47,963 nt of DNA from Nitrospira sp. (GTDB taxonomy: Bacteria > Nitrospirota > Nitrospiria > Nitrospirales > Nitrospiraceae): assembly GCA_005116885.1 (NCBI GenBank), contig SWDP01000047.1:72057-120019 (forward strand). The letters are read 5' to 3'. Shown piece after piece: positions 1 through 47,963 of the stretch. Both the position numbers and the translations under genes were made by a program. Each line of letters starts with the position of its first letter. Positions within the stretch are counted from its first letter, which is position 1. Under the pieces are notes generated by a model. It searched no databases. It was not told the DNA's origin and worked only from the letters and a program-made list of their open reading frames with translations.

Positions 1-1157
1 AGCACGGCTTCAATCGAAGCAGCTGTCGATCCTGCCGGAATCGCCAGGGAGAATGGAACTTTCCTGGTGTGCCCCCCCTTAATGAAGGGATCAGGAATCG
101 GGCCTCGGAGAATCTTGTCGTAGGGCAAGCCAAACTGCTTGGTCTCTTCTTTCAACACCTTACCCTGCATATCTTTGGCGGTCAGGATCAGAGAAAACTG
201 CTTGAGCACCGGATCGCCATCTGGAAAACTGTGCGGGAGGCTGCCGATCCTCACTAATGCCGTCCCCTCCACCGCCGAAGCAGACTTGGTGGCCTCAAGA
301 TCCACGCGAGGCATCCATTCAGCTTGGAGATTTCGATTCTTGAGCATGGTGCCGGACACCACGACCCCGCGGAACCAGTGCCGGCCGATCGCACGAGTCA
401 TGGCGCCACGCTTCGATGTGGAACTGCCGGTCGAGGGCTCCATATGGCAATCTTGGCAAATCGTCCCCTGTAAGATCTCACCAGCCAGATCTTTCTGCAT
501 CACATCCTTTACTTTATCGAAATGACAGGAGGCACAGAAGTTCGCGCCACGGAACAGCTCGGACTGCGTGGCAGGATGCACAAGGTTCTCTTCTGGATTT
601 GCATAGGGCCCGTAGATCATCTTCCCCGGCTCGATCTTGAATGAGGGTGGAGAGTCGGGCGTCTGCTCGACCTGCTTGATCAGATGGCAGGAGGCGCAGC
701 CAATGCCCTCGACTTGTGGCGTGCCGGACAGCACCTGGGCCACAATTTTCTCGACATGTTGGGGGAACACAGTAGTCGATGGCACATGGCAGGCGAGACA
801 ACGACGGCGCTCATCCGCCGTCGGATCGGTCTGCAGCCAGATACCCAACACCGTACGGAAGACCGGCGACTCCAGCGACGTCCCATGCAACAACGCCGCA
901 TCGACTCGACCGAACGTCTTGAGATCCGGCGTCTGCTCGCGCACGCCTTTCCACTCTTCATAGTGCCTGTCGTGGCATTGTTTGCAGTCTTCCGATCGGA
1001 TGAAGATCTTTTCGATTTCTTCTACCCAATCAGCTGTCGCCGTAACTTCTGCCTTCTGCGCCATGGCAAGGCCATGATACAGGCCAATGACCCCCACAAT
1101 GAGGGCGAAGCAGAGGCCGACGGCAATGTGTTGGGCATATGATGTAGGTCGTGACAT
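1..1157 (-). CDS. Pentaheme c-type cytochrome, C-terminus beyond window
   Basis: The minus-strand frame stays open from the ATG at 1157 to position 1, so at least 385 residues are present and the C-terminus lies outside the window. An uncleaved or Sec-type signal segment spans about residues 10-33. Five CxxCH heme motifs are visible: CKQCH (58-62), CLACH (120-124), CASCH (154-158), CASCH (208-212) and CQDCH (234-238). The spacing and the HYEEWK segment after the first heme resemble cytochrome c554-like multiheme proteins, so a periplasmic electron-transfer role is likely. The start is 2 nt after the stop of the upstream PDZ gene, so the two are probably translated together. The substrate or partner cannot be read from the sequence; proximity to NxrC-like genes suggests a link to nitrite-derived electrons, which is inference. 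Confidence 0.88.
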   Translation of the reverse strand, partial: MSRPTSYAQHIAVGLCFALIVGVIGLYHGLAMAQKAEVTATADWVEEIEKIFIRSEDCKQCHDRHYEEWKGVREQTPDLKTFGRVDAALLHGTSLESPVFRTVLGIWLQTDPTADERRRCLACHVPSTTVFPQHVEKIVAQVLSGTPQVEGIGCASCHLIKQVEQTPDSPPSFKIEPGKMIYGPYANPEENLVHPATQSELFRGANFCASCHFDKVKDVMQKDLAGEILQGTICQDCHMEPSTGSSTSKRGAMTRAIGRHWFRGVVVSGTMLKNRNLQAEWMPRVDLEATKSASAVEGTALVRIGSLPHSFPDGDPVLKQFSLILTAKDMQGKVLKEETKQFGLPYDKILRGPIPDPFIKGGHTRKVPFSLAIPAGSTAASIEAV

Positions 1158-1159
1158 CC

Positions 1160-1645
1160 TCAGTCCCTTTTACATCCGACGAAATGGAAATTCACTCCCC
1201 ACCCCACAGGATCGCCTGGATCAGCCGACTCATAGGTGCCGACGGTGAAGTTACATTCTTTCATTCCTCGCTTGATTGCTCTCCCAAAGTCGATCAGATT
1301 TCTGATCTCGGTCTTGTTGATTTCCTTGATGACGGATCGGACCTTGATGCCGGCAGAATCTGCGCGCGAACTCCCAATCACTTCGAATACCGCGACGCCC
1401 TGCGCTCGTTCAAGCTTTAATTCTTTTCTGATGTCTTCGTCCACATCCCCGACCATCACACCGAATTCTTCTCCCAATCGCTCGGCTTCCTCCACGGTCA
1501 TCGGCTCCTGATCCGCCGCATTCACCGGCGCCGGCGCGTAGCTGTCCAGGACTCCCAGGCACAAACTGACACACAACACAAAGGCCCTTCCACTCCGAAG
1601 GGCCTTTGTGCGCGCACTGGCTGAAACGATTCGAGCATCTTCCAA
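1160..1645 (-). CDS. Secreted single-PDZ-domain protein
   Basis: 161 aa. The start codon is TTG, supported by a GAGAGG Shine-Dalgarno 8 nt upstream. A signal peptide covers about residues 20-43 with a likely cut after PVNA. The mature part starts with an acidic helix (residues 48-75) and then one PDZ-like domain, with carboxylate-loop-like residues around GVAVFEVIGSSRADSAGI and a following IKVRSVIKEINKTEI segment. No protease domain is present, so it is a binding or scaffold protein rather than a DegP-type protease. Its stop precedes the start of the pentaheme cytochrome by 2 nt, which suggests a joint periplasmic function. A perfect 14-bp hairpin lies inside the signal-peptide coding sequence. 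Confidence 0.75.
   Translation of the reverse strand: MEDARIVSASARTKALRSGRAFVLCVSLCLGVLDSYAPAPVNAADQEPMTVEEAERLGEEFGVMVGDVDEDIRKELKLERAQGVAVFEVIGSSRADSAGIKVRSVIKEINKTEIRNLIDFGRAIKRGMKECNFTVGTYESADPGDPVGWGVNFHFVGCKRD
1577..1610. other. Perfect 14-bp hairpin in signal-peptide coding region
   Basis: Positions 1577-1590 and 1597-1610 are exact reverse complements (CACAAAGGCCCTTC and its complement) around a 6-nt loop. The hairpin sits inside the first quarter of the PDZ gene, over residues about 12-23. It looks like a terminator stem but lacks a clean T-run, so a translational or attenuation role is as likely. Confidence 0.7.
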
Positions 1646-1676
1646 CGTCCGTGCCTCTCTAGTGGGAATACTCCCA

Positions 1677-1802
1677 CAGGATGCTCAAACAGTCTGTCCA
1701 GCAAGGCCGCAGCGAGTGAAGGTCCGAGACGTACCCTCTGGGTACGTTGAGGACATGAACGATGCGAGAACGCTGCTGGCGGACTGTTTCAGCATCCTGC
1801 TA
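1677..1802 (-). repeat. Palindromic intergenic element, copy R1
   Basis: About 125 bp. The ends CAGGATGCT (1677-1685) and AGCATCCTG (1791-1799) are inverted repeats, and the interior carries further paired tracts around a GTACCCTCTGGGTAC centre. Read on the minus strand it begins with the TAG stop codon of the NxrC-like gene (1800-1802) and continues CAGGATGCTGAAA. Closely similar copies lie at about 5226-5350 and 40648-40772, with a partial one at 42385-42528. A 6-bp hairpin (GTGGGA/TCCCAC, 1662-1677) directly precedes the PDZ gene leader. Confidence 0.9.
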
Positions 1803-2627
1803 AAGCTTCGCAACTGGGTCGATGACGAGCTGAAACCATGGCGCGACAGATTTCTGCCCATTTCGTTCTTTATTCTCACCGTTCCAGACAGCAAACGACA
1901 CAGTTTGTACCCGACCTGGAATCAGCTTGGCTTCGTTCTCCTGCTCTTCACTCACCAAGGGCCTGCGCATGACAACATGCCACACTCCATCTTTCCATAC
2001 AGCCTTCCCCTGAACTCGCCCCTGCTTCTCTTTGGTCGTCAGGGTACTAAATCCCCCGCCGATGAGATCCTCGACAGACGAGACTCGTCGTGGGATAACT
2101 TCGAACGTTCGTACACCGTCGCGAGCCTTCTCGGAGGCCTTCGCGGCCCGGCGGTCGATATCGCTCTGCCAATCGGCCTTCCAATGCCAGATATTAATGT
2201 AGTGATCGAGCTGACCCATGCAGAAGAACGAAGGGGCATCGCCGAGCGGCAGTCCGATCGCTACGCCATCGCGAAAAGTTCCCGGCGTCAGACGGTCATT
2301 CTTGGTGTTGTCCTGCCATTCAAGCAAAAATGCGATCTCAGTCCCGTTGTGAAGCGACCGCACCGTCAAGGCTCGCGCGCTCGGCTCCGGCCAGACAGGT
2401 CTGGTAATCACTTGACCGCTCAATGGAAGCGTCATCGGCGAGACCTTGGCCCACGCCACATCATCCGGCTCAGCCGGCAGATCCCCCTCGACGAGACGCG
2501 TGCGAATAATCATCCCCTCGGAACTCACAAGGGGAACACCGACACTGACTAAGACCCCGGCTATCACCAGAATGAAGAAGAGCAGGAGCAGGACTGGGCG
2601 GGAAGATATCTTTGTCGTCGTACGCAC
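1800..2627 (-). CDS. NxrC-like heme-binding gamma subunit (ethylbenzene dehydrogenase-like)
   Basis: 275 aa from a GTG start, with an N-terminal membrane/signal segment at about residues 11-35. The rest matches the EbdC/NxrC-type beta-sandwich that holds one heme b in type II DMSO-reductase enzymes: LPLSGQVITRP near 67, LEWQDNTKND near 102, CMGQ at 136-139 and ERNGQKS near 254. By analogy with EbdC (Met/Lys heme ligation), Met137 and Lys259 are the candidate ligands. It is shorter than the second copy at 9095-10045 and lacks that copy's insert of about 50 residues. The likely job is to pass electrons from a periplasmic molybdoenzyme to a cytochrome c; the PDZ protein and pentaheme cytochrome downstream fit this. 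Its stop codon forms the end of repeat R1. Confidence 0.82.
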   Translation of the reverse strand: MRTTTKISSRPVLLLLFFILVIAGVLVSVGVPLVSSEGMIIRTRLVEGDLPAEPDDVAWAKVSPMTLPLSGQVITRPVWPEPSARALTVRSLHNGTEIAFLLEWQDNTKNDRLTPGTFRDGVAIGLPLGDAPSFFCMGQLDHYINIWHWKADWQSDIDRRAAKASEKARDGVRTFEVIPRRVSSVEDLIGGGFSTLTTKEKQGRVQGKAVWKDGVWHVVMRRPLVSEEQENEAKLIPGRVQTVSFAVWNGENKERNGQKSVAPWFQLVIDPVAKL

Positions 2628-2721
2628 TATGCAACGCCCTCAGGTGATCGGCGCGAGCCCATCGCGATGGGCGCAGACACTCACACAGCCCAAGCGGCTC
2701 AATCCGACGGCACGCGAATCG

Positions 2722-3975
2722 CTACCAGAGTTTCACACGGCGAATTTTGTTTTCGCCCCGCTCGCAGATGTAGAGATACCCCTGGGAGTCCAGTGAGAGT
2801 CCAACCGGAGAATTGACGACGGCCTCGATCCCCAGAAGTCCGTCTCCATGTTTCACGGTCCCTGCCGACTCTTTCGCGACGAAGCGTGCGGCGCCGCACC
2901 CACCCATATTCTTATCTTCGTACCCACTGTCTCCGTTGCCTGCCACCGTCGTGATAAGGCCGGTGGCAACCTCGACCTTACGTACGCGATGATTCATCGT
3001 GTCGGAGATGTAGAGATTGTCCTGCTGATCAGCCACCACCGCTTCCGGCGCATGGAGCATGGCTCTGATCGCCGGCTTGTCGTCACCATCGTAGCCGTAC
3101 CGGCACACCCCGGCTACTGTCGAGATGATACCACTGCGATGATCGATGCTGCGGACACGGTTGCTGCCCTTATCGACGAAAATAATATCGCCTTTCCCAT
3201 TCACCGTAAGCCCGACGGCATCATACAGTCGGGCTTCGAGTGCAGGCTTTCCGTCATCGAGATACATGGACATGTCCAGTCCATCCGAACAGACCGGCAT
3301 GAGCCAGCCGTGATCATCGCTGAAATCGATGCCGATGGCATCGCCGGAGAGCACCACCAGATTCCGCGCCACGAGCGGTTGCTCTCGAGCCTCGTCCTCT
3401 GCCGTCCAAGTCCCGGCGACAGTCGTGACCATGCCTGTCAGTGGATCGTAGCGACGGATTCGATGTGCTTGGGTATCGGCGATGTACATCACGTCGTTGG
3501 GATCGAACGCGATCGCGGCAGGCCAGGTGAGATTGGTCTCAAGGGCCGGGCCATCTCCGTTGAACCCATGTTGTCCGGTCCCGATGATCGTCGTGATGAT
3601 GCCAGTCGCATGGTCTATTTTTCTGATGCGGTTACTGCCGGAATCGCAGATGTAAAGATCATTGTGGGAATCGAACGCGACGTCGAGCGGCAAATAGAGT
3701 CCGGCCTCTCCACACAGGCCTTCGTCGCCGCTGTAGCATGTTTCACCGATGCCTGCAAAGTTATGGAGTAGGCCTTCCCGGAGATTGACCCGTCGGATAC
3801 GGTCGGACCCGGACTCGGCAAAGTAGAACCACACTTCGTCCTTATCGAGCGCCGCGTGATGAGGCAGTGGAATTCCGGACTTGACCGCCCGTTTTCCATC
3901 GCCAGTGCTCCTGGCTTTCCCGTTGCCTGCGAAAGTTTCGATATAGCCGACCGCAAGCTGAAGCTCGGTTTCCAT
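2722..3975 (-). CDS. NHL-repeat beta-propeller protein
   Basis: 417 aa. At least six repeats of the NHL type are visible, each with a G-(I/M/L)-(I/V/T)-T-x-(V/I)-A-G core such as GIITTIIGTG, GMVTTVAGTW, GIISTVAG and GLITTVAGNG, followed by blade strands reading LYI(S/C)D..N.RIR(K/R)V. No signal peptide or catalytic domain is evident, so it may be cytoplasmic or start at an unrecognised upstream codon. NHL propellers normally act as binding platforms. The chosen ATG has a weak AGG 5 nt upstream. The gene lies 25 nt upstream of tatA's neighbourhood boundary and shares its orientation. Confidence 0.8.
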   Translation of the reverse strand: METELQLAVGYIETFAGNGKARSTGDGKRAVKSGIPLPHHAALDKDEVWFYFAESGSDRIRRVNLREGLLHNFAGIGETCYSGDEGLCGEAGLYLPLDVAFDSHNDLYICDSGSNRIRKIDHATGIITTIIGTGQHGFNGDGPALETNLTWPAAIAFDPNDVMYIADTQAHRIRRYDPLTGMVTTVAGTWTAEDEAREQPLVARNLVVLSGDAIGIDFSDDHGWLMPVCSDGLDMSMYLDDGKPALEARLYDAVGLTVNGKGDIIFVDKGSNRVRSIDHRSGIISTVAGVCRYGYDGDDKPAIRAMLHAPEAVVADQQDNLYISDTMNHRVRKVEVATGLITTVAGNGDSGYEDKNMGGCGAARFVAKESAGTVKHGDGLLGIEAVVNSPVGLSLDSQGYLYICERGENKIRRVKLW

Positions 3976-4000
3976 ATACCTGTAACCCTAATCCCGGCGA

Positions 4001-4282
4001 TTAGCCGCGTGACGCTGAATGGACCGGCGCGGCCGACTGCTCCACGGAAGCCGGTGCTTGCAGCATGGGTTCAGGAACCGCTTGCTGCGGAGCGGCGGCC
4101 ATGTTCTGCTGGGCCGCTTGGGCTTCGGCTTCAATCGCGTCCGCCTCATGCACGGACTTCTTGAAGCCCTTGATCGCCTTACCGATCCCCTCCCCCAACT
4201 GCGGCAATTTTCCCGCACCGAAGATGACCAATACGATGAAAAGGATCAAGATCAACTCTGTAAAGCCAAGACTCCCAAACAT
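4001..4282 (-). CDS. tatA: Twin-arginine translocase subunit TatA
   Basis: 93 aa. The N-terminal membrane helix (about residues 5-22) is followed by the TatA/E hinge [10 protein letters not shown] and an amphipathic helix [12 protein letters not shown], then an Ala/Gln/Pro-rich tail. This layout is diagnostic for TatA, which forms the variable pore that exports folded proteins. A strong AAGGAGG lies 8 nt before the ATG. tatC is not in the window. Location among NxrC-like, TorD and Tat-ferredoxin genes suggests a role in export of a folded molybdoenzyme complex, which is inference from context. Confidence 0.95.
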
Positions 4283-4310
4283 GGTGTATTCCTCCTTATA
4301 AATGAGGCAA

Positions 4311-5120
4311 TCAGGATGTGCTGCTCTCTTTGGCCCGTTTGGAAAACCGTTCTTTCAATCGCTTCCGTGCCTGCTCAGCCTGTTCAAACATTTTCGCCTT
4401 ATCGTAGACGCTGATCAAGTTGTAGTAGGCCAGTGGTTCTTCGGGATTTTGCTCGACAGCTTCTTCCATGACCTTGATCGCGAGATCCGTTTTCTTGTGA
4501 TTCAACGCCAACTCCATCAGCTTGAAACTGCCTGCCAAATGCTTTGGGTCCAACTCAAGTGTACGGACATAGCACTGGATGGCCATGTCGATGGTATTGT
4601 AGTCCGAGACCTGAGGATTATCGAGTTCGACATAGACCCCCGCGAGATTGTACCAAGCCATAGGGTCGTCCGGCGTAATCTCCACAAGGCGCTCGTAATA
4701 CCCCTTGGCTTCCATGAATTTCTTCTTGTCGGCATAGACCCGCCCAAGGTTGAAGAGTGCCAGGACGTCATGGGGAAAGACGTCGAGCGCATGCTTGAAT
4801 TCGGTTTCCGCTTCATCCGTCATGGCCTTCGTGGCGTAGATCGTGCCCAAATTCGAATAGTACATCGCAAGCGACCGATTCATCTCTGCGCGGAGCCCTT
4901 CCGCCATTTCGATCGACTTCTTGACCTCGACGAGCGCGTCATCCATACGGCCTTTGCTGAAATACAGCTCGCCCAATCGGCAGCGGGCCTGGAAATCGTC
5001 TGGCTCGACCGCCAAGAGTTTTTCAATCTCGGTAATTTCCTCGTCGGGGCTCAGTGGCTGATCCCCTGGGTCGATGATGGTCTGGCTTTGTTCAGGAAGA
5101 GCAGCGGTTGGTTCGTTCAT
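4311..5120 (-). CDS. Soluble TPR-repeat protein
   Basis: 269 aa without signal peptide or membrane segment. Successive helix pairs carry TPR consensus positions, for example [53 protein letters not shown], and [20 protein letters not shown], giving about five to six repeats from residue 40 to 255. TPR arrays bind partner proteins. It sits 28 nt upstream of tatA on the same strand, so co-transcription and a role in complex assembly are plausible. Composite repeat R2 lies directly upstream. Confidence 0.85.
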
Positions 5121-5152
5121 ACAATTTCCTATAGTAAAAGTCTGTTCACGAG

Positions 5153-5350
5153 CTATAGAAAGCTCCGTTTATACACAAAACACCCTTGGAACCATTACAG
5201 AATGGTGTCGATGCTAACATCGCCTCAGGATGCTCAAAAAGTCCGTCCAGCAAGGCCGCAGCGAGCGAAGAGGCGAGGCGTACGCTTCGGTACGTTGAGC
5301 CTCTGAACGATGCGAGAACGCCGCTAGCGGGCGTTTTCAGCATCCTGCTA
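5153..5350 (-). repeat. Palindromic intergenic element, copy R2 with outer arm
   Basis: The inner palindrome runs 5226-5350, with CAGGATGCT and AGCATCCTG at its ends and the interior GAGGCGTACGCTTCGGTACG. On the minus strand it starts at the TAG stop of the upstream membrane-protein gene (5348-5350). An outer arm at about 5153-5194 (GCT..AGAAAGCTC...ATACACAAAA..CCC.TGGAACC) matches the arm that precedes copy R3 at 40572-40613, so the full unit is about 200 bp. Small open frames inside the element are repeat-derived and not called as genes. Confidence 0.88.
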
Positions 5351-6481
5351 GATATGTCCGCCCGCCAAAGAATCCGGCCTACTGACCATGGGAGCGTTCG
5401 TTGCCGGCGCCGACTCCGTCGCATCGCGCCGTTGCCGGTCCATGCTTAAGAGCATTGCGCCGAGCACCACCATGAGCGTCAGATTGGAATATAGGAGCGC
5501 ATATCCCGCAATAAACATCAATCCAAGACCATACCCTGCCAGACGCCCCATATTGAGCAATTTAATCACCGTGTACGACCAGCAGAACAGGCCTGTCAGA
5601 TAGAACGCAAACGGGAGAAAAAACGTGTAGCCCATGCCGAACTGAAAAATCCACCCAATGCCGTCCGCCGCCTTACGAATGTTACTGGCCATCCCGGCAT
5701 CATACCGATGGAGCAGATAGTCTAAGAACAACATCACCGTAAACACGGATATAGAGGTTGCCCAAAACCAGATGGCACGACGGCGCTGCCGTTGATTGCG
5801 GGTCCGAAACGAGACGCCCTGCCCATAGGCCCACATCACCAGGATACTGGACAAGACCAAGAGCCCCTCACCCCCACGATGCGCCTCATACACCAGGGGC
5901 GGAGCCGCAACGGTTCCGATAAAACTATAGATGGTGGACACGATCTGATAATACAACCAGCCCCCGACCCCGAGAAGATAGGTAATCCCCATAGCGCGAT
6001 GCGACCATTCGGTATGGGTCGAGAGATACTCCACCATCAAACAAATCAGCGCGACCAGCGCCACGATGTTATAAATCGCCGACCCCAAGAAGGCGGGAGG
6101 AACCAACAAAAATCCCACGGTAAGAAGCAAGAGGAGCGCGACACAGGGGATCACGATCCGATTCAATCCCGTAAACCCTCGACTGGCCACTCGATTGACG
6201 GCCGCCACACTCAGGGCAAGAAACAGCAGAATCGCCACGACGTTGAGCAACCACTGCCCAATCTGCGTCAGCGCCGTGAAGGTTGGGATAATCCATTCAT
6301 GCTCCTGCGCCAGCTTGCTGAGATGCACCCCCAACCGCGACACAAGCCGATACAGAATCAATTCCGAGAAAGAGACGATGAGGACAAGCTTGATTGTGTA
6401 TCGAAACAGCAAAGATTGATCGCTGAGCTTCCCCGTAATCCGTTCGATGGTGGGATTTGTCGCAGCAATCACTCTGTCCAC
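5348..6481 (-). CDS. Polytopic membrane protein of unknown function
   Basis: 377 aa from a GTG start. About nine hydrophobic helices are visible, spread from residue 27 to 360, separated by short charged loops (for example RTRNQRQRRRA near 228 and the HRYDAGMASNIRKAADG loop near 262). No conserved heme-ligand pattern, transport motif or enzyme motif is recognised. The C-terminal 25 residues are polar. It is on the same strand as the TPR and tatA genes, separated from them by repeat R2. The function is unknown. Confidence 0.75.
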   Translation of the reverse strand: MDRVIAATNPTIERITGKLSDQSLLFRYTIKLVLIVSFSELILYRLVSRLGVHLSKLAQEHEWIIPTFTALTQIGQWLLNVVAILLFLALSVAAVNRVASRGFTGLNRIVIPCVALLLLLTVGFLLVPPAFLGSAIYNIVALVALICLMVEYLSTHTEWSHRAMGITYLLGVGGWLYYQIVSTIYSFIGTVAAPPLVYEAHRGGEGLLVLSSILVMWAYGQGVSFRTRNQRQRRRAIWFWATSISVFTVMLFLDYLLHRYDAGMASNIRKAADGIGWIFQFGMGYTFFLPFAFYLTGLFCWSYTVIKLLNMGRLAGYGLGLMFIAGYALLYSNLTLMVVLGAMLLSMDRQRRDATESAPATNAPMVSRPDSLAGGHI

Positions 6482-6545
6482 CCTTGAGGAAAATGCGAAC
6501 TACACCGATGGAGAACAGTCAGGGACACCGTCGTACGAAACAGGC

Positions 6546-8330
6546 TCATGATGACCCTGCCGGCTGCGGCTCGCGCACTTGTTGCGCTTTGGCCCGTGCG
6601 ATATATAACAATCCATCGGCCATCGAGTAGTTGAACGGCAGCTCGCACACGACTTCGCTGACTTTTTCGTAGACATGTTGGTAGAGGCGCTCCGCTTCGT
6701 CCGGCGTCATACCTTCCGACACTTCATAGAAAAACCCCAGGCTCAGGTCCTCTGCCGACGGGCGCATAATCCGCCTGATGCCATAACTGCCGGGGTCGCT
6801 CATGATCGGCGCTTCTTTTTCCAAATCGAAGAGGCAGGGCTGACAAGAGAATCCATACGAATTATGCAGACGCTCGTTCTCCACGATAAAATTCATGGTT
6901 TCCCTGGCTTCTTCTTCCTTCTCGGTCGGGAACCCGACAATGATGTAGCAATGCACCGCGATCCCCAAATCGACGCAGTCGCCGGCAATTCGGCGCACCC
7001 ACTCCTGCTTAATCCCTTTCTTCATGAAATCCATGACGCGTTGATTGAAAGACTCCAATCCGAACACGATCTTCAGACAGCCGGCCTCCCGCATCGACGA
7101 CAGCAGTTCACGGGTCAGATGCTTCTCGAAACGCATCTCGCAGGTCCACTTGATATCCAACCTCCTGTCGATGATCTGCTGACACAACCGTTTCGCCGGA
7201 GAGAGAGCCACGCACTCGTCGGTGAAGAAGAAACGCTGCGCTCCGTACCGCTCCTTGAGCCATGTCAACTCTTCGACAGTTCGTCCCGGTTCTTTCTGTC
7301 TGAAGTTCTGGTGGTCCAGGGTCAGAGCGCAGAACGCACAATCTTTGTAATAGCAGCCTCGTGAAAACTGTACCGGCAACACCGGCTCCGGCGACAGATA
7401 AAGCTCGAGCGGAAAGCCGTCGTAGTTGGGGGCCGGCAGCTGATTGATGTTCTCAGAATAAAACGGCTGATTAATCGTAATCTTTCCGTTCTGGCGATAG
7501 ATCAGATTCGGAACTTTGCTGAAATCTTTTTTTCCGTCCAATTGATGAACGAGTTCGAGCAACGCGGTCTCGCCCTCGAACACGATGATATCGTCGGTCA
7601 GATCGAAGAGACTCGGACAGCGACGCACGTTATCGACCAATCTGGTGAAGATGCTGCCGCCGATGGTGAGATGGATGTTGGGAGCAGCTTCCTTGAGCAA
7701 ACGACAGAGTGTCAGACCGGGGATAATCTGCGATGTCGCCGTAATCGACACGCCGATCAAGTCCGGCTGGTCGCCGACAATCGACTGCACGAACTGCTCA
7801 CGAAAAAGACGAATATAGGGGTTCTGGGCCTCATCCCTGATGATTTTCATCAGATCTTTGGATGAATAGATGGAACAGCTGCCGAACTGATTGTCGACGA
7901 CCGTCAATCTGGTCGGGAAATAGAGCGTGGAGAGTACCTCCAGCCATTTGTCGATGAGAAAGAGACTTTCCTTGTAGGATTCGAGATCATAGAAGCCCTC
8001 TCCGCGAAGAGTTTCCTTGGCCGGCTCAATCCGATCGATGAGATACGGAAAGCGGTCCAGCGACTCCACCACTCTCGCCAAATGCTCGGCACTGCCAGGC
8101 CCGGTGTCCCCAATCCTTTCCTGCTCAAGTGTTCGCTGTTTATCGACTAACTCCTGATACAGGGCCACCCCATAGGAATGGGTCACCACCCTGTCTAGGA
8201 GTTCGATTCCGAGATCACGCTGGGATACATCAGTGACGCCGCCTTGAGCTAAAAACCCCGTCAATGAAGGGAGGCTCAGATAGGGCTGCGATGGATGCCA
8301 CGTTGGAGGAAAGAGCAGTGAAATCTTCAT
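6546..8330 (-). CDS. B12-binding-type radical SAM protein
   Basis: 594 aa. An N-terminal helical region precedes a cobalamin-binding-like Rossmann domain at about residues 190-260 (DLIGVSITATSQ, LTIGGS) that lacks the DxHxxG motif of base-off B12 enzymes. The radical SAM cluster motif is C326-x4-C331-x2-C334 in RGCYYKDCAFC, a longer first gap than the classical CX3CX2C. Later barrel strands are recognisable (FFFTDECVAL, CEMRFEKHL, KIVFGLESFNQRV, VHCYIIVGFPTE). The substrate is unknown. Related proteins modify peptides, lipids or cofactors. Nothing in the flanks names a target, although it stands between a membrane protein and NxrC. Confidence 0.85.
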   Translation of the reverse strand: MKISLLFPPTWHPSQPYLSLPSLTGFLAQGGVTDVSQRDLGIELLDRVVTHSYGVALYQELVDKQRTLEQERIGDTGPGSAEHLARVVESLDRFPYLIDRIEPAKETLRGEGFYDLESYKESLFLIDKWLEVLSTLYFPTRLTVVDNQFGSCSIYSSKDLMKIIRDEAQNPYIRLFREQFVQSIVGDQPDLIGVSITATSQIIPGLTLCRLLKEAAPNIHLTIGGSIFTRLVDNVRRCPSLFDLTDDIIVFEGETALLELVHQLDGKKDFSKVPNLIYRQNGKITINQPFYSENINQLPAPNYDGFPLELYLSPEPVLPVQFSRGCYYKDCAFCALTLDHQNFRQKEPGRTVEELTWLKERYGAQRFFFTDECVALSPAKRLCQQIIDRRLDIKWTCEMRFEKHLTRELLSSMREAGCLKIVFGLESFNQRVMDFMKKGIKQEWVRRIAGDCVDLGIAVHCYIIVGFPTEKEEEARETMNFIVENERLHNSYGFSCQPCLFDLEKEAPIMSDPGSYGIRRIMRPSAEDLSLGFFYEVSEGMTPDEAERLYQHVYEKVSEVVCELPFNYSMADGLLYIARAKAQQVREPQPAGSS

Positions 8331-8462
8331 GCCGATCCATCACCAACTGGAGAGAAAATAAGATGAATTCTCAATAAATTCCAACTATTTTTATACACTC
8401 CGGCCTCGGGCAAATGCAACCATCTGAAATTCTCCCTTGCTCCATCTCCCGCCTACCCCATC

Positions 8463-8491
8463 TTGTCTTTTTGATTGAACTTCCATATACA
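8463..8491 (+). promoter_or_regulatory. Candidate sigma-70 promoter for the exported protein gene
   Basis: TTGTCT (8463-8468) and TATACA (8486-8491) are separated by 17 nt in an AT-rich stretch upstream of the only plus-strand gene here. The spacing is optimal and the boxes are close to consensus, but no experimental support exists. The leader to the ATG at 8552 would be about 50 nt. Confidence 0.4.
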
Positions 8492-8551
8492 TACCATCGC
8501 ATCTCGTGTGAAAATTAGACATGCCGCCACGTTGTGAAAGGAGTGATGCCC

Positions 8552-9016
8552 ATGACACTGCTCGGAAAATCAAAGACCGTCGTGCTGACAGGGGTACTGG
8601 CTACAGTCGTAGCGGTCGCATTGCCTCTTCTATCGGCATTTGGCGAAGGCGGTGCGCAGCGGGACGTTGTGCGCAACGCGACGACCATGGGCATGCTCTA
8701 TCTAGTCGAGTTTATGGCGGCCCAAGCCGGGGCTCCTCCGAGCCGCGAGCAAACGATCGAGGAACTGGATAAAATTCTCATCCCATCCCTCGAGAGTCTA
8801 GGGAAAGAAAGCAGGGTCCTTGCTGGAGGCATCGCCGCCGGCACCTTTACCGGAGCCTTTGTGATTGAAGCCAAGTCGAAAGATGAAGTGACGGCGCTCA
8901 TTGGCGCGCTTCCCGCATCGAGCATGATGAAGTGGCAGGTCACACCGATCGAAACATTCGCACACCGAGCCGACATTGAGAAAAAGATAGTGCAGGGACT
9001 CCGCGCGCAGAAGTAG
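8552..9016 (+). CDS. Small exported protein of unknown function
   Basis: 154 aa from the ATG at 8552, chosen because AAAGGAG (8537-8543) lies 8 nt upstream; an in-frame GTG at 8534 would place the Shine-Dalgarno inside the gene. A signal peptide spans about residues 6-29 (VVLTGVLATVVAVALPLLSA). The mature part alternates helices and strands (RVLAGGIAAGTFTGAFVIEA, SKDEVTALIGALPASSMMKW), similar in layout to dimeric ferredoxin-like folds such as muconolactone isomerase/YCII families. No catalytic residue can be named. It is transcribed opposite to both neighbours and is closed by a shared terminator. Confidence 0.75.
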   Translation: MTLLGKSKTVVLTGVLATVVAVALPLLSAFGEGGAQRDVVRNATTMGMLYLVEFMAAQAGAPPSREQTIEELDKILIPSLESLGKESRVLAGGIAAGTFTGAFVIEAKSKDEVTALIGALPASSMMKWQVTPIETFAHRADIEKKIVQGLRAQK

Positions 9017-9030
9017 TTCGGCGCACAAAT

Positions 9031-9072
9031 GAGAAACCCCAGCCCGGCCTGACGCCGGACTGGGGTTTTCTC
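9031..9072. terminator. Bidirectional intrinsic terminator
   Basis: GAGAAACCCCAGCCCGGC and GCCGGACTGGGGTTTTCTC form a long stem around a short loop, with T-runs at both sides. It sits between the convergent stops of the exported protein (9016) and NxrC (9095), so it can stop transcription from both directions. Confidence 0.9.
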
Positions 9073-9094
9073 GTTACGCTATCGTTCTTCCCTA

Positions 9095-10045
9095 CTACAG
9101 TTTCAGAGTAAACCAGGTGGAAAGCGCCTTCATGCCATTGCGCTCGATGTTGTTCCCATCCCATACCGCAAAAGCGATAGGTACAGACATTCCCGCCTTG
9201 AATTGGGTATCGTTGGCATCGCCGGTTTCCAAGGTGCGTTTCACTACCACGCGCCAGGTTGGACCAGTATATCCACCGCCCTTGATGGAACCGGCGGGTT
9301 CCCAGACACCGTTTCCGATGACATCCTGATGCGCCTGCGTCGTCAGGGTGCTGAAGCCATTGGCGTTGAGATCTTCAACTGAACTCACACGCAACGTCGG
9401 ATCGGACATGATGTTGCCAGACCAGATACCAGGATTGAAGGGCCCGAGGCTTCGGCCGATCCGGTCAGGATAGGTCACGCCGCCTGCCGGCTCTTCGAAG
9501 TAATAGTCCCAGAAAATTCCTGGATACTGGTCATCGACGTCCCAGATACCTGCGCTATCTTTGCCGATATCTTTCTGCCACTCGGCGTTCCACCGCCAGA
9601 TGTTGGTCGTGCCGCCGGACTGACCCATGCACTGGAAGGGTGGCGCGCCAGCCGTGTTGACCGGGAACATGACCGCCGCCTGATCCCGGAAATCCTGGGG
9701 ACCGATGGTTGTATCGTTCTTGGTCTGATCCTGCCATTCGATACGAAGACCCATCTCTTTACCGTTCGTCATGGCTTTCACGAACACCGACTTCACCGAA
9801 ATATTCGGGTGCATCGGCGTGGTGATCAGCTGACCGCTCAGTGGTACGATCACCCCGGGCACGCCCTCCCATACCGGGTTGGCGCCATCCATCGGGATCG
9901 CACCCTTGACCATCTTCGCCGGAATGGTCACCGGCTGACTGACAGCCAACGGAACCTGCCCGATCGTCAGCATGACGCCCACGATCAACGCAGAGAGAAG
10001 AATGCCGAGCACCACACGCTTACTGTGTGTCTGCACTACACTCAT
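9095..10045 (-). CDS. nxrC: Nitrite oxidoreductase gamma subunit candidate (EbdC-like)
   Basis: 316 aa with AGGAGG 9 nt before the ATG. A Sec-type signal segment covers about residues 10-36 with likely cleavage after AVS. The mature domain is the ethylbenzene-dehydrogenase gamma fold: VPLSGQLITTP near 67, IEWQDQTKND near 102, CMGQ at 139-142 and ERNGMKALSTWF near the end. Met140 and Lys306 are the candidate axial ligands of a heme b, as in EbdC. An insert of about 50 residues (170-220, rich in Tyr, Trp and Pro) separates it from the shorter copy at 1800-2627. The neighbourhood (41-aa membrane protein, TorD chaperone, Tat ferredoxin) fits a gamma subunit of the periplasmic Nxr complex. NxrA and NxrB are absent here, as is usual for unlinked gamma genes, so the assignment stays an inference from fold and context. 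Confidence 0.82.
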   Translation of the reverse strand: MSVVQTHSKRVVLGILLSALIVGVMLTIGQVPLAVSQPVTIPAKMVKGAIPMDGANPVWEGVPGVIVPLSGQLITTPMHPNISVKSVFVKAMTNGKEMGLRIEWQDQTKNDTTIGPQDFRDQAAVMFPVNTAGAPPFQCMGQSGGTTNIWRWNAEWQKDIGKDSAGIWDVDDQYPGIFWDYYFEEPAGGVTYPDRIGRSLGPFNPGIWSGNIMSDPTLRVSSVEDLNANGFSTLTTQAHQDVIGNGVWEPAGSIKGGGYTGPTWRVVVKRTLETGDANDTQFKAGMSVPIAFAVWDGNNIERNGMKALSTWFTLKL

Positions 10046-10096
10046 AGGATACCCCTCCTCTCAATTAAAAAAGAACACTCAATGTCAGGCCGACGA

Positions 10097-10222
10097 TCAA
10101 TGAGGATTAGTCATGATGGAGACAATGGCTAACAGTACACCCACGATCACGGACACGACCAAAAGACCAATCCTTAAACGGTTGCTCTGAGGCTTTGGCT
10201 TCGGCTTCTCTTCTGTTTTCAT
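10097..10222 (-). CDS. 41-aa single-pass membrane miniprotein
   Basis: 41 residues. A GAGGAGG Shine-Dalgarno lies 7 nt before the ATG at 10222. The N-terminus is highly charged with three Lys-Pro pairs (EEKPKPKPKP region, residues 4-11), followed by one hydrophobic helix (about residues 18-37, IGLLVVSVIVGVLLAIVSIM) and a short tail. The positive N-terminus predicts N-in topology. It lies between the TorD-type chaperone and nxrC, all on one strand, with a strong Shine-Dalgarno, so it is probably a real gene and may anchor or assist assembly of the NxrC-containing complex. The family is not recognised. Confidence 0.72.
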   Translation of the reverse strand: MKTEEKPKPKPQSNRLRIGLLVVSVIVGVLLAIVSIMTNPH

Positions 10223-10317
10223 AGAATACGCCTCCTCTTAATGAAAAATAAAGAGCGGCGGCCCAAAAATTGTCATCATATAACACAATACGAGGGTCAA
10301 TTGAACAGACACGGGGA

Positions 10318-11298
10318 TTAGGCCGTCCCGACTGGCCCCTCCCCCTCTTTGTCTTTGCCTTGATCCTTCTTGTCCAAGAACGACTCTGCTCCAACTTCGT
10401 TCAACAACAGACTCAGCTCGTTTCCCTGATCCTGCGCACCACACTCATAGGTCTGGCCTTCCGGCGAATTGAACGTGGCCGGACGATAATCGGTCTCTGA
10501 GTAGGGCTGAGGCGCGACGCCGAGGAACGCCACTTCAAAATCCATCCATTCCGCCATCAAGTCCGCCACGTGTTTGTAAAACCCTGACCCGGCTTTCTTG
10601 ACCAACATCCGGCAAAACAGCGGGACCCATCGGCCGATATGGTTCTTGACAAATTTTTTCTGCGCGTCCAGGACAATCTGTGTCTTGTCTGCTCCATCGT
10701 GGCAGCGGGAATACGATTCTTTGTAGGCCAGAAAATGCATGAACTCGAATTCGACGCTCAAATGATCCAGTCGCTCATGGATGTCTTTGGATAACTCCAC
10801 ACCGAAGGCACGATAGAACCCGGCGATATCGCCCATCACTTGCGACTGCGCGAACACATGGTCGTTTCCGAATAGGGTTTCGTAAGGAGGACAATCGAGC
10901 GTGATGACGTTACTGAAGACTCGGCGATGCTCAGCTTGTAGATCGGTCAGTTGCCAGTTGACACATTCCGACGCGACCACTTTCTCAATCTGATCGAACT
11001 GTTTACGCAGCAATACCAATTTAAGCTTGGCCCGCTCGCCGCCGATGCCGTCAAGCATCGCATCTAAGGTATCGAGCGCCGCTCGTCCATCCTCAACAAA
11101 CTCTCCGCATTGCACATAATCGAGAAACTCTTCATCCTCCGGATACAACTGACTCCACGACACCAGGAGATAGAGCTTACTGCGATTGAGCGCACGTTCG
11201 ACAGCGGGTGAATCTTTAATGGCCGGAATGGCCGGCGACGCCGGTATGACCCCGGCCACGGCCTGAGCATGTGTGTGTGCCGGCTGTTTGCTCGTCAT
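10318..11298 (-). CDS. TorD/NarJ-type molybdoenzyme chaperone
   Basis: 326 aa, soluble, mostly helical. Family signatures are present: an N-terminal LYLLVSWSQLYP segment, the EHRRVFSNVITLDCPPYETLFG motif near residue 125, MGDIAGFYRAFGVE near 155 and a HLSVEFEFMHFLAYKE helix near 180. These are the positions where TorD/DmsD/NarJ proteins hold the twin-arginine leader and apo-enzyme during cofactor insertion. The C-terminal 55 residues are acidic and low-complexity, longer than usual for the family. The adjacent nxrC, Tat ferredoxin and the nearby tatA make the Nxr catalytic subunit the obvious client, which is inference. GAGGA precedes the ATG by 9 nt. Confidence 0.88.
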   Translation of the reverse strand: MTSKQPAHTHAQAVAGVIPASPAIPAIKDSPAVERALNRSKLYLLVSWSQLYPEDEEFLDYVQCGEFVEDGRAALDTLDAMLDGIGGERAKLKLVLLRKQFDQIEKVVASECVNWQLTDLQAEHRRVFSNVITLDCPPYETLFGNDHVFAQSQVMGDIAGFYRAFGVELSKDIHERLDHLSVEFEFMHFLAYKESYSRCHDGADKTQIVLDAQKKFVKNHIGRWVPLFCRMLVKKAGSGFYKHVADLMAEWMDFEVAFLGVAPQPYSETDYRPATFNSPEGQTYECGAQDQGNELSLLLNEVGAESFLDKKDQGKDKEGEGPVGTA

Positions 11299-11531
11299 GC
11301 GAATCGGTTCCTCGGTTTATCCTGATACCCGCAAAATTTCCTGAACATGCGAAGCCAAACCTCTGGCACAAAACTCTCGTATGGTAGGTATCGGCTCAAG
11401 GGTTGTCAAGCACGATCTTCCCATTCACAAGAGATAATCTCAACTCAGGATTATTCAAAATATTTTCTTTCGGGAGCCGCGGCATCTCTTCAAGATTTCT
11501 CCTCTAGCATTCAGACCGGCCTTGTGAATCA

Positions 11532-12131
11532 TCAATGCGCCGACGCCAACAATCTCACTGGTGTGACCCGAATGGCCACGCGATCGTTCACGGTCAGGCA
11601 CACATGTTCACATAATCCGCATCCGACGCAACGCTCAGCCGCCACCACGAGCCGCTGTTGATCGAAGTCCATCGATAAGGCATCCGTGGGACATTTCGAT
11701 GCGCAGGCATGGCACCCCTGCCCTGCCGTACAGACACGGTGCGAGACAACCGCGAGGCCCATTCGTATCTGTTCCGGCCCTTCGACCGGAAGCAACGCTT
11801 CAGTCGCACAGGCCGTAATACAGGGCACGTCCTCACAGAGATAGCACGGCATGTGATCCGCAAAAATTACCGGTGTCCCGTTCTGCGGATGGAACGAAAT
11901 CGACCCGTATGGACAGACCTTGGCACAGTCGCCGCACTGGGTGCATCGCTCCAAAAACAGCGCCTCATCAGCCGCGCCTGGAGGGCGCAGCCAATCGGTT
12001 CGCACCGGGAGTGGAGCCGGTTGTTCCGGCGCGGCATGCTGGTGTTTGGAAAACTCTTGTGCCGCTCTGGCAACGGAGACGACCGAGTCCTTGAGGAAGT
12101 CGCGACGCCCATAGGTCGGATCGGTGGCCAC
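11532..12131 (-). CDS. Tat-exported polyferredoxin, four [4Fe-4S] clusters (NapG-like)
   Basis: 199 aa from a GTG start at 12131, preferred because CAGGGG lies 7 nt upstream and the start falls just after the stop of the upstream gene. The twin-arginine motif RRDFLKDS is at residues 9-16, with only a weak hydrophobic stretch after it. Four cysteine groups follow: CTQCGDCAKVCP, CYLCEDVPCITAC, C...GCHACASKCP and CVGCGLCEHVC, enough for four [4Fe-4S] clusters in the NapG/NrfC arrangement. It should carry electrons in the periplasm or on its membrane face. Following TorD and NxrC genes suggest a redox partner or assembly role for the same enzyme. The weak Tat hydrophobic region leaves retention in the cytoplasm possible. 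Confidence 0.85.
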   Translation of the reverse strand: MATDPTYGRRDFLKDSVVSVARAAQEFSKHQHAAPEQPAPLPVRTDWLRPPGAADEALFLERCTQCGDCAKVCPYGSISFHPQNGTPVIFADHMPCYLCEDVPCITACATEALLPVEGPEQIRMGLAVVSHRVCTAGQGCHACASKCPTDALSMDFDQQRLVVAAERCVGCGLCEHVCLTVNDRVAIRVTPVRLLASAH

Positions 12132-12144
12132 AATGATGCCCCTG

Positions 12145-13143
12145 TTACATGACACCGTCGGCGCGCAACTTATAGACCTCGACACAACGATCGCAGGCCC
12201 CGAACTCGATGTCCCAACCAGGGTGATTCTCGCGAATGAAATCGAGCACGTAGGACTCGAGCTTGTTGCCCATATCCTCGACCCACGAATAGGTCGGGAA
12301 CCGGCACAGCGGGCAGGGGAATCCCGGCATCAACATCACTTTATTTTCTGTTTCCGGAACCTCGCCTCCCTCGACATCCACCGCACGGTCCATGACGCGT
12401 AAGGTATCCGACGCCATCTCGATCAGCTCCGAGTGGGTAAAGAAACTCGTCTGCCACAACCCTTCAAACACCGATTTCAGTTGTGGTGCGGGAATCTTGC
12501 GGTACCAGGAGCGAAAATCTTTGAACCGGTCTTCTTTCCTCAGCATCGGCTCTTTGCCGGCAACGGTCAGCCGGCTGTCCACGGTGAGACTCCACAACAC
12601 CCGATAGCGTTGGAGAATGAGGGTTTCCTCCCCGGGATTTTGCCCGACTTTGGTATCAGGATCATACCCAAAGACCGGATCCAGCATGTCCGAGATATGC
12701 AACAACTCATGCCGGCAATAGCGTGTGAGCGCGGGGTCATAAAATCGACGTGGAATGAGCTTGATCCCGACGCCTTTCAAGCCTTTTTCTTCGAACTCAC
12801 GAGCCAACTCGTGCTCGACAGACCCCCACTTCCTGAGAATATCGACACCCTCTTGATCCTCCTTGAGGACCCCCTTGACGAGGACGATGCCGACCCGTTC
12901 TTTGAGCAAGGGATATTCATTAAAGGCATCACGGATGATATCGGAGAACCCCCAGGTCCCGAACATGTACTGGTAGAGTTTCTTGAACTCGCTCTCCCGA
13001 TCGTCAAGCGTAAACTTCTCATAGATCGGATCGGCCAGTTCGTGAAACTCTTTATAATAGGTCGGGTCGCCTTCTCGTTCCGTCTTTTCGACGAACGAGT
13101 CGATGACCTCTTGCAGCAATGCGGGCTGAAAACGAAGTTCCAT
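12145..13143 (-). CDS. Unknown protein with HELLH motif and two CxxC pairs
   Basis: 332 aa, soluble, no signal peptide. AAAGGA precedes the ATG by 5 nt. The sequence has HELLHISDMLD at residues 145-155, a HExxH metal site with nearby Asp residues that could complete it, and two CxxC pairs (CPLC 277-280, CDRC 317-320) that could form a zinc or iron site. The rest is helical and rich in charged residues. The gene ends 13 nt before the Tat ferredoxin start, so the two form an operon leading towards TorD and nxrC. I do not recognise the family. A metal-dependent maturation factor or protease for the Nxr-type enzyme is a reasonable guess from position only. Confidence 0.75.
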   Translation of the reverse strand: MELRFQPALLQEVIDSFVEKTEREGDPTYYKEFHELADPIYEKFTLDDRESEFKKLYQYMFGTWGFSDIIRDAFNEYPLLKERVGIVLVKGVLKEDQEGVDILRKWGSVEHELAREFEEKGLKGVGIKLIPRRFYDPALTRYCRHELLHISDMLDPVFGYDPDTKVGQNPGEETLILQRYRVLWSLTVDSRLTVAGKEPMLRKEDRFKDFRSWYRKIPAPQLKSVFEGLWQTSFFTHSELIEMASDTLRVMDRAVDVEGGEVPETENKVMLMPGFPCPLCRFPTYSWVEDMGNKLESYVLDFIRENHPGWDIEFGACDRCVEVYKLRADGVM

Positions 13144-13306
13144 ACCTGTCCTTTGGGAGGCGCGCTAGGAGTCTGCTTGACTTGCCAACAAAGCTTCTCT
13201 TACGATCTCTGTACGTGTATACGAATTATACTGGCGTGAATCGACGGTTTGCAATCAAACCGGTCGCCGTACGCCGCTCCACCTTGCTCTAGCTGTAAGG
13301 ATGTAC

Positions 13307-14410
13307 ATGGCCGATCAGACAACTTCCCAACTTGACCCCGCTCTCTCACCGCTCACGCCAATCCCATCAGGAACGGGCGCTACGCCGATCGACTTTCTTG
13401 AATATTGGAAGACAGGGGCACGGGAGTTGACTGCGTTTCGAGGCCATTCACATGGAGTGTGGTCGGTGGCCTTCGCACCAGACGGATTGACCCTCGCCAG
13501 CGGAGGAGTCGACCGGCTCGTTCGCCTATGGGACATTGAAACTGGACGCCTCCTACGCTCACTCAGGGGACATACGGCGGACATCCGATCCGTCGTCTTC
13601 ACGCCGGACGGCCAAACACTGGCCACTGCCAGCGAGGACCGGACCATCCGCCTGTGGAACCCAACCACCGGCGAATCGAAGAAACTTCTCTTCACACGCT
13701 ACGACCACAATGTCGTCAGCCTCTCGCTCTCGCCCGACGGCCTTATGCTGGCGCGCGGCAGCCACAATAAAGACATCAAGATTTGGGAAGTCACCACCGG
13801 CACCGAGCTCATGACCCTCCTCGGCAAAGACCAATATGACCATAACTGGTCTGTCTGCGTCGCCTTTTCGCCGGATGGGACCCACCTTGCCAGTGGAATG
13901 GATATCGGTAAGATCAAACTGTGGGAGGTCTTACCCAGTGGCGAGGAAAAAATCCTGCACAACGGCCACTGGAAGGAGACCGAGGAAGACACGAGTGAAA
14001 CACGCGGATACTTTATTGAAGATGACGGTGGGTTTCAAAAGCCGATGAGCTATTGGATCGGCGCGATGGCCTTTACCCCCGATGCCAAACTATTGATCAC
14101 CGGAAGCCGTGACGAAACAATCAAGCTGTTCGACATGCCCCACATGGCGGAACAACGAACACTGAAAGGCCATACAGGCTGGGTGCGGACGCTCGCCGTC
14201 ACGCCGGACAGTAAGGTGCTCATCAGCGCCAGCGATGACGCGACGATTCGGTTTTGGGACTTGTCGAACGGCCGTTGCTTCAGAACACTCAAAGCCCATA
14301 CCGGAGGCATTCGCGGGATTACCCTGTCACCGGATGGAATGAAACTGGCCAGCGCCTCGTGGGATCGGACAGTGAAGTTATGGGAAGGTGGCGCGGAGCC
14401 TCACGAGTAA
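13307..14410 (+). CDS. WD40-repeat beta-propeller protein
   Basis: 367 aa from the ATG at 13307 (AAGG 6 nt upstream; an in-frame ATG at 13301 is too close to it). Seven WD40 blades are visible, each ending in a WD-type dipeptide and using the GH...V..(V/L).(F/L)(A/S/T)PDG...L(A/V)(S/T) consensus, e.g. GHSHGVWSVAFAPDG, GHTADIRSVVFTPDG, GHTGWVRTLAVTPDS, AHTGGIRGITLSPDG. The fourth-to-fifth blade linker has an acidic insert (EETEEDTSETRGYF). No signal peptide, kinase or other domain is attached, so it is likely a cytoplasmic scaffold. It is divergent from the HELLH gene and shares a 160-nt promoter region with it. Confidence 0.9.
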   Translation: MADQTTSQLDPALSPLTPIPSGTGATPIDFLEYWKTGARELTAFRGHSHGVWSVAFAPDGLTLASGGVDRLVRLWDIETGRLLRSLRGHTADIRSVVFTPDGQTLATASEDRTIRLWNPTTGESKKLLFTRYDHNVVSLSLSPDGLMLARGSHNKDIKIWEVTTGTELMTLLGKDQYDHNWSVCVAFSPDGTHLASGMDIGKIKLWEVLPSGEEKILHNGHWKETEEDTSETRGYFIEDDGGFQKPMSYWIGAMAFTPDAKLLITGSRDETIKLFDMPHMAEQRTLKGHTGWVRTLAVTPDSKVLISASDDATIRFWDLSNGRCFRTLKAHTGGIRGITLSPDGMKLASASWDRTVKLWEGGAEPHE

Positions 14411-14749
14411 CCTTGCCTCATCATCTGTATTCCGAATAAAAAGGCTGTGGGGTAGCACGCCCTGCTATTCCAACGCTTATAAGACATATTACCCCTGCCA
14501 GTATGACTTCCGCAAAAAAGAACGGCGACAGGCTGCTGATAAGCCTGTCGCCTTGCCACTTCGCCACGTTCGATGAATTGCCCTGGTAATTATTGCCCTA
14601 GAAGCCTCTCAGCTTTTTTTTGGACCACGCAGGAATACTTCGACCTCCATCGGTTTCGTCAAAACAACGGAGAATATCCCTGTTTTTCTCCTCCAATTCG
14701 AATTGCACAGATTGAGAAAGCCAATCCAGATTTTTAGGGACGCGCTAGT
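14411..14749. other. Intergenic stretch with terminator, no gene seen
   Basis: This 339-nt convergent gap holds the terminator at 14511-14552 and otherwise AT-rich sequence with poly-T tracts near 14610. No open frame with a ribosome binding site and no tRNA-like fold was found. Confidence 0.6.
14511..14552 (-). terminator. Intrinsic terminator downstream of beta-propeller gene
   Basis: GGCGACAGGCT (14524-14534) and AGCCTGTCGCC (14542-14552) form a perfect 11-bp stem with a 7-nt loop. On the minus strand the stem is followed by a run of T residues (14513-14518), so it terminates transcription coming from 14750-15904, about 200 nt past its stop. Confidence 0.8.
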
Positions 14750-15904
14750 TTATTTTTGATCACTTGGTAAAAGAACGATGCAGTTAGGGTTAAATCCCTG
14801 ATTTTTCAGCGTGTCAATGCTCCCGACCACTTCTCTCTTCACTAAGTCAATCACCGTAATCGATCCATCATTCATGCCTTCAAGATTCAGGAAACTATTC
14901 TGAACAAAAAGGTAGCCTTCATCAGAGGACAGAGCCATGTGATGCGCGCCTGCGGCTGTCGGGATGGCCTTAAGAAACTGAGGATGCCGTGGATCTGTAT
15001 TGTCGTAGATGTTGACATACCCTGGCTTGGCGGTTGTGACGTACAGCCGATCACCCTTTCGGTTATACAACATTTCCAGAATCACTCCCTGGTCGCGTGG
15101 ACCAAAGTCATCGACCTGCTCAAAGCTAAAACTCTTTGATTTCTGATTCCATGCGGCCATCCATACGGTTCCCTCTAGCATGTTTGTGATATGCGCTATG
15201 GGTGGGTTCGCGTTAGGGGAGAACATCACTTCGACCGGGGCAGACTTGGAGGGTGAGGCTTTCAATGACACCTTGTGCGTGGAGAGCACCTTGCCGGTGT
15301 TGGCTTCAAGCACTGTGATCGTCTCCCCTGCTTGGGAGATATCACCAGGCATCACGGTACTGGTGATCAAAACGCGATCGATCCCATTATGGATGGCTAT
15401 GCCATGGGGATGACTGATGAAGGGGTCACCGGGAAGAGGAGCGGCAATCGTCTTGAGGGGTGTGTCATTCCTCGCATTTCCCATGATGACGGTGCTCGAC
15501 CCCATACAGGTGAGAAACCAAGTTTGGTTGTCCTCCGAGAACACCATATCTTCTTGAACACTGCAGTCCGGAATCTCCACCGCCTTCATCCGGTAGGGAA
15601 AACGTTTTAGATCAAGCACGTGCAAGACAGTTTTCCCCAGCGCCGTGACATACGCTTTGCTCATATCTCGATTGTAGTAGAGGTGATGAGCCACGAGGTC
15701 AGACGGAAGTGGAATATCCATCAATATCTTGCCGAACCCTGACGACTTAGGATCGACATCGATAATGGCCAACCCCTCTTTCCGCACCGTGTTTTCAGGC
15801 TTGCTTTCGTAATTCAGCATGGCCAGGATTTCTGCGTGCGCAGGAGAGGTCAGGAGCACAACGAGAACACCAGCGATCAATCCCGATAAGAGTAAGCGTG
15901 TCAT
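14750..15904 (-). CDS. Periplasmic YVTN-type beta-propeller protein
   Basis: 384 aa. A clear signal peptide spans residues 1-24, cut after AHA. The mature protein consists of repeated blades in the YVTN/lactonase-like style, such as LAIIDVDPKSSGFG, AYVTALGKTVLHVLDL, RVLITSTVMPG, ITVLEANTGKVLSTHKV, LYVTTAKPGYVNIYD and ITVIDLVKREVVGSID. HPHG near 165 and HHMALSSDEGYLFV near 335 are conserved His positions that could bind metal. No enzyme activity can be assigned. Its ATG overlaps the TGA of the HicB-like gene by 4 nt (ATGA), so it is translationally coupled to it. Confidence 0.82.
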   Translation of the reverse strand: MTRLLLSGLIAGVLVVLLTSPAHAEILAMLNYESKPENTVRKEGLAIIDVDPKSSGFGKILMDIPLPSDLVAHHLYYNRDMSKAYVTALGKTVLHVLDLKRFPYRMKAVEIPDCSVQEDMVFSEDNQTWFLTCMGSSTVIMGNARNDTPLKTIAAPLPGDPFISHPHGIAIHNGIDRVLITSTVMPGDISQAGETITVLEANTGKVLSTHKVSLKASPSKSAPVEVMFSPNANPPIAHITNMLEGTVWMAAWNQKSKSFSFEQVDDFGPRDQGVILEMLYNRKGDRLYVTTAKPGYVNIYDNTDPRHPQFLKAIPTAAGAHHMALSSDEGYLFVQNSFLNLEGMNDGSITVIDLVKREVVGSIDTLKNQGFNPNCIVLLPSDQK

Positions 15905-16143
15905 GGCCGTATCCTTTCAGAAAAGAATCCAGTTTGGTAAATGGCAGGTCGGTAACGTGGTTTGGGAATGGGTTTGCCGGTTGCGCGAGCCGCTTCCAGC
16001 CAGACTTTCTTGGCCAGTTGCGCTTGTTTCAGGGCGTCGGCCGGAGTTTTCCCGAAAGCAGAACAGGCGTCCAGATCGGGAATATCCGCGATATAGCCCT
16101 TGTCTGCATCGCTATAGAAGATGTTGATGTGATAATCCTTCAT
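15901..16143 (-). CDS. HicB-like small protein, no HicA partner
   Basis: 80 aa with AGGAACC before the ATG. The sequence IFYSDADKGYIADIPDLDACSAFGKTPADALKQAQLA matches the HicB partial RNase-H-like fold used by HicB antitoxins. No C-terminal DNA-binding domain and no adjacent HicA toxin is present. It starts 14 nt after the stop of the OLD-type gene and overlaps the next gene by 4 nt. An orphan antitoxin, a remnant, or an independent HicB-fold protein are all possible. Confidence 0.75.
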   Translation of the reverse strand: MKDYHINIFYSDADKGYIADIPDLDACSAFGKTPADALKQAQLAKKVWLEAARATGKPIPKPRYRPAIYQTGFFSERIRP

Positions 16144-16157
16144 GGTTCCTGTTCAAC

Positions 16158-18008
16158 TCAAGCTGCTTGCCCCTCTGCCGACAGGATTTCGACAAGAAAT
16201 GTCTTCAGCTCTTGGAGAACACCAGGGTCGTTCTTGAGTAACCACTCTGTGAGCTGAACCGAGTGATCAGTTTTGTTGTAAATATGACGTGCCCCGGAAA
16301 GATCTTGAAATAGGTCAATCAACAAGTTGGCTCCGTCAACTGTTCTGAGCCACTCAAGGTCTGTAACGGCAATGCTCTGCTGAGGAGCGGACAGGTACTT
16401 TGCGCTTCCTCCATTGGAGGTCATCCACGCGGTTACCTGCTCCACAGCAATCGGCGTCTGTGAAAAATCTGGAAGGCTATTCATCAGAGCTATCAAAGCC
16501 GTTGGGACGAGGAGATAATTTTCGTACATGCGACAAGGTAAAAACCTAACCTTGTTCTGTGATCGGGCCATAATATCGTTCATTTGGGCTTCCGTGCGAG
16601 ACTCACGGTCAAAGACAAATCCCACAGCAGGAGGCAGGTACGCATCCCCCTGGCTGAGCTTCTCGTAAATCCCCACGATTGTCTCAACAGGTATCCGCTT
16701 GGAACTGAAGTCCCCTGTGTGTTTTACGCCCACAATATTCGCACCAACAGCTGTTCGATGACCGGCCAAGAGCAGAGAGAAGCATTCCTCCTCCGTATCA
16801 CCTTCAACCCATAGGATACGATCCGCGCCGAACACATCTGACAGCTTGGCTCCTACTTCCATCAAACACTTTCGTATCCCACTCAATTTTCCAGCATCAA
16901 CGAGTTCGATAACACTCTGTGGCCTTTCCCAACGAATAAGCGTCATCGTGGCAGGACTGGCCGCTCTTAGGATTTCGCTAGAATGCGTTGCGATGATGTA
17001 TTGGTGTTGCGGAAACTCTTTGAGGATTTCGATGAGCTTGCGCGCTGCGGCAGGATGCAGAAAGCTGCTTGGTTCATCGATCAGAATCGTCTGGGAATAC
17101 TTGGAGGTGAGGACAACATAGAGGAGCGCGAGAGCCTGCCCCACACCAGTTCCGCTTTCAGATAGCTGGATGGCAAGATCCTCGCGTCTACTCTGAGGAC
17201 CGTCTGTCCATACCAGAATCTCCAGGATGCCGTTTCCTACCGGTCTAACAGAGACCCTAAATATCGAAGGGAATATCCGATGTACCAGTTCGTTGAAGTC
17301 CTGAAAGAGCAGCGCATTGCTCTGCAAGATGTTGAGAACCTCTGGAAGATTATTAGCTGTGGGGTGCATAACAGCATTGTGCCCAAACCCGCATGAACCC
17401 GATCCCACGCGTTGTGCATCGAATCGATAGATGCGTGATCTAAGAAAGCTTGCTACCACCACCCCGAACTCAGCTTGTTCGGTCGTTTTCTGCGTTCCGA
17501 CTGCGTAAAAACTTGTTCTATCTGGTGAAGGGGTTATGCGGTGAAATTGCTTCGTTGCCGGGTATAGTCCGTGCGTGGGGTAATCCTTGACGAAAAATTG
17601 AGCGGCACTACCCTGGGGAGCATTGAGCTCAAGCGTGAAGTGTGTTTCGTCTCTGGCCAGAATAGCCTCAAGCGCACTTATCCCATCCTGTCTAGGAGTC
17701 GACTGCTCAGTCTGGACGGGAACATTGAACTCCCCACCACATCCAAGGAGAAGCTCCCTGAGCTCAGCCCCACTGACGGCAAGTTTGACCCGCGCAGACG
17801 AAAGTGGGTCTATAAGAGCAGTGGATGTTTGTGCTGTTAATTGACTCCTGTGTGGCTTGCCCGAGAAGCTGAGAGACAACGCTTCTAGTAAGGCCGTTTT
17901 GCCAACATTGTTTTGTCCGACGATGAGGTTAATGCCCTCCTCAAATATCAGTTCTCTCGGTTCCAGGAAGCTCTTATACTTTTTGATCTTAAACGAACAA
18001 ATTCTCAT
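16158..18008 (-). CDS. OLD-family ATPase with TOPRIM domain
   Basis: 616 aa. The N-terminal ABC/SMC-like ATPase has Walker A GQNNVGKT at 31-38, Walker B ILIDEPSSFLHP near 308 and the downstream ATHSSE switch near 335. A TOPRIM-type domain starts near residue 398 with ILWVEGDTEEECFSLL, whose Glu is the metal-binding position, followed by a VFDRES segment near 463. This is the class 1/2 OLD nuclease architecture used in phage defence (e.g. GajA) and in retron systems. No UvrD-like GajB helicase or reverse transcriptase lies next to it, so it is a solo OLD protein. Base composition is more AT-rich than the neighbours, which suggests acquisition by transfer. Confidence 0.85.
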   Translation of the reverse strand: MRICSFKIKKYKSFLEPRELIFEEGINLIVGQNNVGKTALLEALSLSFSGKPHRSQLTAQTSTALIDPLSSARVKLAVSGAELRELLLGCGGEFNVPVQTEQSTPRQDGISALEAILARDETHFTLELNAPQGSAAQFFVKDYPTHGLYPATKQFHRITPSPDRTSFYAVGTQKTTEQAEFGVVVASFLRSRIYRFDAQRVGSGSCGFGHNAVMHPTANNLPEVLNILQSNALLFQDFNELVHRIFPSIFRVSVRPVGNGILEILVWTDGPQSRREDLAIQLSESGTGVGQALALLYVVLTSKYSQTILIDEPSSFLHPAAARKLIEILKEFPQHQYIIATHSSEILRAASPATMTLIRWERPQSVIELVDAGKLSGIRKCLMEVGAKLSDVFGADRILWVEGDTEEECFSLLLAGHRTAVGANIVGVKHTGDFSSKRIPVETIVGIYEKLSQGDAYLPPAVGFVFDRESRTEAQMNDIMARSQNKVRFLPCRMYENYLLVPTALIALMNSLPDFSQTPIAVEQVTAWMTSNGGSAKYLSAPQQSIAVTDLEWLRTVDGANLLIDLFQDLSGARHIYNKTDHSVQLTEWLLKNDPGVLQELKTFLVEILSAEGQAA

Positions 18009-18278
18009 ATCGGCTTATGCTCAAAAATGAAGACAAAGAACAGGGATATTCCACAGTTTCATCACGTGCGCGTGTCCAAGGCTGCCCTTGACTGCGCGCA
18101 TCGAACGAGCACATTCTGAACGTGCGCGTTCTGCGAGCAAGAAAGGCACCTGGCCGCTCCTATCCCGTCCTTCCGAGCCTACTCATCGCTCTCCAGGGAT
18201 GGGGGCTGAATGATCTTCCACTGCGCGCGTCCAACGAGGGGAGTCCACGACCGCGCGTTGCGCGAGCACGGAAGATCA
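18009..18278. repeat. Intergenic region with GCGCG-rich degenerate repeats
   Basis: Two related segments of about 55 bp occur at 18088-18146 and 18215-18272, both reading CTGCGCGC(A/G)TC.AACGAG ... (G)CGCG(T)T...GCGAGCA. A shorter piece, GTGCGCGTGTCCAAGG, is at 18066. Each holds an internal inverted GCGCGC pair that can form a hairpin. The region separates the OLD gene (start 18008) from the response-regulator stop (18279); no gene was found. Confidence 0.6.
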
Positions 18279-19721
18279 TCAGCCCTCATCCTCCGCCTCT
18301 TCTCTCGCCGACGGAATCCCATAGCGCTTGCACTTCTCCCACAGCGCTTTGCGCGAGATGCCGAGAATCTTCGCGCCGGTCGTGCGGCTGCCGTCTACCC
18401 GCTCCAACACCGACAGAATATAGCCTTTTTCGAACTGTTCCCTCGCCATCGCCAGCGAGGTTAGCTGACGTTCCTCACGCTTCTGCCCCGTCAGCCCTTC
18501 GCTACAGAATCCGCACGATTCTTGGGGCTGCCCGCCTGTAAAAGGGCAGGACTGGAACCCGCACAGATCTTGCGGTTGAACCGCTTCACGATCCCGCCCC
18601 AGTGCCACCGCACGCTCAACCATGTTCTCCAACTCCCGCACGTTCCCTGGGAATGAATAGCGCAAGAAGAGCTCGCGCGCGGCGGGAGAAAACCCGTTCA
18701 GTGTTTTATTCATCTTGCCGGCGCAGCTCTTCAGCACGTGCTCGGCGATGACCATGATGTCTTCCTGCCGCTGGCGCAACGGCGGAATCACGACGGGCAC
18801 GACATTCAGCCGATAAAACAAATCCTCTCGAAACCGCCCCTGAGCCACTTCTTTTCGCAGGTCCTTCTGCGTGGCGCAGACCAGGCGCACATCGACGTGA
18901 ATCGTATCGTTTCCTCCGACGCGCTCGAACTGCCGTTCCTGAAGCACCCGCAAAAGTTTCACCTGGATAACCGGTGAGATTTCCCCGACTTCATCGAGAA
19001 ACAGCGTGCCCCGATGGGCCAACTCGAACCGCCCGTGCCGCTGCCGCAGCGCCCCCGTAAACGCCCCTTTTTCATGGCCGAAGAGTTCCGCTTCCAAGAG
19101 GGATTCAGGAAGCGCTGCGCAGCTCACTTTGATCAAAGGAAACTGGCTGCGCGGACTGTTTTGATGGATAGCATTGGCGACCAACTCCTTGCCAGTTCCG
19201 CTTTCTCCTAAAATCAACGTCGTCGAGTCTGTGCCTTCCACTAGCTTGATCTTTTCAAGGACGGCCCGCATCTGATTGTTCGCCCCGAGAATGCCCCCAA
19301 AACTGAACTAATCTTCCAGCACCGCTTTGAGATCTTGATTTTCGCGCCGCAAGGTGACCATGCTGCCAACCCGCTCGACGATCAGCAGCAATTCGTCCAT
19401 CTGAAACGGCTTCGTGATGTAGTCCAAGGCGCCAAGCTTCATCGCGCCGACTGCTGTCTCTACCGATCCATGGGCGGTAATCATCACAACTTCTGTTTGG
19501 GGCAGCCGCTCTTTGGCTGCTGCGAGCACGGCGAGCCCGTCTGCGCCGGGCAACCGCAGATCGGTGATTACCAGGTCGAACGGCCGTTGGTGGATGGCGT
19601 CGATCCCCTCCGTGCCGGAAGCCGCAGCCTCGATATCGTGGCCGACCGCCTCCAGCGCATCGACCATCGACAACCGCATCAGCGGCTCGTCATCGACCAA
19701 GAGGATTCTGAGTCCCTTCAT
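18279..19721 (-). pseudogene. Sigma-54 response regulator interrupted by in-frame TAG
   Basis: One reading frame of 481 codons runs from the ATG at 19721 to 18279, broken by a single TAG at 19308-19310. Before it is a receiver domain (Asp10, Asp11, phospho-acceptor Asp54 in VITDLRLPG, Lys in TKPF) ending ...LKAVLED. After it the frame continues FSFGGILGANNQM into an AAA+ activator with LGESGTGKE (Walker A), GAFTGA (sigma-54 contact) and LDEVGE, then a Fis-type HTH (ILGISRKALWEKCKRYGI). This is the NtrC/AtoC layout, with the stop exactly in the linker. Products could be a free receiver (137 aa) and a constitutive activator restarted at 19271 (330 aa), or the gene may be dead or misread. It overlaps the kinase gene by 4 nt (ATGA). 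Confidence 0.85.
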
Positions 19722-22700
19722 GACACCCGCTCCATTAACGAACGGTCTCTGGAAACAGGTAGACAGAGGGTAAAGGTTGTTCCTTTTCCCACTTCGCTAT
19801 CCACCAGGATCTTTCCACCGTGGCGCTCAACGATACCCAGACTGACCGACAGGCCGAGACCGGTTCCTTCACCTTCCTTCTTGGTTGAAAAGAATGGATC
19901 GAAAATCCTCGGCAGAACTGCCGGCGCGATACCCGATCCGGTATCGTGAACTTCGATCAGACACACCCCTTCGACCACAGACGTTCGAATCGTCAGCATA
20001 CCTCCGTCTTTCATCGCTTGGACCGCATTCAACACCAAGTTCATCAACACCTGCTCAATCATATGCCGATCGACCATTACAGTCGGCAACCCCTGACCGA
20101 ATCCCGTTTCCAAAAGGATTCGGTTCGGAGCAAAGAGATGCGTCGTGAGGGCCAACACCCGGTCCACGACGTGATTGATGTCTGTCAACGCAAATGCAGG
20201 TTCGTGCTGCTGAGAGAAATCGAGGAGCTGACGCACAATCTTCTGCACCCGCCGCACGCCATCTTCCATCGACGCCCAATATTCCTCTTGCCGACCCGGC
20301 GACAGCGTGCCCTTCCGCAAATTGTAGAGACAGTTCAGAATCCCTCCCAGGGGGTTATTGATTTCGTGCGCCACCCCTGCCGCGAGCTTTCCGACCGAAG
20401 CCAGTTTCTCCGAGTTCCTAATCTGTTGCTCCAACTTTTTGGTCTCCGTCATATCTCGCGCGATGCCCAGTACGCCCAGGATCATGCCCTCAACCCCATG
20501 CAGCGGGGACACACTCACCATCACAGCCCTTGGTTCCCCTGTGCGCGTTACCACTTCGACCTCATAGACCTGTTTCGCGCCGATGTCCAATGTGCTTTTG
20601 AGGCGTTTCCCTCTATGGCGCTTGGAGAGAAGCGCAAGGTACGGGCGCCCGATCAGATCGTCTTTCCGATAGCCCCATGCTTCGATCTTGCTGTTGACAT
20701 AGGTAAACCGCTGTTCGGTATCAAGGGTGTAGATCACGTCGTTGGCGTTCTCAAGAAGATTTTCGAGATATTGCTTGGTCTCTTCGATCTCTCTGGTGCG
20801 CTCTTTGACGTTATGTTCCAATTCCTCTCTGTACGTATCCAACTGCCGTTCAAGCCGCTTCCGATCGGTAATGTCCCGCAACTGCACCATGACCAACAGC
20901 TGGTCGGCCACTCCGACACGAATCAAATCCATTTCAGCCGGAATGTCCTGTCCGCCGGCATGGCGCACCATGATCTCCTGAGTGGGTACTTTCCGCTGCC
21001 CGGAAATGACATCGTTCAGCCATCCACGCAACGCCTCGTGATAACCTGAGAGCACCACTTCGAGCAGGCTATGGCCGACGACATTCGCCTCGGCATACCC
21101 CAGCGCTTGTTCCTCGCGTTTGTTGACGGCGACGATGCTGCCGTGTGGATCCACCATAAATACCGAGTCTGCCACCAAGTCGAAGAGCGCCTTGTAGCGC
21201 GCCTGCGACGCCACGAGCTGTTCTGTGCGCTCCGACACGGCCTGTTCCAAATTTGTGGTGTAGGCTTGCAGATGCCGCTCAAGCCGATGACGTTCGGTCA
21301 CGTCGTGAACAAACGCGCGGGAGTGAACCAACCCGCCCCGCTCTTGATCGATCAAAGCCGTGGCGTGAATTTCCACATCGATCGGGTGACCGTCTTTCGT
21401 CAAAAACACCGTCTCCATCGAACTGCGCCCTTGCGCAACTAATTGCTCCAGATATTGCAGGACGAGCGGTTCCTGGCCGCGCGGCACGAGGTCCCAGAGG
21501 CGCATGGCCAACATCTCATCGAGGCTATACCGCAGCTTCTCGATCCCTGTCTTGTTCACATGCACGAATTGACCACTCCGATCCAATTGGCAGATCATCT
21601 CAGGAGAATGCTCGATCAGGTCGCGGTACTTTTCTTCCAGGCGACGTACATCCACCACGCGCTGTTCGATTTGGGCAAACGACCGTTGGAGATTCTCCGC
21701 CATGTGATTGAAGGCAACGGCAAGCCCTTCAATTTCATCGCCGGTCTTCAGCTCCAATCGTCGATCCAATCGACCGCTTCCGATTTCACCGACCCCGTCG
21801 TGCAGCAACTGAATGGGGCGGGCGATCCGACGTGCAACGAGTACCCCTGTCCCCCACAGCACGGCGAGCACAACCAATCCATAGAGCAGCACTTTCGCCA
21901 CGAGTTCGGCCAGCGGCGCATAGGTCTCCTTGGGATCCTGCCGTACTACCGTGATCCACTGATGTCCGCCCAAACTGCCCGGGGCCAAGCTCTCGCCGAA
22001 TCGAACCGGCGCGAACCCGATCAAGGCATTCAGGCCCCCGTGCGAATCGTCTGCCGCAACGGCCCAACCGGCCTCTAGTTTCCCAAGGGCGCCGATCAAT
22101 TCGGGCCGAACCGTATGCGCTTCCGGAGGCAGGACCGGGCACATCACAGGGACACCATCGGAATTGAACAACATGGCGTGGCCGGTCGCCCCGATCGTGA
22201 CGTCGGCAATGGCATGGAAGATGGTGTCTCGGCGTAATAATATCGTGACCGCCCCGATCGCCTTCTCCTTGGCATCGTCAAGAATGGGCACCGCAACCAC
22301 AAGCATGTGACTCCCGAATGCAGGATCGAAGGCAATCTCGCTCACATAGCCCCGAGGACTCCCCCCTTTTACGACCGCCTGCCACCATGCAGTCTTCCCG
22401 TAAAAATATTCCACTTGTGGAATGGAGCTGACCACCAGCGCCCCCTGCTGATCGGTGACCAGGATTCCGACATAGTCCGATCGGCGGATATCGTGCCACC
22501 GGATGAGGTAGTTCGTGACGATGCGATTGATGAAGAGGGGAAACTCGCTTGGCTTACCTCGCTGCCGCCATCGCTGCTGCCAATCCTTGATCATGCCCTG
22601 GATGCTGCGCGCATCCTTTCCCTCATACGTGCGGTTGGCTTCTGCCACGGCGGTGTGGAGAAAGGGGGTCGTGGCGAGCTGCTGGGCTTCGTTCATCCCA

Positions 22701-22897
22701 CGGCTGACCTGCATTTCGATGCGGCGAGCGGCCTCAACGGCGACTTCCTTGAAGTTGGCGCCGGTCATGTCGCGAAGCGCGCGCCGCTCCTCAATGTACG
22801 TGAGTACGAGCAGAAAGGTGAGAGGGAGCAGTCCGACCAGCACGATCGCCGCGATGATCTTATGCTGGAGACTGTGAGACCGACTCCAGAGTGTCAT
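19718..22897 (-). CDS. Membrane sensor histidine kinase, Cache-HAMP-PAS3-HisKA
   Basis: 1059 aa from the ATG at 22897 (GGGG 8 nt upstream; a TTG at 22954 would add 19 residues). TM1 is near residues 13-33, a large periplasmic Cache region follows to about 325, and TM2 (VLLYGLVVLAVLWGTGVLV) leads into a HAMP domain. Three PAS domains follow (starting near KYRDLIEHSP, RYKALFDLVA and YLENLLENAN). The H-box is AHEINNPLGG, typical of NtrB-like kinases, and the HATPase has NLVLNAVQAM, DTGSGI and GTGLGLS. It should phosphorylate the adjacent sigma-54 regulator. Because that regulator carries an in-frame stop, signalling may be broken or rewired. Confidence 0.92.
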   Translation of the reverse strand: MTLWSRSHSLQHKIIAAIVLVGLLPLTFLLVLTYIEERRALRDMTGANFKEVAVEAARRIEMQVSRGMNEAQQLATTPFLHTAVAEANRTYEGKDARSIQGMIKDWQQRWRQRGKPSEFPLFINRIVTNYLIRWHDIRRSDYVGILVTDQQGALVVSSIPQVEYFYGKTAWWQAVVKGGSPRGYVSEIAFDPAFGSHMLVVAVPILDDAKEKAIGAVTILLRRDTIFHAIADVTIGATGHAMLFNSDGVPVMCPVLPPEAHTVRPELIGALGKLEAGWAVAADDSHGGLNALIGFAPVRFGESLAPGSLGGHQWITVVRQDPKETYAPLAELVAKVLLYGLVVLAVLWGTGVLVARRIARPIQLLHDGVGEIGSGRLDRRLELKTGDEIEGLAVAFNHMAENLQRSFAQIEQRVVDVRRLEEKYRDLIEHSPEMICQLDRSGQFVHVNKTGIEKLRYSLDEMLAMRLWDLVPRGQEPLVLQYLEQLVAQGRSSMETVFLTKDGHPIDVEIHATALIDQERGGLVHSRAFVHDVTERHRLERHLQAYTTNLEQAVSERTEQLVASQARYKALFDLVADSVFMVDPHGSIVAVNKREEQALGYAEANVVGHSLLEVVLSGYHEALRGWLNDVISGQRKVPTQEIMVRHAGGQDIPAEMDLIRVGVADQLLVMVQLRDITDRKRLERQLDTYREELEHNVKERTREIEETKQYLENLLENANDVIYTLDTEQRFTYVNSKIEAWGYRKDDLIGRPYLALLSKRHRGKRLKSTLDIGAKQVYEVEVVTRTGEPRAVMVSVSPLHGVEGMILGVLGIARDMTETKKLEQQIRNSEKLASVGKLAAGVAHEINNPLGGILNCLYNLRKGTLSPGRQEEYWASMEDGVRRVQKIVRQLLDFSQQHEPAFALTDINHVVDRVLALTTHLFAPNRILLETGFGQGLPTVMVDRHMIEQVLMNLVLNAVQAMKDGGMLTIRTSVVEGVCLIEVHDTGSGIAPAVLPRIFDPFFSTKKEGEGTGLGLSVSLGIVERHGGKILVDSEVGKGTTFTLCLPVSRDRSLMERVS

Positions 22898-22950
22898 GGG
22901 TGTGCCCCAAGCAGGATGCGACAACCCTCGATGCGTGACGCGAATCTCGT

Positions 22951-23012
22951 TCAAACGTTTCAGGTGGCAAGTTTCAGAGGACGATTCCTGGCAACATGAA
23001 ACCTGAAACTAG
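22951..23012. repeat. Inverted repeat of GTTTCAGGT units
   Basis: GTTTCAGGT near 22956 and ACCTGAAAC near 23002 are exact inverted repeats. Further partial copies (AAGTTTCAGAGG, CATGAAACC) lie between them. The tract lies between the secF stop and the kinase start and resembles the short-repeat hairpins at 43.6-45.1 kb in style. Confidence 0.6.
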
Positions 23013-23075
23013 AAACCAGCAACTCTGTTCCTGAACGATGCTTCACACATGACTATATGTGATCGCACCAGCCAG

Positions 23076-23993
23076 CTAATTCCCCTTGAGCAGCCGCCCG
23101 GATGCTCCAGGCCAAAGCAATAGCAATGGACTCGCAACGAAGACAGAGGAATAGGTCCCGAAGATCACACCCCACAAGAGGGCGAGAGAAAAGTCGTGCA
23201 AGACCTCTCCACCAGCCAACGTTAAAGGAATCAACACCAGCACAACAGTCAAACTGGTGACAATCGTACGGCTCAAGACTTGGTTGACCGCGTTGTTGAT
23301 GATGGTCTCTTCGCTCTCCCGCCTCCGCATCCTGAGGTTTTCCCTGATTCGATCGAACACCACCACCGTATCCGTCATCGAATAGCCGGCTAACGTCAGC
23401 AAGGCCGTCACGACGAGCAAGGTAATTTCTTTGTCCAGAATATAAAAGGCGCCCAATACCGCCAATACGTCATGAAAGGTTGCCAATGCCGCAGCGATGC
23501 CAAAACGAAATTCGAACCGCGCCGCCACATACAGAATGATTCCGGCAAAGGAAATGAGGATCGCAATGAGGGCGTCTTGTTGAAGCTTGTTCCCAATGGT
23601 CGGTCCGATCTCCGTACTGGAATCGATCACGAAATGATTCGAGGCAAACTCCTTCGTAAAGACCGCCACGACCCGATCGGCAACTTTTTCCTCGATGGTC
23701 GTCGATGCCTTCAGACGGATCAACAGCTTGTTATCTTGACCGAACTCTTGCAGCTCGGCATTGCCGAGGCCGTTCGCCTCCAAGACTTTTCTCGCTTCGT
23801 CGATCCGAATTGCTTGATCGAATTTCAGCTGCACCGCGGTCCCCCCCGCGAAGTCGATGCCGAGATTCGCCGACCCTCTGCCAATTTGAATGATCGCCAC
23901 AATGCCCAGCACCACCATGATGCCGGAAAAGAGAAAGGCCCAACGACGCTTCGCCATGAAATCGATACTGGTTTTCCCGAGGATCTCCAACAT
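23076..23993 (-). CDS. secF: Protein translocase subunit SecF
   Basis: 305 aa. It has the SecF N-terminal helix, the GIDFAGGTAVQLKF periplasmic domain motif near residue 42 and five further membrane helices, including LLTLAGYSMTDTVVVFDRIREN, the signature of SecF helix 4 and the following loop. SecDF uses the proton-motive force to pull preproteins through SecYEG. It starts 15 nt after the secD stop; order secD-secF is standard. The C-terminus is short. Confidence 0.97.
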   Translation of the reverse strand: MLEILGKTSIDFMAKRRWAFLFSGIMVVLGIVAIIQIGRGSANLGIDFAGGTAVQLKFDQAIRIDEARKVLEANGLGNAELQEFGQDNKLLIRLKASTTIEEKVADRVVAVFTKEFASNHFVIDSSTEIGPTIGNKLQQDALIAILISFAGIILYVAARFEFRFGIAAALATFHDVLAVLGAFYILDKEITLLVVTALLTLAGYSMTDTVVVFDRIRENLRMRRRESEETIINNAVNQVLSRTIVTSLTVVLVLIPLTLAGGEVLHDFSLALLWGVIFGTYSSVFVASPLLLLWPGASGRLLKGN

Positions 23994-24008
23994 GCCGGCT
24001 CCTTCGAA

Positions 24009-25652
24009 CTAGATGCTTAACTGTCCCACTTTGTGTCGTTGATTCAAGAGGTCGAAAATGACCTTGGTCCCGATCAGGGCGGTAAACAGATTGATCCCGA
24101 TTCCGAGACACAAGGTCACGGCAAATCCTTTGATCGGCCCTGTGCCGAAGAGGAACAACGCCACTCCCGTGATCAGGGTCGTCACGTGCGAATCGACAAT
24201 CGTCAGTAGCGCCTTGTCATAGCCTCCATCGATCGCCAAACGAACCGCTTTCCCCGATCGCAGCTCTTCGCGAATACACTCGAAGATCAGCACGTTCGAA
24301 TCGACGCCCATCCCGATCGTAAGTACGATTCCGGCAATCCCCGGCAACGTGAGTGTGGCGTTCAGCGCAGAAAGGGCTCCGATCAAGCACAACAGATTGA
24401 GCATCAGCGCAAAGTCTGCAATCACGCCAGACAGCCGGTAATACACGATCATGAAAATGACCACCATGGCACCGGCAAACAGCGTGGCCTGCACGCCTTT
24501 CTCGATCGAATCTTTCCCGAGCGACGGCCCGACCGTGAGGTCCTGAATGATCTTGAGCGGAGCCGGCAACGCGCCGGCCCGGAGCACGATGGCGAGGTCG
24601 TTCGCCTCTTGCATAGAAAACGTTCCGGTGATTTGCGCGCGGCCCCCGACGATGCGGTCCTGGATCACCGGCGCAGAATAGATCGTATTGTCGAGCACGA
24701 CTGCCATGCGCTTCTTGATGTTGTCGCCCGTAATCCGTTCGAATTCACGACCGCCCTTCCCGTCAAAGGTGATCGAGACATAGGGATCGTTGAATTGACC
24801 GATCGAAACCCGTGCATCGCTCAACACATCGCCGGTCAGCATGACCCGCTTTTTCACGAGATACGGAATGCGATATTCGCGGCCGGTGTCCTTGTCGACC
24901 CCTCGCTCAAAAAGAATCTGATCGCCGGCCGGCAGCTTTGACTCGGCCTGCTTGAGCACCTCTTCCTCTTTGTCTTTTGGAATCCGGGAAGGCAAATCCA
25001 GCTTCGACTGGTTGTCTTCATCGAGCATCTTAAATTCGAGCAAGGCTGTCTCTTTGATCAAATCCCTGGCACGCTTGGGTTCTTTCACGCCTGGCAACTG
25101 CACGACGATCTGCTTCAACCCCTGCCGCTGCACGATCGGTTCCGCCACGCCGAACTGGTCGATACGGTTTCGGATCGTTTCCAACGCTTGGTTGATGGCA
25201 GAGTCCTTGATCCGTTTGACCTCGGCTTCTCGCAACTCCCACACCAGCCGATTAGCCGATCCGGCAGACGCGGTCTCACTGAAGGTCGGATAGTCGTCGA
25301 TCAACTTCTGAATCTGCTCCTTGAGTTCGGCATTTTGAAACTGCACCGTAACCTGAGCCTGTCCCGTCCGCGTGACAGACTCTACGGGGATTTTCTTCTC
25401 AACCAAGACATCTTGAAGAGACGCGACCGATCGATCGACGGCAATTTCGACCGCGCGATCTTCGTCCACTTCCATGACGAGGTGAATCCCGCCTTGGAGA
25501 TCCAAGCCCAACGTAATGCCTTTATTCGGCATCACCTGCTTCAGCCAACCAGGCAACGCCTGATAGAAGGGCTGATAGGTGGGGATGAAGAAGATCACCG
25601 ACAGCACCACCACCAGCACCAACAATGTTAACCGCCCGCCCACCTTTTTCAT
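24009..25652 (-). CDS. secD: Protein translocase subunit SecD
   Basis: 547 aa. TM1 near residue 10-27, then GLDLQGGIHLVMEVD near 50, a large periplasmic region with the QLPGVKEPKRARDLIKETALLEFK motif near 190, and five helices including GIVLTIGMGVDSNVLIFE, the SecD proton-path signature with Asp in GMGVDSN. Length is normal for the family. It forms SecDF with the gene downstream and is preceded by yajC, the classical yajC-secD-secF operon. Confidence 0.97.
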   Translation of the reverse strand: MKKVGGRLTLLVLVVVLSVIFFIPTYQPFYQALPGWLKQVMPNKGITLGLDLQGGIHLVMEVDEDRAVEIAVDRSVASLQDVLVEKKIPVESVTRTGQAQVTVQFQNAELKEQIQKLIDDYPTFSETASAGSANRLVWELREAEVKRIKDSAINQALETIRNRIDQFGVAEPIVQRQGLKQIVVQLPGVKEPKRARDLIKETALLEFKMLDEDNQSKLDLPSRIPKDKEEEVLKQAESKLPAGDQILFERGVDKDTGREYRIPYLVKKRVMLTGDVLSDARVSIGQFNDPYVSITFDGKGGREFERITGDNIKKRMAVVLDNTIYSAPVIQDRIVGGRAQITGTFSMQEANDLAIVLRAGALPAPLKIIQDLTVGPSLGKDSIEKGVQATLFAGAMVVIFMIVYYRLSGVIADFALMLNLLCLIGALSALNATLTLPGIAGIVLTIGMGVDSNVLIFECIREELRSGKAVRLAIDGGYDKALLTIVDSHVTTLITGVALFLFGTGPIKGFAVTLCLGIGINLFTALIGTKVIFDLLNQRHKVGQLSI

Positions 25653-25682
25653 GTCGTCCGGTACCCCTTTATCCTCAGCAGT

Positions 25683-26042
25683 CTACGAGTCTTTGTCCTT
25701 GTCCTTCTCCTCATCGTCGCCACCGCGTAATCGGGCAATCTGATCCCGTTGTATGCGAATCTTCGTCGTATCCGCGATCTGCAACGTCACCGTCGCCTTC
25801 CCAAGATTCGTCACCGTACCCCAGATACCTGACGCCGTGACGACCTTGTCGCCTTTCTTCAGGGCCTCCAGTAGCGACTTCTGCTGCTTCGCGCGCTTTT
25901 GTTGCGGTAAAATAACCAGGAAGTAAAAAATGACGAAGATCAGCGCGAACGGAACAAGGGAGAGGATTGTGCTGGTCGTGGAACCCCCACCACTACCCCC
26001 TCCGCCAAATAACTGAGCCATCACGACCGATTGCATGAACAT
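25683..26042 (-). CDS. yajC: Sec translocon accessory protein YajC
   Basis: 119 aa from the ATG at 26042, 5 nt after AAGGAG. A glycine-rich start precedes one membrane helix (LVPFALIFVIFYFLVILP), then the family motif PQQKRAKQQKSLLEALKKGDKVVTASGIWGTV and an acidic tail. YajC binds SecDF and is expected at this position in the operon. Confidence 0.95.
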   Translation of the reverse strand: MFMQSVVMAQLFGGGGSGGGSTTSTILSLVPFALIFVIFYFLVILPQQKRAKQQKSLLEALKKGDKVVTASGIWGTVTNLGKATVTLQIADTTKIRIQRDQIARLRGGDDEEKDKDKDS

Positions 26043-26063
26043 ACACACTCCTTCTCAACCAAG

Positions 26064-27224
26064 TTAGTCCCCTGCCGCAGACCGAAGCCCCTCACCGTCC
26101 GAAGCTAAACCCTCCGATGCAGCCAGGTCTCGAGATCGGTAAAAGTTTTCCCGGAACGACCGGAACGTCCCTTGTGCGATCGCTGACCGCACCTGGCCCA
26201 TCAGATCAGCAAAATACCAGAGATTGTGGATCGTATTCAGCCTCGACGACAGCATCTCTTTCATCTGAAAGAGGTGGTGCAGATAGGCGCGTGAGTAACG
26301 CGCACAAACCGGGCAGCCACAGGCCGGATCAATCGGTTGCTCATCCCGAACATACCGCGCTTGCTTAATCACCACGCGCCCGAAACTTGTAAAGAGCGAG
26401 CCGGTCCGCCCATGGCGAGAAGGCACCACACAATCGAACAGGTCGATCCCCCGTGCCGCGCCTTCGATGAGATCCTCCGGCATCCCCACTCCCATCAAAT
26501 ACCGCGGTTTCGAAACCGGCAGCTCCGGCACCGTCACATCCAACATGGCATACATCTCTGGCTTCGACTCTCCCACCGAGAGCCCGCCGACCGCGTAGCC
26601 CTCGAAGCCAAGCCCGACGAGATCGCGGGCCGAGGTCACACGGAGGTCTGGATCCAGGCCGCCCTGCACAATCCCAAAGAGGGCTTGATCCCTACGGCGC
26701 CGGCTGGCCTGACAACGCTGAGCCCAAAGGGTTGTCCTCCGTACCGCATCGCGCACGATCGCTCTGTCAGCCGGTAAGGCCACACAGTGATCGAACGCCA
26801 TCATGATATCAGCCCCCAACGCTTCTTCTATCTCGATGGCCGTCTCCGGCGTGATGAAATGTGTGGACCCATCGAGATGCGATTGAAAGCTCACACCCTC
26901 GTCCGTCACCTTGCACAGCTTGGCAAGACTGAAAATCTGAAATCCGCCGCTGTCCGTCAAGATGGCCCCAGACCATCCCGTGAACCGATGTAACCCACCC
27001 ATCTCCGCCACGATCTTATGCCCAGGCCGCAGATAGAGATGGTAGGCGTTGTTCAGCATGAGACGAAATCCAAGCTGTTCTAAATCAACAGGATCAATTC
27101 CCTTCACTGGTCCCAGCGTGCCAACCGGCATAAAGGCGGGCGTGTCGATCACGCCATGAGCAGTGCTGAGCCTCCCCAAGCGCGCACTCGTCTCACGATC
27201 CGCCTGCTGAACTGAAAAATCCAC
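26064..27224 (-). CDS. tgt: tRNA-guanine transglycosylase
   Basis: 386 aa from a GTG start. Conserved positions are ILTDSGGFQIFSL with the catalytic Asp, MAFDHC, the GIVQGG motif, GLSVGE, the LMGVGMPEDL segment with the nucleophile region, DCVVPSRHGRTGSLFT and the zinc-binding CGCPVCARYSRAYLHHLF. The enzyme swaps guanine 34 for preQ1 in GUN-anticodon tRNAs, the base-exchange step of queuosine formation. It lies between argS and yajC, with 15-22 nt spacing; tgt-yajC-secD is a common arrangement. Confidence 0.97.
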   Translation of the reverse strand: MDFSVQQADRETSARLGRLSTAHGVIDTPAFMPVGTLGPVKGIDPVDLEQLGFRLMLNNAYHLYLRPGHKIVAEMGGLHRFTGWSGAILTDSGGFQIFSLAKLCKVTDEGVSFQSHLDGSTHFITPETAIEIEEALGADIMMAFDHCVALPADRAIVRDAVRRTTLWAQRCQASRRRRDQALFGIVQGGLDPDLRVTSARDLVGLGFEGYAVGGLSVGESKPEMYAMLDVTVPELPVSKPRYLMGVGMPEDLIEGAARGIDLFDCVVPSRHGRTGSLFTSFGRVVIKQARYVRDEQPIDPACGCPVCARYSRAYLHHLFQMKEMLSSRLNTIHNLWYFADLMGQVRSAIAQGTFRSFRENFYRSRDLAASEGLASDGEGLRSAAGD

Positions 27225-27239
27225 AATCCCTCTTGCCGG

Positions 27240-28994
27240 CTACATCTGCTCCGGCGCGGAAATCCCAAGCACGCCGAGCCCATTCTTCAAGACTTGCTGA
27301 ATTCCACTCATCAACGCCAGCCTCGCCGCAGTCCGTTCGGGAGTCGGCACCTCCTTCTGCAGCCCCTCGGCTGGAGCTAATCCTTCAGGAGTCGCCGACA
27401 GCAGATCGCGATCCGCAGCAGGAGGCAGAATCCGATGTTTGTTATAAAACGTGTGCAGCAGGCCGGCCAATTGCTGGAGGTAATAGGTCATCCGATGTGG
27501 CTCATAGGCCATGGCACTGCCCTGCAGAACTGAGGGATACGCCGAGAGCTTGCGAATCAGCCCCAATTCATCCGGATCAATCAACACCGTCAAATCCGTC
27601 TCGCTCGGCAAGGGACAGGCGATGCCTCGATCAGTGGCAACACGCCAAAGACTGGCGATCCTCGCATGAGCGTATTGCACATAGTACACGGGATTATCGG
27701 ATGACCGCTGCTTCGCCAGTTCCAGATCGAAATCCAGATGCGAACTGGAATCGCGCATCAAGAAAAAGAACTTCGCCGCATCGGCCCCGACTTCATCGAT
27801 CACTTCCCGCATCGTAATGAACTCGCCGGCCCGCTTCGACATTTCCACTTTTTTCCCACCACGCAACAAATTCACCATCTGGACCAGCACGACCTGGAGG
27901 CGATCTTTCGGATGCCCATAGGCCTGTACGACCGCTTGCATCCGAGGAATGTACCCATGGTGGTCCGCGCCCCACACGTCGATGAGAAGATCGTATCCGC
28001 GCTGCAATTTATCTTGGTGGTAGGCAATATCGGAGGCCAGATATGTATACTCACCGTCCTGTTTCCGCACAACACGATCCTTCTCGTCCCCGAACGCCGA
28101 GGATCTGAACCACCAGGCCCCTTCCTGTTCAAACAGGAACTGTTGCGATTTCAGTTCATCCAACACCCGTTGAACCGCCCCTGAGTTCACGAGAGAAGCC
28201 TCGCTAAACCAGGACTCGAACTCGATCCCGAAGGACTTTAGGTCCTCGCGAATCAGGCGCAGCAATTCCTGATTGGCAAACGTTCGACAGCCCTCCTCAA
28301 CTTCTGAGGCTATCCGTCCGGCCAGCTCAGGTCCGAGCTGTTTCTTTACCTGCTCGGCCATAGCCGTGATGTAGGCTCCGTGATAGCCCTCTGCAGGAAA
28401 TTCGACCGGCCGGTTCGACAGTTCCTCATAGCGCGCGTAGACGGAGGCCCCTAGCAATTTCATCTGCCGGCCGGCATCGTTGATGTAGTACTCGCTCACA
28501 ACGTCATAGCCGACTGCCTTGAGCATGTTCGCAACCGCTTGCCCAACCGCCGCGCCTCTCCCATGCCCCACATGCAACGGACCGGTCGGATTCGCACTCA
28601 CATATTCCACCAACACTCGGCGCCGTTGCCCAATTTCCGCTCGCCCGTAGACAGACCCTTCCCGCTCAATTTCCCTGAGCACTTCCTGCCAAATGGCTGG
28701 TTTAACTGTGAGGTTAAGAAATCCAGGCCTGGCAATTTCTACCCGGTCGAAAAGCTGATCGCGTTGAGCAAGATTGTCGATGATAATTTGAGCAATATCG
28801 TGGGGGGCTCGTTGCTCAGACACGGCGAGGGACATAGCGACTGTGGAGGCTAAGTCTCCCCATTCAGGCCGTTTGGGAGTGTCCAGACTCACCTGAGGCC
28901 AGGATTCCGTCTTTAACTGGCCCTTCTTTTTGGCCCCGTCGAGCGCTCCAATCAATGCGCTGGTGACCTTTTCCTGAACGACCCCGCTGGACAA
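27240..28994 (-). CDS. argS: Arginyl-tRNA synthetase
   Basis: 584 aa from a TTG start with AGGAG 8 nt upstream. The class I signature HVGHGRGA (HIGH) is near residue 130 after VEYVSANPTGPL, and the KMSKS-equivalent reads EMSKRAG. An N-terminal additional domain and a C-terminal anticodon-binding helical domain (YAHARIASLWR, ACPLP, LLQQLAGLLHTFYNKHRIL) are present, giving the usual length. Charging of tRNA-Arg is the expected reaction. It is 15 nt upstream of tgt. Confidence 0.97.
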   Translation of the reverse strand: MSSGVVQEKVTSALIGALDGAKKKGQLKTESWPQVSLDTPKRPEWGDLASTVAMSLAVSEQRAPHDIAQIIIDNLAQRDQLFDRVEIARPGFLNLTVKPAIWQEVLREIEREGSVYGRAEIGQRRRVLVEYVSANPTGPLHVGHGRGAAVGQAVANMLKAVGYDVVSEYYINDAGRQMKLLGASVYARYEELSNRPVEFPAEGYHGAYITAMAEQVKKQLGPELAGRIASEVEEGCRTFANQELLRLIREDLKSFGIEFESWFSEASLVNSGAVQRVLDELKSQQFLFEQEGAWWFRSSAFGDEKDRVVRKQDGEYTYLASDIAYHQDKLQRGYDLLIDVWGADHHGYIPRMQAVVQAYGHPKDRLQVVLVQMVNLLRGGKKVEMSKRAGEFITMREVIDEVGADAAKFFFLMRDSSSHLDFDLELAKQRSSDNPVYYVQYAHARIASLWRVATDRGIACPLPSETDLTVLIDPDELGLIRKLSAYPSVLQGSAMAYEPHRMTYYLQQLAGLLHTFYNKHRILPPAADRDLLSATPEGLAPAEGLQKEVPTPERTAARLALMSGIQQVLKNGLGVLGISAPEQM

Positions 28995-29045
28995 GAAAAT
29001 AGCTCCTAAGTCCTTACCAATGAAAGGGAAAAAGAACTGGTCACT

Positions 29046-30098
29046 TTAGCATACGGGATAATCAGTGACAAGGCGGCCGGATGGAATTCTCCGTCGAATC
29101 GCTGTTTCATCAAGGCGGGTGAGACACAGTGCCACAAGATCATCCGTTTGTAGATCGAGACATGGTTTCCCCTTACATCGACTCACCTCGTCCCATGATC
29201 GGCAGAGGCACGATGCGCCCTGCACGACGGTCACGTGGATGCCACGAGGAGCCCAACGAGCAGGGTCGGTCGGCCCGAATAGAGCCACCATACGTAGCCC
29301 CATCAGTCCTGCCACATGCGTGATTCCCGAATCCTGCCCGACAAAAAGCTGTGATTGGGCAAGCACTCCGGCGACAGTGAGGAGATCAAGGTCCTTCAAA
29401 ACAATTGGTGGGTTTGGGCATAACTGGAGTAGACGCTCAACCGATTCCCGATCTGCCGGCCCTTCAAGAATCAACGGAATGGCGCCAACACGCTGAACAG
29501 CGACGACGACGGGCAGGAGTGTCTCCGGTGCCACACATTTATGGGAGCTGCCACTCCCCGGATGAATGGCAACAAGAGACTGTCCGATAGAGTGGCCCGC
29601 CGCTTCCAGGCAGGCTCGCCCAAGCTGGATGACCGGTTCCGTTACCTTCAGAAGAACATCTCCCTCATCGTCAGAGGGGACCTCATCGAGCGTCTCGAGA
29701 AACCTGTCTTGTTGATGTGCCGCCAGAATCTCCGTCGAGAATGGAGACCTCACGATAACCTCTCGAACTCCAAAGGCCTTAAGAGTTCGGCTCAATGTTC
29801 CATCGTGCCCCTGCATCCAGCCGATTGCGAGGTCACAGTCCATCAGCCATGTTCGTACCTGACCGTTAACAGCGTCTGCGTCCACGAATAAGCCCGCGCA
29901 GTCGCGCCCCTGCATCGAGGTCCAGGCATCGACAACACCACAGGCATACAGTAGTTTTGCGGCCGGAGCCTCTGCGAAGAGTGCCAGCCGATAGCCCGGG
30001 AAACGAGTCCGCAGTCGAACCATAGCCGGGACTGCTAATAACACATCGCCAAGACTGCCAGGATGCATCATTATGATCGTCTTTCTCGAAGTCGGCAT
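29046..30098 (-). CDS. Glycosyltransferase family 9 (heptosyltransferase-like)
   Basis: 350 aa. The N-terminal Rossmann half has PGSLGDVLLAVPAMVRLR, the GT-9 start motif; the C-terminal half has VAIHPGSGSSHKCVAP near residue 200 and the QDSGITHVAGLMGLRMVALFGPTDPARWAP region with the conserved D-S-G-x-x-H. Members transfer heptose from ADP-heptose to the LPS inner core; related ones act on other envelope glycans. It starts 5 nt after the mobA stop, so the two are co-transcribed although their functions differ. Confidence 0.88.
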   Translation of the reverse strand: MPTSRKTIIMMHPGSLGDVLLAVPAMVRLRTRFPGYRLALFAEAPAAKLLYACGVVDAWTSMQGRDCAGLFVDADAVNGQVRTWLMDCDLAIGWMQGHDGTLSRTLKAFGVREVIVRSPFSTEILAAHQQDRFLETLDEVPSDDEGDVLLKVTEPVIQLGRACLEAAGHSIGQSLVAIHPGSGSSHKCVAPETLLPVVVAVQRVGAIPLILEGPADRESVERLLQLCPNPPIVLKDLDLLTVAGVLAQSQLFVGQDSGITHVAGLMGLRMVALFGPTDPARWAPRGIHVTVVQGASCLCRSWDEVSRCKGKPCLDLQTDDLVALCLTRLDETAIRRRIPSGRLVTDYPVC

Positions 30099-30103
30099 GG
30101 CGG

Positions 30104-30718
30104 TTATCCTGAAGGAGGTACCTGAGTCAATAGAAGCCGTGCTTTTTCAAGCTCGGCCACTGTATTCACGTTGTAAAAAGAACGCCCGGCGGGATCGAGA
30201 GTATGCAGGTCAGCTTCGGTGACATACTGTTCCCGGAGAGACGATTGCGAAACCATTCCTTGGATCTTGAGCCGCCGCGACTGAATCATCTGTTCAACAA
30301 CTGGCAGGCAACGTTTCCCATACAATGCATGCATGGGATGTAACTGGCCTGCAAGTTTCGCCATCACAATATCTACAGCTCCTCTTCGATTCGTAAACTG
30401 ATCAATGACCGCATGATTGAGAAACGGCATGTCGCATGCGACCACGAAGATCCAAGGAGTCGTTGCCTGTATGAGCCCGGTGTACAATCCTCCGAGACTG
30501 CCACATTCAGGCACCTGGTCGCGTACAACTCTGGCATCGACGCCAAGCGGATCGCTATCCTTCGCAATGACCACTAGTACCTCCTGAAAGATTGAGTGAA
30601 GCACGCTCAGCCCCCTTTCAAGGAGGGTCTGCTCCCCGACAAGGAGATACCGTTTATCTTCTCCCATCCTTCTGCTCGTTCCACCCGCGAGAAGGATGCC
30701 GGTTACTTCGATTTCCAT
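30104..30718 (-). CDS. mobA: Molybdenum cofactor guanylyltransferase
   Basis: 204 aa from the ATG at 30718; a longer frame back to 30763 is rejected because it would enter the terminator at 30741-30776. The sequence has the LLAGGTSRRMGEDKRYL nucleotide-binding loop, VRDQVPECGSLGGLYTGL, and VACDMPFLN with the metal-binding Asp. MobA joins GMP to Mo-molybdopterin to make MGD, the cofactor form needed by DMSO-reductase-type enzymes such as nitrite oxidoreductase, which fits the organism. Confidence 0.94.
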   Translation of the reverse strand: MEIEVTGILLAGGTSRRMGEDKRYLLVGEQTLLERGLSVLHSIFQEVLVVIAKDSDPLGVDARVVRDQVPECGSLGGLYTGLIQATTPWIFVVACDMPFLNHAVIDQFTNRRGAVDIVMAKLAGQLHPMHALYGKRCLPVVEQMIQSRRLKIQGMVSQSSLREQYVTEADLHTLDPAGRSFYNVNTVAELEKARLLLTQVPPSG

Positions 30719-30735
30719 AATCCCTTCATGTAGCC

Positions 30736-30776
30736 GACTAAAAAGAAAGAGGGGGTGGGTCACCCCACCCCCTCTT
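30736..30776 (-). terminator. Strong intrinsic terminator at end of oxidase operon
   Basis: AAGAGGGGGTGGG and its complement form a 13-bp stem (30747-30759 with 30764-30776) with a 4-nt loop, followed on the minus strand by TCTTTTT. It lies after the stop at 30809 and before mobA. Confidence 0.9.
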
Positions 30777-30808
30777 GATGCTTCAGACTCTCTCAGTTGT
30801 AATGAACG

Positions 30809-32590
30809 TTAAACGTTCTTTGCCTTCCGCTTGTTTGCTCGTCTCATCAGGATCCAGCCTTCCAGAAAGACAACGCCTACCGCAATCACTATTGGATAGA
30901 TATAGGCTTCTTTCGGTGTTGGGGGCTCCAGGAAGGTATAATAGAACGCTGAAACAGCCATCTTCCTCCCCGCATCGCCATTGTGCCCATCCCAAGCAAA
31001 GAACACCGTGGGAATATATTGCCCCATTTCGAAGAAAGTATCTTCGTCGTAATCCTGGTCCTTTTTGTTGCCCAAAGGCCGCTGAATGATCACGGTCCAT
31101 CGGCCATTCTTCCACTCAGAAAAAAGTAGTTTACTGCTCTCTTCGTAGTTGTCTCGCTCTTCAAAATCTTTATCCCATCCGGTACCCTTGAAGGCGCGGA
31201 GAGAACCATCAGCCTCCCACTTCATAATGTCCATTGGGAACTGCTCGTTGCTTCCGAACAGATACCGGGGCTTAATCGGCGCAGGTAGATCCTTCCACTT
31301 CACCGCAGTTTCAATAGCGACTGCATCGTTGTACACGGCGTAGTTATTCTGACGCGATGCAATGGACCCCTCTTCACCGGTTTTCGGATCCTGTTCCTTA
31401 ACATCGATATTGACTGAGGTCGGAGGCCAGGGCAACTTCCCTTCGGCTACGCTCTTTGTACGGTCGTCCCACTGGAACATGAAGGCGATATGCTTATCAT
31501 TGTAGAGCGATTTCACCCAGATGTCGTCGATCCTGTTGACGAAGTTTCTGGGCTTATGGGTGATCTGGCCACCCATCGCGATAATTCTCCTGGCCCGCTT
31601 CTGCCAAAGTTCATTTTCAGGATCTGCAGGAATCTCTCCGTTTTCCAGGACCACCCCTGAGGACAACACAAAGTTCACCTTTGGTTTGTCTGTCAATTGA
31701 TCGATCGAGAGAGGTGTCCCATCTGCCTCGCGTTCACAGAGTGAGTTCACAAAGTTCGCAATGTGCCACCGCTCTTCGACCGTGGTATTGTCGGCGAATG
31801 AAGGCATCGGAGTACCGTTGACTCCTGTCGAAAACGTCCGGAAGATATTTTTGACGTTATAGGGATCTTGCCGGCTGCCTCTGAAGTTCCAACACTTGTG
31901 CCAGTTGGCTGGCTGTATTGAAAAACCCCAATCGTCTTTGAGATTGAACGCATTGCCGTCGCCACGGCCATCAGCGCCGTGACACTCGACACACTTCTTC
32001 TCAACAATAAGTTCTGCTCCCTTTTTCAAACTTTCCTCTGTCGCAGGAATCGGCTTCAGATCAGATAGCTGCAATACACTCTGACTCTCTGACTGCTTGT
32101 CCGTAAATTTTCGATCTTTCACAAGCTGGGTGGTGACGAATGACAACACTTGGAGCCGTTGCTCTTCCGTCAGAATGCCTTCCCACGATGGCATCGCGGA
32201 ACCTGGCAGACCGTGCGTCACAGTTTCAAATAGATCGTTCTGCCCAGGAGTAGGTTTTTTGGCATCGAATAAAGGCAATTCGCCGCTGGCCGTGTGCCGA
32301 ATCTTAAACGTCCCCTGGTTAAAGTTGCGGGGACGCGGCCAGAGACGATCGGCACCCGGCCCATCGCCCGCTCCATCGACCCCGTGACACCAGACGCACT
32401 TGGTGAAGTAGACCCGCTTTCCTGCCTCGATCATATCTGCAGAAGGCTCAGCCGCTAATTCACCCTTCTTAAAGCCCGCAGGAAGAGTCTCTGCGGCAAA
32501 GGTCAGCCCTCCTGTGATTCCAGAGACCAGGATCACTCCGAAGGCAGTCGTGAGAAATTTCCCAGCCTTCAGCCTTATCGAATTCTTCAT
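30809..32590 (-). CDS. Fusion of two cytochrome c domains with EbdC/NxrC-like domain
   Basis: 593 aa from the ATG at 32590, 5 nt after GAGGGA. A signal peptide covers residues 9-33. Two cytochrome c domains carry CVWCH (65-69) and CVECH (200-204). From about residue 300 the sequence becomes a heme b-binding gamma-type domain: ITHKPRNFVNRIDDIWVKSLYN, MFQWDDRTKS, FPMDIMKWEADG and GRKMAVSAFYY, with Met and Lys in the places expected for ligands. A C-terminal membrane helix (IYPIVIAVGVVFLEGWILMRR) anchors it. It is the last gene of the bd-like oxidase operon, so it may collect electrons and pass them to the oxidase via its own heme b and c chain. It could alternatively serve as a membrane-attached NxrC. 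Confidence 0.85.
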   Translation of the reverse strand: MKNSIRLKAGKFLTTAFGVILVSGITGGLTFAAETLPAGFKKGELAAEPSADMIEAGKRVYFTKCVWCHGVDGAGDGPGADRLWPRPRNFNQGTFKIRHTASGELPLFDAKKPTPGQNDLFETVTHGLPGSAMPSWEGILTEEQRLQVLSFVTTQLVKDRKFTDKQSESQSVLQLSDLKPIPATEESLKKGAELIVEKKCVECHGADGRGDGNAFNLKDDWGFSIQPANWHKCWNFRGSRQDPYNVKNIFRTFSTGVNGTPMPSFADNTTVEERWHIANFVNSLCEREADGTPLSIDQLTDKPKVNFVLSSGVVLENGEIPADPENELWQKRARRIIAMGGQITHKPRNFVNRIDDIWVKSLYNDKHIAFMFQWDDRTKSVAEGKLPWPPTSVNIDVKEQDPKTGEEGSIASRQNNYAVYNDAVAIETAVKWKDLPAPIKPRYLFGSNEQFPMDIMKWEADGSLRAFKGTGWDKDFEERDNYEESSKLLFSEWKNGRWTVIIQRPLGNKKDQDYDEDTFFEMGQYIPTVFFAWDGHNGDAGRKMAVSAFYYTFLEPPTPKEAYIYPIVIAVGVVFLEGWILMRRANKRKAKNV

Positions 32591-32638
32591 CGCTTCCCTC
32601 ATGTCATAAATCCAGGTTGGCTATAAACTCGATGAACT

Positions 32639-33676
32639 CTAATCCCAGGTTCTCGGGTAATACCCTGTGTGCCAATATTCAAATAAGACGACTTTCCAGA
32701 TTTCATCGACAGTCAAATGCTGTTCCCATGGTGGCATCACAGAGGCCCAGGGGAACCCTTCATTTGGCAAGCCGATCCCACCCTTGGATACACGCCAGAA
32801 GATGAATGTTTCTTGTAATTGCGCGATCGTACCTGGGTCAGTAAAGTTTGCGGGGATCGGATTGAATGCGAAAGCATGGAGGCCACGTCCGTTTAAATTA
32901 TCGCCATGGCAGAAGTGGCAATTTTGATAGAAGATCTCTCCGCCCTCACGCACATATTTGAGGTATCCTTGCGCATCCTTATCCCAGGGGTTGGCATTCG
33001 GCTTCATCAAGCGGCCCATCCCCTGTTCAACGATATTGGCGTTGCTATACTCCTGATCGTATTTTCCTTCAGGATTAACACGATAGGGATTCTGCGATGT
33101 TTGAAGTGTATAGGTCTTCCCATGCACCTTGGTACTGGCCGGAGGGGCAGGGTGCACGGTCCGCAACTCAATTGGCTCCTCGGATTTTGGAACCATGGCA
33201 TTGTATGAAAAACCACCGATCAAGATCGGGATAATAAACAGATATCCAATGCGCAATGCCTTGGTTCCCCCGGTCTTGGCATCCAAAACGTTCATGATTG
33301 GCTGTTTAAATTTCTTCCAATCTTCTTCGTTCGCAGACACCCACATGAAGATAGCCACCAGAGAGATCGTCCCATACATGGCGCGAACGCTAAATGGAAT
33401 CGGCGGATAGATACGAAACTTCAAATAAAGGAGAATGAATGCCCAAAAAAGAATTCCTTGCCAAAATCGTGGAAACGCCATTCCCATGGCTGCCATCATA
33501 TAACTAAGCCCTGTAAAGCCCGCCACGAACAATGTGAGTTCCGCGATCACTTGGACCGGCATATACCCTTCAATCAGGCGTACATAATTTGACGGAACAA
33601 TGCCCACGATCATTCCGGCAAGCAAGAGAATTCCAGCTGCCCCTGCAAGTGCCGCGACTGACATTAATGCTTTCAT
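32639..33676 (-). CDS. Membrane-bound monoheme cytochrome c
   Basis: 345 aa with GGAG 7 nt before the ATG. Five hydrophobic helices occupy residues 8-28, 40-66, 72-90, 100-115 and 142-160. The C-terminal half is a cytochrome c domain with CHFCH at 253-257, the following NGRG loop and a candidate sixth-ligand Met in SVMPPWEQHLT near 315. It lies between the diheme cytochrome and the fusion protein in the operon, 43 and 48 nt from them. It most likely belongs to the electron path into the bd-like oxidase. The N-terminal membrane domain is of no recognised family. Confidence 0.85.
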   Translation of the reverse strand: MKALMSVAALAGAAGILLLAGMIVGIVPSNYVRLIEGYMPVQVIAELTLFVAGFTGLSYMMAAMGMAFPRFWQGILFWAFILLYLKFRIYPPIPFSVRAMYGTISLVAIFMWVSANEEDWKKFKQPIMNVLDAKTGGTKALRIGYLFIIPILIGGFSYNAMVPKSEEPIELRTVHPAPPASTKVHGKTYTLQTSQNPYRVNPEGKYDQEYSNANIVEQGMGRLMKPNANPWDKDAQGYLKYVREGGEIFYQNCHFCHGDNLNGRGLHAFAFNPIPANFTDPGTIAQLQETFIFWRVSKGGIGLPNEGFPWASVMPPWEQHLTVDEIWKVVLFEYWHTGYYPRTWD

Positions 33677-33719
33677 CGGCGAACTCCGTTTACTCGATAA
33701 AAGAAATGGATAGCCACAA

Positions 33720-35033
33720 TCATGAGACCTTCGGTGGTGGCGATCCCACCTTCACCTGTGACAGATAATCAATGATTTTCTTCATAGCCCCCGCACTCAA
33801 CTTTTGGCCAAATACTTTCGGCATGGTATTGTCCGGAAATGGCTTCACCACATACGCACTGGGTGAAACGATCGACTCCATGATGTAGTCTGGAACAGTC
33901 TTTGCCGATCCCTTGTAATCTTTATCCTTCATGCGAAGCAAGGCATTCGTTCCCTCTTCAAGCACAGGACCAATCGTCCCCTTCGCTGCTGGAATACCGG
34001 GAATCGTATGACAGGCCGTGCACGTCGCCTTTTGAAAAATCACATCTACCGTCTCGGTTCCATCTGCCATTAACGCACTAGCCCCCCCACCTGTCGCTTC
34101 TTCCTGCTGCTTAGGCCGGTCAGCTTCGGGGACAAACTTCTCATACGATTTAATCATCTCTTCGAATGATGGAGCGTCGACTCCTTCGCGTAGATACAAC
34201 CAGGTGTCTACAGCTGCCAACTCAGGAAGACTTAACGAGATTGGCGGCTTATGAATAGCCGGCATCGGGCTCTCTTTGTCGTTCGACCCCTTCACCCCAT
34301 AACCCACAACGACATAACAGCTCGGACAAGCGTGGGATTCTGCAATATATTCTTGACCATTTTCCGCGGTGCCTGAACCTGGGAACGCTTCTTTTTGTGC
34401 GAAGTCTCTGGCTTCCGCCTTGCCCTTGCTATACTTAGGATCCTCTAATCGCTCCTTACCTGCTCGCCCTGGAAGGCCTTGCAAGTTGGGAGCGCGCTCA
34501 CCCAGCATCCCTGCATGGAATGCGTGACAGAGAGGACACTGGCCTTTGCCTACCGCGCCCTGCTCTTTGTTTTTGCCAATTCCACCAAAAATAATCTTTT
34601 CGCCCTCATCCGCAAGTTGCTGGGCAGACATAGAAGAAAAATCCAATTTCACTTCTGCAGGAGGAAATCCCCCCTCGACCTGCGGCAACCAGTTCCCATA
34701 TCCTGACAGGCCAGCGGCAACCAGAAACATAAAGCCGCCGATCTTAAACAATGCAGCATGATTGGGGAAATAGATCCCCATCATGAAGCATGTTGTCGTG
34801 ATGAGCACTAAGGAGACCGGAAGCATCCGGTTTGCTTCATAAAAGCTCCCCTTATAATGTGCAATTGCCAGCAACAGTAAGAATGCGCAGACCGTGCCGA
34901 TTAGGAGCTTGAACAACGAGCGCTTCCTTGCTACCCCATCTTTAATAGATACCAGAGAATACACGAAGAGACCGGCTAGAAGCGCGAATAGCGGCCACCC
35001 TATCGTTACAGCTTCCCTTGCTAAATCGCCCAC
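33720..35033 (-). CDS. Membrane-anchored diheme cytochrome c
   Basis: 437 aa from a GTG start with AGGAGG upstream. Four helices lie within residues 10-112, then two cytochrome c domains follow with CPLCH (166-170) and CTACH (338-342). Sixth-ligand Met candidates are in ESPMPAIHKP near 257 and NTMPKVFG near 408, in the layout of cytochrome c oxidase-type c domains. Between them is a Glu/Ala/Gly-rich linker. It is directly downstream of the bd-like oxidase gene (82 nt), so it is the best candidate for its immediate electron donor. Confidence 0.87.
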   Translation of the reverse strand: MGDLAREAVTIGWPLFALLAGLFVYSLVSIKDGVARKRSLFKLLIGTVCAFLLLLAIAHYKGSFYEANRMLPVSLVLITTTCFMMGIYFPNHAALFKIGGFMFLVAAGLSGYGNWLPQVEGGFPPAEVKLDFSSMSAQQLADEGEKIIFGGIGKNKEQGAVGKGQCPLCHAFHAGMLGERAPNLQGLPGRAGKERLEDPKYSKGKAEARDFAQKEAFPGSGTAENGQEYIAESHACPSCYVVVGYGVKGSNDKESPMPAIHKPPISLSLPELAAVDTWLYLREGVDAPSFEEMIKSYEKFVPEADRPKQQEEATGGGASALMADGTETVDVIFQKATCTACHTIPGIPAAKGTIGPVLEEGTNALLRMKDKDYKGSAKTVPDYIMESIVSPSAYVVKPFPDNTMPKVFGQKLSAGAMKKIIDYLSQVKVGSPPPKVS

Positions 35034-35115
35034 AGATGTAACCTCCTGAAGTTTGGGTGAGAGGGAGCCGCGTATTCAGCAACTCCACTCCCCCAACCAA
35101 GATCCTTAAAGATGA

Positions 35116-37029
35116 TTAGTGGCCCCCAGCCGGCTGCGGTGCGCCGCCAGGAACCCCTGCCTTCGCCTCAACAGGCGCCTTCTTCATCCCGAGGCTTCCC
35201 AGCCAGAAGACGAATAGGATACTCACCCAGAAGAACAATACATTGAATGAAATCATGTTCGCGGCAAAACCTACCGTATGCGTATAGGCCCAAGGTGAGT
35301 TATCACGCATAATCTCATTTACGTGCCAGAATAATCGGACGGAAGAACGGATGTATCCCATCAATCCCATCATCCAGGTAAAAGCCGTTGCAAGCATGAT
35401 TAACGCATATTGCGATCGAACAGAGATCTTTCCCCATTCAATCGCCCCCATCTGTTTGGCGCCCTTCATCATGGCTGCGTTCAACGGAAACATGAAGAAG
35501 AGACAAGACAGTGTTGTGGCGACTTGGGGCACTGAGAGACCCACTCGCACGTTTGCCGGGATGTAATACCCGTAGATGGCCAGCCAGATAATGTTCACAT
35601 AGGCACAGGCAAAGAACACGCCCATGAAAATGTTACCGAACTTCGACCAGGATACCGTCGAAACCTTATTCCCTCGCATGTACCACACGAAGCTCAGAAT
35701 GGTGGTAGTGATGATCACATTAATTCCACCGTTCTTGGCCGACATAACCCCGTAGTTTCCCAGCACCGGATGCTGTTGACCACCCATCGCTTTGAGTTCC
35801 GCTGGAGTCATGACGATCGTGTGGGGGGTAATAAACACGAGGTAGCCGCAACAGAGAATGAATACGAGATACTTAATGTAGCGTTGATATTTCTCAGCCC
35901 CGCGCATCCGACCCAGCGCCTGCCAGAGATAATAATTTGTACTCAAGAAAAGAATGCCGATCATGGTGGCCTGAATAATGAAAAGCCACGCCAGGAGGCC
36001 TCCCATGAGCGTAATCCCCATCTGTTGGCGATAGGCGTACACCTCGCGCATCAACCAGTAGCCGGCAAACGGCAAGGGAATTAGGAACGCCACGCCGAGC
36101 GCCATCGCGATATACCCCATCCAGTCATAGTGCGCACGATCCTCGTCTGTCTTGGAGGCCAAGAACTTGTATGCTGCGTAGGCCGCCACGACACCGCCGC
36201 CAAATGCCATATTCCCCAAAATACGATGCACGTTGAGGGGATTCCAAAGGGCGGTATGAATGACGTGCCAGATGTTTCCCAGGTAGCGACCCTGCTCATC
36301 GACGCCGGCAGGCGACATCATAAAGCCGATCCATGAGTTCGCCAGGAACATGAGCAAGGTACCGATGACGTTCAAGATTACGGACATGCTCAAATGAATC
36401 CACTTGAGGAACCCGTCTCTCATCTTGTCCCAACCGTAATAGTAGATGTAGAGCGTTCCACTCTCCGCCACAAACATCAACGCATAGATATGCATGACTG
36501 GGCGGAAGATACCGGACAAATAGCCGAAAAATGCGGGGTACAGCGTCAAGAAAGTGAAGATGAGAATACCACCCAGAATTGCGGTCAACGAATAGGCCGT
36601 CAGACTGATTTTAATGAAGTCATAGGCGAGCTGATCGTACCGCTTCGCCATCGCTTTATCCTTCGTCACCACCCCCATAAATTCGATCACCATGCAGAAG
36701 ATCGGCACTGCGAGCACGAAACTCCCGTAGTAGAGATGCTGTTGGTTGGCGAACCAGAGCAATACACGGCTTTCGAAGTTGTACCGCGGATAGTCCCGAG
36801 GGCCATCGACAGTCTTCGGGGCAGGGGCGCCGACGACGATACCCTCCGTCTTATAATAGACGTCTCGCCCCTTCTCAACTTTCGCCTCACCGTCCTTCTT
36901 CACCGCATCAGGGGCATCCGCGCCCATAGCCAGTGACGGAAGCGATACAGCGATGGGGAGCAGGAGAAGGCCAATCATCGCGCAAAGCGCCATGATTGAA
37001 AAAATCTTCTTCCCGGCTACACGTCCCAT
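35116..37029 (-). CDS. Cytochrome bd-like oxidase, subunit I-like
   Basis: 637 aa from the ATG at 37029 (AGGAGG 6 nt upstream). A signal/TM segment (8-35) and a periplasmic stretch precede about 14 helices. His98 in ANQQHLYYGSFVLAVP matches the helix I position of the CydA heme-ligand His. FLANSWIGFMMSPAGV and LWNPLNVHRILGNM resemble CydA's NGWMQNPVG and NPVAQVKFVHTV regions, with the second His displaced. The quinol-binding Q-loop and a CydB gene are missing, while three c-type cytochrome genes follow. This matches the bd-like oxidase proposed as terminal oxidase in Nitrospira, probably fed by cytochrome c. Two miniproteins precede it. Confidence 0.88.
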   Translation of the reverse strand: MGRVAGKKIFSIMALCAMIGLLLLPIAVSLPSLAMGADAPDAVKKDGEAKVEKGRDVYYKTEGIVVGAPAPKTVDGPRDYPRYNFESRVLLWFANQQHLYYGSFVLAVPIFCMVIEFMGVVTKDKAMAKRYDQLAYDFIKISLTAYSLTAILGGILIFTFLTLYPAFFGYLSGIFRPVMHIYALMFVAESGTLYIYYYGWDKMRDGFLKWIHLSMSVILNVIGTLLMFLANSWIGFMMSPAGVDEQGRYLGNIWHVIHTALWNPLNVHRILGNMAFGGGVVAAYAAYKFLASKTDEDRAHYDWMGYIAMALGVAFLIPLPFAGYWLMREVYAYRQQMGITLMGGLLAWLFIIQATMIGILFLSTNYYLWQALGRMRGAEKYQRYIKYLVFILCCGYLVFITPHTIVMTPAELKAMGGQQHPVLGNYGVMSAKNGGINVIITTTILSFVWYMRGNKVSTVSWSKFGNIFMGVFFACAYVNIIWLAIYGYYIPANVRVGLSVPQVATTLSCLFFMFPLNAAMMKGAKQMGAIEWGKISVRSQYALIMLATAFTWMMGLMGYIRSSVRLFWHVNEIMRDNSPWAYTHTVGFAANMISFNVLFFWVSILFVFWLGSLGMKKAPVEAKAGVPGGAPQPAGGH

Positions 37030-37112
37030 GAAATACCTCCTTGATGCATTCTGAAAAAGACTCATAACAATTCCCTGCAAGCTCGACTCAGGACGGAATG
37101 AACCCCTACGGC

Positions 37113-37235
37113 CTACTTCCGGAATAAATACCAGAAGTCCAGTCCCTGCGAGTCCATCAAGAAGTGGTCAACTGCCAGAAAATAGGTAATGCAAACTGCC
37201 AATGACACCACCACGTATACGACTGTCATACCCAT
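37113..37235 (-). CDS. 40-aa membrane miniprotein upstream of bd-like oxidase
   Basis: 40 residues, with GGGAGGGAG 5 nt before the ATG at 37235. One hydrophobic helix (residues 3-22, TVVYVVVSLAVCITYFLAV) is followed by a polar tail with Asp23-His24 and GLDFWYLFRK. It is 83 nt upstream of the oxidase start. Size and position recall the CydX/CydS-type small subunits of bd oxidases, but no sequence family is recognised. A structural subunit of the bd-like oxidase is the leading guess. Confidence 0.72.
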   Translation of the reverse strand: MGMTVVYVVVSLAVCITYFLAVDHFLMDSQGLDFWYLFRK

Positions 37236-37295
37236 TGCACTCCCTCCCTAAACCTTGCCGACATCCAAAAAATCATAGCGCCGTAGCGGCCCCGC

Positions 37296-37418
37296 TTAAC
37301 AGGGGCACTGAATTCCAGCAAACCAATAAAAAAACCACAAGCCTACCGCGCAAGTGATGTAAAAAATCATCTTCCCAACTTTGACCTTTATCTCGCTATC
37401 TGGTACTGCCGTGGCCAT
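37296..37418 (-). CDS. Second 40-aa membrane miniprotein of the oxidase operon
   Basis: 40 residues, ATG at 37418 preceded by GAGAGAAGGAG with 6-7 nt spacing. A charged N-terminus (PDSEIKVKVGK) leads into one aromatic-rich helix (IFYITCAVGLWFFYWFAGIQ) and ends in CPC. It is the most upstream gene of the run that includes the other miniprotein, the bd-like oxidase and three cytochromes. Its terminal CPC might be a metal or thiol site. The family is not recognised. Confidence 0.7.
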   Translation of the reverse strand: MATAVPDSEIKVKVGKMIFYITCAVGLWFFYWFAGIQCPC

Positions 37419-37475
37419 TGCGTCTCCTTCTCTCCTGATGCAACCACTCCATCCAAACTCAGCTCAGCGAATTTC

Positions 37476-37504
37476 TTGACACACAGATACCCGTATGTTA
37501 TTCA
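37476..37504 (+). promoter_or_regulatory. Candidate promoter for 34-aa plus-strand gene
   Basis: An exact TTGACA (37476-37481) is followed after 17 nt by TATTCA (37499-37504). The start of the downstream miniprotein is about 40 nt away. The -10 box is weak, so confidence is moderate. Confidence 0.4.
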
Positions 37505-37542
37505 AAATTCCTTGCGAAACACGAAAAATCAGAGGAAACTCG

Positions 37543-37647
37543 ATGCAAAAAAAATCAAAAGTGTTCGACATTATAGTTTTGGTCGGAATGGTTGTCAATA
37601 TACTTTTGGCCGTGTTTCTCATTCTCTATTACTTTGATTTCTTATAA
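37543..37647 (+). CDS. 34-aa membrane miniprotein, plus strand
   Basis: 34 residues, ATG at 37543 after AGAGGAAA with 5-nt spacing, stop TAA at 37645. After a basic start (MQKKSK) nearly all residues form one helix (VFDIIVLVGMVVNILLAVFLILYYFDFL). It runs opposite to all nearby genes, between the oxidase operon and the SUMF1-like gene, and has its own TTGACA. AT content is far higher than in the neighbours. Whether it works with the oxidase is unknown. Confidence 0.6.
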   Translation: MQKKSKVFDIIVLVGMVVNILLAVFLILYYFDFL

Positions 37648-37667
37648 GTTTCGCATGGTCTTCCCGT

Positions 37668-38558
37668 TCATTTTTTCTCTGATTTCACACCAGAAACTGC
37701 ACAACGAAACCCGATCGTCTCATCGCGAAAATCCTGAACCAGCTTGCTTCTGCTGGTAATGCGAATATCAGCTCCCGTGGTCGCATAGCCTCCCCCACGA
37801 AGCACTCGAAATACGCCGTGATCAGGGCCCTGAGGGTTCTGATCCGGAGCCTCTTCGTAGTAGCGCTCCGCGTACCAATCATCGACCCACTCCATGACAT
37901 TTCCTGCTCCATCCATCACACCGTAGGGGCTCCTATCTGTCTGAACCGTCCCGACAATTGCGGAAACTTCATGGCCATCCTCCACCCTCGCCCAATTGGC
38001 TCCGTTGGGCTGCTCAACACTACCCCAAGGCCACAGACGTCCATCCGGCCCTCGCATGGCTTTTTCCCACTCCGCCTCGGTTGGAAGCCGCCTCCCTTTC
38101 CAATGGCAATAGGCCTCCGCATCCTCCCATGATACATAGACCACGGGCTGGTTGAGACCCAGCATCTTGCTCATGTTCTTGGCGTAACGAGCAGGAGGAC
38201 CGGACTTGCGATGCCCGGTCGCATCCACAAATTGCTGGTACTGAAAATTAGTCGTTTCATAGCGATCAATGGCAAATGCGCCCAGCACCAGCGTACGTTG
38301 CGGCCGCTCATCGAACCCACCTTCATTAGTGCCACGGATGAAGGGTCCTGCCGGAATCGAAATCATTTCTTCCTGAACCGGCTCCTCACGAGCAGCCAGA
38401 GAAGGGTCGGGCGACCCCGACGGCGTTGAATTTGTCGAATCGGCAGGAGACGCTTCAAACGGGGTCAACGTCGTACCGCGAAGGATTCCCATGATAGGAA
38501 TCGCAGCAAATGCAAGGATGGCAAGAAGAAACAATACCTTGAATTTGGTTTCGAGCAT
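37668..38558 (-). CDS. SUMF1/FGE-fold protein, second of a tandem pair
   Basis: 296 aa from the ATG at 38558; a longer in-frame start would overlap the upstream gene by 130 nt and is rejected. One N-terminal helix (VLFLLAILAFAAIPIMGIL) anchors it. The FGE-sulfatase domain has ISIPAGPFIRGTNEGGFDERP, VYVSWEDAEAYCHWKGRRLPTEAEWEKAMRG, GNVMEWVDDWYAERYY and VLRGGGYATTGADIRITSRSK ... IGFRCA. The Cys-x4-Cys of true formylglycine-generating enzymes is absent after the RGG(S/G) segment. It starts 5 nt after the stop of the similar gene upstream, so the pair arose by duplication and is co-translated. Confidence 0.88.
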   Translation of the reverse strand: MLETKFKVLFLLAILAFAAIPIMGILRGTTLTPFEASPADSTNSTPSGSPDPSLAAREEPVQEEMISIPAGPFIRGTNEGGFDERPQRTLVLGAFAIDRYETTNFQYQQFVDATGHRKSGPPARYAKNMSKMLGLNQPVVYVSWEDAEAYCHWKGRRLPTEAEWEKAMRGPDGRLWPWGSVEQPNGANWARVEDGHEVSAIVGTVQTDRSPYGVMDGAGNVMEWVDDWYAERYYEEAPDQNPQGPDHGVFRVLRGGGYATTGADIRITSRSKLVQDFRDETIGFRCAVSGVKSEKK

Positions 38559-38563
38559 GTTGG

Positions 38564-39490
38564 TTATGACGCCGCGGGACTGTCGCTGGCCTCCATATCG
38601 CTCGCGCAGCGAAACCCGATCGTAATATCCGTCCGCCAGGCTTTCGCGGCAAATCGCTTGGAGAGTCGCGCAGTATGCTCGGTCTCTCGCCACGACCCTC
38701 CTCGCACAACTTTCAAGTCCGCACGGTCCGGCCCTTTCGGATCACGATAGGGTGCTTTCTGGTAGTAATGCTCATCGTATGAGTCTGCTACCCATTCCGC
38801 AACATTCCCGGTCATGTCATAGATTCCATAGGTACTTCTACCAGCTTCGACTGAGCCGGGAGGCGCAAGATACCGATATCCATCTTCACTCCCATCCAGA
38901 TTGGCATTGGCATGGCCAGTTTTGACGGTGTCGCCCCACGCGTATTTCCGCTTTCCTTCACCACGGCCGGCCTTTTCCCATTCCGCCTCCGTAGGAAGAC
39001 GTTTTCCTGCCCATTTACAATAGGCCGCCGCCTCGTCCCAGGTCATGCTCATCGCCGCAAACTCAGGCTTCAGCAGCTTGGATTGATCGTCTTCAAACAC
39101 CTCGATCTTGGGCAACGAACGCTTAGTCATTTTGGCGAACCGGGCATACTCCTCTTGCGACACTTCTTTTCTATCGATATAGAATGTGCTTAAAAACACT
39201 TGCCGTTCCGGCACCTCATCTGGATCACCATCTTTGCTCCCCATAATGAACGGGCCATCGGGAACCTGCACCATCTCTCGCCCTTCATCTCCTATTTTCG
39301 TCTTATACATAGAATAGTCCAGAGAGGGCGCGCTGGTTGGCGCAGGCCGAGCCTCGGTCTTAATCGACGAAGCCAAGGCTTTCATCTGCTTCGCCTTGTA
39401 GGATTCATAGACCAGCAAGCTGATCATCAGGGCAAACGCCCCAAAAACGAATACGATCGAGCCGACAAGCACTCCCTTACTTTCCATCAT
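38564..39490 (-). CDS. SUMF1/FGE-fold protein, first of a tandem pair
   Basis: 308 aa with GGAGGAG 8 nt before the ATG. One membrane helix (VLVGSIVFVFGAFALMISLLVY) is followed by a linker and an FGE-sulfatase domain: MVQVPDGPFIMGSKDGDPDEVPERQV, MTWDEAAAYCKWAGKRLPTEAEWEKAGRG, DMTGNVAEWVADSYDEHYY, VVRGGSWRETEHTARLSKR and IGFRCASD. The catalytic cysteine pair of FGE is missing, so sulfatase activation is unlikely; a binding or structural role near the oxidase is possible. The periplasmic domain faces the same side as the cytochromes. Confidence 0.88.
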   Translation of the reverse strand: MMESKGVLVGSIVFVFGAFALMISLLVYESYKAKQMKALASSIKTEARPAPTSAPSLDYSMYKTKIGDEGREMVQVPDGPFIMGSKDGDPDEVPERQVFLSTFYIDRKEVSQEEYARFAKMTKRSLPKIEVFEDDQSKLLKPEFAAMSMTWDEAAAYCKWAGKRLPTEAEWEKAGRGEGKRKYAWGDTVKTGHANANLDGSEDGYRYLAPPGSVEAGRSTYGIYDMTGNVAEWVADSYDEHYYQKAPYRDPKGPDRADLKVVRGGSWRETEHTARLSKRFAAKAWRTDITIGFRCASDMEASDSPAAS

Positions 39491-39493
39491 GTC

Positions 39494-39865
39494 TCATACT
39501 CCTCCGGGTGCAGCTTTTTTCTTTGCCGCTCTCATATCCAGCAACATCGAAATCTGCACACCGAGAAATCCGCCCATCGCAGCACCAGCCCCCGCCCCCA
39601 CAGATATTCTCTCTGGTCCGGCAATAAGCCAAGCAAGCGACCCACCTAGCAGAGTGCCCACTAAAATACTCGCTAAGAAACGCCGCCCTCCCATAAACCC
39701 AATCACACCGCCGAGCACCAACCCTGCCCCACTCGCCAGCGGCATGATGCCGCCCCCCATAATAATCCCGATCAGCGTCCCGACAGTTCCCATCACGGCT
39801 ACACCGAACAGGATATCGATCACCTTCTTTATGGGCGCAACGTGTTCCGTGCCGGAATTGGCCAT
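39494..39865 (-). CDS. Small glycine-rich membrane protein
   Basis: 123 aa. Three to four short hydrophobic segments rich in Gly ([72 protein letters not shown]) and a basic Lys-rich C-terminus. Such Gly-zipper patterns occur in small membrane channel-like or lipoprotein-associated proteins, but no family is recognised. It stops 4 nt before the first SUMF1-like gene and starts 20 nt after the DUF3047 gene, so the four genes form one unit. Confidence 0.75.
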
Positions 39866-39885
39866 GCTGACTACGGTCCATTTCT

Positions 39886-40542
39886 CTAATGTCCGGCGCT
39901 CGCCACGATCGAGCCAAAATCGATTTCAACACCGGATGCGGCAATGATCGAGATGCCCCAGGCTTTGGCAGCCGGTTCGTGCTTGTGAATCCTCTTGAAA
40001 TCCTCATAGACGTTCACGCGTTCCTCGAACCACTCCCCAACAGCCTTCGTACCGCTTTGCACGACGATCTCTGAGCCGCTGAAGATCCCTCCCTCGGTAA
40101 GCGTGCCATCGGGCTTAGTCGCACTCCAGACATACTTCGTAAACACCGGAATAAACATCAGATCGGTATCCAGCGAAGCGTACATCGCCGCAATCGGCTC
40201 AGTGTCCGTCGTGGCTTTTTGCAGACGCCAACGCCAGGTGAGGACGGGAAAGGCCTTGGGATCCCAATCGATCTTCTTTTTCTTGATTCGCTGCCCCGCG
40301 TCCTTTACGGCCAGAAAGCTCACACCATCCTCCGTCTGAACCTTATACGCATCCCGCCCCTTCGACTGGCTTCGTTGATTCTCATGCTCCCAATTCAATG
40401 GAAATCCTTCTGCATCTTTCGTCTGAAAATCCTCCAGAACCAGGGACTGGCTTTGGGCTGTGACCGCGCCCTGCATCACCATGCTTCCACACACGAGCAA
40501 TACGACTGTTAGGTATCTCAGGATCATCATCCCTCGCCTCAT
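39886..40542 (-). CDS. Exported DUF3047 protein
   Basis: 218 aa with a signal peptide at about residues 6-29, cut after VTA. The mature sequence [64 protein letters not shown] and [25 protein letters not shown] shows the DUF3047 jelly-roll-like pattern. Function of the family is unknown. Its start is 23 nt from the outer arm of repeat R3. An internal GAGGG before a second Met pair leaves the exact start uncertain by five residues. Confidence 0.82.
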
Positions 40543-40564
40543 ACTTCCTACCCCTTTCGGACTT

Positions 40565-40772
40565 TAGCAGGCTGCGGAAAAACTCGGTCCATACATAAAA
40601 TGCCCGTGGAACCTTCCTTACCTACGACGCTGATTTCAACATAGCCACAGGATGCTCAAAATGGTTGTCCGGCAAGGCCGCAGCGAGCAAAGAGGCGAGG
40701 CGTAGGCTTCGATACGTTGAGCCTCTGAGCGATGCGAGAACGATGCTGGCGGACTTTTTCAGTATCCTGTTA
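40565..40772 (-). repeat. Palindromic intergenic element, copy R3 with outer arm
   Basis: The inner palindrome runs 40648-40772. On the minus strand it begins with the TAA stop of the second bd-like oxidase (40770-40772) as TAACAGGATACTGAAAAAG. An outer end at 40565-40592 (TAGCAGGCTGCGGAAAAAC) is an inverted, diverged copy of that same terminal sequence, making a 208-bp unit with terminal inverted repeats. The arm at 40572-40613 matches the one in R2. Confidence 0.88.
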
Positions 40773-42521
40773 GGCCTCTTGCGACGACGACGGCGGCGCC
40801 AAGACCCTTGTGTTTCCCTCGACTAACTCTTCTCCAATCGCTGGCGACTGGTTACGCTGAGACATCCAGAACAGGACGAGCACCGCTCCCCAGAACACCA
40901 TCATATTGAGCGTCACCATTTTCGCCGCAAACGCAAAATCCGGTGTGAAGGCCCAAGGAGAGACATCCGCCATCAACTCGCTGACATGCCATGCCAGCCT
41001 CCCGGATGAACGGATATAACCCATGAGACCCATCACCCATGTGAAGGCTGCGGCCAGTCCAAACAACCCCGCCATGCCCCTGAGGGAAATCTTTCCCCAC
41101 TGAACCGGCCCGTGAAGAATCGCCCCCTTGAGCATCATGCGATTGATGATGATTCCAACCACAAGGACCGTCAACGTAGTTGCGGCCTGCGGCGACGACA
41201 GCCCAACACGGAGCTTCGCCGGCAGATAATACCCATACACTGAAAGCCAGATAATGTTGAGCGCCCCCAAGAAGAACAACGCACCGATGAGGATGTTCCC
41301 TTTCGTGACCCAGGGCACAACCATCGTTCGATTGGCGCGACGGTAATACAGAAAACTCATGGTGGTCACAAGAATCATAATGTTGACCGCACCGTTCTTT
41401 GCCGACATCACTCCATAGTTGCCGACTACGGGATGCGACGCTCCGCCCATCGCCTTCACTTCACTACCCGACATGAAAACGGTGTGAGGCGTCAGCCACA
41501 CGAACAGCGCCACCATAAACACCGAGAGCAGCACTTGATAATAGGGCTGATACCGTTCCCCACCACGAAGGCGCGCCATGCTCTGCCAGAGGTAAAAGTT
41601 GACTCCCAGAAAAAGGACGCCGATTAAGATGGCCTGCACGACGAAGAGCCATGTGAGTAATCCGCCCATCATCGTCACACCCATACTCTGGCTGAATGCA
41701 TAGACCGATCGCATCAACCAGTAGCCGGCAAAGGGCATCGGTAACAATGCGATCACCGTGACAAATAAGAAAACATGCCCGACCCAGTCGAAATAGGCGC
41801 TCTCTTTTTCTGACTTGCTCGTAAAGAATCGATAACACGCGTAGGCCATCACCACCGCGCCGCCGGACATAATGTTTGCCAAGAAACGATGGACATTCAA
41901 TGGATTCCACAGCGCCGAATGGAGCAGGTGCCATCCGTTCCCCAAAAACTGCCCCTTCGCATCGACGCCAGCCGGCGCCATCATGAAGGCCGACCAAGCG
42001 TTTGCTAGGAGCAGCAGTGCCGTCCCAAATAGGTTACTCAACAGGCCGATTGATGCGTGGACCCATTTCGAGGCCGGCTCAACCAACCTGTTCCAGCTAT
42101 AGTAATAGGTGATGAGCAGCAGCGATTCCCCGAGAAACACGAATGCATAGACCGGCATAAAGGTTTTGAACGTCCCGCCCATGTACTTCATGAAGCTGGG
42201 ATAGAAATAGAGAAAGACCCCCAGCATGCAGCTCCCGACCACGGCCGTCACCGATAAGGCGAGGAGAGCAACTTTTGCCAAATCCCGCGCAAGGCCGTCA
42301 TAACGAAGGGCAAGTTCGGGGTTTTTGCTCCTGAGTCCAAGAAATTCCAGCAACACACAAAAAATCGGTAACGCGAGAACACCGGAGGCGTACCCTCTGG
42401 GGCGCACGGTGCGACGAATAAGGAGCACCACGTCTGTGCGCGCCGCCGAGTGGTGAGGCGGCCGGGTCCCCGTTGAGGGTCTAAACGATGCGAGAACGAA
42501 ACTGGCGGACTTTTTCAGCAT
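40770..42521 (-). CDS. Second bd-like oxidase, N-terminus replaced by repeat sequence
   Basis: 583 aa. From about residue 47 (SGVLALPIFCVLLEFLGL) it aligns along its whole length with the bd-like oxidase at 35116-37029 (e.g. LLANAWSAFMMAPAGVDAKGQFLGNGWHLLHSALWNPLNVHRFL). The first 46 residues (MLKKSASFVLASFRPST...) are encoded by repeat R4 and are unrelated. As a result the signal segment, periplasmic stretch and the ANQQHLYYG-type His segment of helix I are missing. The ATG lies 4 nt past the upstream stop, inside the repeat, so restart translation is possible. The product may be non-functional, or this may be a reduced paralogue; the rest of the frame is intact with no other defect seen. 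Confidence 0.75.
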   Translation of the reverse strand: MLKKSASFVLASFRPSTGTRPPHHSAARTDVVLLIRRTVRPRGYASGVLALPIFCVLLEFLGLRSKNPELALRYDGLARDLAKVALLALSVTAVVGSCMLGVFLYFYPSFMKYMGGTFKTFMPVYAFVFLGESLLLITYYYSWNRLVEPASKWVHASIGLLSNLFGTALLLLANAWSAFMMAPAGVDAKGQFLGNGWHLLHSALWNPLNVHRFLANIMSGGAVVMAYACYRFFTSKSEKESAYFDWVGHVFLFVTVIALLPMPFAGYWLMRSVYAFSQSMGVTMMGGLLTWLFVVQAILIGVLFLGVNFYLWQSMARLRGGERYQPYYQVLLSVFMVALFVWLTPHTVFMSGSEVKAMGGASHPVVGNYGVMSAKNGAVNIMILVTTMSFLYYRRANRTMVVPWVTKGNILIGALFFLGALNIIWLSVYGYYLPAKLRVGLSSPQAATTLTVLVVGIIINRMMLKGAILHGPVQWGKISLRGMAGLFGLAAAFTWVMGLMGYIRSSGRLAWHVSELMADVSPWAFTPDFAFAAKMVTLNMMVFWGAVLVLFWMSQRNQSPAIGEELVEGNTRVLAPPSSSQEA

Positions 42522-42528
42522 TCTGCTA
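42385..42528 (-). repeat. Partial palindromic element R4 fused to oxidase gene
   Basis: The stop-anchored half is canonical: TAGCAGAATGCTGAAAAAGTCC then GCATCGTTTAGA on the minus strand, starting at the TAG of the upstream gene (42526-42528). The loop is enlarged by about 65 bp of GC-rich sequence. The other half is cut at GGCGTAC (42387-42393), where the oxidase coding sequence resumes. Confidence 0.8.
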
Positions 42529-43581
42529 AACCTTCGAGCCGGAACCTGCAGTCATTGACACACCTGCTCCCGTTGACTTGCCAAGAATGCCCATGACGAA
42601 AGGACATCGGAGCAAGGCACTCGACATCGTGTATCCCTGCTGCTCTTCTACCTGCCGGCGAAACCCGAGATAATAACAATACAGCGCCATCATCCCTGTG
42701 ACGAATCCGCCACAGACCATCGCATAGGCAGTGGGAATTCCTGGCTGCCTCAAGAAGAAAATGACACAGCCAGCCGCCACGAGATAGTATGTCGCAGCAA
42801 AGGAAAGCCCAGGCCACCACCAATACTTGAGCAATTCACCCGGCTTTGTTTGCGACAGCCCTTGAGTCCATGACGATTGAGGATGAAGCCCGCCCAAATA
42901 GGCACAGAGCGCGACTCCGCCCCCCAACAACGCGACAGCAGACAATTGCACCAAGGCTGCAACCTGATTCGTCTCCACCAAATATCCCAGGGACGCACCC
43001 AGCGCCCCCACAATGAGACCAACTGCGACCCAAGGGCCGAATTGCATCGTATGGTTGCCCACCATCGTCCGGAGTGCCACCCCATCGGGAAATGTCGGAA
43101 ATGGACGGCCCATGAGGGTCACTTTCCGCACATGACCGATCTCGAACGCATCGCGCGCGACCGACGTGCAGGAAATGATGATGGCCATCATGGCCGGCCC
43201 ATCTGGATGTTTAAGATAGTCGTACCCGACAAGCCAGAGCAACGCCAAGACCAACAGAGACAACTGGACTCCATACACAAACCCGATCCAGCCACCAAGC
43301 CACGTGAGTAACCGGTTACCATCCTCTCGCACGATGTTCCCCCACCCAGTGGCCCGACCAACTCGATACGCGAGCAATGCCGTCACCAATGAGACAAGGC
43401 CGCTGACCGCCAACAGCACGATCGGTTCGGAAAGCGGCAACAGCAGCTTGGCTAATCGATAGACCGCAAACGCCACCAACCCAGGCACAAACATCACGAT
43501 CCGCTTTTTTTTACGCACTGAGTGTTCAGTCACAGCCAAACTGAGGCTGGGTAATACTCGTAATGCCATTCGGTGCAACAT
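42526..43581 (-). CDS. Polytopic membrane protein of unknown function
   Basis: 351 aa. About nine hydrophobic helices are visible between residues 30 and 315, with short polar loops (GRATGWGNIVREDGNR near 74, DAFEIGHVRKVTLMGRPFPTF near 145). Conserved-looking His and Glu occur in the EIGHVRK loop. No transporter, cytochrome or enzyme motif is recognised. It lies directly upstream of the second bd-like oxidase and ends at repeat R4. The start is uncertain because no Shine-Dalgarno is seen before either of the first two Met codons. Confidence 0.72.
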   Translation of the reverse strand: MLHRMALRVLPSLSLAVTEHSVRKKKRIVMFVPGLVAFAVYRLAKLLLPLSEPIVLLAVSGLVSLVTALLAYRVGRATGWGNIVREDGNRLLTWLGGWIGFVYGVQLSLLVLALLWLVGYDYLKHPDGPAMMAIIISCTSVARDAFEIGHVRKVTLMGRPFPTFPDGVALRTMVGNHTMQFGPWVAVGLIVGALGASLGYLVETNQVAALVQLSAVALLGGGVALCAYLGGLHPQSSWTQGLSQTKPGELLKYWWWPGLSFAATYYLVAAGCVIFFLRQPGIPTAYAMVCGGFVTGMMALYCYYLGFRRQVEEQQGYTMSSALLRCPFVMGILGKSTGAGVSMTAGSGSKV

Positions 43582-43591
43582 TACAACACCA

Positions 43592-43680
43592 GTGATGCGT
43601 GACGGGTGATGGGTGAACAGTGCCGGGAAATATGCGACCCTCTTCGCTCATCACTCATCACAGATCACCCTTCACTCTTC
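43592..43680 (-). repeat. Short-repeat hairpin H1 at stop codon
   Basis: GTGATGCGTGACGGGTGATG (43592-43611) and GGGTGAACAGTG face CTCATCACTCATCACAGATC and ACCCTTCACTC (43647-43678) as imperfect inverted arms made of 7-8-nt GTGA-type units. The TGA stop of the PCP_red gene (43665-43667) is one of these units. Confidence 0.75.
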
Positions 43681-44165
43681 TGGGCCGCCATTCCAAAGTA
43701 ACGCGCCTTCACTTCTTCCATCAGTGCAACGGTAATGCGCGTGCCGCCGCGATCTACCGCAGTCCGTTCCAACTCGATGCGTGCCATGGCACGTACCGCC
43801 GCCGGCACCTTGTCCAATCGCCGTTCCGCTTCTGGCTCCCACTCGATGCGTTGGCCAGTCCTTGGACGGAGCACGATGTCATAGGTGACGACCCGTTCTC
43901 CTCTCATCCGCATATCCTGCTCGATTTCACTTCGCACGAGTGGGGCGAGATACGGCGGCATACGATCCAGCCGATGATTGGCGTCATCGGTCCACATCAT
44001 CCGGTCGATAAGCCCACTAGGTTGACCGGCAGGGGCGTCGATCCCGACTCGCAATCCACAGCCTCGACATTCCGTTCGTATGAACCACTGGGGAGTTCCA
44101 TCCGCATACGACCGTTCTTCAACTCCTTCGGTATGCATCCAGCGACCGCAACCACAGGTCAGCAT
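43665..44165 (-). CDS. Zinc-ribbon protein with two PCP_red domains
   Basis: 166 aa. An N-terminal metal-binding ribbon uses CGC (4-6) and CRGC (33-36). Two copies of the PCP_red motif (as in the C-terminus of light-independent protochlorophyllide reductase ChlB/BchB) follow: WTDDANHRLDRMPPYLAPLVRSEIE and WEPEAERRLDKVPAAVRAMARIELE, each with a trailing VT or IT segment. No chlorophyll-synthesis genes are nearby, so the domain is used here for something else, perhaps protein binding near the oxidase. It is between DUF420 and the unknown membrane gene on the same strand. Confidence 0.82.
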   Translation of the reverse strand: MLTCGCGRWMHTEGVEERSYADGTPQWFIRTECRGCGLRVGIDAPAGQPSGLIDRMMWTDDANHRLDRMPPYLAPLVRSEIEQDMRMRGERVVTYDIVLRPRTGQRIEWEPEAERRLDKVPAAVRAMARIELERTAVDRGGTRITVALMEEVKARYFGMAAQKSEG

Positions 44166-44171
44166 GGGAAA

Positions 44172-44277
44172 ACACCGTGAGGCGTGACACGTGACACGTG
44201 AAACGTCTCGGAGCGCGTAACCATCTGCCTTCTCCGCATTATGTGCGCATCACTCATCACAGATTACCCATCACTTA
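44172..44277 (-). repeat. Short-repeat hairpin H2 at stop codon
   Basis: GTGAGGCGTGACACGTGACA and CGTGAAACGT (44172-44200) face CATCACTCATCACAGATTAC and CCATCACTTA (44249-44277). The TAA stop of the DUF420 gene (44275-44277) is the end of the right arm. The left arm contains three near-perfect 8-mers. Confidence 0.75.
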
Positions 44278-44991
44278 TCCAATCTTCCCCGGATACAAGA
44301 GATAGAGCATCGTGTAGGTGGTGGTCCCGGTCACAAAGAGGACGCAATAGACGACCATCGTAAACAGCCCGAGTGCCCGATGGCGGCGCGCGCCGTTCGG
44401 CCAGATCCGTTGGATCGTCATTTCAACCGAAAACACAATGGCGATCACAGCCAATAAGCCGAGATACACTTCGAATTTCCGCATCGAAAAATCGGCAGTG
44501 GCGATGCGAGAAAGAAACAACACTATGATCAGCGCCGTGAGCGTACCAAAAATCACCCCAATCTTTTTCCACGTCGTGAGCAACAGCGTCTCTCTGAGCG
44601 ATCGGACACCATCGATCACTTGTTGCGCGCGAAAACCCAGCACAATCATGTAGATCGCCATGACCAATCCGAGAATGACCAGAATAATGTGCACGGTCAG
44701 CACAGGAATGAAGACATAATCGTAGAGCGCTTGCGATCCACCGAAGCCCTCTTTCCCTTCAAATGCCAACACGCCTAATTGGCGAAAGAGGTAGTAGCTG
44801 ATGAAAAACGCCACCATCGCGATCATCCCGCCAAACATCATCCAGTGATGCGCATCCGCACGGTGTCTCTTCGCTTGAATCCAGCCGATCACGAAGAGCC
44901 CCGTAAAGAACGTCGCCATGAGTTGGCTCATATCTGCCCCAACCGTGGCATGGGTTCCAAAAAACCCTGGCTCTTTCAGCCACTCAAGCAT
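44275..44991 (-). CDS. DUF420-family membrane protein
   Basis: 238 aa from the ATG at 44991, chosen for GAGGAG 4 nt upstream; an upstream ATG lacks one. Seven helices are visible. The first half has HATVGADMSQL, RHRADAHHWMMFGGMIAMVAFFISYYLFRQ and VHIILVILGLVMAIYMIVLG, typical of DUF420/CtaM-like proteins that accompany terminal oxidases. The conserved His residues may bind heme or copper. The second half ends in RRHRALGLFTMVVYCVLFVTGTTTYTMLYLL. A role in oxidase assembly fits the neighbourhood. Confidence 0.82.
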   Translation of the reverse strand: MLEWLKEPGFFGTHATVGADMSQLMATFFTGLFVIGWIQAKRHRADAHHWMMFGGMIAMVAFFISYYLFRQLGVLAFEGKEGFGGSQALYDYVFIPVLTVHIILVILGLVMAIYMIVLGFRAQQVIDGVRSLRETLLLTTWKKIGVIFGTLTALIIVLFLSRIATADFSMRKFEVYLGLLAVIAIVFSVEMTIQRIWPNGARRHRALGLFTMVVYCVLFVTGTTTYTMLYLLYPGKIG

Positions 44992-45009
44992 GCAACTCCT
45001 CGTCATCAC

Positions 45010-45096
45010 TCGTGAAAGGTGAAACGTAAAGCGTGAAAAGTTTTAGAAGAAGAGCATTGGCTGTCCTACGTATCACGGTTCACCTTTCACGGTTCT
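45010..45096 (-). repeat. Short-repeat hairpin H3 at stop codon
   Basis: CGTGAAAGGTGAAACGTAAA and GCGTGAAAAG (45010-45039) face TATCACGGTTCACCTTTCAC and GGTTC (45071-45095). The TGA stop of the methyltransferase (45087-45089) is inside the right arm. Confidence 0.75.
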
Positions 45097-46076
45097 TGAG
45101 AGCGAATGCCCTGCACGACCGCTGACGGTTCCAATTCTGTCACCGTTGGGAAACCCGCCTCCCCCATCCAACGAATCGCATCTGCCGTCTTGTAACAGCC
45201 GCCTCGCTCTGTGTTCACAAGAATGTGGATCGCGAACGCGGTGGTCCAAGCCGGGCCGGTTCCGGCCTCGTTTAAGAATCGGTCCTTGATGACCAAGCGT
45301 CCACCCGGAGCCAAATGGGTCCAAACCTTTTTCACCAGAGCCGCATTCGTCGAAAAATCTTGATAGTGCAGGATGTCCGACATCAGGACGACGTCGTAGG
45401 GTCCACCCAGTCCATCCTTATTAAAATCTCCGGGAAACAACGCAATTCTCGATTCCAAACCAGCTTCTTTCACCGTTCGTTCTGTGAGTCGAAGGGTCGC
45501 AGGCAAATCGAACACTGTGGCGGTCAGCTCCGGATAGGCCTGACAAAAGGCAATTGCATTTGTCCCGGCCCCACCTCCCAAATCCAGGAATCGAACCGGC
45601 CCGCTCAACTGCAGACGCTTAGCAAGGTCTGGCCCACTCTGCTGTCCAATCCTATGAAGAACCGCCAATACGTTACTGCCTAATTCAGGGTCGGTTTCAA
45701 AGACATGTCGGTCGACCGACCGCTGTCCCGTGCGAATCGTCTGCTCCAGCTTGCCCCAGTTATCCCATTCTGCATCGTGAAGTAGGAGGAGATGCCCGAT
45801 ATATTGGCCGGAATTGCGAACCAGATGCGTGGCTGCAGCCGTCGAGTTTCCATAGGACTCCCCATCCTTCTCCAACAATCGCATCGCAACAAGGGCATTC
45901 AACAGCAATCCCAGTGTCTGTTCATGGGTGCTAAGACGATCGGCCATATCATGGAGGGTTCTCTGCTTCCCATCCAAAGCGGAAAATACATCCATCCTGA
46001 CGGCTGTGAGCAGGATTTTAGTCTCCCAGTAGTATCCTAGCTGGAAGATTTCCGCGAGCGAGAGTTCTCGTGACAC
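45087..46076 (-). CDS. SAM-dependent O-methyltransferase
   Basis: 329 aa from a GTG at 46076, preferred for GAGGGG 6-8 nt upstream; an ATG at 46121 has no Shine-Dalgarno. A winged-helix dimerisation domain (residues 1-90, ELSLAEIFQLGYYWETKILLTAVRMDVFSAL) precedes the Rossmann domain with DLGGGAGTNAIAFCQAYPEL (SAM binding), TVFDLP, FPGDFNKDGL, YDVVLMSDILHYQD and LAPGGRLVIKDRFL. This is the plant-type/hydroxyindole O-methyltransferase family, which acts on small aromatic or polyketide-like molecules. The substrate is unknown. Confidence 0.85.
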   Translation of the reverse strand: MSRELSLAEIFQLGYYWETKILLTAVRMDVFSALDGKQRTLHDMADRLSTHEQTLGLLLNALVAMRLLEKDGESYGNSTAAATHLVRNSGQYIGHLLLLHDAEWDNWGKLEQTIRTGQRSVDRHVFETDPELGSNVLAVLHRIGQQSGPDLAKRLQLSGPVRFLDLGGGAGTNAIAFCQAYPELTATVFDLPATLRLTERTVKEAGLESRIALFPGDFNKDGLGGPYDVVLMSDILHYQDFSTNAALVKKVWTHLAPGGRLVIKDRFLNEAGTGPAWTTAFAIHILVNTERGGCYKTADAIRWMGEAGFPTVTELEPSAVVQGIRSQEP

Positions 46077-46148
46077 ACCACGCCCCTCAAGTGAAGCTCC
46101 CCGCACTCCAGCCCGGGGCATCTATAATAAGAATGCGGAACTCTCCGT

Positions 46149-46231
46149 AGCCCTCCTTCGCTCATGCTTCGGAGGGCTCTCCTCGCCATTCATCCTCGCT
46201 CTACCAAGCGTGGCATTTTGGCGAAGGAGAG
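46149..46231. other. Two successive inverted repeats in a promoter-side gap
   Basis: AGCCCTCC (46149-46156) pairs with GGAGGGCT (46171-46178), and CTCTCCTCGCC (46177-46187) pairs with GGCGAAGGAGAG (46220-46231) with one bulge. The two stems share two bases, so they may be alternative structures. The rest of the gap 46077-46381 holds a terminator and no gene. Confidence 0.55.
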
Positions 46232-46317
46232 CAAATCGCTTTGAAACTCGCCATCCTACCTAGATTGGAAACTGAAAGGCAAGGCGGCTGACTCGGCGTG
46301 GTACGCAGCACAAATAC

Positions 46318-46346
46318 AAAGGGCAACGGATTGCTCCGCTGCCCTT
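46318..46346 (-). terminator. Intrinsic terminator after cupredoxin-like gene
   Basis: AAGGGCAGCGGA and TCCGTTGCCCTT form a 12-bp stem with one mismatch and a 4-nt loop, followed on the minus strand by TTGTATTTG. It is 36 nt past the stop at 46382. Confidence 0.75.
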
Positions 46347-46381
46347 CGATTGCGGGTTACCCCGCTCAAATATGTACGAGC

Positions 46382-47176
46382 TTACTTGATTTCAGCTTTG
46401 AGATTGGCCGTCCCACCATCGGCTACATCGACTTCAAACTCCACTTTCTTGCCCTTGGCGGCGAACGGATGCCAAGCGATCACCTTGTGTTTGCCGGCCG
46501 GCACATCCTTGATCTCGAAGGAGCCATCGTCCTTCACCACCGCAAAGTGCGGGCTCGATACCGGGAGAAAGAAGCCCTGCATAAATTCATGCTGGTCGCA
46601 CTGTAAACGATAGAACCCGTCCTTCTCTGCCCCACCGCGGAACACCACTGGCTTATCAAGCTTGTCACCCTTCTTGGCCAAAGCGATATTGAACCCTGTG
46701 GCCGAGCTGGTGCCCTTCACGACGAAGCTATGCGGATTATGGAGCACGCCTTGGAGTGATTTGGGGTCATCCGGATCGGCATCGGTGTTTTCAACCTTGA
46801 AGGACTTATTATTCACCACAATCCCAGCGAAAGGCAGAAACTCGCAGAACGCCGCCGTCACTTCCGTACCACTATACCCATCCATGAACGCCTTATCTTC
46901 AACATCGATTACGGCAACCACCGCATGCTTTAGTCCGCCATCCTTACCAACTTCGATGGTCTTCAAGAATCGCTTGTCCCCATCCATCAACGACTTGTTT
47001 GGGTTCTGCGGACAGAACTTGGGATTGGGGAACTTCGAGAACAAAAACTCCTTTTGCTCGGACTTTCCGGCAAAGGTCACCTTGCCGGCAATCGTTCCGC
47101 CTGCGAACGAGGTGAGAGGCGCCGCGACAAACGCGACGGCTGCCACACCAAATATGATTGATAATGCACTCTTCAT
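46382..47176 (-). CDS. Secreted cupredoxin-like protein
   Basis: 264 aa with AAGGAGG 7 nt before the ATG. A signal peptide covers residues 1-25, cut after SFA. Beta-rich mature protein: IAGKVTFAG at its start, GIVVNNKSFKVENTDADP near 115 (cupredoxin-style buried strand), HNPHSFVVKG, then LQCDQHEFMQGFFLPVSSPHFAVV with Cys-x2-His-x2-Met, resembling a type-1 copper site, and a carboxypeptidase-regulatory-like end DDGSFEIKDVPAGKHKVIAWHP. A copper-binding electron carrier or copper-binding protein of the envelope is likely. It has its own strong promoter. Confidence 0.78.
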   Translation of the reverse strand: MKSALSIIFGVAAVAFVAAPLTSFAGGTIAGKVTFAGKSEQKEFLFSKFPNPKFCPQNPNKSLMDGDKRFLKTIEVGKDGGLKHAVVAVIDVEDKAFMDGYSGTEVTAAFCEFLPFAGIVVNNKSFKVENTDADPDDPKSLQGVLHNPHSFVVKGTSSATGFNIALAKKGDKLDKPVVFRGGAEKDGFYRLQCDQHEFMQGFFLPVSSPHFAVVKDDGSFEIKDVPAGKHKVIAWHPFAAKGKKVEFEVDVADGGTANLKAEIK

Positions 47177-47330
47177 GGGACTGCCTCCTTGTGATTAACG
47201 ATAAACTATGATTGCTCGCGTGCTGTTCCCTACCTGTATCCACCGGCCCGACGAGAGAAAGGTGGGAATAGCTTCCTCTCTGGTGTGCTCGATCAATGCC
47301 ATGCTGGCGAAGCTGTTCTGAGAACGAGTA

Positions 47331-47360
47331 TATATATGAAATCCTACCGTATCCTGTCAA
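47331..47360 (-). promoter_or_regulatory. Strong sigma-70-type promoter for cupredoxin-like gene
   Basis: On the minus strand TTGACA (47360-47355) is followed after 18 nt by TATATA (47336-47331). The -35 is perfect and the -10 near consensus. The leader to the ATG at 47176 is about 150 nt. The rest of the gap 47177-47475 shows no gene. Confidence 0.55.
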
Positions 47361-47475
47361 TCTGAAACAAGCGGGTGGGAACGGCCGATCGGCGCGATCT
47401 GAAGGCTGAAGTCCGAAAACTGACGGTCGGGGTTCGAAGTTCCAAACACTTCAGCCTTCGCACCATCTCAACAGT

Positions 47476-47931
47476 CTAGCCTTTATTCGTCTTCATCAAC
47501 CCAAGCAACTTCATCGACTCCTGCGCAGCGGTACGAGCTTTGGTCGCGGGATTAAGAAGCTGTCCTGGATCGGCATGGATACCGATATCCGACACACGGC
47601 TGCACTGCCGGATCACTTCATTGAGCGAAGTCACGGCATCGGTTCCATGTGCACCCGACAGTGGCAGCTGTTTGATGATCGCTTTGGCAAAGCGCGTGGC
47701 CTCTCCGCAATGATGAACAATGGCCTTGGCATCTCCCATACCGCCATGCGCCACCATTTCTTCAACGTTCCTCATTAAACCATCGCCTTGCTCTTGCAGG
47801 CTGGCACTGGATGGTTCCACTGCATGTATTTGGCCCCCATCTGGAAAAATGGGAAACCACAGGGCAACAAAACCCACCGATACAACAACCAGCAACCTTC
47901 TGCTCTTCATCATCTGAAATGGATTCACCAC
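47476..47931 (-). CDS. Small secreted His-containing helical protein (SmbP-like)
   Basis: 151 aa from a GTG (47931 or 47928), next to AAGGAGG. A signal peptide covers residues 10-38. The mature part is helical, with repeated alpha-helices containing His: VEEMVAHGGMGDAKAIVHHCGEATRFAKAI and ...VIRQCSRVSDIGIHADPGQLLNPATKARTAAQESMKLLG. This pattern recalls SmbP, the periplasmic small metal-binding protein of ammonia oxidizers, but the match is judged by eye only. It is upstream of the cupredoxin-like gene on the same strand, so a joint role in copper handling is possible. Confidence 0.65.
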   Translation of the reverse strand: MVNPFQMMKSRRLLVVVSVGFVALWFPIFPDGGQIHAVEPSSASLQEQGDGLMRNVEEMVAHGGMGDAKAIVHHCGEATRFAKAIIKQLPLSGAHGTDAVTSLNEVIRQCSRVSDIGIHADPGQLLNPATKARTAAQESMKLLGLMKTNKG

Positions 47932-47963
47932 TCCTCCTTAACCCCTATGGTTACAAAGACTTT

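Follow-up and report, generated by a model that had tools for sequence, protein, structure and literature searches.

A palindromic repeat lies directly behind a stop codon at four places in the stretch of DNA analysed here, and the question that this locus raises is how such a repeat comes to sit at the ends of genes. The window (47,963 nucleotides) corresponds to positions 72057-120019 of contig C7 in a Nitrospira genome (G000), a 3.19-Mb draft in 49 contigs. We find that it belongs to a non-autonomous transposable element (MITE) of ~200 bp, the palindrome being the left part of this element. As the first-pass annotation had described, all four copies lie on the minus strand, with the left end of each adjoining the stop triplet of a same-strand ORF:

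1677..1799, minus: short MITE copy, palindrome, right arm not recognised
1800..1803, minus: YTAR target TTAG at the left end; includes the TAG stop of ORF 1800-2627
5149..5347, minus: MITE copy; left end 5347, palindrome 5226-5347, right end decayed (~5149)
5348..5351, minus: YTAR target CTAG at the left end; includes the TAG stop of ORF 5348-6481
40564..40567, minus: distal target-site duplication, CTAA on the minus strand, flanking the 202-bp copy
40568..40769, minus: complete 202-bp MITE copy (locus L253), both ends found; absent from 25 of 27 orthologous loci
40770..40773, minus: gene-side target-site duplication, CTAA on the minus strand; includes the TAA stop of ORF 40770-42521
42382..42525, minus: partial MITE copy, left end plus ~144 bp, fused to the next ORF
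42526..42529, minus: YTAR target TTAG at the left end; includes the TAG stop of ORF 42526-43581

The complete copy begins with CAGGATACTGAAAAAGTCC (minus strand) at 40769 and ends with CAGGCTGCGGAAAAACTC (plus strand) at 40568; the filled site thus reads CTAA-element-CTAA, showing that the element exceeds the palindrome and carries a 4-bp duplication. More generally, the ends are CAGGATGCTGAAAAAGTCC and, inverted, CAGGCTGCGGAAAAACT, with a 4-bp YTAR target duplication around intact copies. Among 499 inverted end pairs in the collected loci (60-3500 bp apart), 42 had identical 4-bp flanks, of which 36 were YTAR (CTAG 24, CTAA 6, TTAG 5, TTAA 1), and 32 of these 42 spanned 176-379 bp, within the size of a MITE (<500 bp); the element also lacks a transposase gene, as a MITE should. 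Copies vary in structure, some being the palindrome alone and others having a decayed right arm. A clean YTAR is missing at 48 of 115 left ends in G000, and at 5149-5347, where the right end was placed by eye against the copy at 40568-40769, the matching duplication is absent on the far side. Rfam gave no match above the gathering score in the window. The ~125-bp palindrome of the first-pass annotation is therefore a real repeat but only part of the full element, and the stop that was taken for its first bases does adjoin the left end but sits in the target duplication, outside the element.

Beside the first copy we noticed an inverted repeat, AAAGGCCCTT/AAGGGCCTTT, at 1580-1609, which is terminator-like by eye, and a shorter one, GTGGGA/TCCCAC, at 1662-1677. 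At 42519-42528, at the partial copy, an ATG lies inside the left end of the element (CAGAATGCTGAAAAAG, MLKKS...), 4 bases past the upstream stop, and ORF 40770-42521 has its first listed start at this ATG (42521). The distance from the stop to matching downstream sequence is 261-285 bp in 15 relatives without a left end there vs. 144-157 bp in G000; given this shorter spacing, insertion of the partial copy may have replaced the 5' part of the gene.

The repeat is not a product of chance: a 23-mer of the left end, allowing up to 3 mismatches, was found at 158 places in G000 (77 + 81) vs. none for a reversed-pattern control, and a search with the 125-bp copy returned at least 42 places in G000 among the matches listed, with 40 of 233 candidates scored. 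Left ends were present in 168 of 175 genomes of the family (Nitrospiraceae), and a scan of named genomes yielded at least 112 stretches, 74 of the 80 titled ones being Nitrospira, Nitrospiraceae, Nitrospirae or Nitrospirota; the element has been seen mainly in Nitrospira-type bacteria. The same terminus with different interiors was seen at six loci (L121, L144, L152, L175, L190, L147) in records titled Deltaproteobacteria, Sedimenticola and Poseidonocella, and the end type is hence wider than Nitrospira. Two IMG/VR viral contigs carry short elements of the same end type (L313:670-824, CAGGCTGCTGAAAAA; L314:3725-3849, CAGGCTGCGGAAAAA) flanked by TTAA or CTAA, that of L313 inside an open frame. 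Plasmids searched with element DNA (one window copy, one L147 copy) and phages searched with the window copy yielded no match.

Anchoring at stops is likewise not confined to the window. From the G000 stretches, 115 left ends with at most 3 mismatches were classified with a simple home-made codon-usage gene caller, after dropping 15 of 130 left ends with 4-5 mismatches: 47 coincided exactly with the stop of a gene on the same strand, 10 fell within genes and 58 elsewhere between genes, and, counting either end, 26 of 46 copies with both ends found were at a stop. Left ends too near a locus end were likewise omitted from the counts. Among the 67 left ends with YTAR, 36 were at stops and 25 elsewhere between genes; compared with unoccupied sites (36:25 vs. 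79:656), this represents an odds ratio (OR) of 12 (p=1.6e-17, a value that assumes independent loci, whereas several share one genome and some insertions are possibly shared by descent). In a named-genome replicate of 106 loci (112 scanned stretches less 6 loci from other phyla; 32 of the 106 without listed titles, several from one MAG), 57 of 116 left ends were at stops (OR 9.0), the scan pattern itself having demanded TAR. In 30 loci from other genera of the family, stops accounted for 13 of the 30 left ends (OR 5.5, p=7e-4, under the same assumption). Stratification by tetranucleotide preserved the excess (OR 12.6 and 8.2), and an extended target motif was rejected as the cause of the bias, with only T at -1 and the C and G around TA being favoured. 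Genome-wide, then, the anchoring seen in the window is a strong excess but not a rule, as 68 of the 115 left ends lie away from stops. As to these other sites, of the 30 left ends that precede a divergent gene, 17 lie 4-28 nt from its called start (G000, L031-L110), and C is over-represented at positions -5 and -8 of non-stop sites, which may be the Shine-Dalgarno sequence of the divergent gene.

We consider it very likely that an IS5-type, YTAR-targeting transposase inserts the MITE at TAR stops and that the duplication preserves the stop. As we envisage it, an ISAzs10-like transposase of this type would act in trans on the MITE, inserting it at the palindromic tetranucleotide YTAR (most commonly CTAG) and duplicating that tetranucleotide. 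An in-frame YTAR contains a TAA or TAG stop and so can occur nowhere in a gene but at its end; after insertion there, one of the duplicated YTARs stays joined to the gene, so that stop and protein are unchanged. A serious, if somewhat doubtful, alternative is that selection alone makes the bias, with random insertion over YTAR sites and survival of only the harmless insertions, those at stops being the least harmful. In keeping with this, hardly any genic YTAR site is occupied (6 elements vs. 903 unoccupied sites in G000), and the duplication renders insertions at stop codons harmless by construction. However, two comparisons do not sit well with selection alone: 1) at a distance of 1-200 nt past a stop, YTAR sites are disfavoured 14.6-fold relative to the stops themselves (35:5 occupied vs. 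82:171 unoccupied); 2) the excess persists between convergent gene pairs (OR 18, 8:2 vs. 18:82; OR 6, 13:9 vs. 37:154), where harm should be about equal. If harmlessness were all that selection acted on, the 3' region should be used to a similar extent, and it is not; the difference would be explained by targeting or by retention for a function. As for why stops outdo the remaining intergenic YTAR sites by a factor of about ten, we think that loss of harmful insertions probably combines with some preference for, or retention at, gene ends. Active guidance of the transposition machinery to stop codons, by which YTAR at the end of translation would be preferred as a target and more than tolerated, and target choice would be coupled to translation termination (for example, through the state in which ribosome and RNA polymerase leave the DNA on terminating), strikes us as unlikely. 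The first-pass suggestion that the element targets stop codons on insertion thus gains a strong statistical bias and relatives with an empty site and a stop in its favour, while active targeting stays putative.

Those relatives also bear on the suggestion that the element supplies the stop. At the 40.6-kb site, where it is present in two of the comparable loci of the genus (L255, L256), each of the 25 empty loci likewise shows a stop at this codon (11 TAA, 14 TGA), three of them have CTAA as in G000 but only once, and one (L265) has ~30 additional bases of other sequence. At this site, therefore, the stop does not come from the element, since relatives without it have one and the duplication preserves it; if the flanking YTAR is the old target at other insertions as it is at this one, the stop would have pre-existed there too wherever the left end lies exactly at an in-frame TAR. 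Some stops appear to have been used more than once. One carries the MITE in G000 (L073) and an autonomous insertion sequence (IS) in G136 (L318); at another (L083:4900, plus), a left-end-like sequence was read at most 2 bases past the stop in 13 of 27 relatives, and on the minus strand (L083:4900) all four relatives compared were without the element and had a stop (CTGA or CTAA) at that codon. Judged from these sequences, such stops look like recurrent targets.

The common orientation of the window copies, by contrast with their position, turned out to be mostly a matter of ascertainment, copies having been recognised by their left ends. Left-end-anchored counts of left vs. right ends at stops were 45:6 and 54:8 in two sets, vs. 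4:8 and 13:18 when right ends served as anchors and both ends were present. Scoring both ends gave 15:11 (of 46 copies) and 29:22 (of 89), together 44:33, with 3 further copies having stops at both sides; short copies are included in these counts, since the inner end of the palindrome was allowed to pass for a right end. A strong orientation bias, for which our first hand count (47:8, used in the 35:5 vs. 82:171 comparison) had spoken, was withdrawn after the right-end-anchored counts, and with it goes the uniform orientation of the first-pass annotation. There may still be a moderate left-end bias, as the 30 copies with identical duplications had the left end at the stop in 15 cases vs. the right end in 4.

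This leaning of the identical-duplication copies would also suit an element kept at stops as a hairpin, serving the upstream gene as a 3' mRNA structure or terminator. The left part does form a long hairpin: for the 123 nt of stop plus palindrome in one copy, the fold was equalled by just 4 of 200 shuffled sequences (z -2.64), and REPs within 15 nt of stops in E. coli are described, in the accessible part of one report, as acting on translation (PMC12306157). On the other hand, the whole 202-nt copy has no such advantage over its shuffles (z 0.24), the element can lie with either end towards the stop, and the same stop in relatives is often followed by nothing or by other sequence. The 3' mRNA structure proposed in the first-pass annotation accordingly retains the fold of its left part but not that of the full copy, and retention as a hairpin seems to us improbable as an account of the excess.

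With its ~125-bp inverted doublet, a tetranucleotide at the foot and many copies, the repeat also resembles REP elements, REPINs among them, that owe their movement to a RAYT (Y1) transposase, a reading to which we give hardly any credence. A PF01797 search of G000 and 32 genus genomes revealed no repeat-bracketed Y1 gene: 13 of the 32 genus genomes had no Y1 match, yet each harboured 10-159 left ends, and no left end was found near either of the two Y1 genes of G000. Among 28 Y1 loci of relatives, 5 held one element each and none held two, as flanking of a RAYT gene would have it. The 4-bp duplication also speaks against this reading, as IS200/IS605-type transposition is not known to make one.

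We return to the IS5-type transposase that we favour, for which a partner was sought in the 32 genus genomes with an IS1182 model and DDE_Tnp_1, 60 loci being scanned for element ends. Eight IS-like elements with similar ends were taken up, seven measuring 1318-1378 bp and the eighth 823 bp (e.g. L324 750-2068 and L331 966-2325, with CTAG on both sides). Of the six with readable flanks, L320, L324 and L331 have CTAG/CTAG, the 4-bp YTAR duplication that an IS5 partner should have, while L318 and L325 (TTAG/CTAG) and L323 (CTAG/TTAG) have two YTAR forms, one base apart; the flanks of L321 and L332 are cut by the locus end. The MITE right end CAGGCTGCGGAAAAACT shares 17 identical bases with one end of the L324 IS, from which the MITE left end differs at 2 of the first 15 bases; the end CAGGCTGCGGAAAAAC of L323 and L324 resembles the MITE right end, and L318, L320, L321 and L331 have ends of the CAGGCTGTTGACAAAC type. 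DUF772 and DDE_Tnp_1 exceeded Pfam cut-offs in all four transposases analysed. Against the IS5 model NF033581 (cut-off 140 bits), three of the four reach the cut-off (L324 280.5, L332 236.1, L318 140.4) and L331 falls just under it (135.9), and all four match the IS1182 model below its cut-off of 270. L331 and L318, however, score higher with the latter (234.7 and 232.8 bits), which slightly lowers our confidence in the favoured explanation. The L324 transposase is 63% identical over 97% to that of ISAzs10, the sole IS-named match among the 15 plasmid matches listed for this protein. ISAzs10 reads TTAG-CAGGCCGCGGAAAAAG...CTTTTTCCGCGTCCTG-TTAG, in agreement with the element in ends and duplication. 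On this protein and end similarity, the autonomous elements of congeners appear to encode IS5/IS1182-like transposases, with ISAzs10 as the nearest named relative among the matches listed, and we infer that the MITE is mobilised in trans by this IS5-type (ISAzs10-like) group. Only 2 of the 8 autonomous elements are clearly at a stop. In G000 itself (a draft, 84% complete), none of four loci examined for their transposase matches has a transposase with recognisable ends on both sides. End pairs 1.4-1.8 kb apart (L208, L128, L156, L029) showed no transposase among reading frames inspected by eye. IS701 was rejected as a partner, its 4-bp duplication fitting but its ends, as tabulated in the accessible part of the source (---YACT), not (PMC2266710). 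For IS5, the accessible table gives CTAG 15, CTAA 3 and TTAG 3 of 24 targets (PMC5493358).

This explanation would account for a conspicuous repeat in 168 of 175 genomes of the family, and it points to a general trick: a YTAR-duplicating transposon regenerates TAA and TAG stops, making gene ends safe harbours by virtue of the genetic code. Whether transposition can be coupled to translation termination becomes testable through the excess of stops over nearby sites where insertion seems harmless. The case also carries a warning that repeats abutting stops need not be regulatory.

The element is a new MITE family with an unusual target bias toward stops. In the literature searched, with most subscription journals outside it, we found no mention of stop codons as a preferred target of IS5-type MITEs, nor does the accessible text on IS5 state such a preference (PMC5493358). 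Among known systems, MITEPsy1 of Pseudomonas syringae is likewise IS5-related, with 100 nt, ends of the type ...CTGAAAAAGCC and a duplication of CTAG or YTAA, but it has six copies in the described strain and no stop-codon bias is stated in the part of the report accessible to us (PMC3189936). The Chunjie MITE of Geobacter uraniireducens (178-235 bp, many intergenic copies) is similar in size and copy number as far as a review describes it (PMC10969869). REP/REPIN elements are also high-copy palindromes, some near stops according to the accessible part of one report (PMC12306157), but the MITE has a duplication and no link to a RAYT gene. The closest likeness in ends and duplication is with the ISAzs10-like group of the IS5 family, which shares with the MITE the CAGG..GCGGAAAAA end type and the YTAR duplication, the MITE differing in its length of ~200 bp and in being without the transposase gene.
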